Shown here: in pieces, positions 1-64,000 of the stretch
Position numbering within the stretch: position 1 is the first letter of the stretch
How the letters are laid out: every line of letters begins with the position of its first letter
Origin: Marinibacterium anthonyi
GTDB taxonomy: Bacteria; Pseudomonadota; Alphaproteobacteria; Rhodobacterales; Rhodobacteraceae
Direction of reading: 5' to 3'
NCBI GenBank assembly: GCA_003217735.2
Contig: CP031585.1
Location: 3,645,501 to 3,709,500, forward strand
DNA: 64,000 nucleotides
Notes under the pieces: model-generated
Database searches by the model: none
Told to the model about the DNA's origin: nothing
The model's input: only the letters and a program-made list of their open reading frames with translations
Made by a program: the position numbers and the translations under genes

Positions 1-7
1 AGCCGAA

Positions 8-54
8 CCGGGGGCTCTGCCCCCGGACCCCCGGAGGTATTTTTGCAAAGATGA
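8..54. repeat. intergenic GC hairpin followed by GGTATTTTTGC motif
   Basis: A perfect 8-bp stem (CCGGGGGC at 8-15 against GCCCCCGG at 19-26) is followed by a GGAGGTATTTTTGC motif at 33-46 and then GATGAA. A close copy of the second part lies at 21179-21202. I know this arrangement as a dispersed intergenic sequence in Rhodobacterales. Its role is not known to me; a transcript-end or mRNA-stability function is inference. Confidence 0.5.
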
Positions 55-247
55 AAATCATGACGTTGGTCTCCGGACCCGGCCAGGCGCGGTGCGATGG
101 GTCATTCCAGGCTGGCGATCATGTGAGCGAGTGCCATGCTGTCGAAATGGGCCCGGCGACGGATCGCCAGCGAGGACCGCGTCGGGATGCTTGCGCCCGA
201 AGGCGGCGTGGAGCTGTCGCACTTGGGTTACGGGATCCATAGCGGCC

Positions 248-799
248 TCATGTCGGGGCCGGTTCGGGCAGCCCCAGCGCGTCGCGGATCGCGGTGGCGG
301 CCTGCGCCGGGTCGAGACCGGTGACGTCAAGAGAAACGGAACCTTCCGGGCGCAGGTGGCGGTGATTGGCGCGCAGCCTGTCGAGGATCTTGGGATCGGT
401 CAGCTTGGCGCGGGACGCGCGGGCGGGATCGCAGAGGCGGCGGCGGTTTTCCTCGGGCGAGATGTCGAAGGTGATACAGTGGAGCGCCGCGCCCCGGGCA
501 CGGGCGAGCGCGCGGGTGGGCGCGAAGAGCGCGTCGTCTTTGGGTTCGTCGGACAGCGCGTCAGTGACGATCAGGGGGACCTCTGGCGGCAGGGTCAGGG
601 CGGCGGCGTCGATGGCGGCGCGCAGGGTCTGGCGCAGCGCCACGTGGCGGGGATCGCTGCGCTCGAACAGCGCGCTGGCCGGGTCCAGCGCGAGATGGTT
701 GTCGATCAGCCGGCCACCGAGGCGCCTGGCCAGTACCGTCCCGATCGTCGCCTTGCCGGTGCCGGGCCAGCCGCAAAGATGGATGACGGGGCCGTTCAT
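248..799 (-). CDS. small P-loop AAA/adenylate-kinase-like nucleotide kinase
   Basis: A 183-residue protein with a Walker A loop GWPGTGKAT at residues 10-18 directly after the first beta strand, the layout of small P-loop kinases of the AAA_33 or shikimate/gluconate kinase type. A later stretch, ITFDISPEENRRR, resembles the LID-region arginine motif of such kinases. The substrate cannot be told. The start overlaps the stop of the upstream moxR-type gene as ATGA, so the two are translationally coupled. The longer open frame upstream is only the shadow of moxR. The protein lacks the regulatory extensions of larger kinases. Confidence 0.75.
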   Translation of the reverse strand: MNGPVIHLCGWPGTGKATIGTVLARRLGGRLIDNHLALDPASALFERSDPRHVALRQTLRAAIDAAALTLPPEVPLIVTDALSDEPKDDALFAPTRALARARGAALHCITFDISPEENRRRLCDPARASRAKLTDPKILDRLRANHRHLRPEGSVSLDVTGLDPAQAATAIRDALGLPEPAPT

Positions 800-1710
800 G
801 CCGGCTCGAGCGTGGCGCGGGCCTCGTCCAGCAGGCGCTTGGCCTCGGAGCCCTGCAGTTTCTGGATGTCGTCCTGGTATTTCAGGATCGCGCCGAGGGT
901 GTCGGAGATGACCTCGGGCGACAGAGTGATCATGTCGAGCGCCAGCAGGCATTTCGCCCAGTCGATGGTTTCCGCAACGCCCGGCTTCTTGAACAGATCC
1001 TCTGTCCGCAGACGCTGGACAAAGGCGACCACCTCGCGGCTGAGCGCCTCGGAGGCCTCGGGCGCGCGGGCCTGCAGGATCTCCATTTCGCGGTCGAAAT
1101 CGGGGTAGTCGACCCAGTGGTAGAGACAGCGGCGCTTGAGCGCGTCGTGGACCTCGCGCGTGCGGTTGGAGGTCAGGATGACGATGGGCGGTTCGGGCGC
1201 CTTGATGGTGCCAAGCTCGGGGATGGTGACCTGGAAATCCGACAGGGCCTCGAGCAGGAAGGCCTCGAAGGGTTCGTCGGTGCGGTCCAGTTCGTCGATC
1301 AGCAGAACCGGCGCGCCCGAGGCATCGGGGCGCATTGCCTGCAGCAGCGGACGTTCGATGAGGTATTCGTCGGAAAAGAGCTCCTCCTGCAGGCCCTTGC
1401 GGGTGGTGCCGCCTTCGGCTTCGGCGGTGCGGATGGCGACCATCTGGGCCGGGAAGTTCCATTCGTAGACGGCAGATCCCGCGTCCAGCCCCTCGTAGCA
1501 TTGCAGGCGGATCAGGCGGCGCCCCAATGCGGCGGCGATGGCCTTGGCGATCTCGGTCTTGCCGACGCCGGCCTCGCCTTCCAGGAACAGCGGCCGGCCC
1601 AGTTTCAGCGACAGGAACACCACCGTGGCCAGCGACCGGCCGCAGACATAGCCCTGCGCCGCCAGCATGGACTGGACCGCATCGATGCTCTCGGGTGGGG
1701 TCTGGGTCAT
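796..1710 (-). CDS. MoxR-family AAA+ ATPase
   Basis: A 304-residue MoxR-type AAA+ ATPase. Walker A is GEAGVGKT at residues 45-52 and Walker B is VLLIDELDR. The stretch YEGLDAGSAVYEWN is typical of the CoxD/MoxR branch. MoxR proteins usually work as chaperone-like remodelling ATPases with a VWA-domain partner (CoxE type) that matures metalloenzymes. No VWA partner follows in this window; the next gene is a small kinase. The ATG is preceded by a strong AAGGAGGA site. The gene is divergent from the glycosyltransferase cluster at 1915. The client protein is unknown. Confidence 0.88.
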   Translation of the reverse strand: MTQTPPESIDAVQSMLAAQGYVCGRSLATVVFLSLKLGRPLFLEGEAGVGKTEIAKAIAAALGRRLIRLQCYEGLDAGSAVYEWNFPAQMVAIRTAEAEGGTTRKGLQEELFSDEYLIERPLLQAMRPDASGAPVLLIDELDRTDEPFEAFLLEALSDFQVTIPELGTIKAPEPPIVILTSNRTREVHDALKRRCLYHWVDYPDFDREMEILQARAPEASEALSREVVAFVQRLRTEDLFKKPGVAETIDWAKCLLALDMITLSPEVISDTLGAILKYQDDIQKLQGSEAKRLLDEARATLEPA

Positions 1711-1824
1711 GGGCGCTCCTCCTTGGTTGGGTCAAGTGAGACCATGGGGATGACGGGCGTCAAGCCCGGTCCTTGTCGCAGCCGTGGTTAACGGCCAGCG
1801 TTTCTCCTCTGTCACGACACAGAA

Positions 1825-1854
1825 TTGACGCAGTTGCCGCCGAAATCGTAGGTA
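1825..1854 (+). promoter_or_regulatory. candidate sigma-70 promoter of the glycan cluster
   Basis: TTGACG at 1825-1830 and TAGGTA at 1849-1854 are separated by 18 bp. The position is about 60 bases before the first glycosyltransferase start. Assigned by eye from consensus only. Confidence 0.4.
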
Positions 1855-1914
1855 TCACGGGATCCGGCGCGATACAGGCGTCGGACCATGCGCAGCGGAA
1901 GGGGCACGGGGCCC

Positions 1915-2976
1915 ATGACGATCACCACCGGGGACACGCACGACCGGGGTCTTCGGATCACCGCGGTCACCTGCGTCAAGAACGAAGGGCCCTTCGTGCT
2001 GGAATGGATCGCCTTCAACCGGCTGATCGGGGTGACGGATTTCCTGTTCTATTCCAACGATTGCACCGATGGCACCGACCGTCTGCTGGACGCGCTGGCG
2101 GCGCGCGGCGGGGTGACCCACCTGCCCAACCCGGCCCAGGGGCGCAATTACCAGATGGAGGCGCTGAAGGACGCGGCGCGCCAGGACGTGGTGACGCGGG
2201 CCGACTGGGTCTGGGTGGCCGACGTGGACGAATTTCTGAACATCCACGCAGGCGATCACACGATCCCGGCGCTGATCGCGGCTTGCGGGGATCCGCAGGC
2301 GATATCCGTCTGCTTCCAGTTCTTCGCCAATGACGGGGTGGACGGGTTCGTGGATACCCCCGTGATCGGGCAATTCCGGCGCAGCCATAATCCCGACATC
2401 TGGTGCGGCGAGACGGCGATCGAGGTCAAGTCGCTGGTGCGCAGGGATTTCCCGCTGCAATACTTCGGCGCGCACCGACCGTTCCACAAGCCGGGCAAGA
2501 CGGCCGATCCGGCCTGGACCGATGGATCGGGCCGCGCAGTGCCGCACAAGTTCCTGGTGGCCGCCAACCCGCGCCGGATCCGCAAGTTTCCCGCCGCCGG
2601 GGCGCGCGCACATGCGACGCTGAACCATTACGCGCTGCGCTCGCTTGACAGTTACCTGGTCAAGAACGACCGGGGCGACGTGAACCGCGCGGGGCGGGCG
2701 TTTGACGATACCTATTGGCGCGAACGCAACGATCCGGCGTGGGAAGATCCATCGATCCTGCGGTACCTGCCGGCGCTTCAGGCCGCGCTGGCCAAGATGA
2801 AATCGGACCCCGAGATCGCCGCCCTGCATGACGAAGCCGTTCGCCTGCATATCGCCCGGCGCGATGAATTGCTGACGCAAGAGGCGTATCGCGAGATGCA
2901 GGCGCAGCTCAGGTCCGCCCGGCCGCTGACGCCGCAGGAGACGGCATTGCTGGACAGGCTGGGCATCGAGGCATGA
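1915..2976 (+). CDS. GT-A glycosyltransferase (Glyco_tranf_2_4 type)
   Basis: A 353-residue soluble glycosyltransferase of the family-2-like group Glyco_tranf_2_4. The N-terminal VTCVKNEGPFVLEW (residues 18-31) and SNDCTDGTD mark the nucleotide-sugar binding fold. DVDEF at 102-106 supplies the metal-binding DxD. HYALRS further on is shared with the next two glycosyltransferases. No signal peptide or membrane segment is visible. I chose the ATG at 1915, which follows a GGAAGGGG site, over the ATG at 1888. The gene ends in an ATGA overlap with a sulfotransferase gene, which points to a joint role in a sulfated or decorated surface glycan. Donor and acceptor are unknown. Confidence 0.8.
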   Translation: MTITTGDTHDRGLRITAVTCVKNEGPFVLEWIAFNRLIGVTDFLFYSNDCTDGTDRLLDALAARGGVTHLPNPAQGRNYQMEALKDAARQDVVTRADWVWVADVDEFLNIHAGDHTIPALIAACGDPQAISVCFQFFANDGVDGFVDTPVIGQFRRSHNPDIWCGETAIEVKSLVRRDFPLQYFGAHRPFHKPGKTADPAWTDGSGRAVPHKFLVAANPRRIRKFPAAGARAHATLNHYALRSLDSYLVKNDRGDVNRAGRAFDDTYWRERNDPAWEDPSILRYLPALQAALAKMKSDPEIAALHDEAVRLHIARRDELLTQEAYREMQAQLRSARPLTPQETALLDRLGIEA

Positions 2977-3608
2977 GCCTGATCGCCATCAACCTTGGCC
3001 TGCCGAAATCGGGCACGACGACGCTGGCGCGCGCCCTGCGGCGCGCCGGGCTGCACGTGGCCGACCACCGCATCCGCAAGCGCCAGACCGGGGACGAAAC
3101 CCTGAGTGGGGCCTATGTGGGCGATGTCCTTTACCAGGGCTATTTCGCGGGCGACGACCCCGCCGGGCGGCTGACCGGGTTCCAGGCGCTGAGCGAGGTC
3201 AGCGTGCTGCACGGAGGGCGGTCGGTCTGGCCGCAGATGGATTTCGCGCTGATAGACGCCCTGCGCGCGCATCATCCGGGGGTGAAATTCCTGGGGTCGC
3301 GCCGGGATGCGTTCGAGATGTCGCAATCCATGCTGGCCTGGTCCGACCTTGGCGTCCTGCGCCTGCCGCAGGCGACGATCCCGGGTTTGCCGAAGGGCTA
3401 TGGCGAGACATCGAAAGAGCGGATCCAGTGGGTCGAGGGGCATTACGCGACGCTGGCCCGTTGGTTCGCGAACGATCCCGATTACCTGGAATACGACGTG
3501 ACGGATCCGGAGGCGGCGGCGAAGATCGGCGCGCATCTGGGGCGCGACCTGCCCTGGTGGGGCAAGGCCAACGCCAACCCGATCCGGCGTCACAAGGAAC
3601 AGGCGTGA
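2973..3608 (+). CDS. sulfotransferase family protein
   Basis: A 211-residue protein with the PAPS 5'-phosphosulfate loop LPKSGTTT at residues 10-17 and a later GSRRDAFEMSQSM that fits the 3'-phosphate binding strand and helix. Family members move a sulfuryl group from PAPS to a hydroxyl, often on a sugar. It is slightly short for the family but has both PAPS elements. It overlaps the upstream glycosyltransferase (ATGA) and the downstream fusion gene (TGATG), so the three are one translational unit. The acceptor cannot be inferred from sequence. Confidence 0.78.
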   Translation: MSLIAINLGLPKSGTTTLARALRRAGLHVADHRIRKRQTGDETLSGAYVGDVLYQGYFAGDDPAGRLTGFQALSEVSVLHGGRSVWPQMDFALIDALRAHHPGVKFLGSRRDAFEMSQSMLAWSDLGVLRLPQATIPGLPKGYGETSKERIQWVEGHYATLARWFANDPDYLEYDVTDPEAAAKIGAHLGRDLPWWGKANANPIRRHKEQA

Positions 3609-5947
3609 TGCGCATTCATCTTCATATCGGCCCGCAACAGGTGGGTGCCGACCGGCTGCAACTGGCGCTGGATCAGAACCGTGCGGCGCTGGCCGAACGC
3701 GGCGTCGTGCTGCCCGCCAGCCCGGGGCGGCGCAACCAGACCAAGCTGTTCCTGGCGGTGACCGACCCCGACCATATCGACCCGCTGCGGTTCAACCGGG
3801 GCTATATCGCGCCCGACCGGCAGGCGGCGCTGTTCCGGTCGGTGCAGGCGGACCTGCTGCGCGAGGCGTCCGGTGCACAGCAGATGATCCTGACCTGCGC
3901 GCAGCTGGGCGGGCTTTATCGGCGGTCCGAACTTGAACGGCTCAAGGCGCTGCTGGCGCCGTTGTCCGCAGATATCCGCGTCATCGCCCATGTCGACGAC
4001 CCCGCCCGCCTGCTGGCCCGCCAATATGCGCACCAGGTGATGGAGGGACGCGCGACACCCTTGTCGGCCGAGTTGGAGATGGGCGGCGACTGGTGGCAGG
4101 GCTGTATCGAGGCGATGCCGGTCATCGACCCGAAGGCGGGCGTATTCGAGGAAACGCAGGGGCTGCCCTTCTGGCTGGATTACGCGGGGCTTGTCCGTCA
4201 TTGGGAGGATGTCTTTGGCGCAGGCGCCGTCACCCTGCGCCCGTACGACGTCCAGCGATTCAATGGCCGCAACATGCGCGCCGAAATCGCCGAAGCGTTC
4301 GGCATCGACGGCAATCTCTCCAAGATCGAGGCCATTGAACCCGCCCCCGAACCCTCTGCCGCCTGGCTGGCACGGGCGCGCGCGATGAACGGGCTGTTCC
4401 TGAAGCTGCTGGCAAAGGGCGATCACATCCTGCCCCGCAAACTGTGGAGCCAGCTTCTGGGGGAATTGCAGGTGCCCGGCGATCCGATAGACCCCGGCAC
4501 GCTCACCGCCGTCACCGACCGCTTCGCCCAGGCCAATGCCACGCTCGTCAACCGGTTCCCCGCGCTGAAGGACGTGCTGGCCACCCCGCCCGCCGCACAG
4601 ACGCCGTGGAGCGAAGCCGACCCGACGAAGGGCTTCCGCGCCACGCAGTACCTGGTCGCCTTCATGCATCTGATCGAACGCGCCACCCTGGCCGAACGCA
4701 AGGCGCGCACCGCCGATCTGGCCCGCGCCAACGGCCACGCGGTGCCCCGCCCGGCCGAGGACCTGACCGAAACCGCCCGCCGGATCATGCCCGACAGCGC
4801 GATCGCCAATTTCGAACGCCTGCGCGGATCGCCCTATGCCCCGCACAACCGCCTTGGCGCGGTGAACGAGGAGGAGCCGGGCGCCGCCTATGACCCGATG
4901 CCGCCGCGCCAGCTGTCCGACGGGTCCACCGGCAACGTGATCGTCGGCTGCATGAAGAACGAGGCGCCCTATATCCTGGAATGGATCGCCTATCACCGTG
5001 CCATCGGGGTCGACAATTTCCTGATCTACACCAACGGCTGCGAAGACGGCACCGACGAGATCCTGTCGCGCCTTGATGCCCTGGGCATCGTGCACCACCG
5101 GCTGAACGACGACTGGAAGGGCAAGTCCCCCCAGCAGCACGCGCTGAACCAGTCGCTGAAGGAAGAGGTCATCCGCAACGCCGACTGGATCATCCATATC
5201 GACGTGGATGAATTCATGAACGTGCGCTGCGGCAACGGCACGCTGGACGATTTCCTTGCCGCCGTACCGGATGCGACCAACGTGGCGATGACCTGGCGGC
5301 TGTTCGGGCACAACGGGGTGACGGGCCTGAAGGACGACCTGGTCATCGACCAGTTCGACACCTGCGCGCCAAGGTTCTGTCCCAAGCCGCACACCGTCTG
5401 GGGCTTCAAGACGATGGTCCGCAACATCGGCGCCTATGCCAAGCTGTCCTGCCACCGGCCCAACAAGCTGCGCGACGATTTCCGCGACCGGGTGAAATGG
5501 GTCAACGGATCAGGCAAGGACATGACCCGCGACGCCGCCGAAAACGGCTGGCGCAGTTCAAAGCGGACGGTGGGCTATGACCTGCTGCAGCTGAATCACT
5601 ATGCCCTGCGCAGCGCCGAAAGCTATCTGGTCAAGCGCCAGCGCGGCCGCGCCCTGCACGTGGACCGGTCGATCGGGATCAATTACTGGATCCGCATGGA
5701 CTGGTCCGACAACCGCGACATCACCATCAAGCGCAATATCCCCCGGGTGCGCGCCGAATACGACAGGCTGCTGGCCGACCCGGTGCTGCGCGACTGGCAC
5801 GACCGGGGCTTTGCCTGGCACAAGGCCAAGGCGCAGGAACTGCACGCCATGCCCGAATTCGAGGCCCTCTACCAGCAGGCCCTGACGCTGAAGCTGACAG
5901 AGACCGAGCGGGTGGCCTATGCGCTGACGCTCGACATGGAGACCTGA
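3608..5947 (+). CDS. sulfotransferase-like / glycosyltransferase fusion protein
   Basis: A 779-residue two-part protein. Residues 1 to about 430 look like a sulfotransferase fold: it opens with MRIHLHIG, as many Roseobacter sulfotransferases do, but the expected THKTGTTSLQ loop reads PQQVGADRLQ, so the PAPS-binding residues are lost. From about residue 440 a GT-A domain follows, with CMKNEAPYILEW, YTNGCEDGTD, a DVDEF metal site near residue 531 and HYALRS, closely similar to the glycosyltransferases on either side. The start overlaps the stop of the upstream sulfotransferase. A longer open frame upstream is a shadow. The N-terminal half may bind rather than catalyse; that is inference. Confidence 0.75.
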   Translation: MRIHLHIGPQQVGADRLQLALDQNRAALAERGVVLPASPGRRNQTKLFLAVTDPDHIDPLRFNRGYIAPDRQAALFRSVQADLLREASGAQQMILTCAQLGGLYRRSELERLKALLAPLSADIRVIAHVDDPARLLARQYAHQVMEGRATPLSAELEMGGDWWQGCIEAMPVIDPKAGVFEETQGLPFWLDYAGLVRHWEDVFGAGAVTLRPYDVQRFNGRNMRAEIAEAFGIDGNLSKIEAIEPAPEPSAAWLARARAMNGLFLKLLAKGDHILPRKLWSQLLGELQVPGDPIDPGTLTAVTDRFAQANATLVNRFPALKDVLATPPAAQTPWSEADPTKGFRATQYLVAFMHLIERATLAERKARTADLARANGHAVPRPAEDLTETARRIMPDSAIANFERLRGSPYAPHNRLGAVNEEEPGAAYDPMPPRQLSDGSTGNVIVGCMKNEAPYILEWIAYHRAIGVDNFLIYTNGCEDGTDEILSRLDALGIVHHRLNDDWKGKSPQQHALNQSLKEEVIRNADWIIHIDVDEFMNVRCGNGTLDDFLAAVPDATNVAMTWRLFGHNGVTGLKDDLVIDQFDTCAPRFCPKPHTVWGFKTMVRNIGAYAKLSCHRPNKLRDDFRDRVKWVNGSGKDMTRDAAENGWRSSKRTVGYDLLQLNHYALRSAESYLVKRQRGRALHVDRSIGINYWIRMDWSDNRDITIKRNIPRVRAEYDRLLADPVLRDWHDRGFAWHKAKAQELHAMPEFEALYQQALTLKLTETERVAYALTLDMET

Positions 5948-5958
5948 GGGGAAAGCCG

Positions 5959-6999
5959 ATGCGCCTGCTGGCGATCCTGACGGTCCGCAACGAAGGCGCC
6001 TTTCTGCTGGACTGGCTGGCCCACCACAAGGCAGTGGGCTTCACCGATTTCCTGGTGTTTTCCAACGATTGTCAGGACGGCACCGACGTGATGCTGGACC
6101 GGCTGGCGGCGATGGGCGAGGTCGACCATATCCGCAACGACGGGCCCTATGACAAGGGCGGCATCCAGTTCACCGCGCTCAAGCGCGCCGACAAGCTGAA
6201 GGCGGTGAAACGGGCCGACTGGATCCTGCCGCTGGACGTTGACGAATTCGTCAACATCCACGTGGGCGACCGCACCCTGCCCGCGCTGCTGGGCGCCCTG
6301 CCCGACGCCACGGCGATCACCCTGACGTGGCGGCTGTTCGGCAATGGCGGCGTCGTGGAATACGAGGACCGCCCGGTGACGCAGGTCTTTACCCGCGCGG
6401 CCCCGGTGGTGATGTACTGGCCCTGGCGGTCGGCGATGTTCAAGACGCTGTACCGCAACGATGGCACCTATCGGAAAGTCGGCGTGCACCGTCCCCGCAA
6501 CCCCGATGCGGACCGCGTCCATGACGCGCGCTGGTTCGACGGCGAGGGACGCGCGCTGGACGACCAGTTCCGCACGCGGCGGATCTTTTCCAATTACGGG
6601 CGGCCGAATTACGGGCTGGTGCAGCTGAACCACTATCCGCTGGGTGCGATGCAAAGCTACGTGCTGAAGGCCGACCGGGGGCGAGCGGTGCATTCCGATC
6701 ACCTTCTTGGGCTCGATTATTGGGTGGAACGCAATTTCGCCACGGATGAGGATCGATCGGTCCTGGGGCTGGCCCCCAGGGTGGCCGAAATCCGCGACAT
6801 GCTGCGCGCCGATCCGGCGCTGTCGCAGCTGCACGAGGCGGCCGTGACCTGGCGCCACGACCGGTTCCAGGACCTGATGGCCGAGGAACCGTATCGTTCG
6901 CTTTATGGCCGCCTGCTGGTCACGCCGCCGTCGCAACCGCTGTCGCTGGCCCGCGCGCAGGTGCTGTTGCGCCATGCCACCGCGACGCGCGGGAATTGA
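5959..6999 (+). CDS. GT-A glycosyltransferase (Glyco_tranf_2_4 type)
   Basis: A 346-residue paralogue of the glycosyltransferase domains at 1915 and 3608. It has LTVRNEGAFLLDW at residues 7-19, SNDCQDGTD at 35-43, DVDEF at 93-97 and the shared LNHYPLG segment in the C-terminal half. It starts 11 bases after the fusion gene behind GAGGGGAAAGCC. Three such enzymes in a row suggest stepwise assembly of one glycan or local gene duplication. It has no membrane anchor. Substrates are unknown. Confidence 0.8.
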   Translation: MRLLAILTVRNEGAFLLDWLAHHKAVGFTDFLVFSNDCQDGTDVMLDRLAAMGEVDHIRNDGPYDKGGIQFTALKRADKLKAVKRADWILPLDVDEFVNIHVGDRTLPALLGALPDATAITLTWRLFGNGGVVEYEDRPVTQVFTRAAPVVMYWPWRSAMFKTLYRNDGTYRKVGVHRPRNPDADRVHDARWFDGEGRALDDQFRTRRIFSNYGRPNYGLVQLNHYPLGAMQSYVLKADRGRAVHSDHLLGLDYWVERNFATDEDRSVLGLAPRVAEIRDMLRADPALSQLHEAAVTWRHDRFQDLMAEEPYRSLYGRLLVTPPSQPLSLARAQVLLRHATATRGN

Positions 7000-7131
7000 G
7001 CCACAAGCGGGTTTCCGAAGGTCCAAGAAACCAGCAAGATCTTTGCACATTTTTGCCACAAATTGCTTCTAATTCAGGACCATTGACCCGGTCGGGAGCG
7101 GCGGGTGCGATGGACGACCAAGGACAGGCAG

Positions 7132-8085
7132 ATGCAGGACGAAGACGACAGGCTCGACATGTCATTGGCCGGGCTGGGGCCCGCGGCCTGGAAGACCGGC
7201 CTGGCCGGGATGGCCGACGCCGAGGGCATGTTCGAAGACCTTGGCCCCCGCCATTTTTCCACCTTCATCGAACGCGACCAGACGCTGCTGGTCACCTTCG
7301 AGACGACCGAAAGCATCCGCACCCTGTCCCGGCGCGCGCAGCCGCTGGGCTTTGACATGGTGCGCGCGCAGGACTGGTCGCACCTGTGCGTGATCAGTGA
7401 CGGCGACACCTGGTTCCGCGACCCGGTGCTGTACGATTTCTTCGACCGGCTGACCGACGACGGATTCTTCGAAAGCTATCACCGCATCGTGTTTTACGGC
7501 GCGGGATCGTGTGGGTATGCGGCGGCGGCGTTTTCGGTGGCGGCGCCCGGATCGACGGTGGTCGTGGTGCAGCCCCAGGCGACACTGGATCCGCGGATGA
7601 CCGAATGGGATCCGCGGTTCACCGACATGCGCCGGATCTCGTTCACAGACCGCTACGGCTATGCGCCCGACATGATCGATGGCGCGGACAAGGCCTTCGT
7701 GCTGTACGACCCGCGCGAGACGCTGGATGCGATGCACGGCGCGCTGTTCCAGCGGCCCAATGTCGTGCGGTTGCGGATGCCGCACATGGGCGACGCGCTG
7801 CAGACCAGCCTGGTGGAAATGGGGCTGCTTTACCAGGTGCTGCTGCTGGCCGGGACCGGCCGGCTGAGCGAGACCGCCTTTGCCCGGCTCTACCGTGTGC
7901 GGCGCGATCACCCGGCGTACCTGCGCAACCTGATGACGCGGCTGGACACCGATGAACGGCCCTACCTGAACGCCCTGCTCTGCCGGTCGGTCACGGCCCG
8001 CATGAACGCGCCCAAGCTGCACCGCAGGCTCAACGCCCTGCGCGCGGCAGCCGATACGGGCGCGTTCCGTTTCCCGCCCGATTGA
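7132..8085 (+). CDS. conserved Roseobacter-type protein of unknown function
   Basis: A 317-residue protein that I recognise only as a conserved Rhodobacterales family, sometimes labelled phosphoadenosine phosphosulfate reductase. That label is not supported: I see no PAPS-reductase cysteine motif. The middle reads IVFYGAGSCGYAAAAFS followed by a strand VVVVQPQ, which suggests a Rossmann-like GxGxxG nucleotide-binding unit or a hydrolase-type turn. GDTWFRDP and YDPRETLDAMH are other striking segments. ATG 7132 has AAGGACAGG just upstream; an alternative GTG lies at 7105. It follows the glycan cluster by 132 bases and may belong to it. Confidence 0.7.
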   Translation: MQDEDDRLDMSLAGLGPAAWKTGLAGMADAEGMFEDLGPRHFSTFIERDQTLLVTFETTESIRTLSRRAQPLGFDMVRAQDWSHLCVISDGDTWFRDPVLYDFFDRLTDDGFFESYHRIVFYGAGSCGYAAAAFSVAAPGSTVVVVQPQATLDPRMTEWDPRFTDMRRISFTDRYGYAPDMIDGADKAFVLYDPRETLDAMHGALFQRPNVVRLRMPHMGDALQTSLVEMGLLYQVLLLAGTGRLSETAFARLYRVRRDHPAYLRNLMTRLDTDERPYLNALLCRSVTARMNAPKLHRRLNALRAAADTGAFRFPPD

Positions 8086-8144
8086 GGCGCGCAATAGCGC
8101 TCTGACATCTGGAAGCGGCGCGCGCTTCGTGCTAGCGGCAGGGC

Positions 8145-9191
8145 ATGAGCGACACCCTGACCATCCCGCGTCCCGACGACTGGCACCTGCACCTGCGCGA
8201 CGGCGCGATGCTGAAGGCCGTCCTGCCCGAAACCACCCGCCATTTCGCCCGCGCGATCATCATGCCGAACCTGGTTCCGCCGGTGGTGACCGGCGCCCAT
8301 GCGGCGGCTTATCGCGACCGGATCCTGGCGGCGATGCCCGAAGGCGCGGATTTCACCCCGCTCATGACGCTATACCTGACGGAAGAGACCGACCCCGCCG
8401 ATGTCGCGGCGGCTGCTGAAAGCGGCCTGGTGACAGCGGTGAAACTGTACCCGGCCGGGGCCACGACCAATTCCGCCAGCGGTGTGCGCGACTTCGACAA
8501 GGTGCGCCCGGTGCTGGAGAAGATGGCCGAGATCGGCCTGCCGCTGTGCGTTCATGGCGAGGTGACGGACCCCGAGATCGACATCTTCGACCGCGAAGCC
8601 GTGTTCATCGACCGCGTGCTGGACCCGATCCGCAAGGCGACGCCGGGGCTGAAGGTGGTGATGGAACACGTGACCACCAAGGATGCGGTCGATTACGTGT
8701 CGGGCGCGGACACCGGGCTGGGCGCGACGATCACCGCGCATCACCTGGTCATCAACCGCAACCACATCCTGGTGGGCGGCATCCGCCCGCATTACTACTG
8801 CCTGCCGGTCGCCAAGCGCGAGCTGCACCGCAAGGCGCTGGTCGCCGCGGCGGTGTCGGGGGACAAACGGTTCTTCCTGGGCACCGACAGCGCGCCGCAC
8901 CTGGACGCGGCCAAGCTGCAGCCCTGCGGCTGCGCCGGCTGCTTCACGGCGACCAACGCGGTGGCGGTGGTGGCAGAGGTCTTCGATGGCGAAGGCGCGC
9001 TGGACAAGCTCGCAGGGTTCCTGAGCCGCAATGGCGCGGGCTTCTACGGATTGCCGGTCAATGACGGCACGCTGACCCTGACCCGCGGCGCGGCACAGAC
9101 CTTCCCCGAGGACGTGGCGACCGCCGATGGGCCGGTCACCGTCTTCGATCCCGCCCGTCCGATCCATTGGGCGGTCTCGCCCGACAGCTGA
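8145..9191 (+). CDS. pyrC: dihydroorotase
   Basis: A 348-residue class II (PyrC-type) dihydroorotase, which interconverts carbamoyl-aspartate and dihydroorotate in pyrimidine synthesis. The metal-binding HLH is at residues 14-16 in DDWHLHLRD. The bridging lysine is in VKLYPAGAT near residue 100, further histidines are in CVHGE and MEHVT, and the catalytic aspartate lies in LGTDSAPH. The length fits the family. pyrE follows after a 99-base gap that contains two palindromes, so the pair is probably one transcript. Confidence 0.96.
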
Positions 9192-9211
9192 CCTGCACAT
9201 GGCCCCACGCC

Positions 9212-9265
9212 AGAAAATTCGTCGAATTTTCTTGGCCCCAACACAGAAAATCCTGCGAATTTTCT
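9212..9265. repeat. paired AT-rich palindromes between pyrC and pyrE
   Basis: The first palindrome at 9212-9232 has 10-bp arms (AGAAAATTCG and CGAATTTTCT) around a single T. The second at 9245-9265 has 7-bp arms AGAAAAT and ATTTTCT. The pair begins 20 bases after the pyrC stop and ends 25 bases before the pyrE start. Equivalent pairs occur at 15275 and 60452. There is no T-tract, so a simple terminator is unlikely. Confidence 0.8.
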
Positions 9266-9290
9266 CGCGCCGACACGAAGGAACCCGCCC

Positions 9291-9965
9291 ATGATCCCGT
9301 CCAGCTTCCCCCCGGCCGAAGAGATCGCGCGTCTCACCGCCTCGATGTTCCTGGAAATCGAGGCGGTACACCTGAACGCGACCCAGCCCTTCGTGCATGC
9401 CTCGGGCCTGCCCTCGCCCACCTATATCGACTGCCGCAAGCTGATCTCGTTTCCGCGCCTGCGTTCGACGCTGATGGATTTCCTGACCGTCACGATCATG
9501 CGCAACGCGGGCTTCGAAGCCTTCGACGTGATCGCGGGCGGCGAAACCGCAGGTATCCCCTTCGCCGCCTTCGTGTCCGAACGCATGGCGCTGCCGATGG
9601 CCTACGTGCGCAAGAAGCCCAAGGGCTATGGCCGCAACGCCCGCATCGAAGGCGTCATGACGGAAGGCGACCGGGTGCTGCTGGTGGAAGATCTGACCAC
9701 CGACGGCGGATCGAAGCTGTCCTTCGTCGACGCCATCCGCGAGACCGGGGCCAGCTGCGGGCACACGGCGGTCATCTTCTATTACGACATCTTCCCCGAG
9801 ACCCGGCAGGTGCTGGGCGACCACGGGATCGAGCTGCACCACCTGTGCACCTGGTGGGACATCCTGGCCGCCGCCAAGGAAAAGGGCACGTTCGACACCG
9901 CCACGCTGGACGGCGTCGAGGCCTATCTGAACGATCCGCGCGGCTGGCAGGAAGCACACAAGTAA
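9291..9965 (+). CDS. pyrE: orotate phosphoribosyltransferase
   Basis: A 224-residue PyrE that makes OMP from orotate and PRPP. The PRPP-binding signature [14 protein letters not shown] lies around residues 129-142. [16 protein letters not shown] and [16 protein letters not shown] hold the other substrate-binding basic residues. GAAGGAACC precedes the ATG. Its position behind pyrC groups two steps of UMP synthesis. Confidence 0.96.
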
Positions 9966-9999
9966 GCCCACAGATCGAATCAAGGGCTCAATCGAAATC

Positions 10000-10027
10000 T
10001 TGTGTTTGTTCCGCCTCGTGCTACCCT
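10000..10027 (+). promoter_or_regulatory. candidate promoter of dnaB
   Basis: TTGTGT at 10000-10005 and TACCCT at 10022-10027 have a 16-bp spacer, in the gap between pyrE and dnaB. This would give a leader of about 140 bases that includes the 12-bp repeats at 10082-10117. Consensus reading only. Confidence 0.35.
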
Positions 10028-10081
10028 ATCTGCACAAGGCGGACACCAGGCAGAACTTACGCACAGGCTAGTCCACGACCA

Positions 10082-10117
10082 TCCCCAGGGATCTCCACAG
10101 GGATTTCCACAGTGCAT
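10082..10117. repeat. three 12-bp direct repeats upstream of dnaB
   Basis: The units TCCCCAGGGATC, TCCACAGGGATT and TCCACAGTGCAT follow one another exactly. The third unit read with its flank (ATTTCCACA) differs at one position from TTTTCCACA, a form of the DnaA box. The array starts about 55 bases after the candidate promoter and ends 53 bases before the dnaB start. Confidence 0.65.
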
Positions 10118-10170
10118 TCGGGGATGCGAAGGGCTATTCGTGTGCCTCACCAGCGGGTGGGAGAGCAGTC

Positions 10171-11667
10171 ATGAACGAAATCACACGGTTCGACCCGAAC
10201 GGACCGGAATCCGACACCGAAAAGACGGCAGAGCCCCTGCCGCAGTCGATCGAGGCCGAGCAGCAGCTGCTGGGCGCGATCCTGACGAACAACGACATCT
10301 ACGACCGGATCGCATCCATCGTGCGGTCCGAGCATTTCCACGACCCGGTCCATTCGCGCATCTTCGAGATCGCTGCCGCCCGGATCGCGCGCAACCAGCT
10401 GGCCTCGCCGGTCACGCTGAAGGCGTTCATGGAAGACGACGAAGGCCTGGCCGCGCTTGGCGGCGCGGCCTACCTGGCGCGTCTGGCCGGATCCGCGATC
10501 TCGACCTTCGCGGCGCGCGATTACGCGCAGATGATCTACGACATGGCCATCCGGCGCGAGCTGATGGTCCTTGGGCGCGAGATCTCGGCCAAGGCCGCGC
10601 GCGTCGACGTCAAAAGCGAACCCAAGGACCAGATCGTCGAGGCGGAACAGAGCCTTTACAAGCTGTCCGAACAGGGCAAGTCCGACAGCGGGTTCCAGTC
10701 CTTCCTGAAGGCGGTGACCGAGGCCGTGAACTCGGCCAATGCCGCCTATCAGCGCGACGGCGGGCTTTCGGGCATTTCCACCGGCCTTGTCGACATGGAC
10801 AAGAAGCTGGGCGGGCTGCACAAGTCCGACCTTCTGATCCTTGCAGGCCGTCCGTCGATGGGGAAGACCTCGCTTGCCACCAACATCGCCTTCAACGTGG
10901 CCAAGGCCTATCGCCGCGGGCTCAGGCCGGATGGTACCGAGGGCAATATCGACGGCGGCGTCGTGGGCTTCTATTCGCTGGAAATGAGCGCCGAGCAGCT
11001 GGCCGCCCGGATCCTGTCCGAGGCCGCCGAGGTCCCGTCCGAGAACATCCGCCGCGGCGACATGACGGAAACCGAATTCCGCCGCTTCGTCGAGGCCGCC
11101 AAGGACCTGGAATCCTGCCCGCTGTTCATCGATGACACCCCGGCGCTGCCCATCGCCCAGCTGTCGGCCCGCGCGCGCCGGCTGAAGCGGACCCATGGGT
11201 TGGACCTGCTGATCGTCGACTACCTGCAGCTGGTGCGCGGCACGGCCGACAACCGGGTGCAGGAGATCGCCGAGATCTCGATGGGCCTGAAGGCCATCGC
11301 CAAGGAATTGCAGATCCCCGTCATCGCGCTGTCGCAGCTGTCGCGCGGCGTGGAAAGCCGGGACGACAAGCGGCCACAGCTGTCGGACCTTCGGGAATCG
11401 GGATCCATCGAACAGGACGCCGACGTGGTCATGTTCGTGTTCCGCGAGGAATATTACGTGGAACGGGAAAAGCCATCCGACGACCGGCTGGAAGAAATCG
11501 CCGCCTGGCAGGAACGGATGGAACGCCTGCACGGCAAGGCCGAGGTGATCATCGGCAAGCAGCGGCACGGGCCCATCGGCACGATCGAGCTGAGCTTCGA
11601 GGGCCAGTTCACCCGCTTCGGCAACCTGGTCCGACCCTGGCAACAGAACGACGATCCCGGCTACTGA
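10171..11667 (+). CDS. dnaB: replicative DNA helicase DnaB
   Basis: A 498-residue hexameric replicative helicase. The N-terminal collar domain starts at PQSIEAEQQLLGAIL. The RecA-like motor has Walker A GRPSMGKTS near residue 226, the conserved GFYSLEMSAEQLAAR, Walker B LLIVDYLQL, and the DnaB signatures QIPVIALSQLSRGVE and RESGSIEQDADVV. The length is normal. No intein is present. The preceding 205-base gap carries a candidate promoter and 12-bp repeats, so it is likely transcribed on its own. Confidence 0.97.
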   Translation: MNEITRFDPNGPESDTEKTAEPLPQSIEAEQQLLGAILTNNDIYDRIASIVRSEHFHDPVHSRIFEIAAARIARNQLASPVTLKAFMEDDEGLAALGGAAYLARLAGSAISTFAARDYAQMIYDMAIRRELMVLGREISAKAARVDVKSEPKDQIVEAEQSLYKLSEQGKSDSGFQSFLKAVTEAVNSANAAYQRDGGLSGISTGLVDMDKKLGGLHKSDLLILAGRPSMGKTSLATNIAFNVAKAYRRGLRPDGTEGNIDGGVVGFYSLEMSAEQLAARILSEAAEVPSENIRRGDMTETEFRRFVEAAKDLESCPLFIDDTPALPIAQLSARARRLKRTHGLDLLIVDYLQLVRGTADNRVQEIAEISMGLKAIAKELQIPVIALSQLSRGVESRDDKRPQLSDLRESGSIEQDADVVMFVFREEYYVEREKPSDDRLEEIAAWQERMERLHGKAEVIIGKQRHGPIGTIELSFEGQFTRFGNLVRPWQQNDDPGY

Positions 11668-11676
11668 CCACGCGAC

Positions 11677-11701
11677 GGGCGGCGCGCCCCCCGTGCCGCC
11701 C
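11677..11701. terminator. GC-rich inverted repeat after dnaB
   Basis: GGGCGGC at 11677-11683 pairs with GCCGCCC at 11695-11701 across an 11-base loop, starting 9 bases after the dnaB stop. No U-tract follows, so terminator function is only possible. Confidence 0.35.
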
Positions 11702-11791
11702 AATATTGCGACGTTCGCCGTTTCGCCGGCGCGCCCCGATCGCCCCCGCACCATGGTGTGACTGGACAGGGCGGCGATTCTCGGGCCCCAT

Positions 11792-12592
11792 ATGGTCATG
11801 CGTAATCTGCTAGTGTGTGCGGCCGCCCTGTTCGGTCCGCTCCCGGCGTTTGCCCAGGACATCGAAGTTGACGTCGAACTGGTGCTGGCGGCGGATGTAT
11901 CGAGATCCATGTCCCCGAACGAGCTGGAGATCCAGCGCAAGGGCTATGCGGCGGCGATCACCAGCGACGAAGTGCTGGCCACCATCGGCGAAGGCATGAT
12001 CGGGCGCATCGCGGTGACCTTCATGGAATGGGCCGGCGACGATCTGCAGACCATCATCGTGCCCTGGACCCTGATCGACAGCCTCGAGGACGCGCAGGCC
12101 ATTGCCGACACGCTGACGGCGGAATTCCACGGCAACATGCGGCGCACCTCGATCTCCGGCGCGCTGGACCAGGCGGCGACGCTGTTTGACGACAACGGCT
12201 TCCTGGGGCTGCGCCGGATCATCGACGTATCCGGCGACGGGCCCAACAATGCCGGCGGCCCGGTCGTGCCCTCGCGCGATGCGGCACTGGAAAAAGGCAT
12301 CATCATCAACGGGCTGCCGTTGATGACCATGGACGGCTTTTCCAACCGCTGGGGCATTCAGGACCTCGACGCCTATTACTTCAACTGCGTCATCGGCGGC
12401 CCCGGCGCCTTCATGATCCCGGTCTACGACTGGTCCGAATTCGCCGAAGCCGTGCGCCGCAAACTGGTGCTGGAAATCGCCGGCCTGCCCCAGACGATCG
12501 AGGTCGAAGAGGTGCGCAAGGTCAACGGCTACGACTGCATGGTGGGCGAGAAGATCTGGCAGCGGAACCGGTCGATCTGGATGGAGCCCTGA
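11792..12592 (+). CDS. DUF1194 von Willebrand factor A-like exported protein
   Basis: A 266-residue protein with a signal peptide ending near residue 21 (LPAFAQ) and a VWA fold. DVSRSMS near residue 34 is a MIDAS-type DxSxS metal site, and IIDVSGDGPNN is a hallmark of the DUF1194 family. It is predicted periplasmic or secreted. The family's function is unknown; VWA domains usually mediate metal-dependent protein contacts. An alternative ATG lies two codons downstream. The gene stands alone between dnaB and alr. Confidence 0.85.
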   Translation: MVMRNLLVCAAALFGPLPAFAQDIEVDVELVLAADVSRSMSPNELEIQRKGYAAAITSDEVLATIGEGMIGRIAVTFMEWAGDDLQTIIVPWTLIDSLEDAQAIADTLTAEFHGNMRRTSISGALDQAATLFDDNGFLGLRRIIDVSGDGPNNAGGPVVPSRDAALEKGIIINGLPLMTMDGFSNRWGIQDLDAYYFNCVIGGPGAFMIPVYDWSEFAEAVRRKLVLEIAGLPQTIEVEEVRKVNGYDCMVGEKIWQRNRSIWMEP

Positions 12593-12599
12593 CGCCATG

Positions 12600-12635
12600 C
12601 CCTGAGCGGGGCCCTGAGCGGGGCCCTCAGCGGGC
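12600..12635. repeat. three 12-bp GC-rich tandem repeats
   Basis: CCCTGAGCGGGG is repeated at 12600-12611 and 12612-12623, with a variant CCCTCAGCGGGC at 12624-12635. CTGAG in unit 2 can pair with CTCAG in unit 3 to form a hairpin. It lies just after the DUF1194 gene and may act as a transcript end. Confidence 0.7.
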
Positions 12636-12703
12636 GCGCGCGACAGATCAGCCTTGCTTTTGCGGGACCTTGACCTTGGCCCTGATCCTGTCATGAACAC
12701 CAC

Positions 12704-13744
12704 ATGAGTACCGGACGGCTGAACATTGACCTGGGCGCGATCGCCGACAACTGGCGCGCGCTGGATGCCATGACACAGGCCGAGGCCGGTGCCGTGGTGA
12801 AATCCGATGGATACGGGATGGGCGCCGCGCCCGTCTCGATGGCACTGGCCCGCGCGGGCTGTCGCCGCTTCTTCGTCGCCATGGCCGAAGAAGGCGCGGC
12901 GGTGCGCCAGGCCCTTGGGCCGGGACCGATGATCGGGATCTTCGGCGGCCACATGGAAGGCGATTCGTCGCTGATCAGGGATCACCAGCTGACGCCGATG
13001 ATCAATTCCGTCGACCAGATGCTGCGCCACGTCGAAGCGCTGCCCGGTCACTCTTTCGGCATCCAGCTCGACACCGGCATGAACCGGCTGGGCATGGAAC
13101 CGTCCGAATGGGCGGCCCTGCGCGACATCGCCCTGGCCCAGTCGCCGGTGCTGATCATGTCGCACCTGGCCTGCGCGGACGAACCCGACCACCCGATGAA
13201 CCAGAAGCAGCTGCAGGCCTTCGTCCAGATGACCCAGGGTATTGATGTGCCCCGGTCGCTGTCGGCCACGGCGGGCATGCTGCTCAGCCGGGATTATCAT
13301 TTCGACGTGACCCGGCCGGGCATCGGCCTCTACGGCGGCCTGCCCTACCGGGCCTCCAGGCGCGTCGTCGACATCGACATGCCGGTGATCCAGGTGCGCG
13401 AGATCGCGGCGGGGGAACCGGTGGGCTATTCCAATGCCTTCGTGGCCACCCAGGCGATGCGGATCGCGACGCTGTCGTCGGGCTATGCCGACGGGCTGAT
13501 CCGCCAGATCGGCAATTCCGGGCGCGGCATGCTGTACGCCGGCGACACCCCCTGCCCGATCGTCGGACGGATTTCGATGGACCTGATCACCGCGGATGTC
13601 AGCCACCTGGACGACATGCCCGAACGCCTGTCGATCCTGGGCCCGCACCAGTCCATCGACACGCTGGCCGAGGCCGGCGGCACCATCAACCACGAGATCC
13701 TGACGTCCCTGGGCGCCCGGTACGAGCGGAGCTACCGCGAATGA
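12704..13744 (+). CDS. alr: alanine racemase
   Basis: A 346-residue PLP-dependent racemase that supplies D-alanine for peptidoglycan. The PLP lysine is K33 in [10 protein letters not shown], where most enzymes have ADAYGHG. The opposing catalytic tyrosine is in [11 protein letters not shown], and [11 protein letters not shown] and GRISMDL are other family motifs. The stop overlaps the mlaE start (ATGA), linking cell-wall and outer-membrane lipid functions in one operon. The start has no strong ribosome site. Confidence 0.93.
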
Positions 13745-14523
13745 TCCTGCTTGCCCCGCTCGGCGCGCTTGGCCGCGCGGTGCTGACCTTTCTGGCCAGT
13801 GTCGGAAAGGTTGCGATATTTGCGCTGCGCTCGCTCAGCCACATTTTCCGCCCGCCCTATTACCCGCGCGAATTCCTGTCGGCGCTGCTGAACATCGGCT
13901 GGCTGTCGCTGCCCGTGGTGGGCCTGACCGCGATCTTCACCGGCGGCGCGCTGGCCCTGCAGATCTACGCCGGCGGCGCGCGCTTCAGCGCCGAGGCCGT
14001 GGTGCCGCAGATTGTCGCCATCGGCATGGTGCGCGAACTGGGGCCCGTGCTGGTGGGCCTGATGATCGCGGCGCGCGTGACGTCGTCCATCGCGGCCGAG
14101 ATCGCCACGATGAAGGTGACCGAACAGATCGACGCGCTGGTGACGCTGTCCACCAACCCGATGAAATACCTGGTGGCACCCCGCGTGCTGGCCGCGCTGG
14201 TCACCGTGCCGCTTCTGGTCGGCATCGGCGATGTCATCGGCATTGCCGGCGGCTATGGCGTGGCGGTCTATTCGCTGGATTTCAACCCGGCCACCTACCT
14301 CAACAACACGGTCAACTTCCTGGAAACCCGCGACGTGGTCTCTAGCCTTGCCAAGGGCGCGGCCTTCGGGCTGATCGCGGCGATGATGGGCTGCTATTAC
14401 GGCATGGATTCGGGCCGCGGCGCCCAGGGCGTGGGCCGGGCGACCAAGGGGTCGGTCGAGGCCGCGGCGATCCTGATCCTGGCCGCCAACTTCGTTCTGA
14501 CAGGGGTGTTCTTCTCGATATGA
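13741..14523 (+). CDS. mlaE: MlaE-family ABC transporter permease
   Basis: A 260-residue inner-membrane permease of the MlaE/YrbE group, the membrane part of the phospholipid transport system that maintains outer-membrane lipid asymmetry. About five membrane segments are visible. [18 protein letters not shown] and [15 protein letters not shown] are the conserved core. It overlaps alr before it and mlaF after it by ATGA. The partner genes for MlaD, MlaB and MlaC are not nearby. Confidence 0.92.
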
Positions 14524-15266
14524 TCCGGATGGAAGGGGTAGCCAAGGCGTTCGGCGACAACCACGTTCTGCGCGGTGTGGACCTGCAGGTGGACAAGGGC
14601 ACTTCGATGGTCATCATCGGTGGCTCGGGCACCGGCAAGTCGGTGGCGCTGAAATGCGTTCTGGGTCTGATCCGGCCGGATGCGGGCAAGATCCTGGTCG
14701 ATGGCAAGGACGCGACGGCCGGCGACCGGGATGCCTTCCTGGCCCGTTTCGGCATGCTGTTCCAGGGCGCCGCGCTGTTCGACTCCCTCCCCGTCTGGCA
14801 GAACGTCGCCTTCCGCCTGCTGCGTGGATCGCTGGCCCGGCCCCAGGCCGAGGCACGCGAGATCGCGGTGGAAAAGCTGCGCCGCGTGGGTCTGAAGGAA
14901 GACGTGGCCGACAAGCTTCCGGCGGAACTGTCCGGCGGCATGCAGAAACGCGTGGGCCTGGCCCGCGCCATCGCCGCCGAGCCCGAGATCATCTTCTTCG
15001 ACGAACCTACCACCGGGCTCGACCCGATCATGGCCGGCGTGATCAACGACCTGATCCGCGAGATCGTGGTCGAAATGGGCGCCACGGCCATGACAATCAC
15101 CCACGACATGTCCTCGGTCCGCGCCATCGCCGACAATGTCGCCATGCTCCACGACGGCGTGATCAAGTGGACCGGCCCGGTCGCCGACATGGACTCCAGC
15201 GGCGATCCCTACCTCGACCAGTTCATCCACGGCCGCGCGAACGGCCCGATCGAAGCGGTTCGCTGA
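14520..15266 (+). CDS. mlaF: MlaF-family ABC transporter ATP-binding protein
   Basis: A 248-residue ABC ATPase that drives the MlaE permease. Walker A is GGSGTGKS at residues 34-41, the signature is LSGGMQKRVGLARA, Walker B is IIFFDEPTTGLDP, and the switch histidine is in MTITHDM. The M-Q-K-R variant of the signature is typical of MlaF. It is coupled to mlaE by ATGA overlap. A pair of palindromes follows directly. Confidence 0.93.
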   Translation: MIRMEGVAKAFGDNHVLRGVDLQVDKGTSMVIIGGSGTGKSVALKCVLGLIRPDAGKILVDGKDATAGDRDAFLARFGMLFQGAALFDSLPVWQNVAFRLLRGSLARPQAEAREIAVEKLRRVGLKEDVADKLPAELSGGMQKRVGLARAIAAEPEIIFFDEPTTGLDPIMAGVINDLIREIVVEMGATAMTITHDMSSVRAIADNVAMLHDGVIKWTGPVADMDSSGDPYLDQFIHGRANGPIEAVR

Positions 15267-15274
15267 CGCCAGAA

Positions 15275-15321
15275 GAAAAGTCTCGCCGAGACTTTTCCCA
15301 AAACTTTCCAGGAAAGTTTTG
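15275..15321. repeat. paired perfect palindromes between mlaF and the pqiA-type gene
   Basis: GAAAAGTCTCG at 15275-15285 pairs with CGAGACTTTTC at 15287-15297. CAAAACTTTCC at 15299-15309 pairs with GGAAAGTTTTG at 15311-15321. Both have 11-bp arms and a one-base centre. The pair begins 8 bases after the mlaF stop and ends 27 bases before the next ATG, as in the pyrC-pyrE copy. Confidence 0.85.
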
Positions 15322-15348
15322 ATACCCGCCCCGTTGCCCCCGGTTCCC

Positions 15349-15783
15349 ATGCTGCTGCGCCTCGCCACATTATCCCTGCTGATCCTCTACCCGGTCTCCT
15401 GGGCGGCACCGCTGATGCGCGCGGGGGTCCTGCCGATCTTCGGCCTGTCCGAAATCTCGGTCCTGACCGGCCTGCGCGCGCTCTGGTCCAGCGACATCTT
15501 CCTCGCCCTCGTCGTGGCGCTGTTCGCCATCCTCGCGCCTTACGCGAAACTCCTGGGCCTCGCCGCCGTGCAATGGAACCGCGCGCCACGCCGTCTGCTG
15601 CCCGTGATCCACGGTCTCAGCCGCCTGGCGATGGCCGATGTCTTCCTGATCGCGCTTTACATCGTGCTGGCCAAGGGCACCGGCGTCGGCCGCGTCGAAG
15701 TCGCCTGGGGACTGTACCTGTTCACCGCCCTGATCCTGGCCAGCATTGTCTGCGGATGGCTCACCGAACGCGCCAAGGCTTGA
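15349..15783 (+). CDS. paraquat-inducible protein A (PqiA) family membrane protein
   Basis: A 144-residue protein with about four membrane segments. It resembles a single PqiA domain: GLSEISVLTGLRALW near the first loop and RLAMADVFLIALYIVLAK in the core. PqiA-type proteins partner MCE-domain lipid transport systems, which suits its place behind mlaEF. It lacks the duplicated domain and zinc-ribbon cysteines of E. coli PqiA. I use the ATG at 15349, not the upstream TTG that lies inside the palindrome. Confidence 0.75.
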   Translation: MLLRLATLSLLILYPVSWAAPLMRAGVLPIFGLSEISVLTGLRALWSSDIFLALVVALFAILAPYAKLLGLAAVQWNRAPRRLLPVIHGLSRLAMADVFLIALYIVLAKGTGVGRVEVAWGLYLFTALILASIVCGWLTERAKA

Positions 15784-15813
15784 GGCCGGCGCGCGGGTAA
15801 GGCAGGAAGAGCC

Positions 15814-17178
15814 ATGGCCAAAACCCTGCCTTACACCTGCACCTCCTGCGGTGCCTCGCACACCAAGTGGTCCGGGCGCTGCGAAACCTGTGGCGCCTGG
15901 AATACCGTGGTCGAAGCGCAAAAGCTGTCGTCTACCCCCGGCAAGTCCGGTCTGGGCGGCAAGCTGGGCCGCACGCTGGACCTGACCGACCTGGGCCATG
16001 ACGAGGTTCCGCCGCCCCGCACCGCCTCGGGCATCGACGAACTGGACCGCGTCCTGGGCGGAGGCCTGGTCGAGGCCAGCGCGATCCTGGTCGGCGGCGA
16101 TCCGGGCATCGGCAAATCCACGCTGCTGCTGCAGGCCGCAGCCAGTTTCGCGCGAAACGGGCTCGAAACCATCTATGTCTCGGGCGAGGAAGCCGCGGCC
16201 CAGGTGCGCTTGCGCGCGCGGCGGCTGGGCCTGTCGGACGCGCCGGTGCGGCTGGCTGCCGACACCAACCTGCGCGACATCCTGACGACGCTCGACAAGG
16301 AACGCCCGAAGCTGGCGATCATCGATTCGATCCAAACCATGTGGCTGGATTCGGTCGAGGCCGCGCCCGGATCCGTCAGCCAGGTTCGGGCCGCCGCGCA
16401 TGAACTGACCGCCTTTGCCAAACGGCGGGGCATATCGGTCATCCTGGTCGGCCATGTCACCAAGGACGGCCAGATCGCCGGCCCCCGCGTGGTGGAACAC
16501 ATGGTCGACACGGTGCTCTATTTCGAAGGCGAACGGGGCCACCAGTTCCGCATCCTGCGCGCCGTCAAGAACCGCTTCGGCCCGTCCGAAGAGATCGGCG
16601 TCTTCGAGATGACCGGCGCCGGGTTGTCCGAAGTGTCGAACCCCTCCGCCCTGTTCCTGGGCGCGCGCGAAGCGCCCAGCCCCGGGTCGGTGGTGTTTGC
16701 CGGCATCGAGGGCACGCGTCCGGTTCTGGTGGAACTTCAGGCACTTGTCGCCCCCTCGCCGCATTCGCAGGCGCGCCGGACGGTGGTCGGATGGGATGGC
16801 AGCCGGCTGGCGATGATCCTGGCGGTGCTGGAAGCGCGCTGTGCGATCCCCTTTGCCGGTCTGGATGTCTACCTGAACGTGGCGGGCGGTCTGAAGATAT
16901 CCGAACCGGCCGCCGACCTGGCGGTCGCGGCGGCGCTTCTCAGCGCACGCGAAGATGTGACCCTGCCCACCGATACGGTGGTTTTCGGCGAGATCAGCCT
17001 CTCGGGCGGCTTGCGTCCCGCGACCCAGACCGAAAACAGGTTGAAAGAAGCGCAAAAACTTGGTTTCACCGCAGCCATCGCTCCGGCGGGGGGGAAGGCC
17101 ACGGCGCGCAAGGGGTTCAAGCTCAACCGCGCCGCCGACCTGACCGCCTTCGTGGGCGATTTCTTCGGCGCGGGCTAA
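15814..17178 (+). CDS. radA: DNA repair protein RadA
   Basis: A 454-residue RadA (Sms), a RecA-like ATPase that promotes branch migration in recombination. An N-terminal zinc finger uses C9, C12, C23 and C26. Walker A is GGDPGIGKST, KNRFGPSEEIG is the RadA-specific motif, and the C-terminal third is a Lon-like domain (GGLKISEPAADLAVA, FGEISLSG). The length is typical. AGGAAGAGCC precedes the ATG. cvpA and purF follow in the same direction. Confidence 0.96.
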   Translation: MAKTLPYTCTSCGASHTKWSGRCETCGAWNTVVEAQKLSSTPGKSGLGGKLGRTLDLTDLGHDEVPPPRTASGIDELDRVLGGGLVEASAILVGGDPGIGKSTLLLQAAASFARNGLETIYVSGEEAAAQVRLRARRLGLSDAPVRLAADTNLRDILTTLDKERPKLAIIDSIQTMWLDSVEAAPGSVSQVRAAAHELTAFAKRRGISVILVGHVTKDGQIAGPRVVEHMVDTVLYFEGERGHQFRILRAVKNRFGPSEEIGVFEMTGAGLSEVSNPSALFLGAREAPSPGSVVFAGIEGTRPVLVELQALVAPSPHSQARRTVVGWDGSRLAMILAVLEARCAIPFAGLDVYLNVAGGLKISEPAADLAVAAALLSAREDVTLPTDTVVFGEISLSGGLRPATQTENRLKEAQKLGFTAAIAPAGGKATARKGFKLNRAADLTAFVGDFFGAG

Positions 17179-17239
17179 GACCCCGGACAAAGACAAGCCC
17201 GGCGCAAGGTCCGGGTCAACGCGAGAAGGCAGGCGGGAC

Positions 17240-17797
17240 ATGGAAGGCTTTACCATCATTGACGGCGTCGTGGCGCTTGTCATCGTCGTATCTGCATTGC
17301 TGGCCTATTCCCGCGGCATCGTGCGCGAGGCGATGGCGATCCTGGGCTGGGTCGGCGCGGCTGTCGTGGCCTTTCTGCTGGCCGACGAGGTCGAACCGCT
17401 GATCAAGGAAGTCCCGGTGATCGGCGACTTCATCTCGGACAGCTGCGAATTGTCGATCATCGCGGCCTTCGCCGCCGTCTTCGCGGTCGCCCTGATCATC
17501 GTCAGCTTCTTCACACCGCTGTTCTCGTCGCTCGTGCAACGCTCGGCCCTTGGCGGCATCGACCAGGGGCTTGGGTTCCTGTTCGGCGTGGCGCGCGGCG
17601 TGCTTCTGGTCGCGATCGCCTTCTTCATCTACGATCAGGTCATCACCGGCACCAACTACACGGTGGTGGACGACAGCCGGTCGGCCGTGGTGTTCGAACG
17701 TTTCACCGGCCAGATCGCGGACCAGAACCCCGAACAGGCACTGGGATGGATCACCACCCAGTACGAAAACCTGGTCGGCACCTGCGTTCCCGGCTGA
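17240..17797 (+). CDS. cvpA: CvpA family membrane protein
   Basis: A 185-residue inner-membrane protein with four membrane segments. It opens with the CvpA-like FTIIDGVVALVIVVSALLAY and has YSRGIVREAMAILGW. CvpA was named for colicin V production and commonly sits upstream of purF, as it does here. Its molecular role is not settled. The C-terminal stretch after the last helix is about 50 residues and polar. Confidence 0.88.
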   Translation: MEGFTIIDGVVALVIVVSALLAYSRGIVREAMAILGWVGAAVVAFLLADEVEPLIKEVPVIGDFISDSCELSIIAAFAAVFAVALIIVSFFTPLFSSLVQRSALGGIDQGLGFLFGVARGVLLVAIAFFIYDQVITGTNYTVVDDSRSAVVFERFTGQIADQNPEQALGWITTQYENLVGTCVPG

Positions 17798-17959
17798 TCC
17801 CCGAATTCCCCCGACACCGCCCGCTGCGGTGCGGCCTCCGGTCGCCCGCAGAAAACTTGCTGCAAGTGCGAAAAGGTTTGTGATCCTTTCGTGACACCGG
17901 CTTCCCGAGGGAGTAAGGAGAGGGCGTTCATCACAGATAGAACCGGAGCTGCCAGCCTC

Positions 17960-19432
17960 GTGCCCCAGCCGCAGATGCCCCCTGCCCATCCTTTCGACGA
18001 CGACAAGCTCAAGGAAGAATGCGGTATATTCGGTGTGCTTGGCGTCAAAGACGCCGCCAATTTCGTCGCCCTCGGCCTTCACGCCCTGCAACATCGCGGG
18101 CAGGAAGCGGGGGGAATCGTTACCCATGATCCGGTGCAGGGATTCAATTCCGCCCGGCGCTTTGGGTACGTGCGCGATTCCTTCACGTCCCAGGCAGTGA
18201 TGGAAACCCTGCCCGGCCCCATCGGAATCGGCCACGTCCGCTATTCCACCGCCGGGTCCAAGGGCAACACCCAGATCCGTGACGTTCAGCCCTTCTTCGG
18301 AGAATTCTCCATGGGCGGCGCCGCGATCGCGCACAACGGAAACATCACCAATGCCAATGCCTTGCGGCGCGAACTGATCGACCGAGGGTCGATCTTTCAG
18401 TCGTCGTCGGACAGCGAATGCATCATCCACCTGATGGCGCGGTCGCTGCAGAAAGGCATCCCCGAACGCATGGAAGACGCGCTGCGCCGCGTCGAAGGCG
18501 CGTTCTCGGTCGTGGCCATGACCCGGACCAAGCTGATCGGCGTGCGCGACCCGCGCGGCGTCAGGCCGCTGGTGCTGGGCCAGTTGGGCGACGGTTGGGT
18601 GCTGGCGTCTGAGACCTGCGCGCTGGACATCATCGGCGCCGAGTTCATCCGCGAGATCGAGCCGGGCGAGATGGTGGTGATCACCGAGGATGAAGGCGTC
18701 GAAAGCGCCTTTCCCTTCCGCCCGGCCAAGTCGCGGTTCTGCATCTTCGAACATGTCTACTTCTCGCGCCCCGATTCGATTCTGGGCGGACGGTCCGTAT
18801 ATGAGACGCGCGAAGCCATCGGCCGGGAGCTGGCCAAGGAAGCGCCCGTCGATGCCGACCTGGTCTGCCCGGTGCCTGACAGCGGCACACCGGCGGCCGT
18901 GGGTTTTGCCGCGGAAAGCGGAATTCCCTTTGGCCTCGGCATCGTGCGCAACCAGTACATGGGCCGCACCTTCATCGAACCATCCGAACAGATCCGCAAC
19001 ATGGGCGTCCGGCTGAAGCTGAACGTGAACCGGGCGCTGATCCGCGACAAGCGGGTCATCCTGGTCGACGATTCCGTCGTGCGCGGGACCACCAGCCGAA
19101 AGATCAAGGAGATGATCCTGGATGCCGGCGCCAAGGAGGTCCATTTCCGCATCGCCTCTCCGCCGACGGCCTGGCCCTGCTTCTACGGCGTCGACACGCC
19201 CCAGCGCGAAAAGCTGCTGGCCGCGACCATGAGCGAGGACGAGATGCGCGACCACCTGCAGGTGGACAGCCTCAAGTTCATCTCGCTCGACGGTCTTTAC
19301 CGCGCCGTGGGCGCCGGCGAAGGCCGCGACAACGCCGCGCCGCAATATTGTGATGCGTGTTTCTCGGGTGAATACCCGGTGGAACCCGCCGACATGATCG
19401 CCCAGGGCTTCAGGATGAAGGCGGCGGAGTGA
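17960..19432 (+). CDS. purF: amidophosphoribosyltransferase
   Basis: A 490-residue PurF that makes phosphoribosylamine from PRPP and glutamine, the first step of purine synthesis. The nucleophile is the cysteine in KEECGIFGV (residue 21 with this start), which is exposed by removal of a propeptide. The PRPP loop is VILVDDSVVRGTTS. QYCDACFSGEYP near the C-terminus holds the CxxC pair of the iron-sulfur type of PurF. I chose GTG 17960; ATG 17975 and GTG 17891 are in frame too. The stop overlaps the next gene as GTGA. Confidence 0.95.
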   Translation: MPQPQMPPAHPFDDDKLKEECGIFGVLGVKDAANFVALGLHALQHRGQEAGGIVTHDPVQGFNSARRFGYVRDSFTSQAVMETLPGPIGIGHVRYSTAGSKGNTQIRDVQPFFGEFSMGGAAIAHNGNITNANALRRELIDRGSIFQSSSDSECIIHLMARSLQKGIPERMEDALRRVEGAFSVVAMTRTKLIGVRDPRGVRPLVLGQLGDGWVLASETCALDIIGAEFIREIEPGEMVVITEDEGVESAFPFRPAKSRFCIFEHVYFSRPDSILGGRSVYETREAIGRELAKEAPVDADLVCPVPDSGTPAAVGFAAESGIPFGLGIVRNQYMGRTFIEPSEQIRNMGVRLKLNVNRALIRDKRVILVDDSVVRGTTSRKIKEMILDAGAKEVHFRIASPPTAWPCFYGVDTPQREKLLAATMSEDEMRDHLQVDSLKFISLDGLYRAVGAGEGRDNAAPQYCDACFSGEYPVEPADMIAQGFRMKAAE

Positions 19433-20022
19433 ACCTTCTCGACCTCGACGCCCGCTGGCGCCGTTTCAACGACCCGGACCGGACCTGCCCCTGCTGCGGG
19501 CGGTCCTTTTCCGGGGTCTTCGACATCGGCTTCGACCATCCCGACGCCTGGCCCTACGGCCCGGCGCTGGAAGGACCCGAATCGCAGGTCGGTCCAGAAT
19601 TGCAGGTCGGCCCCGAATTTCAGGTCGGTGACGACAAGCTGGGGTCGGACCTGTGCCGGCTGGGCGAGGAACGGTTCATCCGCTGCCTGCTTCCGCTGCC
19701 GATCCTGGGCAGCGACGAGGTCTTTCATTTCGGCACCTGGGCGCTGGTGGCGCCCGGTGATTTCTATACCTACCTCGACGCCGCTTTCGGCGAGGCCGAA
19801 TTCGACGGCTGCCCCGCCCTGCTGGCCAATGCCCTGCCGGGATTCGAGGACGAAGACGACGTGCCCTGCACCCTGGTGCCGGGCCCCGACAGCGAACGCC
19901 CGCGCCTTGTGGTCCAGGACGGTCCGCTGAAGGACGCGCAGGACGGCGGGATATCCTTCGACCAGCTGCTCGACCTGTATGCCGCATCGGGCCAGGACAT
20001 CAGGCCGCACCTGGCGCAATAG
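19429..20022 (+). CDS. DUF2199 domain-containing protein
   Basis: A 197-residue cytoplasmic protein of the DUF2199 family, function unknown. It opens with a CPCCG motif near residue 21 and has the family-like FGTWALVAPGDFYTYLDAAF. Between them, around residues 49-66, sits a short repeat (SQVGPE, LQVGPE, FQVG) encoded by 18-bp tandem units at about 19582-19630. The GTG start overlaps the purF stop, so translation is coupled. The cysteines could bind metal, which is inference. Confidence 0.75.
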   Translation: MNLLDLDARWRRFNDPDRTCPCCGRSFSGVFDIGFDHPDAWPYGPALEGPESQVGPELQVGPEFQVGDDKLGSDLCRLGEERFIRCLLPLPILGSDEVFHFGTWALVAPGDFYTYLDAAFGEAEFDGCPALLANALPGFEDEDDVPCTLVPGPDSERPRLVVQDGPLKDAQDGGISFDQLLDLYAASGQDIRPHLAQ

Positions 20023-20173
20023 GCCCCGGGCAGCATTCCGCCGCGGTGCAGCACCTTCCCGCCCATGTGCCGCGAGGTTCCCCATTCGGGTAGCTTTCGA
20101 CTCATCAGGCCCCCTGCTACGCCCGTCGCTCGATAGAAACCTCAGACCGCGGACAGCGCGGCGGGCGGAGTAG

Positions 20174-20440
20174 ATGACACAACAAAGTACGGGCGGTCCA
20201 ACCCCGCCCAAGGTGGCCGGACTGGCCACCCAGTCGGTCGACATGGCACGGCACCAACCGGTGGTGATCGGCGTGTTCGGCCCGGAAAACCGGATGAGCG
20301 CCATGGTCCTGATGCCCAACGGCAAGACCGAAGAGGTCGGCGTCGGGCAACGGATCCACGGCAAGCAGATCGTGAGCATCGACAAGGACGGCGTGATCCT
20401 GGCCCATAAAGGGCGCGCCGAACGGCTGCCGCTGCCCTGA
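20174..20440 (+). CDS. small hypothetical protein, PilP/GspC-like beta pattern
   Basis: An 88-residue protein. The second half alternates strands and glycines (VVIGVFGPENRMSAMVLMPN, VGQRIHGKQIVSIDKDGVIL), like the single beta-domain of PilP and GspC proteins, where GxxVxxI turns recur. No signal peptide is visible, and no pilus or secretion genes are near, so function is unassigned. GGAGTAG precedes the ATG. The 150-base gap upstream shows no clear promoter to me. Confidence 0.65.
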   Translation: MTQQSTGGPTPPKVAGLATQSVDMARHQPVVIGVFGPENRMSAMVLMPNGKTEEVGVGQRIHGKQIVSIDKDGVILAHKGRAERLPLP

Positions 20441-20493
20441 CGCCTTGACTGTCCACTTGACCTGAGCCGCGGCTTTGGCCACAGGAGGACGTC

Positions 20494-21144
20494 ATGACCC
20501 AGATTGCCCTCATCACCGGCGCCTCGCGCGGCCTGGGCGCCGCGCTTGCCCTGGCGCTTGCGCCGACCCATCACATCGTCGCCGTGGCCCGCACCACGGG
20601 CGGGCTCGAAGAGCTGGACGACCGCATCAAGGCGGCCGGCGGACAGGCGACGCTGGCGCCGATGGATGTCACCGTGGACGCGGCGATGGCCACGTTGTGC
20701 CGGGGCATCCATGATCGGTGGGGGCGCGTCGATGTCTGGGCGCATACGGCGGTGCATGCCGCGCCGCTGACCCCCGCGCCGATGATCGACCAAAAGGACT
20801 GGGACACGTCGCTGGCCGTCAATGTCGAAGCGACGCGGCGGCTGATCACCTACGTGGCGCCGCTGCTGCAGCCCGACGGTCGCGCGGTGTTCTTCGACGA
20901 CCCGCGCGCGGGCCAGAAGTTCTTTGGCGCCTATGGCGCGACCAAGGCGGCCCAGATCGCCATGGCGCGCAGTTGGGCCGCCGAAACGGTGCGCACAGGC
21001 CCCCGGGTCGAGGTGCTGACGCCGAACCCGATGGCCACCGCCCTGCGCGCGCGGTTTTTCCCCGGCGAAGATCGCGATGCGCTGGCCTCGCCTGCCGCGG
21101 AGGCGCGCAACCTTCTGACCGTGCTCGGGCTGGTCAGCGCCTGA
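20494..21144 (+). CDS. SDR-fold oxidoreductase, catalytic serine not evident
   Basis: A 216-residue short-chain dehydrogenase/reductase. TGASRGLG at residues 8-15 binds the cofactor and YGATK holds the catalytic Tyr and Lys. The usual serine about 13 residues before the tyrosine is replaced in FFDDPRAGQKFFGAYGATK, and the central NAG motif reads HTAV. It may be a divergent or inactive SDR. It is 40-60 residues shorter than most. CAGGAGGACGTC precedes the ATG. Confidence 0.75.
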   Translation: MTQIALITGASRGLGAALALALAPTHHIVAVARTTGGLEELDDRIKAAGGQATLAPMDVTVDAAMATLCRGIHDRWGRVDVWAHTAVHAAPLTPAPMIDQKDWDTSLAVNVEATRRLITYVAPLLQPDGRAVFFDDPRAGQKFFGAYGATKAAQIAMARSWAAETVRTGPRVEVLTPNPMATALRARFFPGEDRDALASPAAEARNLLTVLGLVSA

Positions 21145-21178
21145 ACCGCGTCCCCTTCAGGGCCGCGATGCCTTCGGC

Positions 21179-21202
21179 AGAGGTATTTTTGCCAAGAAGA
21201 AG
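21179..21202. repeat. second copy of the GGTATTTTTGC intergenic motif
   Basis: AGAGGTATTTTTGCCAAG matches the motif at 33-54 apart from one or two bases. Here it follows the SDR gene stop by about 35 bases and lacks the GC hairpin. Confidence 0.5.
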
Positions 21203-21233
21203 ACGGGGGTTTGCCCTGGCGGGGGCCAAGTGC

Positions 21234-21262
21234 TTGCTGCACCGGCGTGGCTCGCCTAAGGA
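21234..21262 (+). promoter_or_regulatory. candidate promoter of surE-pcm-nlpD
   Basis: TTGCTG at 21234-21239 and TAAGGA at 21257-21262 with a 17-bp spacer, 28 bases before the surE ATG. Consensus reading only. Confidence 0.4.
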
Positions 21263-21289
21263 CGTAGGAAAGACGACGGGGCAAACCAC

Positions 21290-22072
21290 ATGCGCATTCT
21301 CATTACCAACGACGACGGCATCAACGCTCCGGGTCTGAAGGTGCTGCATGCCATCGCCGAAGAGGTCGCGGGCCCGGGCGGCGAGGTCTGGACCGTGGCG
21401 CCGGCGTTCGAACAATCGGGCGTGGGCCATTGCATCAGCTACACCCACCCGATGATGGTGTCGAAACTGGGCGACCGGCTGTACGCGGCCGAAGGCAGCC
21501 CGGCCGATTGCGTGCTGACCGCGCTGCATGACGTGATGAAGGACCAAGGGCCCGACCTGATCCTGTCGGGCGTCAACCGGGGCAACAATTCGGCCGAGAA
21601 CGCGCTGTATTCCGGCACCCTTGGCGGGGCGATGGAGGGCGCGCTGCAGGGCATCCCGTCGATGGCGCTGTCGCAATATTACGGGCCGGGCAACCGGCAC
21701 CTGGACAACCCGTTCGAGGCGGCGCTGGTTCATGGCGCGGGCCTGGTGCGCAGGATCCTGGACGCCTCGCCCGTCGATGGCGGCGATTACCGGCTGTTCT
21801 ACAACATCAACTTCCCGCCCCATGCCGCCGACGACGTCGCCGGCACCCGGGTGTCGCGCCAGGGCGCGCGGACCGGCCTCGGGTTTCATACCGAACCGCT
21901 GATCTCGCCCTCCGGGCGCCGGTTCCTGTGGATCCGCGGCGCCAACCAGGACCAGCCGACCGCGCCCGGCACCGATGCCGCCGTCAACCTCGAAGGGTAT
22001 ATCTCGGTCACGCCGATGCGCGCCGACCTGACCGCCCACGAGGTGCTGGACACCCTGAAAGCCATCGAATGA
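21290..22072 (+). CDS. surE: 5'/3'-nucleotidase SurE
   Basis: A 260-residue metal-dependent nucleoside monophosphate phosphatase. The catalytic DD pair is D8-D9 in [31 protein letters not shown] contains the conserved metal and phosphate-binding asparagines and serines. The stop overlaps the pcm start. The surE-pcm-nlpD order is a classic stress-survival arrangement in Proteobacteria. Confidence 0.96.
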
Positions 22073-22713
22073 GCGCTGACGCGGAAACCAAGATGCGGTT
22101 CCTTTATACTTTACGCTCCAAGGGCGTGACCGACCCCCGCGTCCTGAACGCGATGGAAGGCATCGACCGGGGCATCTTCGTCAAGGGCCTGTTCGCCGAA
22201 CGCGCCTACGAGGACATGCCGCTGCCGATTTCCTGCGGGCAGACGATCTCGCAGCCCTCGGTCGTCGGGCTGATGACCCAGGCGCTGGAAGTGTCGCCCC
22301 GCGACAAGGTTCTGGAGGTCGGCTGTGGATCCGGCTACCAGGCCGCGATCCTGTCGCGGCTGGCGCGCCGGGTCTACACGATCGACCGTCACCGCCGGCT
22401 GGTGGCCGAGGCGCGCGCGACCTTCGAGGCGCTGGACCTGGTCAACATCACCGCCTTCACCGCCGACGGCAGTCGCGGACTGGAAGAACAAGCCCCGTTC
22501 GATCGCATTCTTGTCACCGCCGCGGCCGAGGATCCGCCTGGCCCTCTCTTGGCGCAGCTGCGAATTGGCGGTATCATGGTCTTGCCGGTAGGCCAGTCGG
22601 ACGCGGTTCAGACGTTGATCCGGGTGCGTCGGCTGGAAAGTGGGTTCGACTACGAGGAATTGAGGCCGGTTCGCTTCGTGCCGCTGCTCGAAGGGCTCGG
22701 CAAAGAGACCTGA
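22069..22713 (+). CDS. pcm: protein-L-isoaspartate O-methyltransferase
   Basis: A 214-residue SAM-dependent methyltransferase that repairs isoaspartyl residues in damaged proteins. [19 protein letters not shown] is the PCMT-specific segment and [12 protein letters not shown] is SAM motif I. The ATG at 22069 overlaps the surE stop as ATGA; the longer open frame is an artefact. Length and motifs are complete. Confidence 0.95.
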
Positions 22714-22770
22714 CAGGACGAAATGATTGCCAAGCTCCCGGTCACAGGGGGCCAGCATGAGGAAATCGAG

Positions 22771-23937
22771 ATGCCCCAAGCCCCCCACTTCCCCCGCCTG
22801 ATCCTGCCCGCCGTCTGCAGTGCGCTGGCGCTTTTGTCAGGATGTAGTGAACCTCTTGACATGGACCTGCGCGGCAATCTTGGCGCCTTTTCCACGGCCG
22901 AGGCGGCGCAGACCGCCAGCACCACCAAGCGCCCGCAGCCCGATGCGCGCGGGGTGATCACCTATCCGAACTACCAGGTCGTGGTGTCGAAGAAGGGCGA
23001 AACGGTGTCCGAAATCGCCGGGCGTCTGGGCTTTACCGCCGACGAGCTGGCCAAGTTTAACGGGATCGACCCCACCGTGCCCCTGCGCGCGGGCGAGGTC
23101 ATCGCCCTGCCCCGGCCGCTGCCCTCGGTGCCCGACAGCGTGGCATCGGCAAGCCCCGGTTCGGTCGATATCGAGGCGCTGGCCAATTCCGCCATCGACG
23201 CCTCGGCGGAAACACCACGGGTCGAGACCCAGACATTGCCGCCCGCCGGGCCCGAGCCGATCCGCCACAAGGTGGAACGCGGCGAGACCGCTTATACGAT
23301 CGCGCGGCTTTACAACGTGTCGGTGCAATCGCTGGCGGAATGGAACGGGCTCGACGCCGAATTCGAGGTGCGCGAAGGCCAGTACCTGCTGATCCCCGTG
23401 GCCCGCAGCGCGCCGCCCTCGGGCGCGGCCGTGGCCGCCGCCCAGACCGACGTGACGGAACCCGGTGTCGGATCGCCCACGCCGATCCCGCCAAGCGCGA
23501 GCGAGCCGCTGCCCGCAAACGACACGACCGCCACAGCGATCGAAACCCCGAACGTCAAGGCCGAGCCGCAGACGCTGCCGACGCCGCAGGGCGCAATGTC
23601 CTACCCGGTGCAGGGCAAGATCATCCGCGCCTACGCGAAGGGCAAGAACGAAGGCATCGATATCGCGGGATCGCCCGGCGAAGCCGTGTCGGCCGCTGAA
23701 TCCGGCACCGTCGCCGCGATCACCCAGGACCAGGACCAGGTGCCGATCCTTGTGCTGCGCCACAGCGATGGCCTGCTGACAGTATATGCCAACGTTGCTG
23801 ACATCTCGGTTGCCAAGGGCCAATCGGTGAAACGCGGGCAGAAAATCGCCCGGCTGCGGTCCGGCGACGAGGCCTATGTGCACTTCGAAGTGCGCGACGG
23901 CTTCGACAGCGTCGATCCCTCGACCTATCTCAACTGA
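22771..23937 (+). CDS. nlpD: NlpD-like LysM/LytM lipoprotein
   Basis: A 388-residue lipoprotein with lipobox LLSGC and lipidated C25. Two LysM domains follow: one at about residues 70-117 (KGETVSEIAGRLGFTADELA) and one at about 170-217 (RGETAYTIARLYNVSVQSLA). A C-terminal LytM/M23 domain begins near GKIIRAYAKGKNEGIDIAG. The zinc ligands of active M23 enzymes are missing: HxGxD reads NEGID, and HxH reads YVH. This matches the non-catalytic amidase activators NlpD and EnvC. I chose ATG 22771 for its AGGAAAT site and proper signal peptide; ATG 22723 is in frame. Confidence 0.88.
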   Translation: MPQAPHFPRLILPAVCSALALLSGCSEPLDMDLRGNLGAFSTAEAAQTASTTKRPQPDARGVITYPNYQVVVSKKGETVSEIAGRLGFTADELAKFNGIDPTVPLRAGEVIALPRPLPSVPDSVASASPGSVDIEALANSAIDASAETPRVETQTLPPAGPEPIRHKVERGETAYTIARLYNVSVQSLAEWNGLDAEFEVREGQYLLIPVARSAPPSGAAVAAAQTDVTEPGVGSPTPIPPSASEPLPANDTTATAIETPNVKAEPQTLPTPQGAMSYPVQGKIIRAYAKGKNEGIDIAGSPGEAVSAAESGTVAAITQDQDQVPILVLRHSDGLLTVYANVADISVAKGQSVKRGQKIARLRSGDEAYVHFEVRDGFDSVDPSTYLN

Positions 23938-23989
23938 CACGCTCCTGACAGACTATCTGGCACGGGTGGCCGGTGGCTTGCGGGGTGGC

Positions 23990-24859
23990 TTACAACGCCA
24001 CCCCGTGCCGACCCGCAAGATCGGTGAAGAACTGCCAGGCCACCCGGCCCGACCGTCCACCGCGCGTGGCCTGCCATTCGATGGCCTCGGCCCGCAGGAC
24101 CTCGGGATCGACATCGACGCCATGCGCCGCGCAATAGCCGTCGATCATCGCCAGGTATTCGTCCTGGGTGCAGGGATGGAACCCCAGCCACAGGCCGAAC
24201 CGATCTGACAGGGACACCTTTTCCTCGACCGCCTCGCTGGGACTGATCGCCGAAGACCGTTCGTTTTCGATCATGTCCCGGGGCATCAGGTGACGCCGGT
24301 TCGACGTGGCGTAGAAGACCACGTTGTCGGGCCGACCTTCGATACCGCCATCCAGCACCGCCTTCAGCGACTTGTAATGCTGGTCGTCGTTGGAAAACGA
24401 CAGGTCGTCGCAAAACAGGATGAACCGATGGTAAGAGCTGCGCAGATGTTTCAGCAGTCGGCCGACGCTGGGCAGGTCTTCGCGCAACAATTCCACCAGC
24501 TTGAGGTTCGGGAAATCGACATTGATGGCGCCATGCGCCGCCTTGACCAGGCTCGACTTCCCCATCCCGCGCGATCCCCAGAGCAACGCGTTGTTTGCGG
24601 GCAGCCCCCTGGCGAAGCGCCGGGTGTTGTCCATCAGCGTGTCGCGGGACCGGTCGACCCCCACCAGAAGCGAGATATCGACCCGGTTGACCGTCTTCAC
24701 CGGCGTCAGCCGCTCGGGCCCAACGTGCCAGACGAAGGCGGGCGCGGCGTCGAAATCCGGTGTGGCCAGCGGCGCCGGAGAAAGTCTCTCCAGCGCCGCG
24801 GCGATGCGGTCAAGGGCGTCCGTGCCGGCAAGAGGCAAGGTCTGGTCACCGTCGGCCAT
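23990..24859 (-). CDS. DUF815 P-loop ATPase
   Basis: A 289-residue AAA-type ATPase of the DUF815 family. LLWGSRGMGKSSLVKA is Walker A, FCDDLSFSNDD is Walker B, and YATSNRRHLMPRDM is the sensor-1 segment characteristic of the family. Its role is not established. The ATG overlaps the tatC stop by one base (TGATG), tying it to the tat operon. The upstream GTG at 24862 is an alternative. Confidence 0.85.
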   Translation of the reverse strand: MADGDQTLPLAGTDALDRIAAALERLSPAPLATPDFDAAPAFVWHVGPERLTPVKTVNRVDISLLVGVDRSRDTLMDNTRRFARGLPANNALLWGSRGMGKSSLVKAAHGAINVDFPNLKLVELLREDLPSVGRLLKHLRSSYHRFILFCDDLSFSNDDQHYKSLKAVLDGGIEGRPDNVVFYATSNRRHLMPRDMIENERSSAISPSEAVEEKVSLSDRFGLWLGFHPCTQDEYLAMIDGYCAAHGVDVDPEVLRAEAIEWQATRGGRSGRVAWQFFTDLAGRHGVAL

Positions 24860-25785
24860 CACTTGTCCTCCTTGTCTTCGAACTCGGCGGCCATCGGGTC
24901 TTCGTCGTCATCGTCGAAATACCCGTCTGCGCGCAGATTGGCATCCCGCGTCTTTTCGACCCGTTTCACCAGGAAGATCGAGATCTCGTAAAGCCCGTAG
25001 ACCACCACGAACAGGATCGCCTGGGTGATCACGTCGGGCGGTGTCACCAGCGCGGCCAGCACCAGGATGGCAACAACGGCGTACTTCCTGACATTGCCCA
25101 GACCCTCGGCACTGACCAGACCGGCCTTGCCCATGAGTGTCAGGAGCACTGGCAGTTGGAAACAGATCCCGAAGGCGACGATCAGCTTCAGCGTGATGTC
25201 CAGGGTCTCGTTGACCTTGCCGTTGAAGACGATCTCGATTCCGTGCTTGGGCGCCACGGGGTTCTGCGTGACCTCGACCACCCCGTCGGCGACCGTCGCC
25301 ACCAGGTTCGACACCAGCGAAGACGCATCCGCGAAGCCCAGGAAGAATTGCATCGCAAGCGGCGTCACGACGTAATGGGCAAATGCCGCGCCCAGCAGGA
25401 ACAGCCCCGGCGATGCGATCAGGAACGGCAGAAACGCATTCTTTTCAGACCGGTACAGCCCTGGCGCCACGAAACGCCACATCTGGTAAGCGATCACCGG
25501 AAAAGACAGCCCCAGCCCGAACACCATCGAAATCCGCACCAGGGTAAAGAAATACTCCTGCGGCGCGGTGTACTGCATCACCGGGTTCGGATCCCCCAGC
25601 GCGCGCATGGTCTTCTCGATCGGAATCAGCAGAAAGTCGAGGATCGCCCCCCCGACCGTGAAACACGCCACCATGGCGACCATGAAAGCGACAACGGACC
25701 AGATCAGCCGTTGTCGCAATTCCGCCAGGTGCTCGATCAGCGGCGCGGCGCTGTCTTCGATGTCGTCGTCTTGGGTGCTGCTCAT
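24859..25785 (-). CDS. tatC: Sec-independent translocase TatC
   Basis: A 308-residue TatC with six membrane segments, the receptor for twin-arginine signal peptides. [15 protein letters not shown] is the conserved N-terminal TatC motif with the functional glutamate, and [23 protein letters not shown] follows. An insertion around residues 145-200 and an acidic C-terminal tail lengthen it beyond the E. coli protein. It overlaps tatB and the DUF815 gene. Confidence 0.96.
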
Positions 25786-26270
25786 GTCTCGGTCTTCTCG
25801 TCCGTCGCATCCGTCGTTGCGGTCGTTGCCGCCAACGCGGCCTCGGCCTCTTCCGCCTTGGCCAGTGCCGCGGCCGCTTCCCTGGCCTTGCGGTCGGCCG
25901 CGGCCCGGGCGGTCTGCGCCTGGATCTTCTTGGCCTGTTCGGACCGTTCAGCTGCCAGCTTTGCGGTCGCCGAATCGGCCTTGTACTTCTTGGAATCCAT
26001 CGAAGACGTCAGATCCCGCGCCGCATCCTTGACGCCGTCCATGGCAGCGCTCAGCGGGTTCGCCGCCGCGTTCAGCCCCTTGGTCACGTCCCGCAGTCCC
26101 GTTTCGTCGGCTGCATCGTTCATCGCGCGGCTGAATTCCCGCGCCATGGCGCGCGCCTTGCCGACAAAGCGGCCGACGTTGCGGAACAGCACCGGCAAGT
26201 CCTTCGGCCCGACCACGATCAGGGCGACGATGCCGACGACCAGAAGCTCGCTCCAGCCCAGATCGAACAT
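25782..26270 (-). CDS. tatB: Sec-independent translocase TatB
   Basis: A 162-residue TatB: a single N-terminal membrane helix ([20 protein letters not shown]), the PKDLP hinge, then an amphipathic helix and a long Ala/Lys/Glu-rich coiled tail. TatB mediates between TatC-bound substrate and TatA. It overlaps tatC (ATGA) and lies 6 bases after tatA. Confidence 0.95.
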
Positions 26271-26276
26271 GGAGGA

Positions 26277-26507
26277 TTACGCCTTCGTCTTGTCGGTCTC
26301 GGGCTCAAGCTCGGGCGTCACGTCCTTGGCGGTTTCGCCCGACTGATCTTCCTCAAGTTCCTTGGCGCCGTCGTTCATGCCCTTCTTGAACGAGGTGATT
26401 CCCTTGCCGACCTCGCCCATGATCGAGCTGATCTTGCCGCGACCGAAAAGCACCAGGACCACGACTGCGATCAGAAGAAGGCCGGGAAGGCCGATATTGT
26501 TGAGCAT
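26277..26507 (-). CDS. tatA: Sec-independent translocase TatA
   Basis: A 76-residue TatA that forms the translocation pore. The membrane helix [21 protein letters not shown] contains the FGRGKIS hinge, followed by an amphipathic helix ([13 protein letters not shown]) and an acidic tail. ATG 26507 has a clear AAGGAG site; the open frame upstream of it is not used. It is the first gene of tatABC plus DUF815. Confidence 0.95.
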
Positions 26508-26657
26508 CTGAAAACTCCTTTGCCCGCGCGGGACACCCCGCACCACGTCATTTCGGCATCCTTGTTAGAACCGCGTCCGCGCGCTGAAAAGCGCCCGCGT
26601 CCCGATCCGCAGGGTCCGGGCACCGGATTCAAGGCAGGAAAATCATGCACTGCGGCC

Positions 26658-26679
26658 TCCTGACAGGTTTTTGTCAGGA
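26658..26679. promoter_or_regulatory. palindromic operator candidate upstream of the WYL regulator
   Basis: TCCTGACA at 26658-26665 and TGTCAGGA at 26672-26679 are a perfect 8-bp inverted repeat around GGTTTT. It lies 42 bases before the regulator ATG, in the shared region with tatA, and fits an autoregulatory site for a dimeric HTH protein. Confidence 0.55.
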
Positions 26680-26721
26680 CTTTTCCGCGATAGACTGGTC
26701 TTCGACCAAGGAGAGCCCCGA

Positions 26722-27390
26722 ATGCGCCGCAGCGACCGCCTGCTTGACCTGATGACCCGCCTGCGCGACGGCGCCGTGCACCGCGCCGAAGACCTGGCGC
26801 GCGACTTCGACGTATCCGTTCGCACAATCTATCGCGACATGGACACGCTGATCGCCTCCGGCGTGCCGGTGGAGGGCGCGCGGGGCTCGGGTTACCGGGC
26901 GCTTGATGCGCTGACCCTGCCGCCGCTGACGCTGACCCCGGCCGAGGTCGAGGCGCTGCAACTGGGCCTGGCCATCGTCGCCGAAGCCCCCGATCCGGAC
27001 CTGAAGGCCGCCGCCCTGTCCTTGACCGACAAGGTCGATGCCGCGCTGCCGGCCGAAGCGCCCGATCTCATGGGCTCGGCCCTGGCCGTCTATCCCTTCT
27101 CGGACGCGGCGCGCGGCTTTTCCCACATGTCCACGATCCGCGCCGCCATCCGGGGTCGCCAGAAACTGCGGCTCAGCTATCGCCGGCCGGATGGGCTCTG
27201 GAGCTTTCGCACCATCAGGCCACTGCAGATCACCCATTTCGGGCGCATCTGGACGCTGACGGCATGGTGCGAATTACGCAATGATTTCAGGGAATTCCGC
27301 GTCGATCTTATCGAAAGCGCGGATATCCTGCCGGAATTCTTCGTGGATGAACCGGGCATGAGCCTGGCCGATTACAAGGCCGCCGGCTGA
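26722..27390 (+). CDS. YafY-type HTH/WYL transcriptional regulator
   Basis: A 222-residue regulator with an N-terminal winged HTH (residues 1-60, DLARDFDVSVRTIYRDMDTL) of the HTH_11/DeoR type and a C-terminal WYL domain (LRLSYRRPDGLWSFRTIRPL, then WTLTAWCELRNDFREFRVD). WYL domains sense ligands or nucleic acids. ATG 26722 has AAGGAGAG. A perfect palindrome upstream is the likely operator. Targets and ligand are unknown. Confidence 0.87.
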   Translation: MRRSDRLLDLMTRLRDGAVHRAEDLARDFDVSVRTIYRDMDTLIASGVPVEGARGSGYRALDALTLPPLTLTPAEVEALQLGLAIVAEAPDPDLKAAALSLTDKVDAALPAEAPDLMGSALAVYPFSDAARGFSHMSTIRAAIRGRQKLRLSYRRPDGLWSFRTIRPLQITHFGRIWTLTAWCELRNDFREFRVDLIESADILPEFFVDEPGMSLADYKAAG

Positions 27391-27396
27391 CCCGGG

Positions 27397-28509
27397 TCAG
27401 GCCGGAAAGACAAAGCATTTCTCGCGCGGGATCGTCAGCCACATCGGCTTGCCCGGCTTGGGCAGGAACACCGCCGGAACCGTCGCCTTCAGCACCGACG
27501 CATCGTGATCCATGCGGAATTCCACCAGGCTTTCGTGCCCCATGAAACGCGACCGTTCCACAACGCCCCGCGCGGCTACCCCGTGCTGCGAGGTCGGCAG
27601 CGGCCCCTTGCCTGCCCGGTCGAAATCGATCCGCACGTGCTGCGGACGGAACACGATGTCGACGACCGTGCCGTCGGGCTGGCCCGGCGCAAGGAAGCTG
27701 CCAAAGACGGTTTCGGCCAGCGCGCCGTTCACCTCGGCCGTGATCACATTGGTGTCCGAGAAAAAGGACACCGCCGCCTTGTCGGCCGGGCGGGTATAGA
27801 CGTTGTAGGGCGCGCCCATCTGCACGATCCGGCCATTGCGCATCAGCGCGATCTCGTCGGCCATGCGCATCGCTTCTTCGGGTTCGTGCGTGACCAGCAG
27901 AACGGCGGCATCCTCGGCCTTCAGCAGATCCAGCGTGTCGTCCCGGATCCCGTCGCGCAGGCGGTTGTCCAGGCCGGAAAAGGGTTCGTCCATCAGCATC
28001 ACCCGCGGCCGCGGCGCAAGCGCGCGCGCCAGCGCGACCCGCTGCTGTTCGCCGCCCGAAAGTTCGTGCGGATACCCGTCGATGAAGCGCAGCAAATCCA
28101 CGCGGTCCAGCAGTTCCGCCACCCGCGCGCGCTTTTCCTCGCGCGTGCCGGCGCGCAGTCCGAAGGCCACGTTGTCGGCGACGCTCAGGTGCGGAAACAG
28201 CGCGAAATCCTGGAACATCAGCCCGATACCCCGCCGTTCGGGCGGCAGGTTGCGCCCCGGCCCGCTGATCAGATGACCATCCAGCAGGATCTCCCCCTGC
28301 TCCTGACATTCCACGCCGGCGATGATCCGCAAAGTCGTCGACTTGCCGCAGCCAGACGGCCCCAGAAGGCAGGTCACCTGCCCGGGCTGGATCGACAGGG
28401 ACACGTCATCCACCACCGCGCGCCCGTTGTAACGGCGCATGAGATTGCGGATCTCAAGCCGGGCAACCGGCGCGTCGGGAAGGTGGGTGGCTGTTTGCTG
28501 GGGCGTCAC
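27397..28509 (-). CDS. ABC transporter ATP-binding protein (FbpC/PotA type)
   Basis: A 370-residue importer ATPase. Walker A is GPSGCGKST, the signature is LSGGEQQRVALARA, Walker B is VMLMDEPFSGLD, and the switch histidine is in LVTHEPEEA. A C-terminal TOBE-like regulatory domain (VFRPQHVRIDF) follows. This is the layout of iron(III), polyamine or sulfate importers. No permease or binding-protein genes are near, so the substrate is unknown. I take GTG 28509 as start because the protein before it looks non-coding; ATG 28587 is in frame. Confidence 0.82.
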   Translation of the reverse strand: MTPQQTATHLPDAPVARLEIRNLMRRYNGRAVVDDVSLSIQPGQVTCLLGPSGCGKSTTLRIIAGVECQEQGEILLDGHLISGPGRNLPPERRGIGLMFQDFALFPHLSVADNVAFGLRAGTREEKRARVAELLDRVDLLRFIDGYPHELSGGEQQRVALARALAPRPRVMLMDEPFSGLDNRLRDGIRDDTLDLLKAEDAAVLLVTHEPEEAMRMADEIALMRNGRIVQMGAPYNVYTRPADKAAVSFFSDTNVITAEVNGALAETVFGSFLAPGQPDGTVVDIVFRPQHVRIDFDRAGKGPLPTSQHGVAARGVVERSRFMGHESLVEFRMDHDASVLKATVPAVFLPKPGKPMWLTIPREKCFVFPA

Positions 28510-28596
28510 GCCATGTCTCGCAGTGATTTCTGACCGAAGGGATCGGGTTTGTTTCGGATAACAACGCCTTGATCTCGTGGCAAGCATACGCCGCCG

Positions 28597-29718
28597 CTAC
28601 TGTGCCAGCAGGTCGAATTCGGCCTCGGCCAGGATGCGCCCGTTGACCTGAAGCGAGATCCTGTGGCGCCCGGGATACAGCCGATAGGTGGTGGCGTCCC
28701 CCTTCAGGTGATGGCGTTTGGCAACAGTGGTGGGCGCTCCTGCCATCAGTCGCAGCTTCTTCAGCTTGTGGACCTTGGGCGCCAACTGCCCGTTCGACCG
28801 GGTCCGCCAGAAGATGTAATCGACCAGCGCGCCGGCATCGGCAGAGCCTTCCAGCGTGGCCCGGATCTCGATCGTGTCGCCGATCCGCGCGGTGGCCGGG
28901 ATGTGGAAATCGGCGAGCGTGATCCGCGCCTGTGGATCGAAGCCGACAAGCGCCAGGGCCCGAGGATCGCCCGCCTTGACCAGACCCCGCAGCGCGTGGG
29001 AGGTCATCCAGCCCAGTTCCTTCGGTACCTGCCGGGCCTCGGCCCGCCAGGCGTCGATCCGGTCCAGGGCCATCGCGGCATCGATCTTGGTCACGTCGTT
29101 GAGGTGATTGGCGACCGACCGGGTGACATAGCGCGTGGGATCCGCGTGCAGCCGGTCCAGCAGCGGCAGCGCACGATCGGGCGGCAGGCCGATGGACTGC
29201 GCCCAGGGCAGTTTCGGGCGCGTGCCCTCGCTGACCAGCCGGCGCACGTGGTAGTTCGGGTGACCGGCCCAATGCTCCATCCGCGCCAACACCTTGTCGG
29301 GCCAACGGATCAGGAATGCACGGATCGACATCTCCATCGAAAACCGCTGGGTGATCTCTTCAAGCAGATCCAGCGAGAGGTCGGGCTGATCCTCAAGCCC
29401 CAGCGCCACCACCACCTCGCCCAGGGGCGCGATGATGAAGCGGCCGAAATCGTCGTCGGTCCTGGTGGGATCCAGCGGCGGCGGCAGGGCCGCGCGCAGG
29501 ATCGGCGCCGCTTCGGGCAAGCCTGGCGGGAGCCCGGCACACAGGCATTCGGCAATCCAGGCGATCCGGGCCTTCAGCTCAAGCTCTGGCAGACGGTCCA
29601 TGACACGGGTCGCGAACTGATGCCCGTCAAAGTCCCCCGTCCCAGCGAACAGCCCGGCCAGGTAGCCGACGCTGTCCGCATTGAAAAGTTCGTCCTTGAG
29701 AGAGGATCCTGACGCCAT
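28597..29718 (-). CDS. AlkC-like DNA alkylation repair protein
   Basis: A 373-residue all-helical protein with HEAT-like repeats over about residues 1-270 (ISLHADPTRYVTRSVANHLND-like helices; HPNYHVRRLVSEGTRPKLPW is a family hallmark) and a C-terminal beta-rich Ig-like domain. That arrangement is AlkC rather than AlkD. Family members are monofunctional glycosylases for alkylated bases. The stop-to-start gap to the upstream SDR gene is 3 bases, so they are probably co-transcribed. Confidence 0.78.
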   Translation of the reverse strand: MASGSSLKDELFNADSVGYLAGLFAGTGDFDGHQFATRVMDRLPELELKARIAWIAECLCAGLPPGLPEAAPILRAALPPPLDPTRTDDDFGRFIIAPLGEVVVALGLEDQPDLSLDLLEEITQRFSMEMSIRAFLIRWPDKVLARMEHWAGHPNYHVRRLVSEGTRPKLPWAQSIGLPPDRALPLLDRLHADPTRYVTRSVANHLNDVTKIDAAMALDRIDAWRAEARQVPKELGWMTSHALRGLVKAGDPRALALVGFDPQARITLADFHIPATARIGDTIEIRATLEGSADAGALVDYIFWRTRSNGQLAPKVHKLKKLRLMAGAPTTVAKRHHLKGDATTYRLYPGRHRISLQVNGRILAEAEFDLLAQ

Positions 29719-29721
29719 GAC

Positions 29722-30501
29722 TTACATCGTCAGATTGTTAAGCCCGCCGTCCAGCAGGATATTCTGCCCAACGATGAAGCCCGCATGCTGCGAACAGAGA
29801 AAGGCACAGGTCTGGCCGAACTCTTCCTTCGTGCCGATCCGGCCGGCGGGAATGGAAGCGCTGCGTTGGGCCTGAACCTCTTCAAGCGACTTGCCGGTCT
29901 GCTTCATGATCCCGGCATCCGTCGTCTTGATCCGGTCGGTGTCATGCACGCCCGGCAGCAGGTTGTTGATGGTCACCCCATGCCTGGCCACCTGCCGTGC
30001 GGTGCCGGCCACGTAGCCCGTCAGCCCGGTGCGGGCGGCATTCGACAGGCCCAGCGTCGCAATGGGCGCGCGCACCGATTGCGAGGTGATGTTGACCACC
30101 CGCCCCCAGCCGCGGTCGATCATGCCCGGCAGAACCGCCTTCATCAGCGCGATGGGCGTCAGCATGTTGGCATCCAGCGCCTTGATGAAATCCTCGCGGT
30201 CCCAGTCGGTCCACATGCCCGGCGGCGGCCCGCCATTGTTGTTGACCAGGATGTCCGCATTCGCCCCGGCCTCCAGCACCCTGGCCTGCCCCTCGGGCGT
30301 GGTCAGGTCGCAGGCCACCGTTGTCACCGCCACACCGTAGGTGTCGCGCAGGCGCGCGGCCTCGGCTTCCAGCGTCTCGGCGCCGCGGGCGTTCATCACC
30401 AGGTCGACCCCGGCCTCGGCGAGCGCCTCGGCACAACCCAGTCCCAGACCCTTGCTTGACGCACAGACGATGGCGCGCTTGCCCCGCACTCCCAGATCCA
30501 T
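29722..30501 (-). CDS. SDR-fold protein lacking the YxxxK pair
   Basis: A 259-residue SDR-fold protein. The cofactor loop reads ASSKGLGLG, and NNNGG stands for the usual NNAG. VVNITSQSVRAP keeps the serine region, but the YxxxK motif is replaced: the aligned segment reads LGLSNAARTG, so both Tyr and Lys are absent. The C-terminal LLDGG is normal. It therefore cannot use the standard SDR proton relay. It precedes the AlkC-like gene by 3 bases. Confidence 0.8.
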   Translation of the reverse strand: MDLGVRGKRAIVCASSKGLGLGCAEALAEAGVDLVMNARGAETLEAEAARLRDTYGVAVTTVACDLTTPEGQARVLEAGANADILVNNNGGPPPGMWTDWDREDFIKALDANMLTPIALMKAVLPGMIDRGWGRVVNITSQSVRAPIATLGLSNAARTGLTGYVAGTARQVARHGVTINNLLPGVHDTDRIKTTDAGIMKQTGKSLEEVQAQRSASIPAGRIGTKEEFGQTCAFLCSQHAGFIVGQNILLDGGLNNLTM

Positions 30502-30585
30502 GGCACTCTCCGTTCCCGTTCGGTTTCAGTCAGGCCCTTGCCGTAACACTTCGTGACCGCGACATGCCAGCAAATCAACGTGTCG

Positions 30586-30614
30586 TTGACCCGCCAATGC
30601 CACACTCCTAGGCT
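30586..30614 (+). promoter_or_regulatory. candidate promoter of the Hint-domain gene
   Basis: TTGACC at 30586-30591 and TAGGCT at 30609-30614 have an ideal 17-bp spacer, 59 bases before the ATG, in the divergent gap with the SDR gene. Confidence 0.45.
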
Positions 30615-30673
30615 TACATGCCCGCTGTCTCAGCCCGTTTTCAACACGTATTGCATCCGCCCATGACCCAACC

Positions 30674-31687
30674 ATGACCCGCGCCTCCGGACAAAGCATC
30701 GCCCAAAGTATCCTAGTCTATCTCGCTGACACGTTCCGCGTGTCGCTGGGGGCGAACCTAGGTGATCCGGTGTCGATCCTGGACGAAGTGACGCTGGATG
30801 ACATCTATGAACTGACGGCTGGGGCAGAGCCCCTGCGCCTGGCGATCCATGCCGGGGATGACGGCTATTTCATTGCGGACGCCGGCGACACGGGCCGCGC
30901 CGGCGCCCGGCTGCACCTGGATTGCGCCTTGCAGTTCATGTCGCCCGACGGCGCCACCACCGACGCGCTGATCCTGGTCGAAGTCGATGACGGCGGCCAC
31001 CTGGAACAGGTCTATCTGCTGCCGCTTGCCCCCCTGGCCACACGCACCGGCTATACCCTGATCGGCGCCGACCGGGAGGATGCCCAGGCCAAGTTCGCCC
31101 AGATCGCCTGTGTTTCCTTCACCCGGGGCACGCTGATCACCATGGCGACCGGCGCCCAGGTCCCGGTGGAAGACATCCGGCCCGGCGACCGCGTGCTGAC
31201 CCGCGACGATGGCGCGTGCGAGGTGCGGTGGGTCGGCCAGACCACCCTGCGCGCCGTGGGGGATTTCGCGCCGATCGTGGTGACCAGGGGCACGCTGAAC
31301 AACGCCAACGACCTGGTGGTCAGCCCCGATCACCGGCTGTTCATCTACCAGCGCACCGACCGGATCGGCGCCGGACGGGCGGATCTGCTGGTTCCGGCCC
31401 GCCACCTGGTCAACGATGACACGATCTATATCCGCACCGGCGGCTTCATCGACTACTTCCAGATCCTGTTTGACAGCCATCACATCCTTTACGCCGAAGG
31501 CATCGCCGCGGAATCCACCCTGATCACCCCGCGCACCCGGCCCGCCCTGCCCGCCGACATGGCCGACGCCTTGCAAGGTCTGCTGCCGCGCAACGACGAC
31601 CGGGCACAGCACGGGCTGGACGTGCAGAAGGCCTTGCTGGACCGCCCCGACGCGATCGAGCTTCTGCGTCGCGCGTCGACACGCTAG
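30674..31687 (+). CDS. Hint (hedgehog/intein) domain protein
   Basis: A 337-residue protein with an N-terminal beta-rich domain (about residues 10-135) and a Hint_2-type domain from about 145 to 285. Motifs are FTRGTLI, VPVEDIRPGDRVLTRDDG, NDLVVSPDHRLF and LFDSHHILYAEGIAAES. Where many bacterial Hint domains start with Cys (CFTPGT), this one has S148, with C146 two residues earlier. Such proteins in Rhodobacterales are thought to be exported or self-processed; no signal peptide is seen. Its position between two directions suggests it is monocistronic. Confidence 0.82.
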   Translation: MTRASGQSIAQSILVYLADTFRVSLGANLGDPVSILDEVTLDDIYELTAGAEPLRLAIHAGDDGYFIADAGDTGRAGARLHLDCALQFMSPDGATTDALILVEVDDGGHLEQVYLLPLAPLATRTGYTLIGADREDAQAKFAQIACVSFTRGTLITMATGAQVPVEDIRPGDRVLTRDDGACEVRWVGQTTLRAVGDFAPIVVTRGTLNNANDLVVSPDHRLFIYQRTDRIGAGRADLLVPARHLVNDDTIYIRTGGFIDYFQILFDSHHILYAEGIAAESTLITPRTRPALPADMADALQGLLPRNDDRAQHGLDVQKALLDRPDAIELLRRASTR

Positions 31688-31727
31688 GATTCTTGCGCCC
31701 GTCCCCGGCGCCAATTATAGCGCGATC

Positions 31728-33335
31728 ATGTTGGACACCCATTCAAACCGCCCCGCATTGCCGCCCGAGATCGCGCGGCGCCGGACCTTTGCCATCATCT
31801 CGCACCCCGATGCGGGCAAGACGACTCTGACCGAGAAGTTCCTGCTGTACGGTGGCGCGATCCAGATGGCCGGACAGGTGCGCGCCAAGGGCGAGGCGCG
31901 GCGGACGCGGTCGGACTTCATGCAGATGGAAAAGGACCGGGGCATCTCGGTCTCGGCCTCGGCGATGTCCTTCGATTACGGCAAGTTCCGGTTCAACCTG
32001 GTCGACACGCCGGGCCACAGCGATTTCTCGGAAGACACCTATCGCACGCTGACGGCGGTCGATGCGGCGATCATGGTGATCGACGGGGCCAAGGGTGTCG
32101 AAAGCCAGACCCGCAAATTGTTCGAAGTCTGCCGCTTGCGCGACCTCCCGATATTGACATTTTGCAACAAAATGGATCGGGAAAGCCGCGATGTTTTCGA
32201 GATTATTGACGAAATCCAGGAAAACCTTGCGATCGACGTAACACCTGCCTCCTGGCCGATTGGCCAGGGTCGCGACTTTGTCGGCTGCTACGATATCCTG
32301 CGGGACCGGCTGGAATTGATGGACCGGGCCGACCGCAACAAGGTGGCGGAAAGCATCGCGATTGAGGGGCTGGACGACCCGAAGCTGGCGCAGCACGTGC
32401 CGGCGCATCTTCTGGACCAGCTCAAGGAAGAACTTGAGATGGCGCGCGAGCTTTTGCCGCCGCTGGACCCGCAGGCCCTGCTGGACGGGACGCTGACACC
32501 GATCTGGTTCGGCTCGGCGATCAATTCCTTCGGGGTCAAGGAATTGATGGACGGCATCGGCGCCTATGGGCCGCAGCCGCAGATCCAATCGGCGCAACCA
32601 AGGAAGATTGCGCCCGAAGAAACAAAGGTTTCCGGCTTTGTCTTCAAGGTGCAGGCGAACATGGATCCCAAGCACCGGGACCGCGTGGCCTTTGTCAGGA
32701 TGGCGTCAGGACATTTCAAGCGCGGGATGAAACTGCTGCATGTACGGTCCAGGAAACCGATGGCCATTTCCAACCCCGTGCTGTTCCTGGCCTCTGACCG
32801 CGAACTGGCCGAAGAGGCCTGGGCCGGCGACATCATCGGCATCCCGAACCATGGCCAATTGCGCATCGGCGACACCCTGACCGAGGGCGAGGCGCTGAAG
32901 GTCACCGGCATCCCGTCCTTTGCGCCGGAACTGCTGCAGACCGTGCGCGCGGGCGATCCGATGAAGGCCAAGCACCTGGAAAAGGCGCTGATGCAGTTTG
33001 CCGAAGAAGGCGCGGCCAAGGTTTTCAAGCCCATGATCGGGTCCGGTTTCATCGTCGGCGTCGTGGGGCAGTTGCAGTTCGAAGTGCTCGCCAGCCGAAT
33101 CGAACTGGAATACGGGCTGCCGGTCCGTTTCGATGCCTCGCAATTCACCTCGGCCCGCTGGGTCAGTGGCGACAAGCTGGCGGTGGACAAGTTCGTCAAC
33201 GCCAACAAGCAGCACATCAGCACCGACAATGACGGCGACATCGTCTATCTGACCCGGCTTCAGTGGGACATCGACCGGATCGAACGCGACTATCCGGACG
33301 TCAAGCTGACCGCCACCAAAGAGATGATGGTCTGA
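31728..33335 (+). CDS. prfC: peptide chain release factor 3
   Basis: A 535-residue translational GTPase RF3, which recycles RF1 and RF2 after termination. G1 is SHPDAGKTT, G2/switch I lies near RRTRSDFMQMEKDRGIS, G3 is DTPGHSDFSEDTYR and G4 is NKMD. The C-terminal domain has the RF3-specific VGQLQFEVLASRIE. The length is typical. A glycosyltransferase gene follows after 4 bases. Confidence 0.96.
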   Translation: MLDTHSNRPALPPEIARRRTFAIISHPDAGKTTLTEKFLLYGGAIQMAGQVRAKGEARRTRSDFMQMEKDRGISVSASAMSFDYGKFRFNLVDTPGHSDFSEDTYRTLTAVDAAIMVIDGAKGVESQTRKLFEVCRLRDLPILTFCNKMDRESRDVFEIIDEIQENLAIDVTPASWPIGQGRDFVGCYDILRDRLELMDRADRNKVAESIAIEGLDDPKLAQHVPAHLLDQLKEELEMARELLPPLDPQALLDGTLTPIWFGSAINSFGVKELMDGIGAYGPQPQIQSAQPRKIAPEETKVSGFVFKVQANMDPKHRDRVAFVRMASGHFKRGMKLLHVRSRKPMAISNPVLFLASDRELAEEAWAGDIIGIPNHGQLRIGDTLTEGEALKVTGIPSFAPELLQTVRAGDPMKAKHLEKALMQFAEEGAAKVFKPMIGSGFIVGVVGQLQFEVLASRIELEYGLPVRFDASQFTSARWVSGDKLAVDKFVNANKQHISTDNDGDIVYLTRLQWDIDRIERDYPDVKLTATKEMMV

Positions 33336-33339
33336 CGCC

Positions 33340-34284
33340 ATGGACGGGCCCCTGCCACGCTGGGGCCTGTCCTCGACCATCAAGGCCCCCCTGCAGGAGA
33401 TCCTGGGCTTTGCCGCCTGGCACCTCGACCGGGGGGCGCACCGGCTTTACATCTATCTTGATGACCCCGAAAGCGACGCCTTCGACATCCTCAAGGCGCA
33501 TCCCCGCATAAGGGTGAAACGCTGCAATACGGTCTGGTGGCGCAATCACGGCGGCAAACGGCCCGAAAAGCACCAGGTCCGCCAGACGATCAACGCCACC
33601 CACGCCTATGCAAGGAAGGCCGAGGTCGACTGGCTGATCCACATGGATGTCGACGAATTCCTCTGGCCGGAGACGACAATTGCCGAAACGCTGGCCAAAC
33701 TGCCCCCTGACATTATGACAGCACGTGTCAGACCGTCCGAGGCGCTGGCCGGCACGGGGAAATCCTACAAGGCCTTCATCCCGACAAGCCCCGATCGCCA
33801 GGGCATCATCGAACGGCTTTACCCCACGTTCGGCCTGCATCTGCGCGGTGGGTTCGTCAGTCACACCGCCGGCAAGGTGTTCGTGCGCACCGGGCTGGAG
33901 GGCATCAAGATCCGCATCCACAACGCGTTTCGCGGCCAGGAAATGAACCCGGGCGAAACCGAAACCGACCACATCGCCCTGCTGCATTGCCACGCCCGGG
34001 ACTGGGACGACTGGCTGGCCCATTACCGGTACCGTCTGCAATTCGGGTCCTACCGGTCGGACCTGGGCGCCCTGCGCCCGCCGGAAAAGGGCGGCATGAA
34101 CCTGCATGACCTGTTCCGCTGGCTGGAAGCCGAGGAAGGCGAAAACGGACTGCGCCTGTTCTATGACGAAGTCCTGTCCGATGCCGCCGGCCTTCCTGAC
34201 CGGCTGCGCGCCGAAGGGCTGCTGCGGCGCCATGAGCTGGATATCACCGGGACAATCCGAAAACATTTCCCGGAAATGCCGTGA
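33340..34284 (+). CDS. GT-A glycosyltransferase (Glyco_tranf_2_4 type)
   Basis: A 314-residue relative of the glycosyltransferases at 1915-6999. DVDEF near residues 102-106 is the metal site. The N-terminal strand reads WGLSSTIKAPLQEILGFAAWH in place of the usual VxNEG motif, so the donor-binding loop is divergent. It sits 4 bases after prfC without a strong ribosome site of its own, which suggests coupling. Donor and acceptor are unknown. Confidence 0.75.
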   Translation: MDGPLPRWGLSSTIKAPLQEILGFAAWHLDRGAHRLYIYLDDPESDAFDILKAHPRIRVKRCNTVWWRNHGGKRPEKHQVRQTINATHAYARKAEVDWLIHMDVDEFLWPETTIAETLAKLPPDIMTARVRPSEALAGTGKSYKAFIPTSPDRQGIIERLYPTFGLHLRGGFVSHTAGKVFVRTGLEGIKIRIHNAFRGQEMNPGETETDHIALLHCHARDWDDWLAHYRYRLQFGSYRSDLGALRPPEKGGMNLHDLFRWLEAEEGENGLRLFYDEVLSDAAGLPDRLRAEGLLRRHELDITGTIRKHFPEMP

Positions 34285-34330
34285 AAATAGATACAATTCG
34301 ACAAAATTGCCGCTCTGGACCGCCAGCCGT

Positions 34331-34359
34331 TTGACCGACGAGCAAAAAATTGCTAAGCG
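34331..34359 (+). promoter_or_regulatory. candidate promoter of the DEAD-box helicase
   Basis: TTGACC at 34331-34336 and TAAGCG at 34354-34359 with a 17-bp spacer. The resulting leader would be about 90 bases. Long leaders are common for cold-inducible helicases, but no cold box is evident. Confidence 0.4.
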
Positions 34360-34457
34360 CCCGCCACGGGCCTTGCGTCCGTCGTGCGTCTCCATCCGGG
34401 TGACGCGCAACCTTGATGTGCGGGCCAAGTCAGTGTCCGCAACCAATTCGGACACAT

Positions 34458-35960
34458 ATGACCAAGTTTTCTGATCTGAATCTGAACCCGAAAGTCCTGA
34501 AGGCCATCGCCGAAGCAGGATATGAAACCCCGACACCGATCCAGGCCGGCGCCATTCCGCCCGCGCTGGAAGGCCGCGACGTTCTGGGAATCGCCCAGAC
34601 CGGCACCGGCAAGACCGCCAGCTTCGTGCTGCCGATGATCACGCAACTGGCGCGCGGCCGGGCCCGCGCCCGGATGCCGCGCAGCCTGGTGCTGTGCCCG
34701 ACGCGTGAACTGGCGGCCCAGGTGGCGGAAAACTTCGATGTCTATTCCAAGCACCTCAAGCTTACCAAGGCCCTGCTGATCGGCGGCGTGTCCTTCAAGG
34801 AGCAGGAGCAGCTGATCGACCGTGGCGTCGACGTGCTGATCGCGACCCCCGGCCGCCTGCTGGATCACTTCGAACGCGGCAAGCTGCTGCTGACCGGCGT
34901 GCAGATCATGGTGGTGGACGAAGCCGACCGGATGCTTGACATGGGCTTCATTCCCGACATCGAACGCATCTTCTCGCTGACGCCGTTCACCCGCCAGACC
35001 CTGTTCTTCTCGGCCACCATGGCGCCGGAAATCGAACGGATCACCAACACCTTCCTGTCGAACCCCGACCGGATCGAAGTGGCCCGCCAGGCGACCACGT
35101 CCGAAACGATCACGCAGGGCGTGGTGATGTTCAAGGCCTCGCGCAAGGACCGCGAAGCCAGCGAAAAGCGCAACCTGCTGCGGGCGCTGATCGATGCCGA
35201 AGGTGACAAGTGCACCAATGCGATCATCTTCTGCAACCGCAAGTCGGACGTGGATATCGTTGCGAAATCGCTGAAGAAATACGGCTACGACGCCGCCGCG
35301 ATCCATGGCGACCTTGAGCAGAGCCAGCGGATGAAGACCCTGGACCTGTTCCGCGACAAGACCCTGCGATTCCTGATCGCGTCGGACGTGGCCGCGCGGG
35401 GGCTCGACATTCCGTCGGTCAGCCACGTGTTCAACTTCGATGTGCCGACCCATTCCGAAGACTACGTGCACCGCATTGGCCGGACCGGGCGTGCGGGCCG
35501 TGACGGCAAGGCCGTGATGATCTGTTCGACCCGGGACGAAAAGTACCTCGACCAGATCGAAAAGCTTGTCCAGAAAGAGATTCCGCGCATCGACAACCCG
35601 CTGAAATCCGCGCCTGAACCGGTTGAAGCCGTGGCTGACGTCGAAGACGCCAAACCGACCAGGACAAGGTCCTCGCGGTCGCGGTCCGGATCGTCTTCCA
35701 GGTCTTCCGCGTCCACGTCTTCCGCGCCCGCGTCCTCGGCCGCGCCGACGACTGTTGCGTCGCCCTCGACGCCATCGTCCAACCCTTCGACCCCGGCCGC
35801 TTCCTCGTCTTCCTCCGGCTCCTCGTCTTCGTCCTCCCGCTCGAAAAGCGGCCGGTCGGGCCGTGGCCGCGACGACCAGCACCACGGCAAGGTGGTTGGC
35901 ATGGGCGACCACCTGCCCAGCTTCATCGCCATGAGTTTCGAGGAACGCCGGGCCAGCTGA
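34458..35960 (+). CDS. DEAD-box RNA helicase (RhlE-like)
   Basis: A 500-residue ATP-dependent RNA helicase. Motif Q is GYETPTPIQ, motif I is AQTGTGKTASF, Ia is PTRELAAQ, II is VVDEADRMLDMGF, III is SAT, and VI is HRIGRTGRAGRDG. The motor ends near residue 385. The tail of about 100 residues is a Ser/Arg/Pro low-complexity region, then RGRDDQHHGKVVGMGDHLPSF. RhlE and related enzymes act in ribosome assembly and mRNA turnover. It converges on the RNase J gene across a shared terminator. ATG 34458 is the start; an upstream frame is not used. Confidence 0.92.
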   Translation: MTKFSDLNLNPKVLKAIAEAGYETPTPIQAGAIPPALEGRDVLGIAQTGTGKTASFVLPMITQLARGRARARMPRSLVLCPTRELAAQVAENFDVYSKHLKLTKALLIGGVSFKEQEQLIDRGVDVLIATPGRLLDHFERGKLLLTGVQIMVVDEADRMLDMGFIPDIERIFSLTPFTRQTLFFSATMAPEIERITNTFLSNPDRIEVARQATTSETITQGVVMFKASRKDREASEKRNLLRALIDAEGDKCTNAIIFCNRKSDVDIVAKSLKKYGYDAAAIHGDLEQSQRMKTLDLFRDKTLRFLIASDVAARGLDIPSVSHVFNFDVPTHSEDYVHRIGRTGRAGRDGKAVMICSTRDEKYLDQIEKLVQKEIPRIDNPLKSAPEPVEAVADVEDAKPTRTRSSRSRSGSSSRSSASTSSAPASSAAPTTVASPSTPSSNPSTPAASSSSSGSSSSSSRSKSGRSGRGRDDQHHGKVVGMGDHLPSFIAMSFEERRAS

Positions 35961-35993
35961 CCCTTTCAAGCGGCGGGTCATTCCACCAGGCAC

Positions 35994-36024
35994 AAAAAAA
36001 GGCGGGGCAATGCCCCGCCTTTCT
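35994..36024. terminator. bidirectional rho-independent terminator
   Basis: GGCGGGGC at 36001-36008 pairs with GCCCCGCC at 36012-36019 around AAT. A run of seven A precedes the stem and TTTCTT follows, so it can end both the helicase transcript (plus) and the long nuo-birA-coaX-RNase J transcript (minus). Confidence 0.9.
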
Positions 36025-36038
36025 TCATTTCGGCCCGT

Positions 36039-37703
36039 TCAACCCAGCCGGCTGATCACCACCAGCGCCTCGGGCTTGCGCCCGATTTCGTCCAGCGCGG
36101 TCTTGCGCGCCTGTTTGCGCAGCAGGTCTTCCAGCGCGTCGTCGTCCATCAGGGTCTTCTTGCCGGCCCGGGCCACGGCCTGGCCAAGGTCGGCCTCCAG
36201 CACCTCGGCCAGCGCCGCCTTGGACCGCCCGGTCTCGGGGAGGCCCATCAGTTCGACCCAGGGCTCGCCCAGGGGTTCGTCTTCTTCCAGGATGATCGTC
36301 ACCACGATGATCCCGTTCAGCGCCAGCCGGATCCGGTCACGCACGATCCCGTCCAGTGCCCCGATCTTCACCGCGCCATCCAGGTAAGTCTTGGTGACGT
36401 CGATATATTCCTCGACCGTTGGCGCATTGCCGGAAAGGTTCACCATGGTGCCGTTGGTGGCGATGATGCCGGCCATGCCCTTGGCTTCGGCCAGTCGGAC
36501 ATGTTCGCGCAGGTGCCGGTGTTCGCCATGCATCGGGATCACCATCTGCGGCTTGACCACGTCATGCACACGTTCCAGATCGGGGCGGTTGGCGTGGCCC
36601 GACACGTGATACCGCCCGGCGGAATCATCGACCACGTCGACACCCTTTTCCGAGAACTGGTTCATGATCCGGATAACACCGGCCTCGTTCCCCGGGATCG
36701 TCTTGGACGAGAACAGGAACGTGTCGCCCTCTTTCATCTCAAGCCCCAGGTACTTGCCCCGCGCCAGCTGGGCCGACGCCGCACGGCGTTCGCCCTGGCT
36801 GCCGGTCACCAGCAGCATCAGGTTCTCGCGCGGTATCTGGGTGGCGTCCTCGGGGCTGATGACCGACGGAAAATCGCTCAGAACACCGGTCTGCACGGCC
36901 GCCTCGACCATGCGGCGCATGGCCCGGCCCAACAGGACAATGGACCGCCCCGCCTTGGTCCCCGCTTCGGCCAGGGTCTTCACGCGGGCGATATTGGACG
37001 CGAAGGTCGTGGCGACGACCATGCCCGACGATTGCAGGATCAGCTCTTCGATCGCCGGGCCGACCTCGGATTCCGAGCGGCCCGGATGGGTCGAGAAGAC
37101 GTTGGTGCTGTCGCACATCAACGCCTTGACCCCGGTCGATGCGACCTCGGCCCACAGGTCCAGGTCGAAGGGTTCGCCGACCACCGGTTTGGCGTCGATC
37201 TTGAAGTCGCCGGTGTGAATCAGCCGCCCCTCGGGCGTGTCGATGACCAGCGCGGCGCTTTCGGGGATGGAATGCGACACCGGCAGGAAACCCACCGTGA
37301 ACGGGCCGGCCTGCACGGTCTCGGGCCAGGCCGACGCCAGGTGCACCACATCCTCGGGCAGCGCCCGTTCGGCCAGCTTGCGCCGGGCGATGTTGCCGGT
37401 GAACGCCCGCGCATAGATCGGCGCCTGCAGCGCCTCGTAGTGATGCGCCACGGCGCCCACGTGGTCTTCGTGGGCGTGGGTGATAAAGATCGCCTCCAGC
37501 CGGTCGGCACGGTCCGCCAGCCAGGCAATGTCGGGCAGGATCAGGTCGACACCGGGAGTGGTCTCCATATCCGGGAAGGCCACGCCGAGATCGACCAGGA
37601 TAAGACGTTCCTGCCCTTTCCGGCCGTAGCCGTAGACGTAACAGTTCATGCCGATTTCGCCGGCCCCACCCAGGGGGAGATAGATCAGTCGTTCACCGCT
37701 CAT
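36039..37703 (-). CDS. rnj: ribonuclease J
   Basis: A 554-residue metallo-beta-lactamase/beta-CASP ribonuclease that combines 5'-3' exo- and endonuclease action on RNA. The metal site HAHEDH is at residues 76-81, with SHSIPES and TGDFKID as further ligand motifs. The beta-CASP segment has VTGSQGE and VSGHANRPDL, then PMHGE. It lies 3 bases after coaX and is the last gene of the block that starts at nuoA. The terminator at 35994 follows. Confidence 0.94.
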   Translation of the reverse strand: MSGERLIYLPLGGAGEIGMNCYVYGYGRKGQERLILVDLGVAFPDMETTPGVDLILPDIAWLADRADRLEAIFITHAHEDHVGAVAHHYEALQAPIYARAFTGNIARRKLAERALPEDVVHLASAWPETVQAGPFTVGFLPVSHSIPESAALVIDTPEGRLIHTGDFKIDAKPVVGEPFDLDLWAEVASTGVKALMCDSTNVFSTHPGRSESEVGPAIEELILQSSGMVVATTFASNIARVKTLAEAGTKAGRSIVLLGRAMRRMVEAAVQTGVLSDFPSVISPEDATQIPRENLMLLVTGSQGERRAASAQLARGKYLGLEMKEGDTFLFSSKTIPGNEAGVIRIMNQFSEKGVDVVDDSAGRYHVSGHANRPDLERVHDVVKPQMVIPMHGEHRHLREHVRLAEAKGMAGIIATNGTMVNLSGNAPTVEEYIDVTKTYLDGAVKIGALDGIVRDRIRLALNGIIVVTIILEEDEPLGEPWVELMGLPETGRSKAALAEVLEADLGQAVARAGKKTLMDDDALEDLLRKQARKTALDEIGRKPEALVVISRLG

Positions 37704-37706
37704 GGC

Positions 37707-38480
37707 TTAGGAATTTTCCTTGTTATACTTGTGGATGACAGTTAAGCCATGCATTGTCAGATCGTCTTCGAACGCATCGAACAGCTCGACGCTTTGCTGG
37801 AACAACGGGGCCAGCCCCCCCGTAGAGATAACCCTCATTTCGCGGTCCCGCTCTGCCTTGATACGGCTGCAGATCTCGCGCACCAGGCCGATGTACCCCC
37901 AGAACACGCCGGACTGCATGCAGGCAACCGTATTCGTACCAACGACCCTCTGGGGCTTGGAAATGTCGACATGCGGCAGCGCCGCGGCGGCCTGGTGCAG
38001 GGCTTCCAGGCTCAGGTTCACGCCCGGGGCGATCACGCCCCCCACGTAGGCCCCGTCGGACGCGACCACGTCGAAGGTCGTCGCGGTGCCGAAATCCACC
38101 ACGATCAGGTTGCCGCCATGCCGGTCAAACCCCGCCACGGTATTGACCAGACGGTCCGGCCCGACGGCGGTCCCCACGTCGACCCGCACGTCGATGGGCA
38201 GGAGGCAGTCGGGCCGGCCCACGACGATGGGCCGCGTGTTGAAATAGCGATCCGCCAGGACGCGCAGGTTGAAGACCACGCGCGGCACGGTCGAGGACAC
38301 GATCATGTCGGTGATGTCGGCTTCGATCTTCTGGAACGCCATCAGCGTCGACAGCCAGACGTAATACTGGTCCGCCGTGCGCTGCCAGTCGGTGGCCGTG
38401 CGCCAGGTCGCCAGGAATTGCTGACCGTCCCAGATCGAGAAGACGGTATTGGTGTTGCCGCAGTCGATGGCAAGGAGCAT
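37707..38480 (-). CDS. coaX: type III pantothenate kinase
   Basis: A 257-residue CoaX that phosphorylates pantothenate in CoA synthesis. It is an ASKHA-fold kinase: MLLAIDCGNTNTVFSIW is phosphate-1, VGPDRLVNTVAG binds pantothenate and DFGTATTFDVV is phosphate-2. ISTGGLAPLF completes the fold. It lies between birA and the RNase J gene with gaps of 15 and 3 bases. The enzyme class is known to resist CoA feedback. Confidence 0.95.
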   Translation of the reverse strand: MLLAIDCGNTNTVFSIWDGQQFLATWRTATDWQRTADQYYVWLSTLMAFQKIEADITDMIVSSTVPRVVFNLRVLADRYFNTRPIVVGRPDCLLPIDVRVDVGTAVGPDRLVNTVAGFDRHGGNLIVVDFGTATTFDVVASDGAYVGGVIAPGVNLSLEALHQAAAALPHVDISKPQRVVGTNTVACMQSGVFWGYIGLVREICSRIKAERDREMRVISTGGLAPLFQQSVELFDAFEDDLTMHGLTVIHKYNKENS

Positions 38481-38495
38481 TCGCCCCTCCGTGTT

Positions 38496-39251
38496 TCAGA
38501 AAAAGACATCCGCCGCCGGGATGGCCACAAGGCCACGGGCGGTCTTTAGGACAAGATTGCCGGCTTCGTCCACCGTCTCGAACGTGCCAACCGTTTCGCT
38601 GTTGGTGGTGCGGGCGGTCATGACCTCGCCCAGCCGGGCGGCGCGGGCCAGCCAGGCGGTGCGGATCGGGGCAAAGCCGTAGCTGGTGAACTGCTGTTCA
38701 AGCCGCGCATAGGCCAGCGCCAACTGATCCAGGAAGGTTTCCGGGTCGACCCTGGCGCCGGTTTCCGACAACAGCGACACGGGCCGGACGGCGCCGGTTT
38801 CCACATCGGACGCGGGCGGGGCATCGACCAGGTTCACGCCGATGCCGATGAAAAGGTGGCTCAGCTGTCCACCCGCCCCCGCGCTTTCCATCAGGACGCC
38901 CGACAGCTTGCCGCCGTTCAGCAGCACGTCGTTAGGCCATTTCAGTGCCAGCCCATCGGCCCGCCCCGTCACCGCCACGACGGCATCGAACAGCGCCAGC
39001 GCCACCACGAAGGACCGCAGCGCCGCGATCCGCGCCGGTTCGGCCGGACGCAAAGCCAGGGTTGCGGTGAAATTGCCCCTGGGGTTCTTCCAGACCCGCC
39101 CCCGGCGTCCCCGGGCGGACATCTGTTCCATCGCCAGGATCCATTCGGGCCCGGCCAGGGACGGCGCCAGGCGCGCCGCCTCGTTCAGCGTGGAATCGAC
39201 CGTCTGAAGGACCCGCCGGCCGTACCCCGCCGGCCAGGTCTCAGTGGACAA
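38496..39251 (-). CDS. birA: biotin--[acetyl-CoA-carboxylase] ligase
   Basis: A 251-residue monofunctional biotin protein ligase without the N-terminal HTH of E. coli BirA, so it is not a repressor. The biotinyl-AMP loop is [10 protein letters not shown] and the lysine-containing KWPNDVL and GKLSGVLME follow. It loads biotin onto carboxylases; the MCC alpha subunit at 61371 carries a matching EAMKM site. It appears to start at TTG 39251, overlapping the nuoN stop by 11 bases, so it is coupled to complex I. Confidence 0.92.
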
Positions 39252-40686
39252 GTGCTGCCGCCGCGGCTGCGGCCGCCCCCTCGATGCCGAAAAGGTTCAC
39301 GATCCCCAGCAGCATGGCCGTCGCCGTGGCCGCCAGGAAAAGCGACAGAACCGGCGCTTCGGTGTGGTCAAGCTCTTCGCCCGTGTCGGTGCCGAAGTAC
39401 ATGTAATAGACGATGCGCAGGTAGTAGAACGCCCCGATGACCGAGGCGAACACACCGGCGACCGCCAGCCAGGTCAGCCCGCCTTCGTAGGCGGCGCGCA
39501 GCACGTAGACCTTCCCGATGAAGCCCAGCATCGGCGGCATGCCCGCCATCGAAAACAGCAGCACCAGCATCGCCAGCGCCCGCCCCGGTTCCCGGCCGGC
39601 ATAAAGGTTCAGCGACCGGGTGTCGGTGACCGGCTGTCCGTCCTTTTCCATCATCAGGATGAAGGCGAAGGTGCCGACGTTCATCGCGATGTAGACCGAC
39701 ATGTAGATCAGCATGGCCCGCACGCCGATTTCCAGCCCCGAGGCCAGGCCCATCAGCGCGTAGCCCATGTGCGCGATCGAGGAATAGGCCATCAGGCGCT
39801 TGATGTTGGTCTGCGCGATCGCCGCGATCGACCCCAGGAACATCGACGCGACCGACAGCGCCGCGATCACCTGCTGCCAGTCGCTGACCGCGTCGCCGAA
39901 GGCGTCGTACAGCACCCGCGCGAACAGCGCCATGGCCGCGACCTTGGGCGCGGTGGCGAAAAACGCGGTGACCGGGGTCGGCGCGCCTTCGTAGACGTCC
40001 GGCGTCCACATGTGGAACGGCACGGCCGAAACCTTGAACGCCAGGCCCGAGATCATGAAGACAAGGCCAAACAGGAAGCCCACCGGCAGGTCGCCCGCAT
40101 GCGCGGTCTGAATGATGTTGGAAAACAGCGTCGAGCCGGAATAGCCGTAGACCAGAGAGGCCCCGTACAGCAGCATGCCCGAGGACAGCGCGCCCAGCAC
40201 GAAGTACTTCAGCCCCGCCTCGGTCGATTTCACGCTGTCCCGGCGCAGCGCGGCAACCACGTACAGCGCCAGCGACATCAGCTCGAGCCCCATGTAAAGC
40301 ACCATGAGGTCGCCGGCGCTGACCATCACCATCATGCCGACCGCCGACAGGCACACCAGCACCGGGTATTCGAAGCGCAAGAGCCCGCGCCGCTGCATGT
40401 AATCCTGGCTCATCGCCAGGACGCAGGCGGCGGATATCAGGATCGCCACCTTGGAAAAACGCGAGAAGGCGTCGTCGATGAACATGCCGCCAAAGCCTTC
40501 ATGCGCCCCGCCGTTGCTGCGCGAGATGATCCAGACCGCGAGGACAAGCATCAGTCCGGAGGTCGCCCAGACCAGGCCGGGGGCCAGGCGATCCTTGCCG
40601 CCATAGACCCCACCCACCAGCGCCAGCATGGCGAAGATGGCCAGGATCATCTCGGGCAGGATTAGGTTCAGATCAGCCTGAAGCAT
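39241..40686 (-). CDS. nuoN: NADH-quinone oxidoreductase subunit N
   Basis: A 481-residue antiporter-like proton-pumping subunit with about 14 membrane helices. The functional helix breaks contain [16 protein letters not shown] and [17 protein letters not shown] with the conserved histidine and nearby lysines. [19 protein letters not shown] is a family signature. It is the last nuo gene, 15 bases after nuoM, and overlaps birA. Confidence 0.96.
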
Positions 40687-40701
40687 CAGGTGTCCTCCAG
40701 A

Positions 40702-42255
40702 TCAGTGAGACGCGGCCGTGGCGACGACGCCGTCGATGCGGCCCGCCTCCATCAGCGCGTCATTGTGATTTTTGATCAGGGCCGTGACGGTCGGGCCGAT
40801 GATATCGGTGACGGCGGCGGGATAGACCCCCAGAAACAGCGTCATCGCCACAAGAGGCGCGAACATCCATCTTTCGCGCAGGTCCAGGTCCTTGATCGTC
40901 TTCAGGCTCTCCTTGATCAGCGACCCCATCACCACGCGGCGATAGAGGAACAGCGCGTAGGACGCCGACAGGATGACGCCGGTCGTGGCGAACAGCGCGA
41001 CCCAGGTGTTGACCTTGAAGGCGCCCATCAGCGTCAGGAATTCACCGATGAAGCCCGAGGTCCCCGGAAGGCCGACGTTGGCCATGGTGAAGAACATGAA
41101 GATCAGCGCATAGACCGGCATCCGGTTGATCAGCCCGCCATAAGACGAGATCTCGCGCGTGTGCATGCGGTCGTAGATCACGCCGACGACCAGGAACAGA
41201 CCGGCCGAGATGAAGCCGTGGCTGAGCATCTGGAACATCGCGCCGTCGATCCCCTGCTGGTTCGCGGCAAAGATCCCCATGGTCACATAGCCCATGTGCG
41301 CGACCGACGAATAGGCGATCAGCTTCTTCATGTCGGTCTGCACCAGCGCCACCAGCGAGGTGTAGACGATGGCGATCACCGACAGCCACAGCACCAGCGG
41401 CGTCAGCACGTCGACCCCCACCGGGAACATCGGGAACGAGAACCGCAGGAACCCGTAGCCCCCCATCTTCAGCAGGATCGCGGCAAGGTCGACCGACCCC
41501 GCCGTCGGCGCCTGCACGTGGGCATCCGGCAGCCAGGTGTGCACCGGCCACATCGGCGTCTTGACCGCGAAGCTGATGAAGAAGCCCAGGAACAGGATCG
41601 TCTGGAACCCGCCCGGCACGGTGACCCCCAGCAGGACCATCGGATCCGAGGCAAAGTCGTAATGCAGCAGAGCCTCGATATCGGTGGTGTGGGCATGTTC
41701 ATAGATCGCCACCATCGAGATCAGCATCAGGACCGATCCCAGGAAGGTGTAGATGAAGAACTTGAACGCCGCGTAGATCCGCCGCGGCCCGCCCCAGATC
41801 CCGATGATCAGGAACATCGGGATCAGGCCCGCTTCGAAGAAGACGTAGAACAGCACCAGGTCCAGAGCCATAAACACGCCAAGCATCAGCGTTTCCAGCA
41901 CCAGGAAGGCGATCATGTATTCCTTGACCCGCCGCTGCGCATTCCAGGACGCGATGATGGTGATCGGCATCATGAAGGTCGTCAGCATGACGAACAGCAC
42001 CGAAATGCCGTCGACGCCCATCTTGTAGCGCAGGCCCAGCAGCCAGGGCCGGTCCTCGATCATCTGCAGCCCGGTGTTCGACGGATCGAACTGGAACAGG
42101 ATGAACAGCGACACGATGAAGGTAAGCGTGGTGGCGATCAGCGCCACCCACTTGGCATTCTTCTGAGCAGCCTCATCCTCGCCCCGCAGGAAGACCGCCA
42201 GGATCACCGCCGCGATCGACGGCGTGAAGGTGACGATGGAGAGAAGATTGTCCAT
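40702..42255 (-). CDS. nuoM: NADH-quinone oxidoreductase subunit M
   Basis: A 517-residue proton-pumping membrane subunit with about 14 helices. [20 protein letters not shown] and [18 protein letters not shown] are the signatures of NuoM, with the pumping lysines and histidine. The start overlaps the nuoL stop by one base. Confidence 0.97.
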
Positions 42256-44372
42256 TATTCCGCCCCTCCGGTGAGCGTCATCCAGGTAACGAAGATCGCG
42301 ATGCCGATGACCATCGCGAAGGCATAGGTGAAGATGTATCCGGTCTGCGCGCGACCGGCGAGCCGGGCCATGAAGGGGATGAAGCCAAGCGCGATGCTGT
42401 TGATCGACCCGTCGATGACCTTGCCGTCACCCTCTTTCCACAGGATGCGGCCGATCCACATGGTGGGCCGCACGAAGATCGCGTCGTAAAGCTCGTCGAA
42501 ATACCACTTGTTCAGCAGGAACAGGTACAGCGGACGCTGGTTCCGGGCCAGTTGCCCCGGCAGCGCCGGGTTCACGATGTAGAACAGGTACGCCATCCCA
42601 AGGCCCAGCAGCATCGCGATGAAGGGCGATACCTTGACCCAGACCGGCGATGCGTGGGCGTCTTCCAGCACGTGGTTGTCCGGCGCCATGTACAGCGCGC
42701 CCTGCCCCGGTTCCCCGGCAAAGACGACGTGATGTTCGCCCTCGGCCTGACCCGTGTCGGCGACCGCCGTGTCGCCATGGCCTTCCTCGGTGGCCTCGGT
42801 GGCGGTGTCGGCATGTCCTTCACCGGCATGAACGCCCGCCTCGGCGACCGGGATGCCGTAGAACCTGCCGACCTTGTCGGCATGCCCGAAGAAGTTGCCG
42901 TACCAGATCATCCCCGCGAAGACCGCGCCGAAGGCCAGCACACCCAGCGGCACCAGCATGGTCCTGGGGCTTTCATGGGCATGTTCATGGGCGTGCTTGT
43001 TGCCCCGCGCCTCGCCGAAGAAGGTCAGGAAGATCAGCCGCCAGGAATAGAAGCTGGTGAAGGCCGCGGCGATGACCAGCATCCAGAACCCGTACATCGT
43101 GCCACCGGCCCAGGCGCTTTCGATGATCGCGTCCTTCGACAGGAAGCCGGCGAAGCCGATGTTGGTCAGCGGAATGCCGACGCCGGTGATGGCCAGCGTG
43201 CCGATCACCATCGTCCAGAAGGTGAACGGGATCTTCTTCCTCAGCCCGCCATAGTTCATCATGTCCTGTTCGTGGTGCATCGCGTGAATGACGGACCCCG
43301 CGCACAGGAACAGCAGCGCCTTGAAGAAGGCGTGGGTCAGCAGGTGGAACATGGCCGCCGAATACATCCCGACGCCCGCGGCCACGAACATGTAGCCCAG
43401 CTGCGAACAGGTCGAATAGGCGATGACGCGCTTGATGTCGGTCTGCACCAGACCGACCGTCGCGGCAAAGAACGCCGTGGTCGCGCCGATGACGGTGATG
43501 AACCCGGCCGCGTAAGGCGCGAATTCATAGACCGGCGACATGCGGCAGACCAGGAAGACCCCCGCCGTCACCATGGTCGCGGCGTGGATCAGCGCCGACA
43601 CAGGTGTCGGGCCTTCCATCGCGTCCGGCAGCCAGGTGTGCAGGAACAGCTGCGCCGATTTCCCCATCGCCCCGATGAACAGCAGGATGCCCACCACCTC
43701 GGCCGCGTTCCAGTCGCGCCACAGGAAGGTCAGCTGAGTCTCGGCGAGGGTCGGGGCCGACGCGAAGATGTCCGACAGCGAGATACTGTCGACCACGTAA
43801 TACAGGACGAAGATCCCCAGCGCGAAGCCGAAGTCGCCGACCCGGTTGACGATGAACGCCTTCATCGCCGCCTTGTTGGCCGACGGTTTGCGGAAATAGA
43901 ACCCGATCAGCAGGTAGGACGCCAGGCCGACCCCTTCCCAGCCAAAGAACATCTGGGCCAGGTTGTCCGAGGTCACCAGCATCAGCATGGCAAAGGTGAA
44001 CAGCGACAGGTAGGCAAAGAACCTTGCCCGGTAGCTTTCGTTGTCGGCGAAGTTCTCGTCATGCGCCATGTAGCCGAAGCTGTAGAGATGCACGAGCGAG
44101 CTGACCGTGGTGATCACGATCAGCATGATCGCGGTCAGCCGGTCCATCCGGATCATCCAGTCGGCCGACAGCGTGCCGCTTTCGATCCAGCGCATGATGG
44201 TGATCTGTTCGGTCACGCCGTCGAAGGTGAAGAAGACGATCCAGGACAGGAAGGCCGACAGGAACAGCAGCCCGGTGGCGGTCCACTGGGCGGCCTTCTC
44301 GCCGATCAGGGTCCAGCCAAAGCCGCAGACGATCGCACCCACCAAAGGGGCGAAAAGGAGGATGGTTTCCAT
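42255..44372 (-). CDS. nuoL: NADH-quinone oxidoreductase subunit L
   Basis: A 705-residue distal proton-pumping subunit with the long C-terminal lateral helix. Signatures are [36 protein letters not shown] and [17 protein letters not shown]. It is longer than the E. coli subunit (613 residues). The extra length includes a His/Glu-rich stretch ([10 protein letters not shown]) and a hydrophilic insert of about 90 residues before the last helices ([19 protein letters not shown]). The insert could contact metal or neighbouring proteins; that is inference. Confidence 0.97.
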
Positions 44373-44379
44373 GGGCCCC

Positions 44380-44685
44380 TTAACCTTTCATCATGTTGAC
44401 GTCTTCCACGGCGATCGTGCCGCGGTTGCGGAAGAAGCACACCAGGATCGCAAGGCCGATCGCCGCCTCGGCGGCGGCGACCGTCAGGACGAAAAGCGTA
44501 AAGACCTGTCCCACCAGGTCGCCCAGGAAGGACGAAAAGGACACCAGGTTGATGTTCACCGCCAGCAGGATAAGTTCGACGCTCATCAACAGGATGATGA
44601 TGTTCTTGCGGTTCAGAAAGATCCCGAAGATGCCGATGACGACAAGCGTCGCCGCCACCGTCAGGTAATGTTCAAGTCCGATCAT
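44380..44685 (-). CDS. nuoK: NADH-quinone oxidoreductase subunit K
   Basis: A 101-residue subunit with three membrane helices. The conserved membrane glutamates lie in [11 protein letters not shown] and [12 protein letters not shown]. It is 7 bases from nuoL and 4 bases after a gene for a 153-residue non-core protein. Confidence 0.96.
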
Positions 44686-44689
44686 GTGT

Positions 44690-45151
44690 TCACCATTCCA
44701 TTAGCGGGCGGCCGTACTTGGTGCAGGCATGCTGCGCCAGCGGCACGACATCGTCGTCCTGGCCGAATTCGTTGGTCTGTTGCGCCGACACCGGATCGGG
44801 GAAATCGGACGGCGCGGCGTCGCCTTCGAACACCGTCGAATAGCTGTGATCGTCGCAGTTGAACTGGTGGGTCGTGAAGACCGGCCCGGTCCCGGTTTCA
44901 TTGCGCGAGGTCATCATCACCGTGCCGTCGCCGAAATCCTTCGTGGCGACCTCGTAATGTTTGTCGATGTCCTGGATCTCGGTATCGGTGGTCGCGGCCA
45001 TTGCGCCCCCGGCGCCCGCCATGAAGACAGCCGCAAAGACTGCCGGGACGGCACCCGCGCCAATCCCGCGTCGGCCACTGGGCAGGGGCCTGATGATCAC
45101 CTGGGCGAAGAGCGTTTCGGCCCCCGCCAGAAAATGTCCCGATCCGATCAT
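44690..45151 (-). CDS. hypothetical exported-looking protein in the nuo operon
   Basis: A 153-residue protein I do not recognise. An N-terminal stretch of about 28 residues with GRR precedes a hydrophobic segment ([20 protein letters not shown]), then a soluble domain with two cysteines in FNCDDHSYS and QHACTKYGR that could form a disulfide. A periplasmic location is likely. ATG 45151 has a GGAGGG site. If a GTG about 17 codons later is used, the signal peptide would be of ordinary length. It lies between a 69-residue protein gene and nuoK. Confidence 0.65.
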
Positions 45152-45168
45152 TCGTGTCCCTCCGGGTC

Positions 45169-45378
45169 TCAGTGCCCGTTCGATCCGTTTTCAATCCGCC
45201 GTTTCGCGATCTGCCGGCTGATCCAGCCGATCACGATGGGGCCCTTGTACCCGGTCTTCTTCTGGAAGATCCGGTAGCAGATCGCCGTGGCGCCCACCTT
45301 CACCCCCCACAGCGCCGCGACACCCGCCACACCGATGGTCTGAAAGATCTCTTCGGCGATGCCGAGGACCCCGGCCAT
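45169..45378 (-). CDS. small hypothetical protein between nuoJ and nuoK
   Basis: A 69-residue protein with one hydrophobic segment (TIGVAGVAALWGVKVGATAICY) and a very basic C-terminus (RQIAKRRIENGSNGH). It looks like a single-pass membrane protein. It starts 1 base after the nuoJ stop and so is translated with it. I do not recognise the family. Confidence 0.65.
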   Translation of the reverse strand: MAGVLGIAEEIFQTIGVAGVAALWGVKVGATAICYRIFQKKTGYKGPIVIGWISRQIAKRRIENGSNGH

Positions 45379-45379
45379 C

Positions 45380-45982
45380 TTACAGTCCCTGCCCCGGTTT
45401 CACGTCCTTGAGCTCCATCGCCTTGGCCGGATCGCGGTAGATCTGGGCCAGGATGTCCTGGCGCTTGACGTTCTGGCGATGGCGCAGCGTCAGCAGGATC
45501 GCCCCGATCATCGCCACCAGCAGGATCAGGCCCGCCAGCTGGAACAGCAGGAAATACTGGTCATACAGGATCATCCCCAGCGCCTGGGTGTTGTGCATCC
45601 CTTCCGGCGTCGGGTTGGCGCGCATGGTGTCGGCCGCCTGGTTCGCGTCCCACGCACCGAAGGCAAAGGCGAACTGCATCAGCAGGATCACCCCGATCAG
45701 CAGCGCCAGCGGCATGTATTTCGCCATCTCCGCCTTCAGCTCGGCAAAGTCGACGTCCAGCATCATCACCACGAACAGGAACAGCACCGCGACCGCGCCG
45801 ACGTAGACGATGATCAGCAGCATCGCGACGAATTCGGCGCCCAGCAGGATGAACAGCCCCGCCGCCGACAGGAAGGCCAGGATCAGCCACAGCACCGAAT
45901 GCACCGGCTGCCGGCTTATGACGGTGAACAGGCCGCCGGCGATCACGCCAAGGGCGAAAAGGTAAAAGGCAAAGACGCTCAT
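45380..45982 (-). CDS. nuoJ: NADH-quinone oxidoreductase subunit J
   Basis: A 200-residue membrane subunit with five helices. [25 protein letters not shown] and [19 protein letters not shown] are the diagnostic stretches, the latter with the pi-bulge helix that couples quinone reduction to proton movement. It overlaps the CMD-like gene upstream (ATGA). Confidence 0.96.
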
Positions 45983-46389
45983 GACTGATCTTCCTCCGTG
46001 TCGGCCATGGCCTCTTGCGCAAGCTCAAGCGCGCGCGACATCGCCGGGATACCGGCGAAGAATGACATCTGGCCGATGGTCTCGACGATTTCCTGTTTGC
46101 GGGCCCCCGCCTCGACCGCGTGCTTCACGGTCTGGCGCACGGCCGTATCGTTCTGGGCGCCCTGCATGGTCAGCCCGGCCAGCGTCAGAAGCAGCCGCGT
46201 CTTGGCGTCCAGCCCTTCCTTGTTGACCGTGTTGCCGAACCACAGCTCCATGATGTCCTTGGGCAGCGTGGGCCACAGCGCCTCGAACCCCTTGGGCGAA
46301 AAATGCTCGAGCGCAGGGTTGAAGGCCTTCGCCATGTCCCGGGCCTGCTGCATCATCAGCTCGAAGGGGTTCGTTGGCTGTTCACTCAT
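45979..46389 (-). CDS. cysteine-free AhpD/carboxymuconolactone decarboxylase-like protein
   Basis: A 136-residue helical protein. The second half has the CMD/AhpD layout ([36 protein letters not shown]), then an N-to-C helix pair. AhpD enzymes carry a redox CxxC; this protein has no cysteine at all, so it cannot be a peroxidase of that type. The first 40 residues ([24 protein letters not shown]) look phasin-like. It overlaps nuoI before it and nuoJ after it by ATGA, so its output is matched to complex I. The function is unknown. Confidence 0.75.
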
Positions 46390-46880
46390 CTGTAGGGCGC
46401 ATCCAGTTCGAGGTTATGGGCAATGGCCGCTTCCCAGCGTTCGCCGTTCTCCAGAAGCTTGGCCTTGTCGTAGAACAGCTCCTCGCGGGTCTCGGTCGAG
46501 AATTCGAAGTTCGGCCCTTCGACGATGGCATCCACCGGACAGGCTTCCTGGCAGAAGCCGCAATAGATGCATTTCGTCATGTCGATGTCGTAGCGCGTGG
46601 TGCGCCGCGATCCGTCCTCGCGCGGTTCCGCGTCGATGGTGATCGCCTGGGCGGGGCAGATCGCCTCGCACAGCTTGCAGGCGATGCACCGTTCTTCCCC
46701 GTTGGGATAGCGGCGCAGCGCGTGTTCGCCGCGGAACCGGGGGCTTAGCGGGCCCTTTTCATGCGGATAGTTCACCGTCGCCTTGGGGGCAAAGAAGTAC
46801 TTCAGCCCCAGCTGGAAGCCCTTGAAGAAATCGGCGAGCAGGAAATACTTTGCCGCGCGTTCGTAATCGATCTGCGTCAT
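46386..46880 (-). CDS. nuoI: NADH-quinone oxidoreductase subunit I
   Basis: A 164-residue ferredoxin-like subunit that carries clusters N6a and N6b. The two CxxCxxCxxxCP motifs are [12 protein letters not shown] and [12 protein letters not shown]. An AGGAGCAGAG site precedes the ATG. A 24-codon ORF overlaps its start as ATGA. Confidence 0.97.
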
Positions 46881-46951
46881 CTCTGCTCCTCAGAGTTGCG
46901 TGGCGTGCGTTGCGGGGCCGGCACGATGGCGGTGGCGTGGGTTTGGGTCAT
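46877..46951 (-). CDS. possible 24-residue leader ORF before nuoI
   Basis: This ORF fills most of the 88-base gap between nuoH and nuoI. It has a good TGAGGAGC site before its ATG, and its TGA overlaps the nuoI start. Its first bases (GAGGAGCATGACCCAAAC) resemble those of nuoI (GAGGAGCAGAGATGACGCAGA), so it may be a duplicated start region. The peptide, [15 protein letters not shown] and a short tail, has no recognisable motif. It may only serve coupling. Confidence 0.3.
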
Positions 46952-46968
46952 GCTCCTCAGCGCTCCGC

Positions 46969-48009
46969 TCAGCCCCCGGTGGTCCAGCGGGCATAGGCGC
47001 CCCAGAACCAGTCGAACTTGGCGGCGAAGGCGACGAACAGCACCCAGATCAGCGACATCGGCAGGAAGACCTTCCAGCCCAGCCGCATCAGCTGGTCATA
47101 GCGGTAGCGGGGGGTGATGGCCTTGACCATGGCGAAGACGAAGAACATGCACAGCATCTTCGCCAGCATCCACAGGATCCCGTCCGGCAGCCCCGGGATC
47201 GGCGACAGCCAGCCCCCGAAGAACAGCAGCGAAATCAGCGCGCACATCAGCACGACGGCCGTCAGTTCGCCGATCATGAACAGCAGGAAGGGTGTCGACG
47301 AATATTCCACCTGGTAACCCGCGACCAGTTCCGATTCCGCTTCCGGAAGGTCGAAGGGCGGGCGGTTGGTTTCGGCCAGCGCCGAGATCAGGAACAGGAA
47401 CAGCATCGGGAAATGCGGCAGCCAGTACCAGCTGAACAGCCCGAACCGGCCGTCCTGCGCATGGACGATGTCGCCAAAGTTCATCGACCCCGTGGAAATG
47501 ATCACCCCGATGATGATCAGCCCGATCGACACCTCGTAGGAAATCATCTGCGCCGCCGACCGAAGCGAGCCCAGGAACGGGTATTTCGAATTCGACGCCC
47601 AGCCCCCCATGATCACGCCGTAGACTTCCAGCGACGAGATCGCGAAGACATACAGGATGGCCACGTTGATGTTGGCGACGACCCAGCCGTCGTTGAACGG
47701 GATCACCGCCCAGGCGACCAGCGCCATCACCAGCGAGATCAGCGGCGCCAGCAGGAACACGGCCCTGTCGGCCCCCGCGGGGATCACCACTTCCTTGACG
47801 ATGTATTTCAGGAAGTCCGCAAAGCTTTGCAGCAGGCCGAACACCCCCACCACGTTGGGACCCTTGCGCATCTGGACCGCGGCCCAGACCTTGCGGTCGG
47901 CGTACATCAGGAACGCCAGCGCCACCAGAAGCGGCACCACCACCAAAAGGACCTGTCCGATGAGGGTCAGTGCGATCCCGACGCCCGTGTTGGTAAAGAA
48001 ATCAGCCAT
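46969..48009 (-). CDS. nuoH: NADH-quinone oxidoreductase subunit H
   Basis: A 346-residue membrane subunit that forms the quinone site with NuoB and NuoD. Eight helices are visible. [19 protein letters not shown] and [23 protein letters not shown] (key acidic loop) are diagnostic. It starts 6 bases after a lipoprotein gene. Confidence 0.97.
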
Positions 48010-48015
48010 GCTTCC

Positions 48016-48414
48016 TCACACCGTAGGTATTCCGTTTTCAGCGCAGTTCTGAACGACGACTTCGGCGTCGAGCGTCCTGAGTCCGCGCGGCAGGGATGGC
48101 GAGATGGTGTAAACCGCATCTCCGGCCCACACGCCACCCTTTTCCTTCACATTCGTGCGTAAATGCCGCGTAAACCCGTACCCCCGGATCAGGGCATATT
48201 GCGCGGCGGCGCATTCGATATACTTTTCAACGTCCCCGTTGCCCCGCGCGCCGGTCATCGATACGCGAAATTCCACAAGATCACCGTCCAGCAGCCGGGT
48301 TTCCACACCGCGATAACCGGGGGCAAAGGGCGCCTGCTTCGCGTCTTGCGGCGAACAGGCGGCCAGGGCCGTTCCCGTCGCGATATGAGCCAAAGCCAGC
48401 ACCCCTCGCCTCAT
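48016..48414 (-). CDS. predicted lipoprotein between nuoG and nuoH
   Basis: A 132-residue protein with lipobox LAAC and lipidated C20, followed by SPQDAKQ. Two other cysteines (IECAAAQ and VVQNCAENG) may pair in the periplasm. [28 protein letters not shown] is the most distinctive segment. The start overlaps the nuoG stop (ATGA). The longer open frame is a shadow of nuoG. I recognise no family. Confidence 0.7.
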
Positions 48415-50429
48415 TCCGCCGCCAGCGGCGCCTGACGGCGCGCCTTGGCGTTGGCCGACAGTTCCGCCATCAGCGCCGAGGCCCGGGCAATCGGGTTCGA
48501 CAGGTAGAAGTCGCGCACCGGCAGGGTGAAATCCCCCTGCCCCAGGTCGCCGCCCTCGGGCAGGTCCCAACCGTTGTCGGCCACCTGGTCGACCTTGCCC
48601 AGATGCGGCACCGCCTTGACCAGCGCCTGGCGCAGCTGCGCCAGCGAGTCATAGGGCAGCGTCGCGCCCAGCTCGGCCGACAGGGCCCGCAGGATCGCCC
48701 AGTTTTCCTTGGCCTGGCCCGGCGGGAAATTCGCGCGCAGCGCCAGCTGCGGACGGCCTTCGGTATTGACGAACAGCCCGCCTTCTTCCGTGTAGGCCGC
48801 GCCCGGCAGGATCAGGTCCGCGCGGTGCGCGCCCCGGTCGCCATGGCTGCCCTGGTAGATGACGAACGGACCTTTCGCGATCTCGACCTCGTCGGCGCCC
48901 AGGTTATAGATCACCTCGGCCCCGTCCATCGCATCAGCCATGCCACCGTCGCTCACCGCGCCCACGTCCATCGCACCCACGCGCGACGCGGCGGTATGCA
49001 GCACCATCAGCTTCGCGCCCACGGCTTGCGCATGGGTCATCGCCTGGTTCAGCACCACCTGTCCGTCCGGCCCCTGCAGCGCGCCCTGCCCGACGATGAT
49101 CACCTTCGGCGCATCGGTCTTGCCGTCGCGGGTGTTGCCGACCTCCTTGGCCAGCGCCGCACGGTCGCTGCCCAAGTGCGTGTAATCATAGGTCAGGTCC
49201 ACCGGCGCCCCGATCAGACCCACGGTCGCGCCCTTCAGCCACGCCTTGCGGATCCGCGCGTTCAGCACCGGCGCCTCGACCGCCGGGTTCGCCCCGATCA
49301 GCAGCACGGCCGACGCGGTGTCCAGATCCTCGACCGTGGCATTGCCCACATAGGCCGACCGGTTCCCGGCCGGCAGCTTGGCCCCGTCGGTCCGGCATTC
49401 CACCGATCCGCCCAAGGCTTCGACCAGCTGTTTCAGCGCAAAGATCGGTTCGACGGACACCAGATCCCCGATCAGGCCCAGCACCTTCTTGCCCTTCATC
49501 GCGGACGCGGCGGCCGCCAGCGCCTCGGGCCATTCGACCGGGGTCAGCTTGCCGTCCTTGCGCAGGTACGGCTTGTCCAGCCGCTGCCGTTTCAGCCCGT
49601 CCCAGACGAACCGCGTCTTGTCGGAAATCCATTCCTCGTTCACGCCGTCATGGTTGCGCGGCAGGATCCTCATGACCTCGCGGCCCTTGGTATCCACCCG
49701 GATGTTGGACCCCAGCGCATCCATCACGTCGATGGTTTCCGTCTTGGTCAGTTCCCAGGGCCGCGCGGTGAACGCATAGGGCTTGGACACCAGCGCGCCC
49801 ACCGGGCACAGGTCGATGATGTTGCCCTGCAGGTTGCTGTCCAGCGTCTCGCCCAGATACGCCGTGATCTCGGCATCCTCGCCGCGCCCGGTCTGGCCCA
49901 TCTGGGTGATGCCCGCGACCTCGGTCGTGAACCGGACGCAGCGGGTGCAGGAAATGCACCGCGTCATGTGGGTTTCGACCAAAGGCCCCAGGTTCAGGTC
50001 GTCCGACGCCCGCTTGGGTTCGCGGTAGCGCGAGAAATCGACGCCATAGGCCATTGCCTGGTCCTGCAGGTCGCATTCCCCGCCCTGGTCGCAGATCGGG
50101 CAGTCCAGCGGGTGGTTGATCAGCAGGAATTCCATCACCCCTTCGCGCGCCTTCTTCACCATCGGCGAATTGGTCTTGATCACCGGCGGCGCGCCTTCGG
50201 GGCCGGGGCGCAGGTCGCGCACCTGCATCGCGCAGGATGCGGCGGGTTTCGGAGGCCCGCCCACCACCTCGACAAGGCACATCCGGCAATTGCCGGCGAT
50301 CGACAGCCGCTCGTGATAGCAGAACCGCGGAATCTCGATGCCCGCGACTTCGCAGGCCTGGATCAGGGTCATCGCCTGGTCCACTTCGACTTCGTGGCCG
50401 TCAATGATGATCTTGCGGAGGTCAGACAT
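48411..50429 (-). CDS. nuoG: NADH-quinone oxidoreductase subunit G
   Basis: A 672-residue iron-sulfur subunit. A plant-type 2Fe-2S domain uses C37, C48, C51 and C66. [18 protein letters not shown] carries the N5/N4 ligands, and [10 protein letters not shown] a further cubane. The rest is a molybdopterin-oxidoreductase-like domain without cofactor. It follows the DUF5333 gene by 3 bases. Confidence 0.97.
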
Positions 50430-50432
50430 GGG

Positions 50433-50864
50433 TCAGTTCTCTTTCAGATACACGCCGATGGCGCTGTTTCGTTCGATTTCTGCGCGTCCGAACGCACAAA
50501 GCGATGCGGGGTCGTCGCGGTCCGCGCCGTATTGCGCCAGATAGGCTTCGCCCCTCCTGGCCATCCGCGCACGTTCCGCTTCGGAATCGTAGAAGGCTTC
50601 GATTTCCTTGTCGGAATAGCCCAGCTGGTTGGCCCGGTTCCGCAGTCCCCACAGCGCGGCGATCCCCTTGACCCGCCGTTCCGAGATCGACGGGCATTTC
50701 TTGCGGACCTCGTTGGCCACCGCGATGTAGAACAGCGGATCGTACAGCTCCGGCACCTCGCGGATCGGCGGCTTGGCCTGGGCTGTCGCACCGGTTGCGC
50801 CGATTACGCCGGCCAGAGGGGAAACGGCCAGAAGGGAAACGGTCAGAATGGTTGCAATACGCAT
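50433..50864 (-). CDS. DUF5333 family exported protein
   Basis: A 143-residue protein with a signal peptide cut near GATAQA and a mature part starting AKPPIREVPELYD. VRKKCPSISERRVKGIAALWGLRNRA, then LGYSDKEIEAFYDSEAERARM, match what I know of DUF5333, a family found inside Rhodobacterales complex I operons. Two cysteines (KKCPS and SLCAFGR) may form a disulfide. ATG 50864 has AAAGGAG. The function is unknown; association with complex I is inferred from context. Confidence 0.75.
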   Translation of the reverse strand: MRIATILTVSLLAVSPLAGVIGATGATAQAKPPIREVPELYDPLFYIAVANEVRKKCPSISERRVKGIAALWGLRNRANQLGYSDKEIEAFYDSEAERARMARRGEAYLAQYGADRDDPASLCAFGRAEIERNSAIGVYLKEN

Positions 50865-50960
50865 GGCAAGGCTCCTTTGCAGACGCCCCCATTGCGCCAA
50901 CGCAGGCCGTGATAGGCAATAACGCCTGCCGCCGCTTCGGCCGATATGCGCCCGGCCCGC

Positions 50961-51374
50961 TCACGAATTGCAACGCCCCCGCAATGTCAGCGTGTCGTTC
51001 TCGACCGGCAGCACCTGGCTGTCCGGACCGACCTGCCACTTGATGTCGGAATTGCCGTAGTTCTGGATGCAGTACCGCGTGCCTTCGTACTTCCCGGCCT
51101 CCCGCGCGCCCACCATCGAGGCCGACACCGGGCGCACCTGCACCTCGAAGCTGCGCTTGTCGTCGCGGCTCACGGCCGATGACTTGTGCTTGTACTCGAC
51201 GCCTTCGAACAGAACCTTCTCCTGGTTCCACAACACGTCGCCACAGCCCGTCACAGCCGTCAGAACCGCCAGGGCAGCGCCTATCCGAACCTTGGCCCGA
51301 ACCTTGGCCCGAACCTTGGCCCGAACCTTGGCCCGAACCATCATCTTCGTCTTGTCATTCATCGTGCCGCTCAT
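50961..51374 (-). CDS. predicted lipoprotein with a four-fold VRAK repeat
   Basis: A 137-residue protein. Residues 13-28 are four exact VRAK repeats encoded by 12-bp DNA units, which give an unusually long basic n-region to a signal peptide that ends in lipobox TAVTGC (C44). The mature part (VLFEGVEYKHKSSAVSRDD, then RYCIQNYGNSDIKW) has two further cysteines. It overlaps the next lipoprotein gene upstream (ATGA). The two lipoproteins share the pattern EGVEYK / DGTEYKVS, so they may be paralogues. Confidence 0.7.
   Translation of the reverse strand: MSGTMNDKTKMMVRAKVRAKVRAKVRAKVRIGAALAVLTAVTGCGDVLWNQEKVLFEGVEYKHKSSAVSRDDKRSFEVQVRPVSASMVGAREAGKYEGTRYCIQNYGNSDIKWQVGPDSQVLPVENDTLTLRGRCNS
51286..51333. 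repeat. four 12-bp tandem repeats inside a signal-peptide coding region
   Basis: CGAACCTTGGCC is repeated exactly four times, with a partial fifth unit. It encodes VRAK repeats on the minus strand. Exact identity of the units suggests recent expansion and possible length variation between strains. Confidence 0.92.
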
Positions 51375-51802
51375 CCGAAGGCCGTTCCGCAGTGGTTGCG
51401 CACGCGCCAGGACCGCGTGCTGGTGTAATAGGTTGCCTTTCCCGACACCGGTGCGCGGGGCAATCCGTAGGTGTCGCAGAAGGCGCTTGCGATCGCGATG
51501 GTCCCAAGCCGGTCGTCGCCGTCCATGGGCTGCCCGTCGGCGCGCGCGATCTCGATGAAGGTGGCGTCGAAACTGGCCGTCGTATCCGCGCCGCCGGGCA
51601 CCGCGATCTTCTCGGCCACGGCCTGCATCGAATAGCTGACCTTGTACTCTGTCCCGTCATAGGTCAGCGGCCGTTCGACGCCCGCCGCCGTCTCGGGCAG
51701 GCCCGTGCAGGCCGGAATGACCAGCAGCGCCAGCAGGGCCCCGATGGCCCCCGTGCCCCCCCTTACCCCGGTAGCCGAGATCGGTTTGCGCAGAGCCGTC
51801 AT
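51371..51802 (-). CDS. predicted lipoprotein in the nuo operon
   Basis: A 143-residue protein with lipobox VIPAC (C32). The mature part contains PLTYDGTEYKVSYSMQAVAEKI and AFCDTYGLPR, with a final NHCGTAFG, so two cysteines could form a disulfide. It overlaps the DUF3291 gene upstream and the VRAK lipoprotein gene downstream by ATGA. It resembles the latter around EYK and may be a distant paralogue. The function is unknown. Confidence 0.68.
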   Translation of the reverse strand: MTALRKPISATGVRGGTGAIGALLALLVIPACTGLPETAAGVERPLTYDGTEYKVSYSMQAVAEKIAVPGGADTTASFDATFIEIARADGQPMDGDDRLGTIAIASAFCDTYGLPRAPVSGKATYYTSTRSWRVRNHCGTAFG

Positions 51803-52326
51803 CCCACCTGTTCCTTGTCGTCCTCGGCACCATCCGCGATGCCGTCCGTGATGCGGGCCCGCATGGTCTTCAGGTGCGCCCAGCCGAAGGCATGGTCACT
51901 GTCGCCATGCGCCTCCAGGTGATCCAGCCGCGCCTTCGCCTCCGCGATCGTCGGGCGATGGCCTTCGGTCACCCACCACAGCACCAGCCGGGGGCCGGTG
52001 TTTTCGGCGTCGTCGTACCATTCGCCCCGCCGGTCATAGAACCGTTTGTGCACCGTGTTCCAGACGAAATGTTCAAGCGTTTCAGCACTGTCCCACACGG
52101 AAAGGGTCGACGCCGTGCGCGGGTTGCCCCCCAGCACGCCGCCCGCATCCAGCTGCGCGCCTTCCATGTCACCGTCGGTCATCCGCCAGACGAACCCGGG
52201 GCTGCGTGCGGCCAGCCCGTTCACCCGGTCCAGGTTGTTGGCAAAATCCGCCACGCGGGGATCGTCCCAGTCATGGGCCAGCGTGCCCATGTTGAACTCG
52301 GCGATATGATGACCGTCCGGCTGCAC
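51799..52326 (-). CDS. DUF3291 domain-containing protein
   Basis: A 175-residue soluble protein of the DUF3291 family, which has a ferredoxin-like ABM (monooxygenase-type) fold. DDPRVADFANNLDRVNGLAARSPGFVWR is the hallmark, then STLSVWDSAETLEHFVWNTVHKRFY and LVLWWVTEGHRPT. It starts at GTG 52326 with GGAG in the end of nuoF, 3 bases after its stop. Some ABM proteins act on quinones or haem, but a role here is only speculation. Confidence 0.82.
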   Translation of the reverse strand: MQPDGHHIAEFNMGTLAHDWDDPRVADFANNLDRVNGLAARSPGFVWRMTDGDMEGAQLDAGGVLGGNPRTASTLSVWDSAETLEHFVWNTVHKRFYDRRGEWYDDAENTGPRLVLWWVTEGHRPTIAEAKARLDHLEAHGDSDHAFGWAHLKTMRARITDGIADGAEDDKEQVG

Positions 52327-52329
52327 CTC

Positions 52330-53625
52330 TTACTCCGCCGCCACCGCGCTGACGCGACCGGTGCGCTTGGCCTTGATCCGGTCCTCGATCTCGTCCCGGA
52401 AGTTGCGGATCAGGCCCTGGATCGGCCAGGCGGCCGCGTCGCCCAGGGCACAGATCGTGTGGCCTTCGACCTGCTTGGTCACGTCGAACAGCATGTCGAT
52501 CTCCTCGATCTCGGCCTCGCCCTTCACCAGGCGGTCCATGACCCGCATCATCCACCCCGTGCCTTCCCGGCACGGCGTGCACTGGCCGCAACTTTCATGC
52601 TTGAAGAACTTCGACAGCCGCCAGACGGCTTTGACCACGTCCACCGACTGGTCCATCACGATCATGCAGCCCGTCCCGAACGACGACTTGTTCTCGCGCA
52701 TCCAGTCGAAATCCATGATCGCGTCTTCCAGCTGATCCTTGCGCAGGATCGGGCAGGACGCGCCGCCCGGGATGATGGCCTTCAGGTTGTCCCAGCCGCC
52801 CCGGATCCCGCCGCCATGCTTCTCGATAATCTCGCGCACCGGCAGCGACATCTCTTCCTCGAAGACGCAGGGCGTGTTCACGTGGCCCGTCAGCGCGAAC
52901 AGCTTGGTGCCCGCGTTGTTCGGCCGCCCGAAGGACGAAAACCAGTCGGGCCCGCGCCGCAGGATCGTCGGCGCCACGGCAATGGATTCGACGTTGTTCA
53001 CCGTGGTCGGGCAGCCATACAGGCCCGCGCCGGCCGGGAACGGCGGCTTCATCCGGGGCATGCCCTTCTTGCCTTCCAGGCTTTCCAGCAGCGCGGTTTC
53101 CTCGCCGCAGATATAGGCCCCGGCCCCGTGATGCAGGTACAGGTCGAAATCCCAGCCCGACCCGGCCGCGTTCCGCCCCAAGAGCCCCGCGTCATAACAT
53201 TCGTCGATCGCCGCCTGCAGGGCTTCGCGTTCGCGGATGTATTCGCCGCGGATGTAGATGTAGGCCGCATGCGCCCCCATGGCGAAGGACGCGATCAGCG
53301 CGCCTTCGCACAGCGTGAAGGGGTCGTGCCGCATGATCTCGCGGTCCTTGCAGGTCGCGGGTTCGGATTCGTCGGCGTTGATCACCAGGTAGGCCGGACG
53401 CCCGTCGCTTTCCTTGGGCATGAACGACCACTTCAGACCCGTCGGAAAGCCCGCGCCGCCGCGTCCGCGCAGACCGCTGTCCTTCATCGTCTGGATGATC
53501 CAGTCGCGCCCCTTGCCGATGATGTCGGCGGTTCCGTCCCAGTGGCCGCGCTTCTGCGCGCCGGCCAGCGTGCGCTCGTGCATACCGTAGATATTGGTGA
53601 AGATGCGGTCTTCGTCCTTGAGCAT
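52330..53625 (-). CDS. nuoF: NADH-quinone oxidoreductase subunit F
   Basis: A 431-residue NADH- and FMN-binding subunit. [16 protein letters not shown] at residues 51-66 binds NADH/FMN, and [15 protein letters not shown] supplies ligands of cluster N3. ATG 53625 follows the DUF5337 gene by 7 bases; the upstream open frame is not used. Confidence 0.97.
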
Positions 53626-53632
53626 GAGCCCG

Positions 53633-53857
53633 TTACCCCTGGTTGCTCTGGCGCAGGCGCCAGATCTGGAAGATGTTGACGCCGGCGTAGATGAACGCCG
53701 CCAGCGTTGCAAAGTCGAACAGAAGCAGGACACGGTCGGTGATCCCGAACAGCGGCGCAACGACCTGCAGCGCCAGCCACATCAGGGCCGCGCCGGCGAT
53801 GACAAGCGCCACGTGCCGCCCCCTGCGGGTGATCGCCTGATCCAGGTCCTTGCTCAC
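53633..53857 (-). CDS. DUF5337-like small membrane protein
   Basis: A 74-residue protein with two membrane segments ([24 protein letters not shown] and [23 protein letters not shown]) and basic ends. It matches my knowledge of DUF5337, a family seen in Rhodobacterales beside nuoE and nuoF. It is 7 bases upstream of nuoF. The function is unknown. Confidence 0.72.
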
Positions 53858-53890
53858 GTCCTCTGCCTTTCTAGCGTCTCACCGGCCCGT

Positions 53891-54289
53891 TCAGGCGGGT
53901 CCGGCCTTGTATGTCCACGTGCCCTTGCGGGCCGCCAGCTCCGCCTCTCCGGGCAGGGCCTTCGACGGTTTCACCATCGGTTCGGCCGCCGGCGTATCGG
54001 CCGCCGGCGTATCGGCCACCGGGGCTTCAGGCTCCACCGAAGCCATCGGCGCTTCGGCCACCTCCGGCGTTGCCTCCGGCGCGGTTGGCGATGCGGTCCC
54101 GGGCTGGTCCGGCTTGGCCTTGCGGCCCGTCATCCGGCTCAGAACCAGATGGGCGATGCCTGTCGCCGCGATTCCGGCCACCAAAGCCCCTGTCAGCGTC
54201 GATCCGGTCAGCGGCTTCCACAGGATCGCCACCGCGACCCCCGCAAGCACCGGCTTGACCCAGATCTTCTCCTTCGCGTCATCCGCCAT
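53891..54289 (-). CDS. hypothetical membrane protein with Pro/Ala-rich tail
   Basis: A 132-residue protein. Two short hydrophobic segments at residues 10-50 (VLAGVAVAILW and ALVAGIAATGIAHLVLS) are followed by a Pro/Ala/Glu-rich tail with a repeated ADTPA encoded by a 15-bp unit present twice at 53991-54020. It lies between nuoE and the DUF5337 gene. I recognise no family. The Pro/Ala tail resembles the linker in the neighbouring NuoE extension. Confidence 0.65.
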   Translation of the reverse strand: MADDAKEKIWVKPVLAGVAVAILWKPLTGSTLTGALVAGIAATGIAHLVLSRMTGRKAKPDQPGTASPTAPEATPEVAEAPMASVEPEAPVADTPAADTPAAEPMVKPSKALPGEAELAARKGTWTYKAGPA

Positions 54290-54308
54290 CCGTCATCCTC
54301 CCATGATG

Positions 54309-55421
54309 TCAGTCGTCGTCGTATGTCCCTTCTTCCTTCGCCTTCCTGGCAAAGTCCGTGTCTTCCCCGCTGGCCAGGATCTTGGCTTGGCTGACCCATT
54401 CATCCCGCGTGACCCGGCCCTTGAACCCTTCGAGGTTCTCGTCGACCCATGCGATCTCGGCCTCGCTCCAGCCGGCGATCTGGCTGAAATGGTAAAAGCC
54501 CATGGACTGCAGAAGCGCTTCCAGCTTCGGGCCCACGCCCTTGATCATCTTCAGGTCGTCCGCCTGGCCGTCGCGCGGCGCGTCAAGCGTCTCGGGCTTG
54601 GCGGGCGTCGCCTCTGCCCCCGGCGCCGGTTCGGGCGCGCTTTGCTGCGTCGGCTTGGTCTCGGCCTTCTTGTCGGTCTTCGGCCTGGCCTTGGTCTTTA
54701 CCTGCGGCGCACCGTCGTTCAGCCAGGGCGTCAGCAGCGGCACCTCGGTCCCGTCGATCCGCTTGACCGTGTCGCCCAGGTCAACCGCCCGCGCGACCGA
54801 GGCATTGTACTCCGCCCGTCCCTCGACCCAGTCCTTCAGCACGTTCGGCCCGTCCAGCGCTTCGGCGGCATAGCGTCCGTTCTGCGGCCCCGGCACCGGC
54901 ACCTTGCCCGCCGCCAGGTCGTCGAGAATCCGCGCAAAGCTCTCGGCGGTCAGGTCCTCGTAGTAATCCTTGCCGATCTGCGCCATCGGCGCATTCGCGC
55001 AGGATCCAAGGCATTCCACCTCTTCCCACGACAGCTTGCCATCGGCCGACAGCATGTGCGCCTTCGGCGCGATCTTGTCCTTGCAGACCCCGATCAGGTC
55101 CTCGGCGCCGCAGATCATGCAGGTGGTCGTCCCGCAGACCTGGATATGCGCGACCGACCCCACCGGCTGCAGCTGGAACATGAAGTAGAACGTCGCGACT
55201 TCCAGCGCCCGCATGTAGGCCATGCCCAGCATTTCGGCCACGTGTTCGATGGCGGGACGGGTCAGCCAGCCTTCCTGCTCCTGCGCGCGCCACAGCAGCG
55301 GGATGATCGCCGATGCCTGCCGGCCTTCGGGATACTTGGTGATCTGCCCTTCGGCCCAGGCCGCGTTGGCGGGGGTGAAGGCGAAGCTGTCCGGCTGATC
55401 CGGGTGAAGACGACGCAACAT
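54309..55421 (-). CDS. nuoE: NADH-quinone oxidoreductase subunit E with helix-hairpin-helix extension
   Basis: A 370-residue NuoE, much longer than the usual 160-240. Residues 1 to about 170 are the thioredoxin-like 2Fe-2S subunit, with CGTTTC and CLGSCANAP as the cluster ligands. A Lys/Pro/Ala-rich linker follows at about residues 240-285. The C-terminal 80 residues form a helix-hairpin-helix-like domain ([19 protein letters not shown]). ATG 55421 overlaps the stop of a possible small gene (TGATG). Confidence 0.94.
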
Positions 55422-55660
55422 CAGGCTGTTCCTTCCATGGCCGGGCACGGCGCCTGTTCCGGGGCGGAAACCGCCCGGGCGATGCCCGGTGTATCAGTGG
55501 ACGTCGGGCACCAGGCCCGGTGGGTCATGTCTGTCCGGCCGCGGGCCGGAAATGTCTGGTCCGGCGCACCGGCCGCACCAGGGTCGCGGCGAACCGTCAG
55601 GGGGCTGTCCCCTGCCCCGGCGCGGGATGCGCCCGGGATATGGCCCGCCCGCCCGGTCAT
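55421..55660 (-). CDS. possible 79-residue ORF bridging a lipoprotein gene and nuoE
   Basis: This frame exactly fills the 235-base gap. Its ATG overlaps the upstream lipoprotein stop (ATGA) and its TGA overlaps the nuoE start (TGATG). The product is Arg/Pro/Ala/Gly-rich with no hydrophobic core, and its third-position GC is lower than in neighbouring genes, so it may be a chance frame. Confidence 0.3.
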
Positions 55661-55959
55661 GCGGCGCAGGGCCCCGTGGTCACGCGCACGCCGCCTTCGG
55701 GCAGGCGTTCGGCATTGCCGATGGCCAGGTAGAACTGGGTGATCTCGATCACTTCCTGGCGCGTCAGGTTGGCCTGGAATTCCACCGCCCCGAACTGGCG
55801 CTGGTCGATCAGCACGCAATCGGTGGTCGCCACCGCCGACAGGTAATCCGCCCGCTGATCGGCCGTACTCGTGGCCCCGCCCAGCGTCGCCAGGGCCTGC
55901 TCGTCGCAGCCGGCCAGCGCGGACAGTCCCGCGATCAAAAGTACAGCCCGTTTCAGCAT
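55657..55959 (-). CDS. predicted lipoprotein between nuoD and nuoE
   Basis: A 100-residue protein with lipobox LAGC (C18) and a small mature domain (RADYLSAVATTDCVLIDQRQFG, then LTRQEVIEITQFYLAIGNAERL). Two cysteines, one near the C-terminus in TTGPCAA, may pair. AAGGAGGTGACC precedes the ATG. The 91-base gap to nuoD holds only a weak 26-codon frame. I recognise no family. Confidence 0.7.
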   Translation of the reverse strand: MLKRAVLLIAGLSALAGCDEQALATLGGATSTADQRADYLSAVATTDCVLIDQRQFGAVEFQANLTRQEVIEITQFYLAIGNAERLPEGGVRVTTGPCAA

Positions 55960-56050
55960 CCGGTCACCTCCTTGAATGCAAATTGTGCACCGCCGAACGC
56001 GGCCCGGATCACGCCCTTGGCGGGCGGTCTCATGTCAATCGTCGCAAGCC

Positions 56051-57265
56051 TCACCGGTCGACTTCTCCGAACACCACGTCCAGGGTCCCGATGATCGCCG
56101 CCACGTCGGCCAGCTGGTGGCCCCCGGCGACATGGTCCATGGCCTGCAGGTGCATGTAGCCCGGCGCCTTGATCTTGGCCCGGTACGGCCGGTTGGTCCC
56201 GTCCGCCACCACGTAGACCCCGAATTCGCCCTTCGGCGCCTCGACCGCGGCATAGACCTCGCCCGCGGGCACGTGGAACCCTTCGGTGTACAGCTTGAAG
56301 TGATGGATCAGCGATTCCATCGACGTCTTCATGTCCGACCGTTTCGGCGGCGTGATCTTGCCCCGCGCCAGGATGTCGCCCGGGCTTGCGCGCAGCTTGT
56401 CGCATGCCTGCAGGATGATCTTCCGGCTCTCTTCCATCTCGGCCATGCGGCACAGGTAGCGATCATAGCAATCGCCGTTCTTGCCCACCGGAATCTGAAA
56501 GTCGAATTCGTCATAGCATTCATAGGGCTGCGCGCGGCGCAGGTCCCAGGCCATGCCCGACCCGCGCACCATCACCCCGGAAAACCCGTGTTCCAGCACG
56601 TCGTCTTCTGTCACCACGCCGATATCGACGTTGCGCTGCTTGAAGATCCGGTTCTCGGTCAGCAGCCCGTTCAGGTCATCCAGGAACGACGGGAAATCCC
56701 TGGCCCAGGCCTCGATATCGTCGATCAGCTCGGGCGTCAGGTCCTGGTGCACGCCGCCGGGACGGAAATACGCCGCGTGCAGCCGCGCCCCGCAGGCCCG
56801 TTCGCAGAACACCATCAGCTTCTCGCGATGCTCGAACCCCCACAGCGGCGGCGTCAGCGCGCCGACGTCCATCGCCTGGGTGGTCACGTTCATCAGGTGG
56901 TTCATGATCCGCCCGATCTCGCAGAACAGCACCCGGATCAGCTGCGCGCGGCGCGGCACCACGGTGCCGGTCAGCTTCTCGATCGCCAGGCACCAGGCAT
57001 GTTCCTGGTTCATCGGCGACACGTAATCCAGCCGGTCGAAATAGGGCAGGTTCTGCAGGTAGGTCCGGCTCTCCATCAGCTTTTCGGTCCCACGGTGCAG
57101 CAGCCCGATATGGGGATCGCACCGTTCGACGATCTCGCCGTCCAGTTCAAGCACCAGCCGCAGCACGCCGTGGGCCGCCGGGTGCTGAGGCCCGAAGTTG
57201 ATGTTGAAGTTGCGGATCTTCTGTTCGCCGGTAAGGGCGTCTTCGAAGCCTTTCGAACCGTCCAT
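56051..57265 (-). CDS. nuoD: NADH-quinone oxidoreductase subunit D
   Basis: A 404-residue subunit that forms the quinone-binding cavity with Nuo[20 protein letters not shown] and [14 protein letters not shown] are the signatures, with the quinone-ligating His in [27 protein letters not shown] is the C-terminal hallmark. The ATG overlaps the stop of a 56-residue protein gene by one base. Confidence 0.97.
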
Positions 57266-57435
57266 CAGAGCTTCTCCAAATCCTGTAGTTTACGACCCAT
57301 CCACCAGACAAGCACCGCCAGGCCAAGCGGTATGATGCAGGCCACGGCCCAGTACTTGCTGATGCCGAAGTGCGGCAACAGCTTTACCATGGGGATTGCC
57401 GTCGACGCCATGATCAACCAAAGCAGGAATTCCAT
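57265..57435 (-). CDS. 56-residue membrane protein between the GFA gene and nuoD
   Basis: This small gene is short enough to escape automatic calling. It encodes 56 residues: [17 protein letters not shown], a loop, then [19 protein letters not shown] and a basic, charged end ([11 protein letters not shown]). Two membrane segments are likely. Its ATG overlaps the GFA-family stop and its TGA overlaps the nuoD start, each by one base (TGATG), so it is locked into the operon. No other frame is plausible here. The function is unknown. Confidence 0.7.
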
Positions 57436-57851
57436 CACGTCCCCCCGCCCGCGAACATGGCCATGACTTCGGCGCCGGTCAGCTTCTTCGTGTCACCGGC
57501 CAGCGCGTAGCTGGCGGGCTTGCTGTCGACAAAGATCTCGGACACCACCGGGAAGGCCCCGGGATCGGGAAACGCCTGGATCGACACGATCGCCGTCTTG
57601 CCGTCCTTCGACCGCCAGGCCAGGTTCGATCCGCATTCCCCGCAGAACACCCGCTCGCCCCAGTCGGACGAGCCATAGACCTTGACCGGCGCGCCGGCAT
57701 CGAAGCTCAGCGCGGCGCAGGCCACGCCCAGGAACACGCCGCCCGACCATTGACGGCACGTCTCGCAATGACAGGCGCCCGCCTCGGCCTCCGGCTCGGC
57801 GGTAAAGCGGCAGGCGCCGCACAGGCATTTTCCCTGCAAAGCCACGCTCAC
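57435..57851 (-). CDS. GFA/CENP-V family zinc protein
   Basis: A 138-residue protein of the GFA (glutathione-dependent formaldehyde-activating enzyme) fold. Zinc cysteines lie in CLCGAC, CHCETC and FCGECGS. The family name comes from one enzyme; most members have no known substrate. GTG 57851 overlaps the nuoC stop (GTGA). Its place between nuoC and nuoD is unusual for the fold and suggests recruitment into the operon. Confidence 0.85.
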
Positions 57852-58459
57852 TTGGCGCCCTCCTCCGTCTTCTCGTCGCCGGGCAGGATGTACTTGGCCC
57901 CTTCCCACGGCGACATGAAGTCGAACTGGCGGTATTCCTGCACCAGGCTCACCGGTTCATAGACCACGCGTTTCAGCGCCTCGTCATAGCGGACCTCGGT
58001 ATACCCGGTGGTCGGGAAATCCTTGCGCAGCGGATAGCCGCGGAACCCGTAATCCGTCAGGATCCGACGCAGGTCCGGGTGGCCCGAGAACAGGATGCCG
58101 AACATGTCGAACACCTCGCGCTCCGGCCAGTTGGCGCAGGGGTGGACCGACACGATCGACGGCACCACGTCCTCCTCGCGGATCGACAGGCGCAGGCGAA
58201 CCCGGTGGTTCTGGTACATCGACAGCAGGTGATAGACCACGTCGAACCGCTTGGCCCGTTCGGGGTGGTCGACGGCGGTGATGTCGGTCAGGGTGGAAAA
58301 CTTGCAGGTCGCGTCCGACATCAGGAAATCGACGAAAGCGGTGATCGAGGCCGGGGCCACGTTGATCGTCAGCTCTCCGAAGGCGACCTCGTAGCCCAGC
58401 ACGCAGTCGGGGCGTTTCATCTCGATATGGGCGCCAAGCTCGTTCAGGGCTTCGGTCAT
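57848..58459 (-). CDS. nuoC: NADH-quinone oxidoreductase subunit C
   Basis: A 203-residue peripheral-arm subunit. [30 protein letters not shown] is the diagnostic region, and [17 protein letters not shown] follows. It is not fused to NuoD, unlike in E. coli. The 98-base gap after nuoB holds a GC-rich hairpin (GGCCGAC and GTCGGCC) and no gene. Confidence 0.96.
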
Positions 58460-58557
58460 CGATGGGCCTTTCCTAGTCCCGGGCCCCCGGGCCGCTGCCT
58501 GCGGGGCCGTTGTTCGACAATGTTCGACGGGGCCGACCGGGTCGGCCGCCCCGGGGG

Positions 58558-59091
58558 TCAGCGGGCCAATGTCCCCGTCCGGCGGATCTTCCGCTGCAGC
58601 TGGAGGATCCCGTAAAGCAGCGCCTCGGCCGTCGGCGGGCACCCGGGCACGTAGACGTCCACCGGCACCACCCGGTCACAGCCGCGCACCACCGAATAGC
58701 TGTAATGGTAATAGCCCCCGCCATTGGCGCAGGACCCCATCGACAGCACGTAACGCGGTTCCGGCATCTGGTCGTAGACCTTGCGCAGCGCCGGCGCCAT
58801 CTTGTTGGTCAGCGTGCCGGCGACGATCATCAGATCCGACTGGCGCGGGCTGGCGCGCGGCGCGGTGCCGAACCGTTCCACGTCGTAGCGCGGCATCGAC
58901 GTGTGCATCATCTCGACCGCGCAGCAGGCCAGCCCGAAGGTCATCCAGTGCAGCGACCCGGTGCGCGCCCAGTTGATCGCGTCCTCGACCGACGTCAGCA
59001 GAAAGCCCTTGTCGGTCAACTCCTTGTTCAGCGCCTGCGTGGCGACCTCGCGGTCGCCCCCGGCCGTGTTCGCTCCGGTCATCACTCCCAT
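58558..59091 (-). CDS. nuoB: NADH-quinone oxidoreductase subunit B
   Basis: A 177-residue subunit that carries cluster N2, the electron donor to quinone. The tandem cysteines are in [11 protein letters not shown], with GSCANGGG and [13 protein letters not shown] as the other ligands. I take ATG 59091, which has AAGGGGG; ATG 59082 is three codons later. The start overlaps the end of nuoA. Confidence 0.96.
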
Positions 59092-59447
59092 TCCAGAGCC
59101 CCCTTCTTCCATTCGTAGGCAAACCCGATGGTCAGCACGCCCAGGAAGACCATCATCGACCAGAAGCCCACCATCGAGATGTCCTTGAAGGCCACGGCCC
59201 AGGGGAACAGGAAGGCGATTTCCAGATCGAAGATGATGAACAGGATCGACACCAGGTAGAACCGGACATCGAATTTCATCCGCGCATCGTCGAAGGCGTT
59301 GAACCCGCACTCGTAGGCACTGACCTTTTCGGGGTCCGGGTTGCGAATGGCGATCACCATGGCCGACAGCATCAGGACAAGACCAAGTCCGATGGCGACG
59401 ACGAGGAACACTAGGATCGGGAGGTACTCCCGCATCAACTCTTCCAC
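59082..59447 (-). CDS. nuoA: NADH-quinone oxidoreductase subunit A
   Basis: A 121-residue membrane subunit with three helices. [37 protein letters not shown] is shared by all NuoA proteins (seen here in two consecutive parts, the ECG loop and the DLE helix). GTG 59447 follows an AAGGAG site and is preferred over ATG 59435. It is the first gene of the complex I operon. Confidence 0.95.
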
Positions 59448-59521
59448 GCGCTGGCTCCTTCTCTGCGCGCCCCGGATGGACCCGGATCGGCGCAACGATC
59501 TTAAAGTCTGGCTGTGACGAG

Positions 59522-59550
59522 TCTCTACTCCCGCCTCCAGCAAGGGTCAA
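59522..59550 (-). promoter_or_regulatory. candidate promoter of the nuo operon
   Basis: On the minus strand, TTGACC (59545-59550) and TAGAGA (59522-59527) are separated by exactly 17 bp, with a leader of about 70 bases to the nuoA GTG. It is the best match in the 199-base gap between the hydratase gene and nuoA. Confidence 0.5.
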
Positions 59551-59646
59551 CCGAGGCTGACCCCCGCCGGTTACGAGAATCGACGCAAGGTGCCCCTGTG
59601 ATCACAAAGCAGCCCGGCATTAATCTTTCCTTAACGGCAAAGACCT

Positions 59647-60432
59647 TTACCCGATGTTCCACCGTGCCGGGCGTTTCGCGAAGAAGGCGTCGATGCCTTC
59701 GGGGGCTTCCTCGCCCTCCCAGCAGCCGACCAGCGCGGAAACGGTGTGGTCGATCACCGCATCGTCGATGGTCGGCGCCAGGTCCGCCACCAGCCGCTTG
59801 GCCGCGGCCACGGCGCCCGGGGCGGCGGACAGGTAGGGCGCGATCTCGGCCTCGACGGCGGCGTCCAGATCCGCCGCCGGCACCACCCGCGACAAAAGCC
59901 CCAGCTCCACCGCCTCGTCGGCGCCAAACACCCGGCCCGAAAAGAACACCCGCCGTGCCCGCGCCGCGCCCATGCGCGCCACGACATAGGGCCCGATCGT
60001 GGCCGGAATGACGCCCAGCCGCACCTCGGTCAGGCCCATCTTCATATGCGCGACACCGATCGCCACGTCACAGACACAGGCCATGCCGACGCCGCCGCCA
60101 AAGGCATTGCCCTGCACCTTGCCGATCAGCGGCTTGGGCAAGGTGTCCAGCGCCTGAAGCATCTCGGCCAGCTTGCGCGCCTCGGCCCCGCGCGTCGCCG
60201 GATCGGCCCCCATCTGCGCCTGCATCCACGCCAGGTCCCCGCCCGCACAAAAGCTCTTGCCGGTCGCGGTCAGAACGACGACCCGCACCGTATCATCCCC
60301 GGCCAGGGCGTCCGCCGCCCGGCGCAGCTCGCCCAGCATGGCGGCGCTCAGCGCATTATGCTTGTCCGGCCGGTTCAGGCACAGCGTGGCGACCCCGCGG
60401 TCATCGGTCTCAAGGCTGATCGTCTCGTACAT
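59647..60432 (-). CDS. liuC: LiuC-like methylglutaconyl-CoA hydratase
   Basis: A 261-residue crotonase-fold protein. CAGGDLAWM and GNAFGGGVGM form the oxyanion hole, and LTEVRLGVIPATIGPYV carries the catalytic glutamate. The first glutamate of classical enoyl-CoA hydratases is absent, as in the LiuC group, and the whole stretch FGGGVG...EVRLG.IPA..SPYV-like pattern points there. It would hydrate methylglutaconyl-CoA in leucine breakdown, between the carboxylase and the lyase encoded upstream. ATG 60432 is chosen; the upstream frame runs through a palindrome. Confidence 0.85.
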   Translation of the reverse strand: MYETISLETDDRGVATLCLNRPDKHNALSAAMLGELRRAADALAGDDTVRVVVLTATGKSFCAGGDLAWMQAQMGADPATRGAEARKLAEMLQALDTLPKPLIGKVQGNAFGGGVGMACVCDVAIGVAHMKMGLTEVRLGVIPATIGPYVVARMGAARARRVFFSGRVFGADEAVELGLLSRVVPAADLDAAVEAEIAPYLSAAPGAVAAAKRLVADLAPTIDDAVIDHTVSALVGCWEGEEAPEGIDAFFAKRPARWNIG

Positions 60433-60451
60433 CGTTCCGTGTCTTCCCAAT

Positions 60452-60502
60452 ATTTTCTTCGCAGAAGAAAATCGCACCCCAGAATTTTACCCGAAAATTC
60501 TG
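60452..60502. repeat. paired AT-rich palindromes between the HMG-CoA lyase and hydratase genes
   Basis: ATTTTCTTC at 60452-60460 pairs with GAAGAAAAT at 60464-60472. CAGAATTTT at 60480-60488 pairs with AAAATTCTG at 60494-60502. The pair begins 1 base after the lyase stop and ends 19 bases before the hydratase ATG (minus strand), the same layout as at 9212 and 15275. Confidence 0.85.
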
Positions 60503-60503
60503 C

Positions 60504-61358
60504 TCACCCGCCCCGCAAGGCCCGCGCCATCTCCGCCGCCTCGGCCAGAACGCCCAGGTCCAGCCCGGTCGAATCCCCCAGCCGCTCAAGATGCGCCGCC
60601 ACCGCCTCGGTCGCCACGTTCCCGGCCGCCCCCGGCGCATAGGGGCATCCCCCCAGGCCCCCCACCGCCGCATCGAACACCCGGACCCCAAGGCTCAGCG
60701 AGGCGTCGATATTCTCCAGCGCCCGCCCGGCCGTATCGTGATAATGCCCCGCCAGCCGCCCCACCGGCACCGCGTCGCGCACCTTCAGCAGCATCCGCGC
60801 GATCTTGTCCGGCGTCGCCTGCCCGATCGTGTCGCCCAGCGAAATCTCGTAACAGCCCATGGCGAACAACCGGTCCGCCACCCGCGCCACCGCGTCCGGC
60901 GCCACCGCCCCGTCATAGGGGCAATCCGTCACGCAGGACACGTAGCCGCGCACGGGCACATCACGATGTCGTGCATCCTCCAGGATCGGCGCGAACCGCG
61001 CGATGCTCTCCTCGATCGTCGCGTTGATATTGGCCTTGGAAAACCCCTCGCTGGCGGATGCGAACACCGCCACCTCGTCCGCGCCGGCCGCCAAAGCCGC
61101 CTCGTAGCCCTTCATGTTGGGCACCAGTGCCGCATAGCGCACGCCCTCTGCCCGCGTGATTCCGTTCAGCACCTCGGCGCTGCCGGCCATCTGCGGCACC
61201 CATTTCGGGCTGACAAACGCCGCGCATTCAATGCGCGCGAACCCCGCCCGGCTCAGCAGGTCGACAAACGCCACCTTCTGCGCCACGGAAATCTCGCGCT
61301 TTTCGTTCTGCAGACCGTCGCGCGGCCCGACCTCAAAGATTTCTACCCGATCGCCCAT
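60504..61358 (-). CDS. liuE: hydroxymethylglutaryl-CoA lyase
   Basis: A 284-residue TIM-barrel lyase that splits HMG-CoA into acetyl-CoA and acetoacetate, the last step of leucine degradation. GPRDGLQNE holds the catalytic arginine and metal ligand, GHYHDT the metal histidines, and GLGGCPYAPGAAGN the active-site cysteine loop. It lies 12 bases after the carboxylase gene. Confidence 0.94.
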   Translation of the reverse strand: MGDRVEIFEVGPRDGLQNEKREISVAQKVAFVDLLSRAGFARIECAAFVSPKWVPQMAGSAEVLNGITRAEGVRYAALVPNMKGYEAALAAGADEVAVFASASEGFSKANINATIEESIARFAPILEDARHRDVPVRGYVSCVTDCPYDGAVAPDAVARVADRLFAMGCYEISLGDTIGQATPDKIARMLLKVRDAVPVGRLAGHYHDTAGRALENIDASLSLGVRVFDAAVGGLGGCPYAPGAAGNVATEAVAAHLERLGDSTGLDLGVLAEAAEMARALRGG

Positions 61359-61370
61359 GGAAGCCTCCCC

Positions 61371-63311
61371 TCAGTCCTGCGGCTCCAGCCGGATCAGCGC
61401 GGCGCCGCCCTCCACCTGGTCACCTTCCGCCACAAGCACCTCGGCGACAACCCCGTCGCGCGCGGCCAGCAGCGCATGTTCCATCTTCATCGCCTCCAGC
61501 ACCGCCAGCCGGTCGCCTTCCGCCACCGCCTGCCCGGCCTTCGCCGCCACCATCTTCACCAGCCCCGGCATCGGCGCCTCGATCAGCGATCCGTCTCCGC
61601 CGGCCGCCGATCCCCGCTCCAGCGGATCGGCCAGATCGAAGACGTAAGGATTGCCCCAGAACACGGTCAGCCGCTGCCCGTCCTTCGCCACCTCGGCCTG
61701 CACCTTGGTGTCATCGACGAACCAGATGCCGGCCCGCGTTTCGACCACATGACAGGTCTCGCCCAGCTCGACCGAAAACGCCTCCGGCCCCGTCACCGTC
61801 ACCCGCGCGGCGAATTCCTCGCCCCCATGGCTCAGCGTCACCGTCCATCTTTGCGCCGCCCAAAGCGTAAAGCCCCCCAGCGCCCCGGCGCCCGTCTCCA
61901 GCCCCAGAGCCGCCAGCGCGGCCAGCGCCCGCGCCTTGGTGCCGGCCACCGGATCGGCGGTCAGCTCGGCCACGTGCCGGTCGATCAGCCCGGTATCCAC
62001 GTCGCCCTTCTGGAAATCCTCCTGCGCCGCCAGCCGCGCCAGGAACGAGATGTTGGTGACCGTGCCCCCCACCTGCGTCTGCCGCAACGCGCGCACCAGC
62101 GCGTTCAGCGCCGCGCCGCGCGTGGTCCCGTGCACGATCACCTTGGCGATCATCGGGTCGTACCAGGGGCTGATCGTATCGCCCTCGCGCACGCCGCTGT
62201 CGGCCCGCACGTCGCCGGGAAAGACCAGCCGCGACAGCGTGCCGGTCGCCGGCAGGAACCCCTTGGGCACGTCTTCCGCGTAAAGCCGCGCCTCGAAGGC
62301 ATGTCCCGTCAGTGTCAGTTGCTCCTGGCTCAGCGGCAGCGGCGCGCCGCTTGCGACACGCAACTGCCATTCCACCAGGTCCACCCCCGTCACCGCCTCG
62401 GTCACCGGGTGTTCCACTTGAAGACGCGTGTTCATCTCCATGAAATAAAAGCGATCCGGCCGCAAACCGTCCGACGCGTCGACGATGAATTCAATGGTCC
62501 CCGCGCCGGAATACCCGATCGCTTCCGCCGCCCGAACCGCCGCCGATCCCATCGCTTCGCGCATGTCAGGAGTCATCCCCGGCGCCGGCGCTTCCTCGAT
62601 CACCTTCTGATGGCGCCGCTGCAGCGAACAATCCCGCTCGAACAGGTGCACCGCCTGTGTGCCGTCGCCGAAAACCTGCACCTCGATATGGCGCGGCTTG
62701 TCGACGTACTTCTCGATCAGCACGTCCTCGTTGCCGAAAGCCGTGCGCGCCTCGGCCTTGGCCGAACCCAGCGCATTGGTGAAATCGGCAGGGCTATCGA
62801 CCCGCCGCATCCCCTTGCCGCCGCCCCCCGCGACAGCCTTGATCAGCACCGGGTACCCGATCTTGCCGGCCTCCACCTCCAGGTGCGCGGGATCCTGGTC
62901 CGCCCCGTGATATCCGGGCACCACCGGCACCCCGGCCTCCTCCATCAGCTTCTTGGCGGCATCCTTCAGCCCCATGGCCCGGATGGCGCTGGCCGACGGC
63001 CCGATGAACACCAGCCCGGACCCCTCCACCGCATCCACGAAATCCGGGTTCTCGGACAGGAACCCGTACCCCGGATGGATCGCCTGCGCGCCCGTCATCA
63101 ACGCGGCGGCAATGATCCGGTCGCCCCGCAGGTAGCTGTCCGCCGGGGCCGGCCCGCCGATATGCACAGCCTCGTCGGCCATCGCCACATGCTTTGCCCC
63201 GGCATCCGCATCGGAATGGACCGCGACACAGGCCACCCCCATCCGATGCGCCGTCTCGATCACGCGGCAGGCAATCTCGCCCCGGTTGGCAATCAGTATC
63301 TTCGTGAACAT
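61371..63311 (-). CDS. liuD: methylcrotonyl-CoA carboxylase alpha (biotin) subunit
   Basis: A 646-residue biotin-dependent carboxylase subunit. The biotin carboxylase domain opens with KILIANRGEIACRVI and has the ATP-grasp glycine loop VAGGGGKGMRRV. RDCSLQRRHQKVIEEAPAP and MNTRLQVEHPVTE are further hallmarks. The C-terminal BCCP domain has the biotinylated lysine in EAMKMEH. Neighbouring leucine genes favour methylcrotonyl-CoA over acetyl- or propionyl-CoA. The partner beta subunit is not in the window. I use ATG 63311; GTG 63320 overlaps the ASCH stop. Confidence 0.92.
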   Translation of the reverse strand: MFTKILIANRGEIACRVIETAHRMGVACVAVHSDADAGAKHVAMADEAVHIGGPAPADSYLRGDRIIAAALMTGAQAIHPGYGFLSENPDFVDAVEGSGLVFIGPSASAIRAMGLKDAAKKLMEEAGVPVVPGYHGADQDPAHLEVEAGKIGYPVLIKAVAGGGGKGMRRVDSPADFTNALGSAKAEARTAFGNEDVLIEKYVDKPRHIEVQVFGDGTQAVHLFERDCSLQRRHQKVIEEAPAPGMTPDMREAMGSAAVRAAEAIGYSGAGTIEFIVDASDGLRPDRFYFMEMNTRLQVEHPVTEAVTGVDLVEWQLRVASGAPLPLSQEQLTLTGHAFEARLYAEDVPKGFLPATGTLSRLVFPGDVRADSGVREGDTISPWYDPMIAKVIVHGTTRGAALNALVRALRQTQVGGTVTNISFLARLAAQEDFQKGDVDTGLIDRHVAELTADPVAGTKARALAALAALGLETGAGALGGFTLWAAQRWTVTLSHGGEEFAARVTVTGPEAFSVELGETCHVVETRAGIWFVDDTKVQAEVAKDGQRLTVFWGNPYVFDLADPLERGSAAGGDGSLIEAPMPGLVKMVAAKAGQAVAEGDRLAVLEAMKMEHALLAARDGVVAEVLVAEGDQVEGGAALIRLEPQD

Positions 63312-63316
63312 TGTCT

Positions 63317-63739
63317 TCACCCCAGTTCCAGCAGGTCTTCGACCAGGCGGAACCGTTCACAGACCAGTTCCATACCGTCGGAAAATCCGCCGTTTCGTTC
63401 GAAATAGGCGCGGTGGTCGCGCCGCCAGCCGTCAAGCGTGTCGTTCTCGCCCTCGGCCAGGGCGAAGTCCTCATCCATGTCGCAAAACCGCCGCCGCTCC
63501 ACGTGCAGCGTCTCGATCACCAGCGCCGGCCGGCCATCCCATGTCAGCGCGATATCCTTCCGCCCCACCACCGGCAGCGCCTGAGGATCCGCGTCATAGA
63601 TCGTCGCCGCCCCGCAGGTCGCCGTCTTTGTCCCCGCCCGGACCAGCGCGATCAGCGCATCGCACAGCCGCGGACCATCGCCGAACCGGAAGGTCTGCGC
63701 GCCGGGATACCGCGCCAGCACCGCGTCCAGATCGCTCAT
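63317..63739 (-). CDS. ASCH domain-containing protein
   Basis: A 140-residue protein of the ASCH family, an RNA-binding-like PUA-related beta barrel. GTKTATCGAATIY and GRKDIALTWDGRPALVIETLHV are typical. Some members are ribonucleases or cytidine amidohydrolases, so the function is open. ATG 63739 overlaps the stop of the upstream nitronate monooxygenase gene (ATGA). Confidence 0.82.
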   Translation of the reverse strand: MSDLDAVLARYPGAQTFRFGDGPRLCDALIALVRAGTKTATCGAATIYDADPQALPVVGRKDIALTWDGRPALVIETLHVERRRFCDMDEDFALAEGENDTLDGWRRDHRAYFERNGGFSDGMELVCERFRLVEDLLELG

Positions 63740-64000
63740 CGCTGCCACCCGCCGTCCAGCAGGGCGCGCGCCTCGCGCACCAGTGCCCCGATGATGTCAG
63801 CCGCCGGCGGTCGGTCGTGGATCATGCCGATCGCCTCGCCGACCACTGCATTGCCATGCGCCGCGTCGCCCTCGGCGAACGCCTTCTGCCATTTCGGCCC
63901 CTCGACGCGCGCCGCCGCCCGCAACCCGTCCAGGTCATTGTGCCAGCGGTCGGTGAAACGGTTCGCCAGGACCCGGATGTCATAGGGTTCCGGCCAGGGC
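63736..64000 (-). CDS. nitronate monooxygenase, C-terminal part (runs off the window)
   Basis: Only the last 87 or so residues are present. The stretch YDIRVLANRFTDRWH, then GEAIGMIHDRPPAADIIGALV, matches the C-terminal region of bacterial nitronate monooxygenases (2-nitropropane dioxygenase type), FMN enzymes that detoxify alkyl nitronates. The catalytic region lies outside the window. Confidence 0.7.
   Translation of the reverse strand, partial: PWPEPYDIRVLANRFTDRWHNDLDGLRAAARVEGPKWQKAFAEGDAAHGNAVVGEAIGMIHDRPPAADIIGALVREARALLDGGWQR

Follow-up and report, generated by a model that had tools for sequence, protein, structure and literature searches.

An expanded nuo operon in Marinibacterium anthonyi whose extra genes look more like helpers than missing parts of complex I

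Paracoccus denitrificans, a non-phototroph, serves as a bacterial model whose complex I is close to that of mitochondria. Its solved enzyme contains the 14 core subunits, NDUFS4, NDUFS6, NDUFA12 and a PIMT, and the 2.3 Å structure, with 17 known subunits plus the PIMT, covers 97% of residues (PMC11522691). A listing of purified complex I comprises three supernumerary subunits, minor proteins and all core subunits other than Nqo7 and Nqo11 (PMC8115037). Transposon sequencing (Tn-seq) of Rhodobacter sphaeroides on LB found nuoA-N essential, and the passages on this result name none of the operon's extra genes. A gene of the nuo operon has been connected with a different complex in Dinoroseobacter shibae, where protein-O, a subunit of the photosynthetic RC-LH1 complex (PDB 8YY9), is encoded between nuoE and nuoF (PMC12079452). 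Protein-O shares with PufY/protein-U of the R. sphaeroides RC-LH1 a two-helix hairpin, which lies in the gap between the reaction centre and LH1 (PMC12079452, PMC9007983).

The window analyzed here, a stretch of 64,000 nucleotides from Marinibacterium anthonyi, carries all 14 core nuo genes on the minus strand, from nuoA (59435) to nuoN (39241), with 13 other genes interleaved. A sequence-only reading of the same DNA had anticipated the complete core set and at least twelve interleaved non-core genes, and both expectations were borne out. The genes birA, coaX and RNase J, 3' of nuoN, belong to the same close-spaced run. Slots are named by the nuo genes on either side, dN/dS values refer to comparisons among congeners, and lipobox-like sequences were recognized by eye rather than by a signal-peptide program.

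59082..59435, minus: nuoA (Pfam PF00507)
58558..59082, minus: nuoB (Pfam PF01058)
57848..58459, minus: nuoC (Pfam PF00329)
57435..57851, minus: GFA-type protein in the C-D slot, starting with GTG and overlapping nuoC by 4 bases (PF04828; 4/71 loci; dN/dS 0.46-0.49)
57265..57435, minus: tm56, 56-aa membrane protein in the C-D slot, with two helices by eye (16/71 loci; dN/dS 0.12-0.35; no Pfam match above cut-off)
56051..57265, minus: nuoD (translation; HMM and tblastn matches)
55657..55959, minus: l100, predicted lipoprotein, D-E slot (lipobox LAGC; 24/76 loci; dN/dS 0.19-0.25)
54309..55421, minus: nuoE with a C-terminal helix-hairpin-helix (HhH) domain at about aa 269-361 (PF01257)
53891..54289, minus: E-F slot protein, a protein-O relative with membrane hairpin, linker and motif LPGEAELAARKGTWTY (no HhH domain, no cysteines)
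53633..53857, minus: DUF5337 small membrane protein, E-F slot (PF17272)
52330..53625, minus: nuoF
51799..52326, minus: DUF3291 protein, F-G slot, alternative start 52290 (PF11695; 31/78 loci)
51371..51802, minus: l143, predicted lipoprotein, F-G slot (lipobox-like IPAC; both congeners)
50961..51374, minus: l137, predicted lipoprotein, F-G slot (lipobox-like VTGC; 29/78 loci)
50433..50864, minus: DUF5333 secreted protein, F-G slot (PF17267)
48411..50429, minus: nuoG (PDB match 8qby_G; 120/120 genomes)
48016..48414, minus: l132, predicted lipoprotein, G-H slot (lipobox-like LAAC; dN/dS 0.16-0.23)
46969..48009, minus: nuoH (PF00146, own genome)
46386..46880, minus: nuoI
45979..46389, minus: CMD-like protein without cysteine, I-J slot (PF02627; 58/81 loci; dN/dS 0.07-0.19)
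45380..45982, minus: nuoJ
45169..45378, minus: tm69, 69-aa membrane protein, J-K slot, weakly constrained (5/81 loci; dN/dS 0.57-0.73)
44690..45151, minus: a13, secreted protein (by eye), J-K slot (both congeners)
44380..44685, minus: nuoK
42255..44372, minus: nuoL
40702..42255, minus: nuoM
39241..40686, minus: nuoN
38496..39251, minus: birA-type biotin protein ligase, downstream (PF03099)
37707..38480, minus: coaX, type III pantothenate kinase, downstream (PF03309)
36039..37703, minus: RNase J, downstream (PF22505, PF17770)

Pfam matches above the curated cut-offs identify the GFA, DUF3291, DUF5333, DUF5337 and CMD proteins, the same kinds that had been named from the sequence, and the remaining eight interleaved genes have no match above cut-off. 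The impression that most of the small genes overlap their neighbours by 1-4 bases was overstated, as 8 of the 20 junctions involving an accessory gene overlap. A promoter and terminator scan yielded fewer sites than in shuffled sequence.

The operon resembles the nuo/nqo operon of P. denitrificans in gene order, and at the locus of strain DSM 413 (L097) homologues of the five families described below as widespread occupy the matching E-F, F-G, G-H and I-J junctions. The statement that the Paracoccus cluster contains six unidentified reading frames was not confirmed; our reading of the ORFs of L097 gives seven extra genes, compared with 13 in the window. P. denitrificans NuoE lacks the HhH tail and its E-F protein has the domain, the reverse of the window, whose NuoE aligns to the 239-aa chain 8qby_E only as far as aa 234, the tail being absent from that chain. 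In P. denitrificans the l132 domain lies at the end of a longer lipoprotein, CMD is encoded twice, and the H-I slot holds a protein of 60 aa.

The comparison of nuo gene order proposed in the sequence-only reading was carried out on 80 loci of relatives, one per genus, chosen from 119, and it places the inserts at fixed junctions. Among 62 complete loci, inserts of at least 100 bp are found at E-F in 60, F-G in 55, G-H in 51, I-J in 46, D-E in 36, J-K in 34, C-D in 33 and H-I in 13, and they are rare at A-B (2), B-C (3) and K-L (3). Of the 37 insert-ORF clusters present in at least three loci, 35 are confined to one slot. The window is not unique: it ranks third of the 62 for non-core DNA from nuoA to nuoL, in a ranking that omits 19 incompletely covered loci, some of them perhaps longer. 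The order of nuoM and nuoN looks swapped in some loci, which we disregarded; we think that nuoN lies past the fetched 20 kb there and that the profile matched a paralogue.

Five families are widespread when the window is counted: the E-F hairpin protein (57/77 loci), DUF5337 (70/77), DUF5333 (56/78), l132 (58/81) and CMD (58/81). The other eight interleaved genes (GFA, tm56, l100, DUF3291, l143, l137, tm69 and a13) are patchy. Neither l143 nor a13 has any match in the 80 relatives' loci; profile comparison gives weak kinship of l143 to a seven-locus F-G cluster (80%, 116 columns) and of a13 to a secreted J-K slot family (51%, 68 columns). l137 carries a perfect 12-base repeat in its N-terminal region. 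Two genera (L078 and L080) have none of the searched accessory families and keep all nuo genes, so complex I can do without them.

The sequence-only reading took the four lipoproteins to suggest a periplasmic accessory or assembly module, a view that it would have given up had the small genes been absent from close relatives or evolved with dN/dS near 1. On these two counts the genes mostly hold up. Each of the 13 has a match in both congeneric genomes, although DUF5333 is a remnant in one and GFA in the other runs off the end of the fetched stretch. No gene reaches a dN/dS of 1, all but tm69 stay below 0.6, and l132 and CMD are as low as the core subunits. The weaker points are tm69 and DUF5333, which is dispensable in one congener because only the remnant is left there. 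The lipoprotein part is less well supported, l132 being the only widespread one of the four. We also considered l132, l137, l143 and DUF5333 as paralogues of one disulfide lipoprotein family and found no support for this, the profile-profile matches being short and signal-peptide-sized (l137-l143, 43 columns, 73%; l137-l132, 47 columns, 44%).

One may ask whether the operon simply tolerates small in-frame genes of unrelated function that hitchhike as cargo and are exchanged by recombination. Slot contents indeed vary even among congeners: C-D holds sulfotransferases in both (L083 by Pfam, L082 by eye), and in L083 a methyltransferase gene occupies F-G and the gene for a protein of 126 aa occupies H-I. 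On the NuoG tree the patchy families require many changes, 22 for DUF3291 (31 present), 18 for l100 (24), 14 for tm56 (16) and 14 for l137 (29), and in one relative's locus 8.1 kb separate DUF5333 from nuoG. (Four F-G members of the tm56 cluster resemble a different small membrane protein merged by clustering.) DUF3291 distances do not track those of NuoG (r 0.08, p 0.30). This explanation fails, however, for DUF5337, present in 145 of 149 genomes with a single match each, and for l132, present in 86 of 120 genomes and in every one of these immediately downstream of nuoG in the same orientation. Both look family-restricted, with no DUF5337 match over the cut-off in 94 genomes from other families of the same class and no l132 in 55 genomes of other families. 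DUF5337, CMD, DUF5333 and l132 require 6, 7, 9 and 11 changes on the tree, few for their number; the E-F protein, with 16, is closer to the patchy layer. Distances correlate with NuoG for DUF5337 (r 0.30), l132 (r 0.42) and CMD (r 0.37; p 0.002), do not for DUF5333 (r 0.14, p 0.11), and track it more tightly for core genes (r 0.54-0.77) than for the accessory families. As an account of all 13 genes we therefore regard hitchhiking as rather unlikely, but for the eight patchy ones it could well be correct.

DUF5333 was found in 138 of 149 genomes, in some with two or three matches (two in the window's own), and in G136 and G139 it lies on a different contig from DUF5337. Neither DUF5333 nor l132 has a credible relative in the PDB by profile search (best E 0.37 and 0.46), and the papers searched include none on DUF5333 or DUF5337. 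AhpD carries a redox CxxC motif. The window CMD protein contains no cysteine and so no such motif, and of 118 CMD proteins from nuo loci, 10 contain a cysteine.

A second possibility is that complex I has the interleaved proteins as true supernumerary subunits, either lost in purification or lineage-specific, and their strict operon position and purifying selection would suit it. The extras share with NDUFS4, NDUFS6, NDUFA12 and the complex I PIMT that they are non-core and tied to alphaproteobacterial complex I, in the window by operon. The seven P. denitrificans operon proteins, however, searched against all PDB chains, match none in its complex I entries, despite the coverage of the 2.3 Å structure. 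This search used the P. denitrificans homologues of the five widespread families, not the enzyme or patchy genes of the window itself, and the only matches were two reaction-centre chains and two CMD enzymes. One matched chain, 9wqv_a, bears the name "NADH:ubiquinone oxidoreductase 41 kd complex i subunit", although the entry it comes from contains a reaction-centre M chain. The HhH domain could also be read in favour of subunits, being found on NuoE or the E-F protein in 58 of the 59 loci that encode an E-F protein versus 13 of the 20 that do not, and its copies are more alike within a genome (0.711) than between genomes (O-E 0.671, O-O 0.681, E-E 0.676). Against this, the domain is a promiscuous one, included in the NCBIfam profiles for ribosomal L21 and S2 and for the phasin PhaH. 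Absence from purified complex I could reflect detergent loss, and we still consider supernumerary subunits improbable.

The E-F slot protein is the sole accessory type with a known binding partner, which is the RC-LH1 photosystem and not complex I. The D. shibae E-F gene encodes protein-O, the E-F protein of L011/L179 being identical to PDB 8yy9_O over 239 aa, and relatives occur in two further reaction-centre complexes (9lts/9ltv and 9wqv). The window protein is likewise encoded between nuoE and nuoF, with an N-terminal membrane hairpin (among its first 80 residues, a stretch of 17 has hydropathy 1.9; hairpin by eye), a long linker and a motif, LPGEAELAARKGTWTY, that corresponds to LAGEAELAGRKGSWSY in protein-O. 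It differs from protein-O in having no cysteine, hence no hairpin-closing cysteine pair, and no C-terminal HhH domain, which is found on the window NuoE instead. PufY, considered as a possible nuo gene, gave no credible match when searched for in the nuo loci (best tblastn E 0.08), and a scan of the genome contigs found no relative of it.

These relationships raise the question whether the E-F gene belongs primarily to the photosystem and is merely parked among the nuo genes. A pufLM-bearing congener has a further membrane-anchored HhH protein beside crtA-bchI-bchD-bchO, which would agree with such an origin. However, 36 of 50 non-phototrophs have a filled slot, as does P. denitrificans, compared with 23 of 29 phototrophs (p = 0.59 by Fisher's exact test), and tree-controlled pairs show no tie between slot filling and phototrophy. 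That the slot is filled independently of phototrophy is new here. The window genome has no match to PF00124, and thus no type II reaction-centre gene, and its E-F gene is kept at dN/dS 0.20-0.39 among congeners. We consequently view a primary photosystem role as very improbable. The E-F protein was called by an ORF rule (at least 95 aa, a hydrophobic stretch, a gap of at least 400 bp) and not by homology alone; a count by iterated profile (72/80 loci) was dropped after the profile caught the HhH domain and matched NuoE. Counts cover 79 of 83 nuo loci (L055, L064, L079 and L081 do not span both nuoE and nuoF), with L070 excluded by hand, its ORF being an extended DUF5337, and the reaction-centre search covers 80 of 83 genomes (G049, G016 and G017 left out). 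As marks of phototrophy we used neither the cysteine pair, which occurs in 10 of 23 phototrophs versus 26 of 36 others, the opposite direction, nor the E-F HhH domain (22/23 versus 25/36); both comparisons ignore relatedness.

Of the 26 junctions between nuoA and nuoN, 10 are overlaps and another 10 are gaps no longer than 20 bases, which might suggest that the inserts chiefly set translational coupling and subunit ratios, their products being of little importance, but this is the least probable reading, given the cysteines and motifs of l132 and DUF5333, invariant across genera, and the low dN/dS outside tm69.

On balance we favour the view that the window holds an expanded nuo operon, of a type often met in Rhodobacteraceae, which combines helpers for membrane quinone complexes with exchangeable cargo. 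The extra genes look more like helpers than missing parts of the enzyme because five kinds are widespread, are absent from a relative's solved enzyme, and include one relative of a photosystem part. A module serving complex I alone, as the sequence-only reading had it, is too simple, because the solved enzyme contains none of the P. denitrificans operon proteins searched and the E-F type is found in RC-LH1. In the arrangement that we propose, a first layer would consist of five families with one fixed junction apiece: at E-F the hairpin protein and DUF5337, at F-G DUF5333, at G-H l132 and at I-J the CMD-like protein. These proteins would act substoichiometrically in building or organizing quinone-linked membrane complexes, complex I among them, and would not be part of finished complex I. 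The eight patchy genes would form a second layer of cargo in fixed slots, often gained and lost, probably exchanged by recombination via the conserved flanking nuo genes.

More tentatively, we speculate that in Rhodobacteraceae the nuo operon also serves as a common locus for the biogenesis of membrane complexes linked to quinones. The E-F hairpin protein may have an older role in respiratory membranes, being kept in genomes without a photosystem (as in that of the window), and may have been recruited as a photosystem part in some phototrophs; the HhH domains of NuoE and the E-F protein might evolve in concert and dock both to a common partner. The five families, kept in most sampled genera and with their P. 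denitrificans operon counterparts missing from the solved enzyme, thus provide a short list of candidate assembly or membrane-organization factors. The E-F gene ties respiration to photosynthesis, as a photosystem subunit with relatives under selection where the photosystem is absent, and the role of protein-O becomes testable in an easy, non-phototrophic host.

On the minus strand of the window, in a genome of 6.8 Mb, the nuo cluster extends from nuoA (59435) to nuoN (39241) and comprises 27 genes, 14 encoding the core subunits of complex I and 13 encoding other proteins, in the following order:

Minus strand: nuoA, nuoB, nuoC, GFA, tm56, nuoD, l100, nuoE, E-F hairpin protein (53891-54289), DUF5337, nuoF, DUF3291, l143, l137, DUF5333, nuoG, l132, nuoH, nuoI, CMD, nuoJ, tm69, a13, nuoK, nuoL, nuoM, nuoN, then birA, coaX and RNase J

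Here l100, l132, l137 and l143 are predicted lipoproteins, tm56 and tm69 small membrane proteins, and a13 a putative secreted protein; ORF starts were picked by us, and lipoboxes and membrane helices were recognized by eye or by hydropathy. GFA, DUF5337, DUF3291, DUF5333 and CMD matched Pfam above the cut-offs, and the remaining eight accessory genes had no such match. The sequence-only reading had described all 14 nuo genes with at least twelve interleaved ones, and in substance this stands. Its statement that most of the small genes overlap their neighbours by 1-4 bases went too far: 8 of the 20 junctions touching an accessory gene overlap, and the full set of 26 junctions includes 10 overlaps and 10 gaps of 0-20 bases. 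The N-terminal region of l137 contains a perfect 12-base tandem repeat (51285-51339, 4.6 copies) encoding AKVR repeats, absent from the translated l137 of one of two same-genus genomes (locus L082).

The distribution of the accessory genes was surveyed in 120 genomes of the family, one per genus and including that of the window, all 120 of which contain nuoG. Loci of up to 20 kb around nuoG were taken from 80 of the other 119 genomes, selected batch by batch in order of NuoG rank from contigs with upstream room; some of the 39 genomes left out also had room. Non-core DNA amounts to 5,485 bp in the window, the third-highest value among the 62 loci spanning nuoA-nuoL. Inserts of at least 100 bp occur in these 62 loci at the junctions E-F (60), F-G (55), G-H (51), I-J (46), D-E (36), J-K (34), C-D (33) and H-I (13), and are rare at A-B (2), B-C (3) and K-L (3). 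Of 37 insert-ORF clusters, each present in at least three loci and some being shadow reading frames, 35 are confined to a single junction; the exceptions are tm56 (17 C-D, 4 F-G) and a sulfotransferase cluster (15 C-D, 1 B-C).

This comparison of gene order, proposed in the sequence-only reading, gave a divided answer: five families are widespread at fixed junctions, and the other eight are patchy. Counting only loci with both flanking genes, window included, the widespread families are DUF5337 (70/77), CMD (58/81), l132 (58/81), DUF5333 (56/78) and the E-F hairpin protein (57/77), and the patchy ones DUF3291 (31/78), l137 (29/78), l100 (24/76), tm56 (16/71), tm69 (5/81) and GFA (4/71). The last two, l143 and a13, have no match in the loci of the 80 relatives and occur in both same-genus genomes. 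Among 59 full-length named loci picked by likeness to Paracoccus denitrificans NuoE, DUF5337 and l132 were each found in 58, CMD in 56 and DUF5333 in 51. Two divergent members of the bacterial family (L078, L080) lack all of the searched accessory families and have a compact operon. Slots C-D, D-E and F-G of relatives also hold sulfotransferases, a methyltransferase, MAPEG, lumazine-binding-like and DUF4267 proteins (e.g. L083:409-1395 and 7734-8438), and the contents vary within one genus. In one locus (L064, genome G060) DUF5333 and nuoG are separated by a large insertion of about 8.1 kb, whose ORFs by eye resemble a sugar ABC transporter cluster.

Whole-genome searches found DUF5337 once each in 145 of the 149 genomes sampled from the order, and in none of 14 control genomes; in 94 other-family genomes of the class sample nothing exceeded the cut-off, the one weak match having E 8.5e-4. 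Fourteen DUF5337 matches carry one stop within the matched stretch, possibly where the match overruns the gene's own stop. DUF5333 was found in 138 of the 149 genomes; some have multiple matches, among them the window's with two. The l132 family occurs in 86 of 120 genomes, and 55 genomes of other families contained no member. In all 86 carriers its gene comes directly after nuoG, on the same strand and separated by a median of 21 bp. When mapped on a quick NuoG tree, the widespread families require 6 (DUF5337), 7 (CMD), 9 (DUF5333), 11 (l132) and 16 (E-F protein) changes, and the patchy families 22 (DUF3291), 18 (l100), 14 (tm56) and 14 (l137). Distances among members track those of NuoG in four families, DUF5337, l132, CMD and l137 (r 0.30-0.42). 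The correlation is weak for l100 (0.27, p 0.03) and unclear for tm56 (p 0.08), and DUF3291 and DUF5333 do not track NuoG; core genes do so more closely (r 0.54-0.77) than any accessory family.

Ratios of dN/dS among the window and the two same-genus genomes were 0.03-0.26 for the nine core genes examined. They were 0.16-0.23 for l132, 0.07-0.19 for CMD, 0.17-0.21 for DUF3291, 0.19-0.25 for l100, 0.20-0.39 for the E-F protein, 0.24-0.42 for DUF5337, 0.30-0.42 for l143, 0.30-0.55 for l137, 0.30-0.45 for a13, 0.46-0.49 for GFA, 0.12-0.35 for tm56, and 0.22-0.50 for DUF5333, where two of the three pairs rest on a 42-codon remnant. Ratios near 1 had been named beforehand as evidence against an accessory module; all 13 lie below 1, and on these values all the accessory genes look protein-coding. 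The highest is tm69 (0.57-0.73), which is weakly held. DUF5333 is dispensable in one same-genus genome (G120), since only its C-terminal end is left before nuoG (L082, about 9145-9294, oriented).

The E-F protein is related to a photosystem subunit. The helix-hairpin-helix (HhH) tail of the window's NuoE matches PDB 8yy9_O, "Reaction center protein O chain" (protein-O), and an E-F protein from another genus matches it in hairpin, motif and HhH domain. In a pufLM-bearing genome (G030; L011/L179) the product of the gene between nuoE and nuoF, 239 aa long, is identical to 8yy9_O from end to end, and we therefore take this genome to be Dinoroseobacter shibae. The location of the protein-O gene between nuoE and nuoF in that species has been reported (PMC12079452); what is new is its breadth across genomes. 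Protein-O is also matched by 9lts_A ("Protein LRC") and 9wqv_a, and entries 9lts, 9ltv and 9wqv contain reaction-centre M chains distinct from the one in D. shibae, so that protein-O-like subunits are present in at least three reaction-centre complexes; a search of literature listings found no paper for these three entries. Reaction-centre complexes are the only known partners of this protein type. The E-F protein is present in 59 of 79 evaluated loci; phototrophs have it in 23 of 29 cases and the remaining genomes in 36 of 50 (Fisher p 0.59), and tree-controlled pairs likewise showed no tie to phototrophy. It occurs in P. denitrificans and in the window organism, in whose genome a search found no reaction-centre gene. 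As the protein is kept without a photosystem, a photosystem part cannot be its sole role.

NuoE, the E-F protein or both may carry the HhH domain; at least one of the two bears it in 58 of 59 loci with the E-F protein, compared with 13 of 20 without. In 40 genomes with both copies, likeness within a genome was 0.711, compared with 0.671 (E-F protein to NuoE), 0.681 (among E-F proteins) and 0.676 (among NuoE) across genomes (permutation p 0.0002, uncorrected for relatedness), which looks like concerted evolution. The domain is promiscuous, lying inside the NCBIfam profiles of ribosomal L21, ribosomal S2 and phasin PhaH. ORFs read by eye as ribosomal L21 bear the NuoE/protein-O domain in two genomes (L188:973-1695, L189:1033-1695). 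In G120, which bears pufLM, the nuo E-F copy has no HhH domain. Another ORF, with an HhH domain and what by eye is a membrane stretch, follows directly after crtA-bchI-bchD-bchO on its pufLM contig (L190:8033-8716), possibly a second protein-O-like photosystem gene.

In the model organism P. denitrificans the accessory proteins are probably not subunits of the enzyme. The nuo locus of P. denitrificans DSM 413 (L097) contains an E-F hairpin protein with HhH, DUF5337, DUF5333, a 60-aa H-I protein and two CMD proteins, and its l132 domain forms the end of a lipoprotein. The 2.3 Å structure of its complex I comprises 14 core subunits with NDUFS4, NDUFS6, NDUFA12 and a PIMT (PMC11522691). A search of all PDB chains with these seven operon proteins, concatenated, gave four matches, namely RC-LH1 protein-O, 9wqv_a and two CMD enzymes; no chain of the P. 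denitrificans complex I was matched. The label of chain 9wqv_a reads "NADH:ubiquinone oxidoreductase 41 kd complex i subunit", yet its entry contains a reaction-centre M chain, and the full list of PDB matches to the window's NuoE includes no chain of 9wqv. The P. denitrificans structure was built from known subunit sequences, and weakly bound or lost proteins may have escaped. In R. sphaeroides, nuoA-N were reported to be essential on LB by Tn-seq (PMC5513736).

Since the five families are widespread, position-locked and mostly constrained, and the finished P. denitrificans enzyme lacks their counterparts, we favour helpers of biogenesis or membrane organisation, a role that suits them better than that of subunits or of pure hitchhikers. 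The eight patchy genes are consistent with exchangeable cargo. The accessory genes of the nuo operon in this family would form two layers, five position-locked families of candidate helpers and eight patchy genes of probable cargo.
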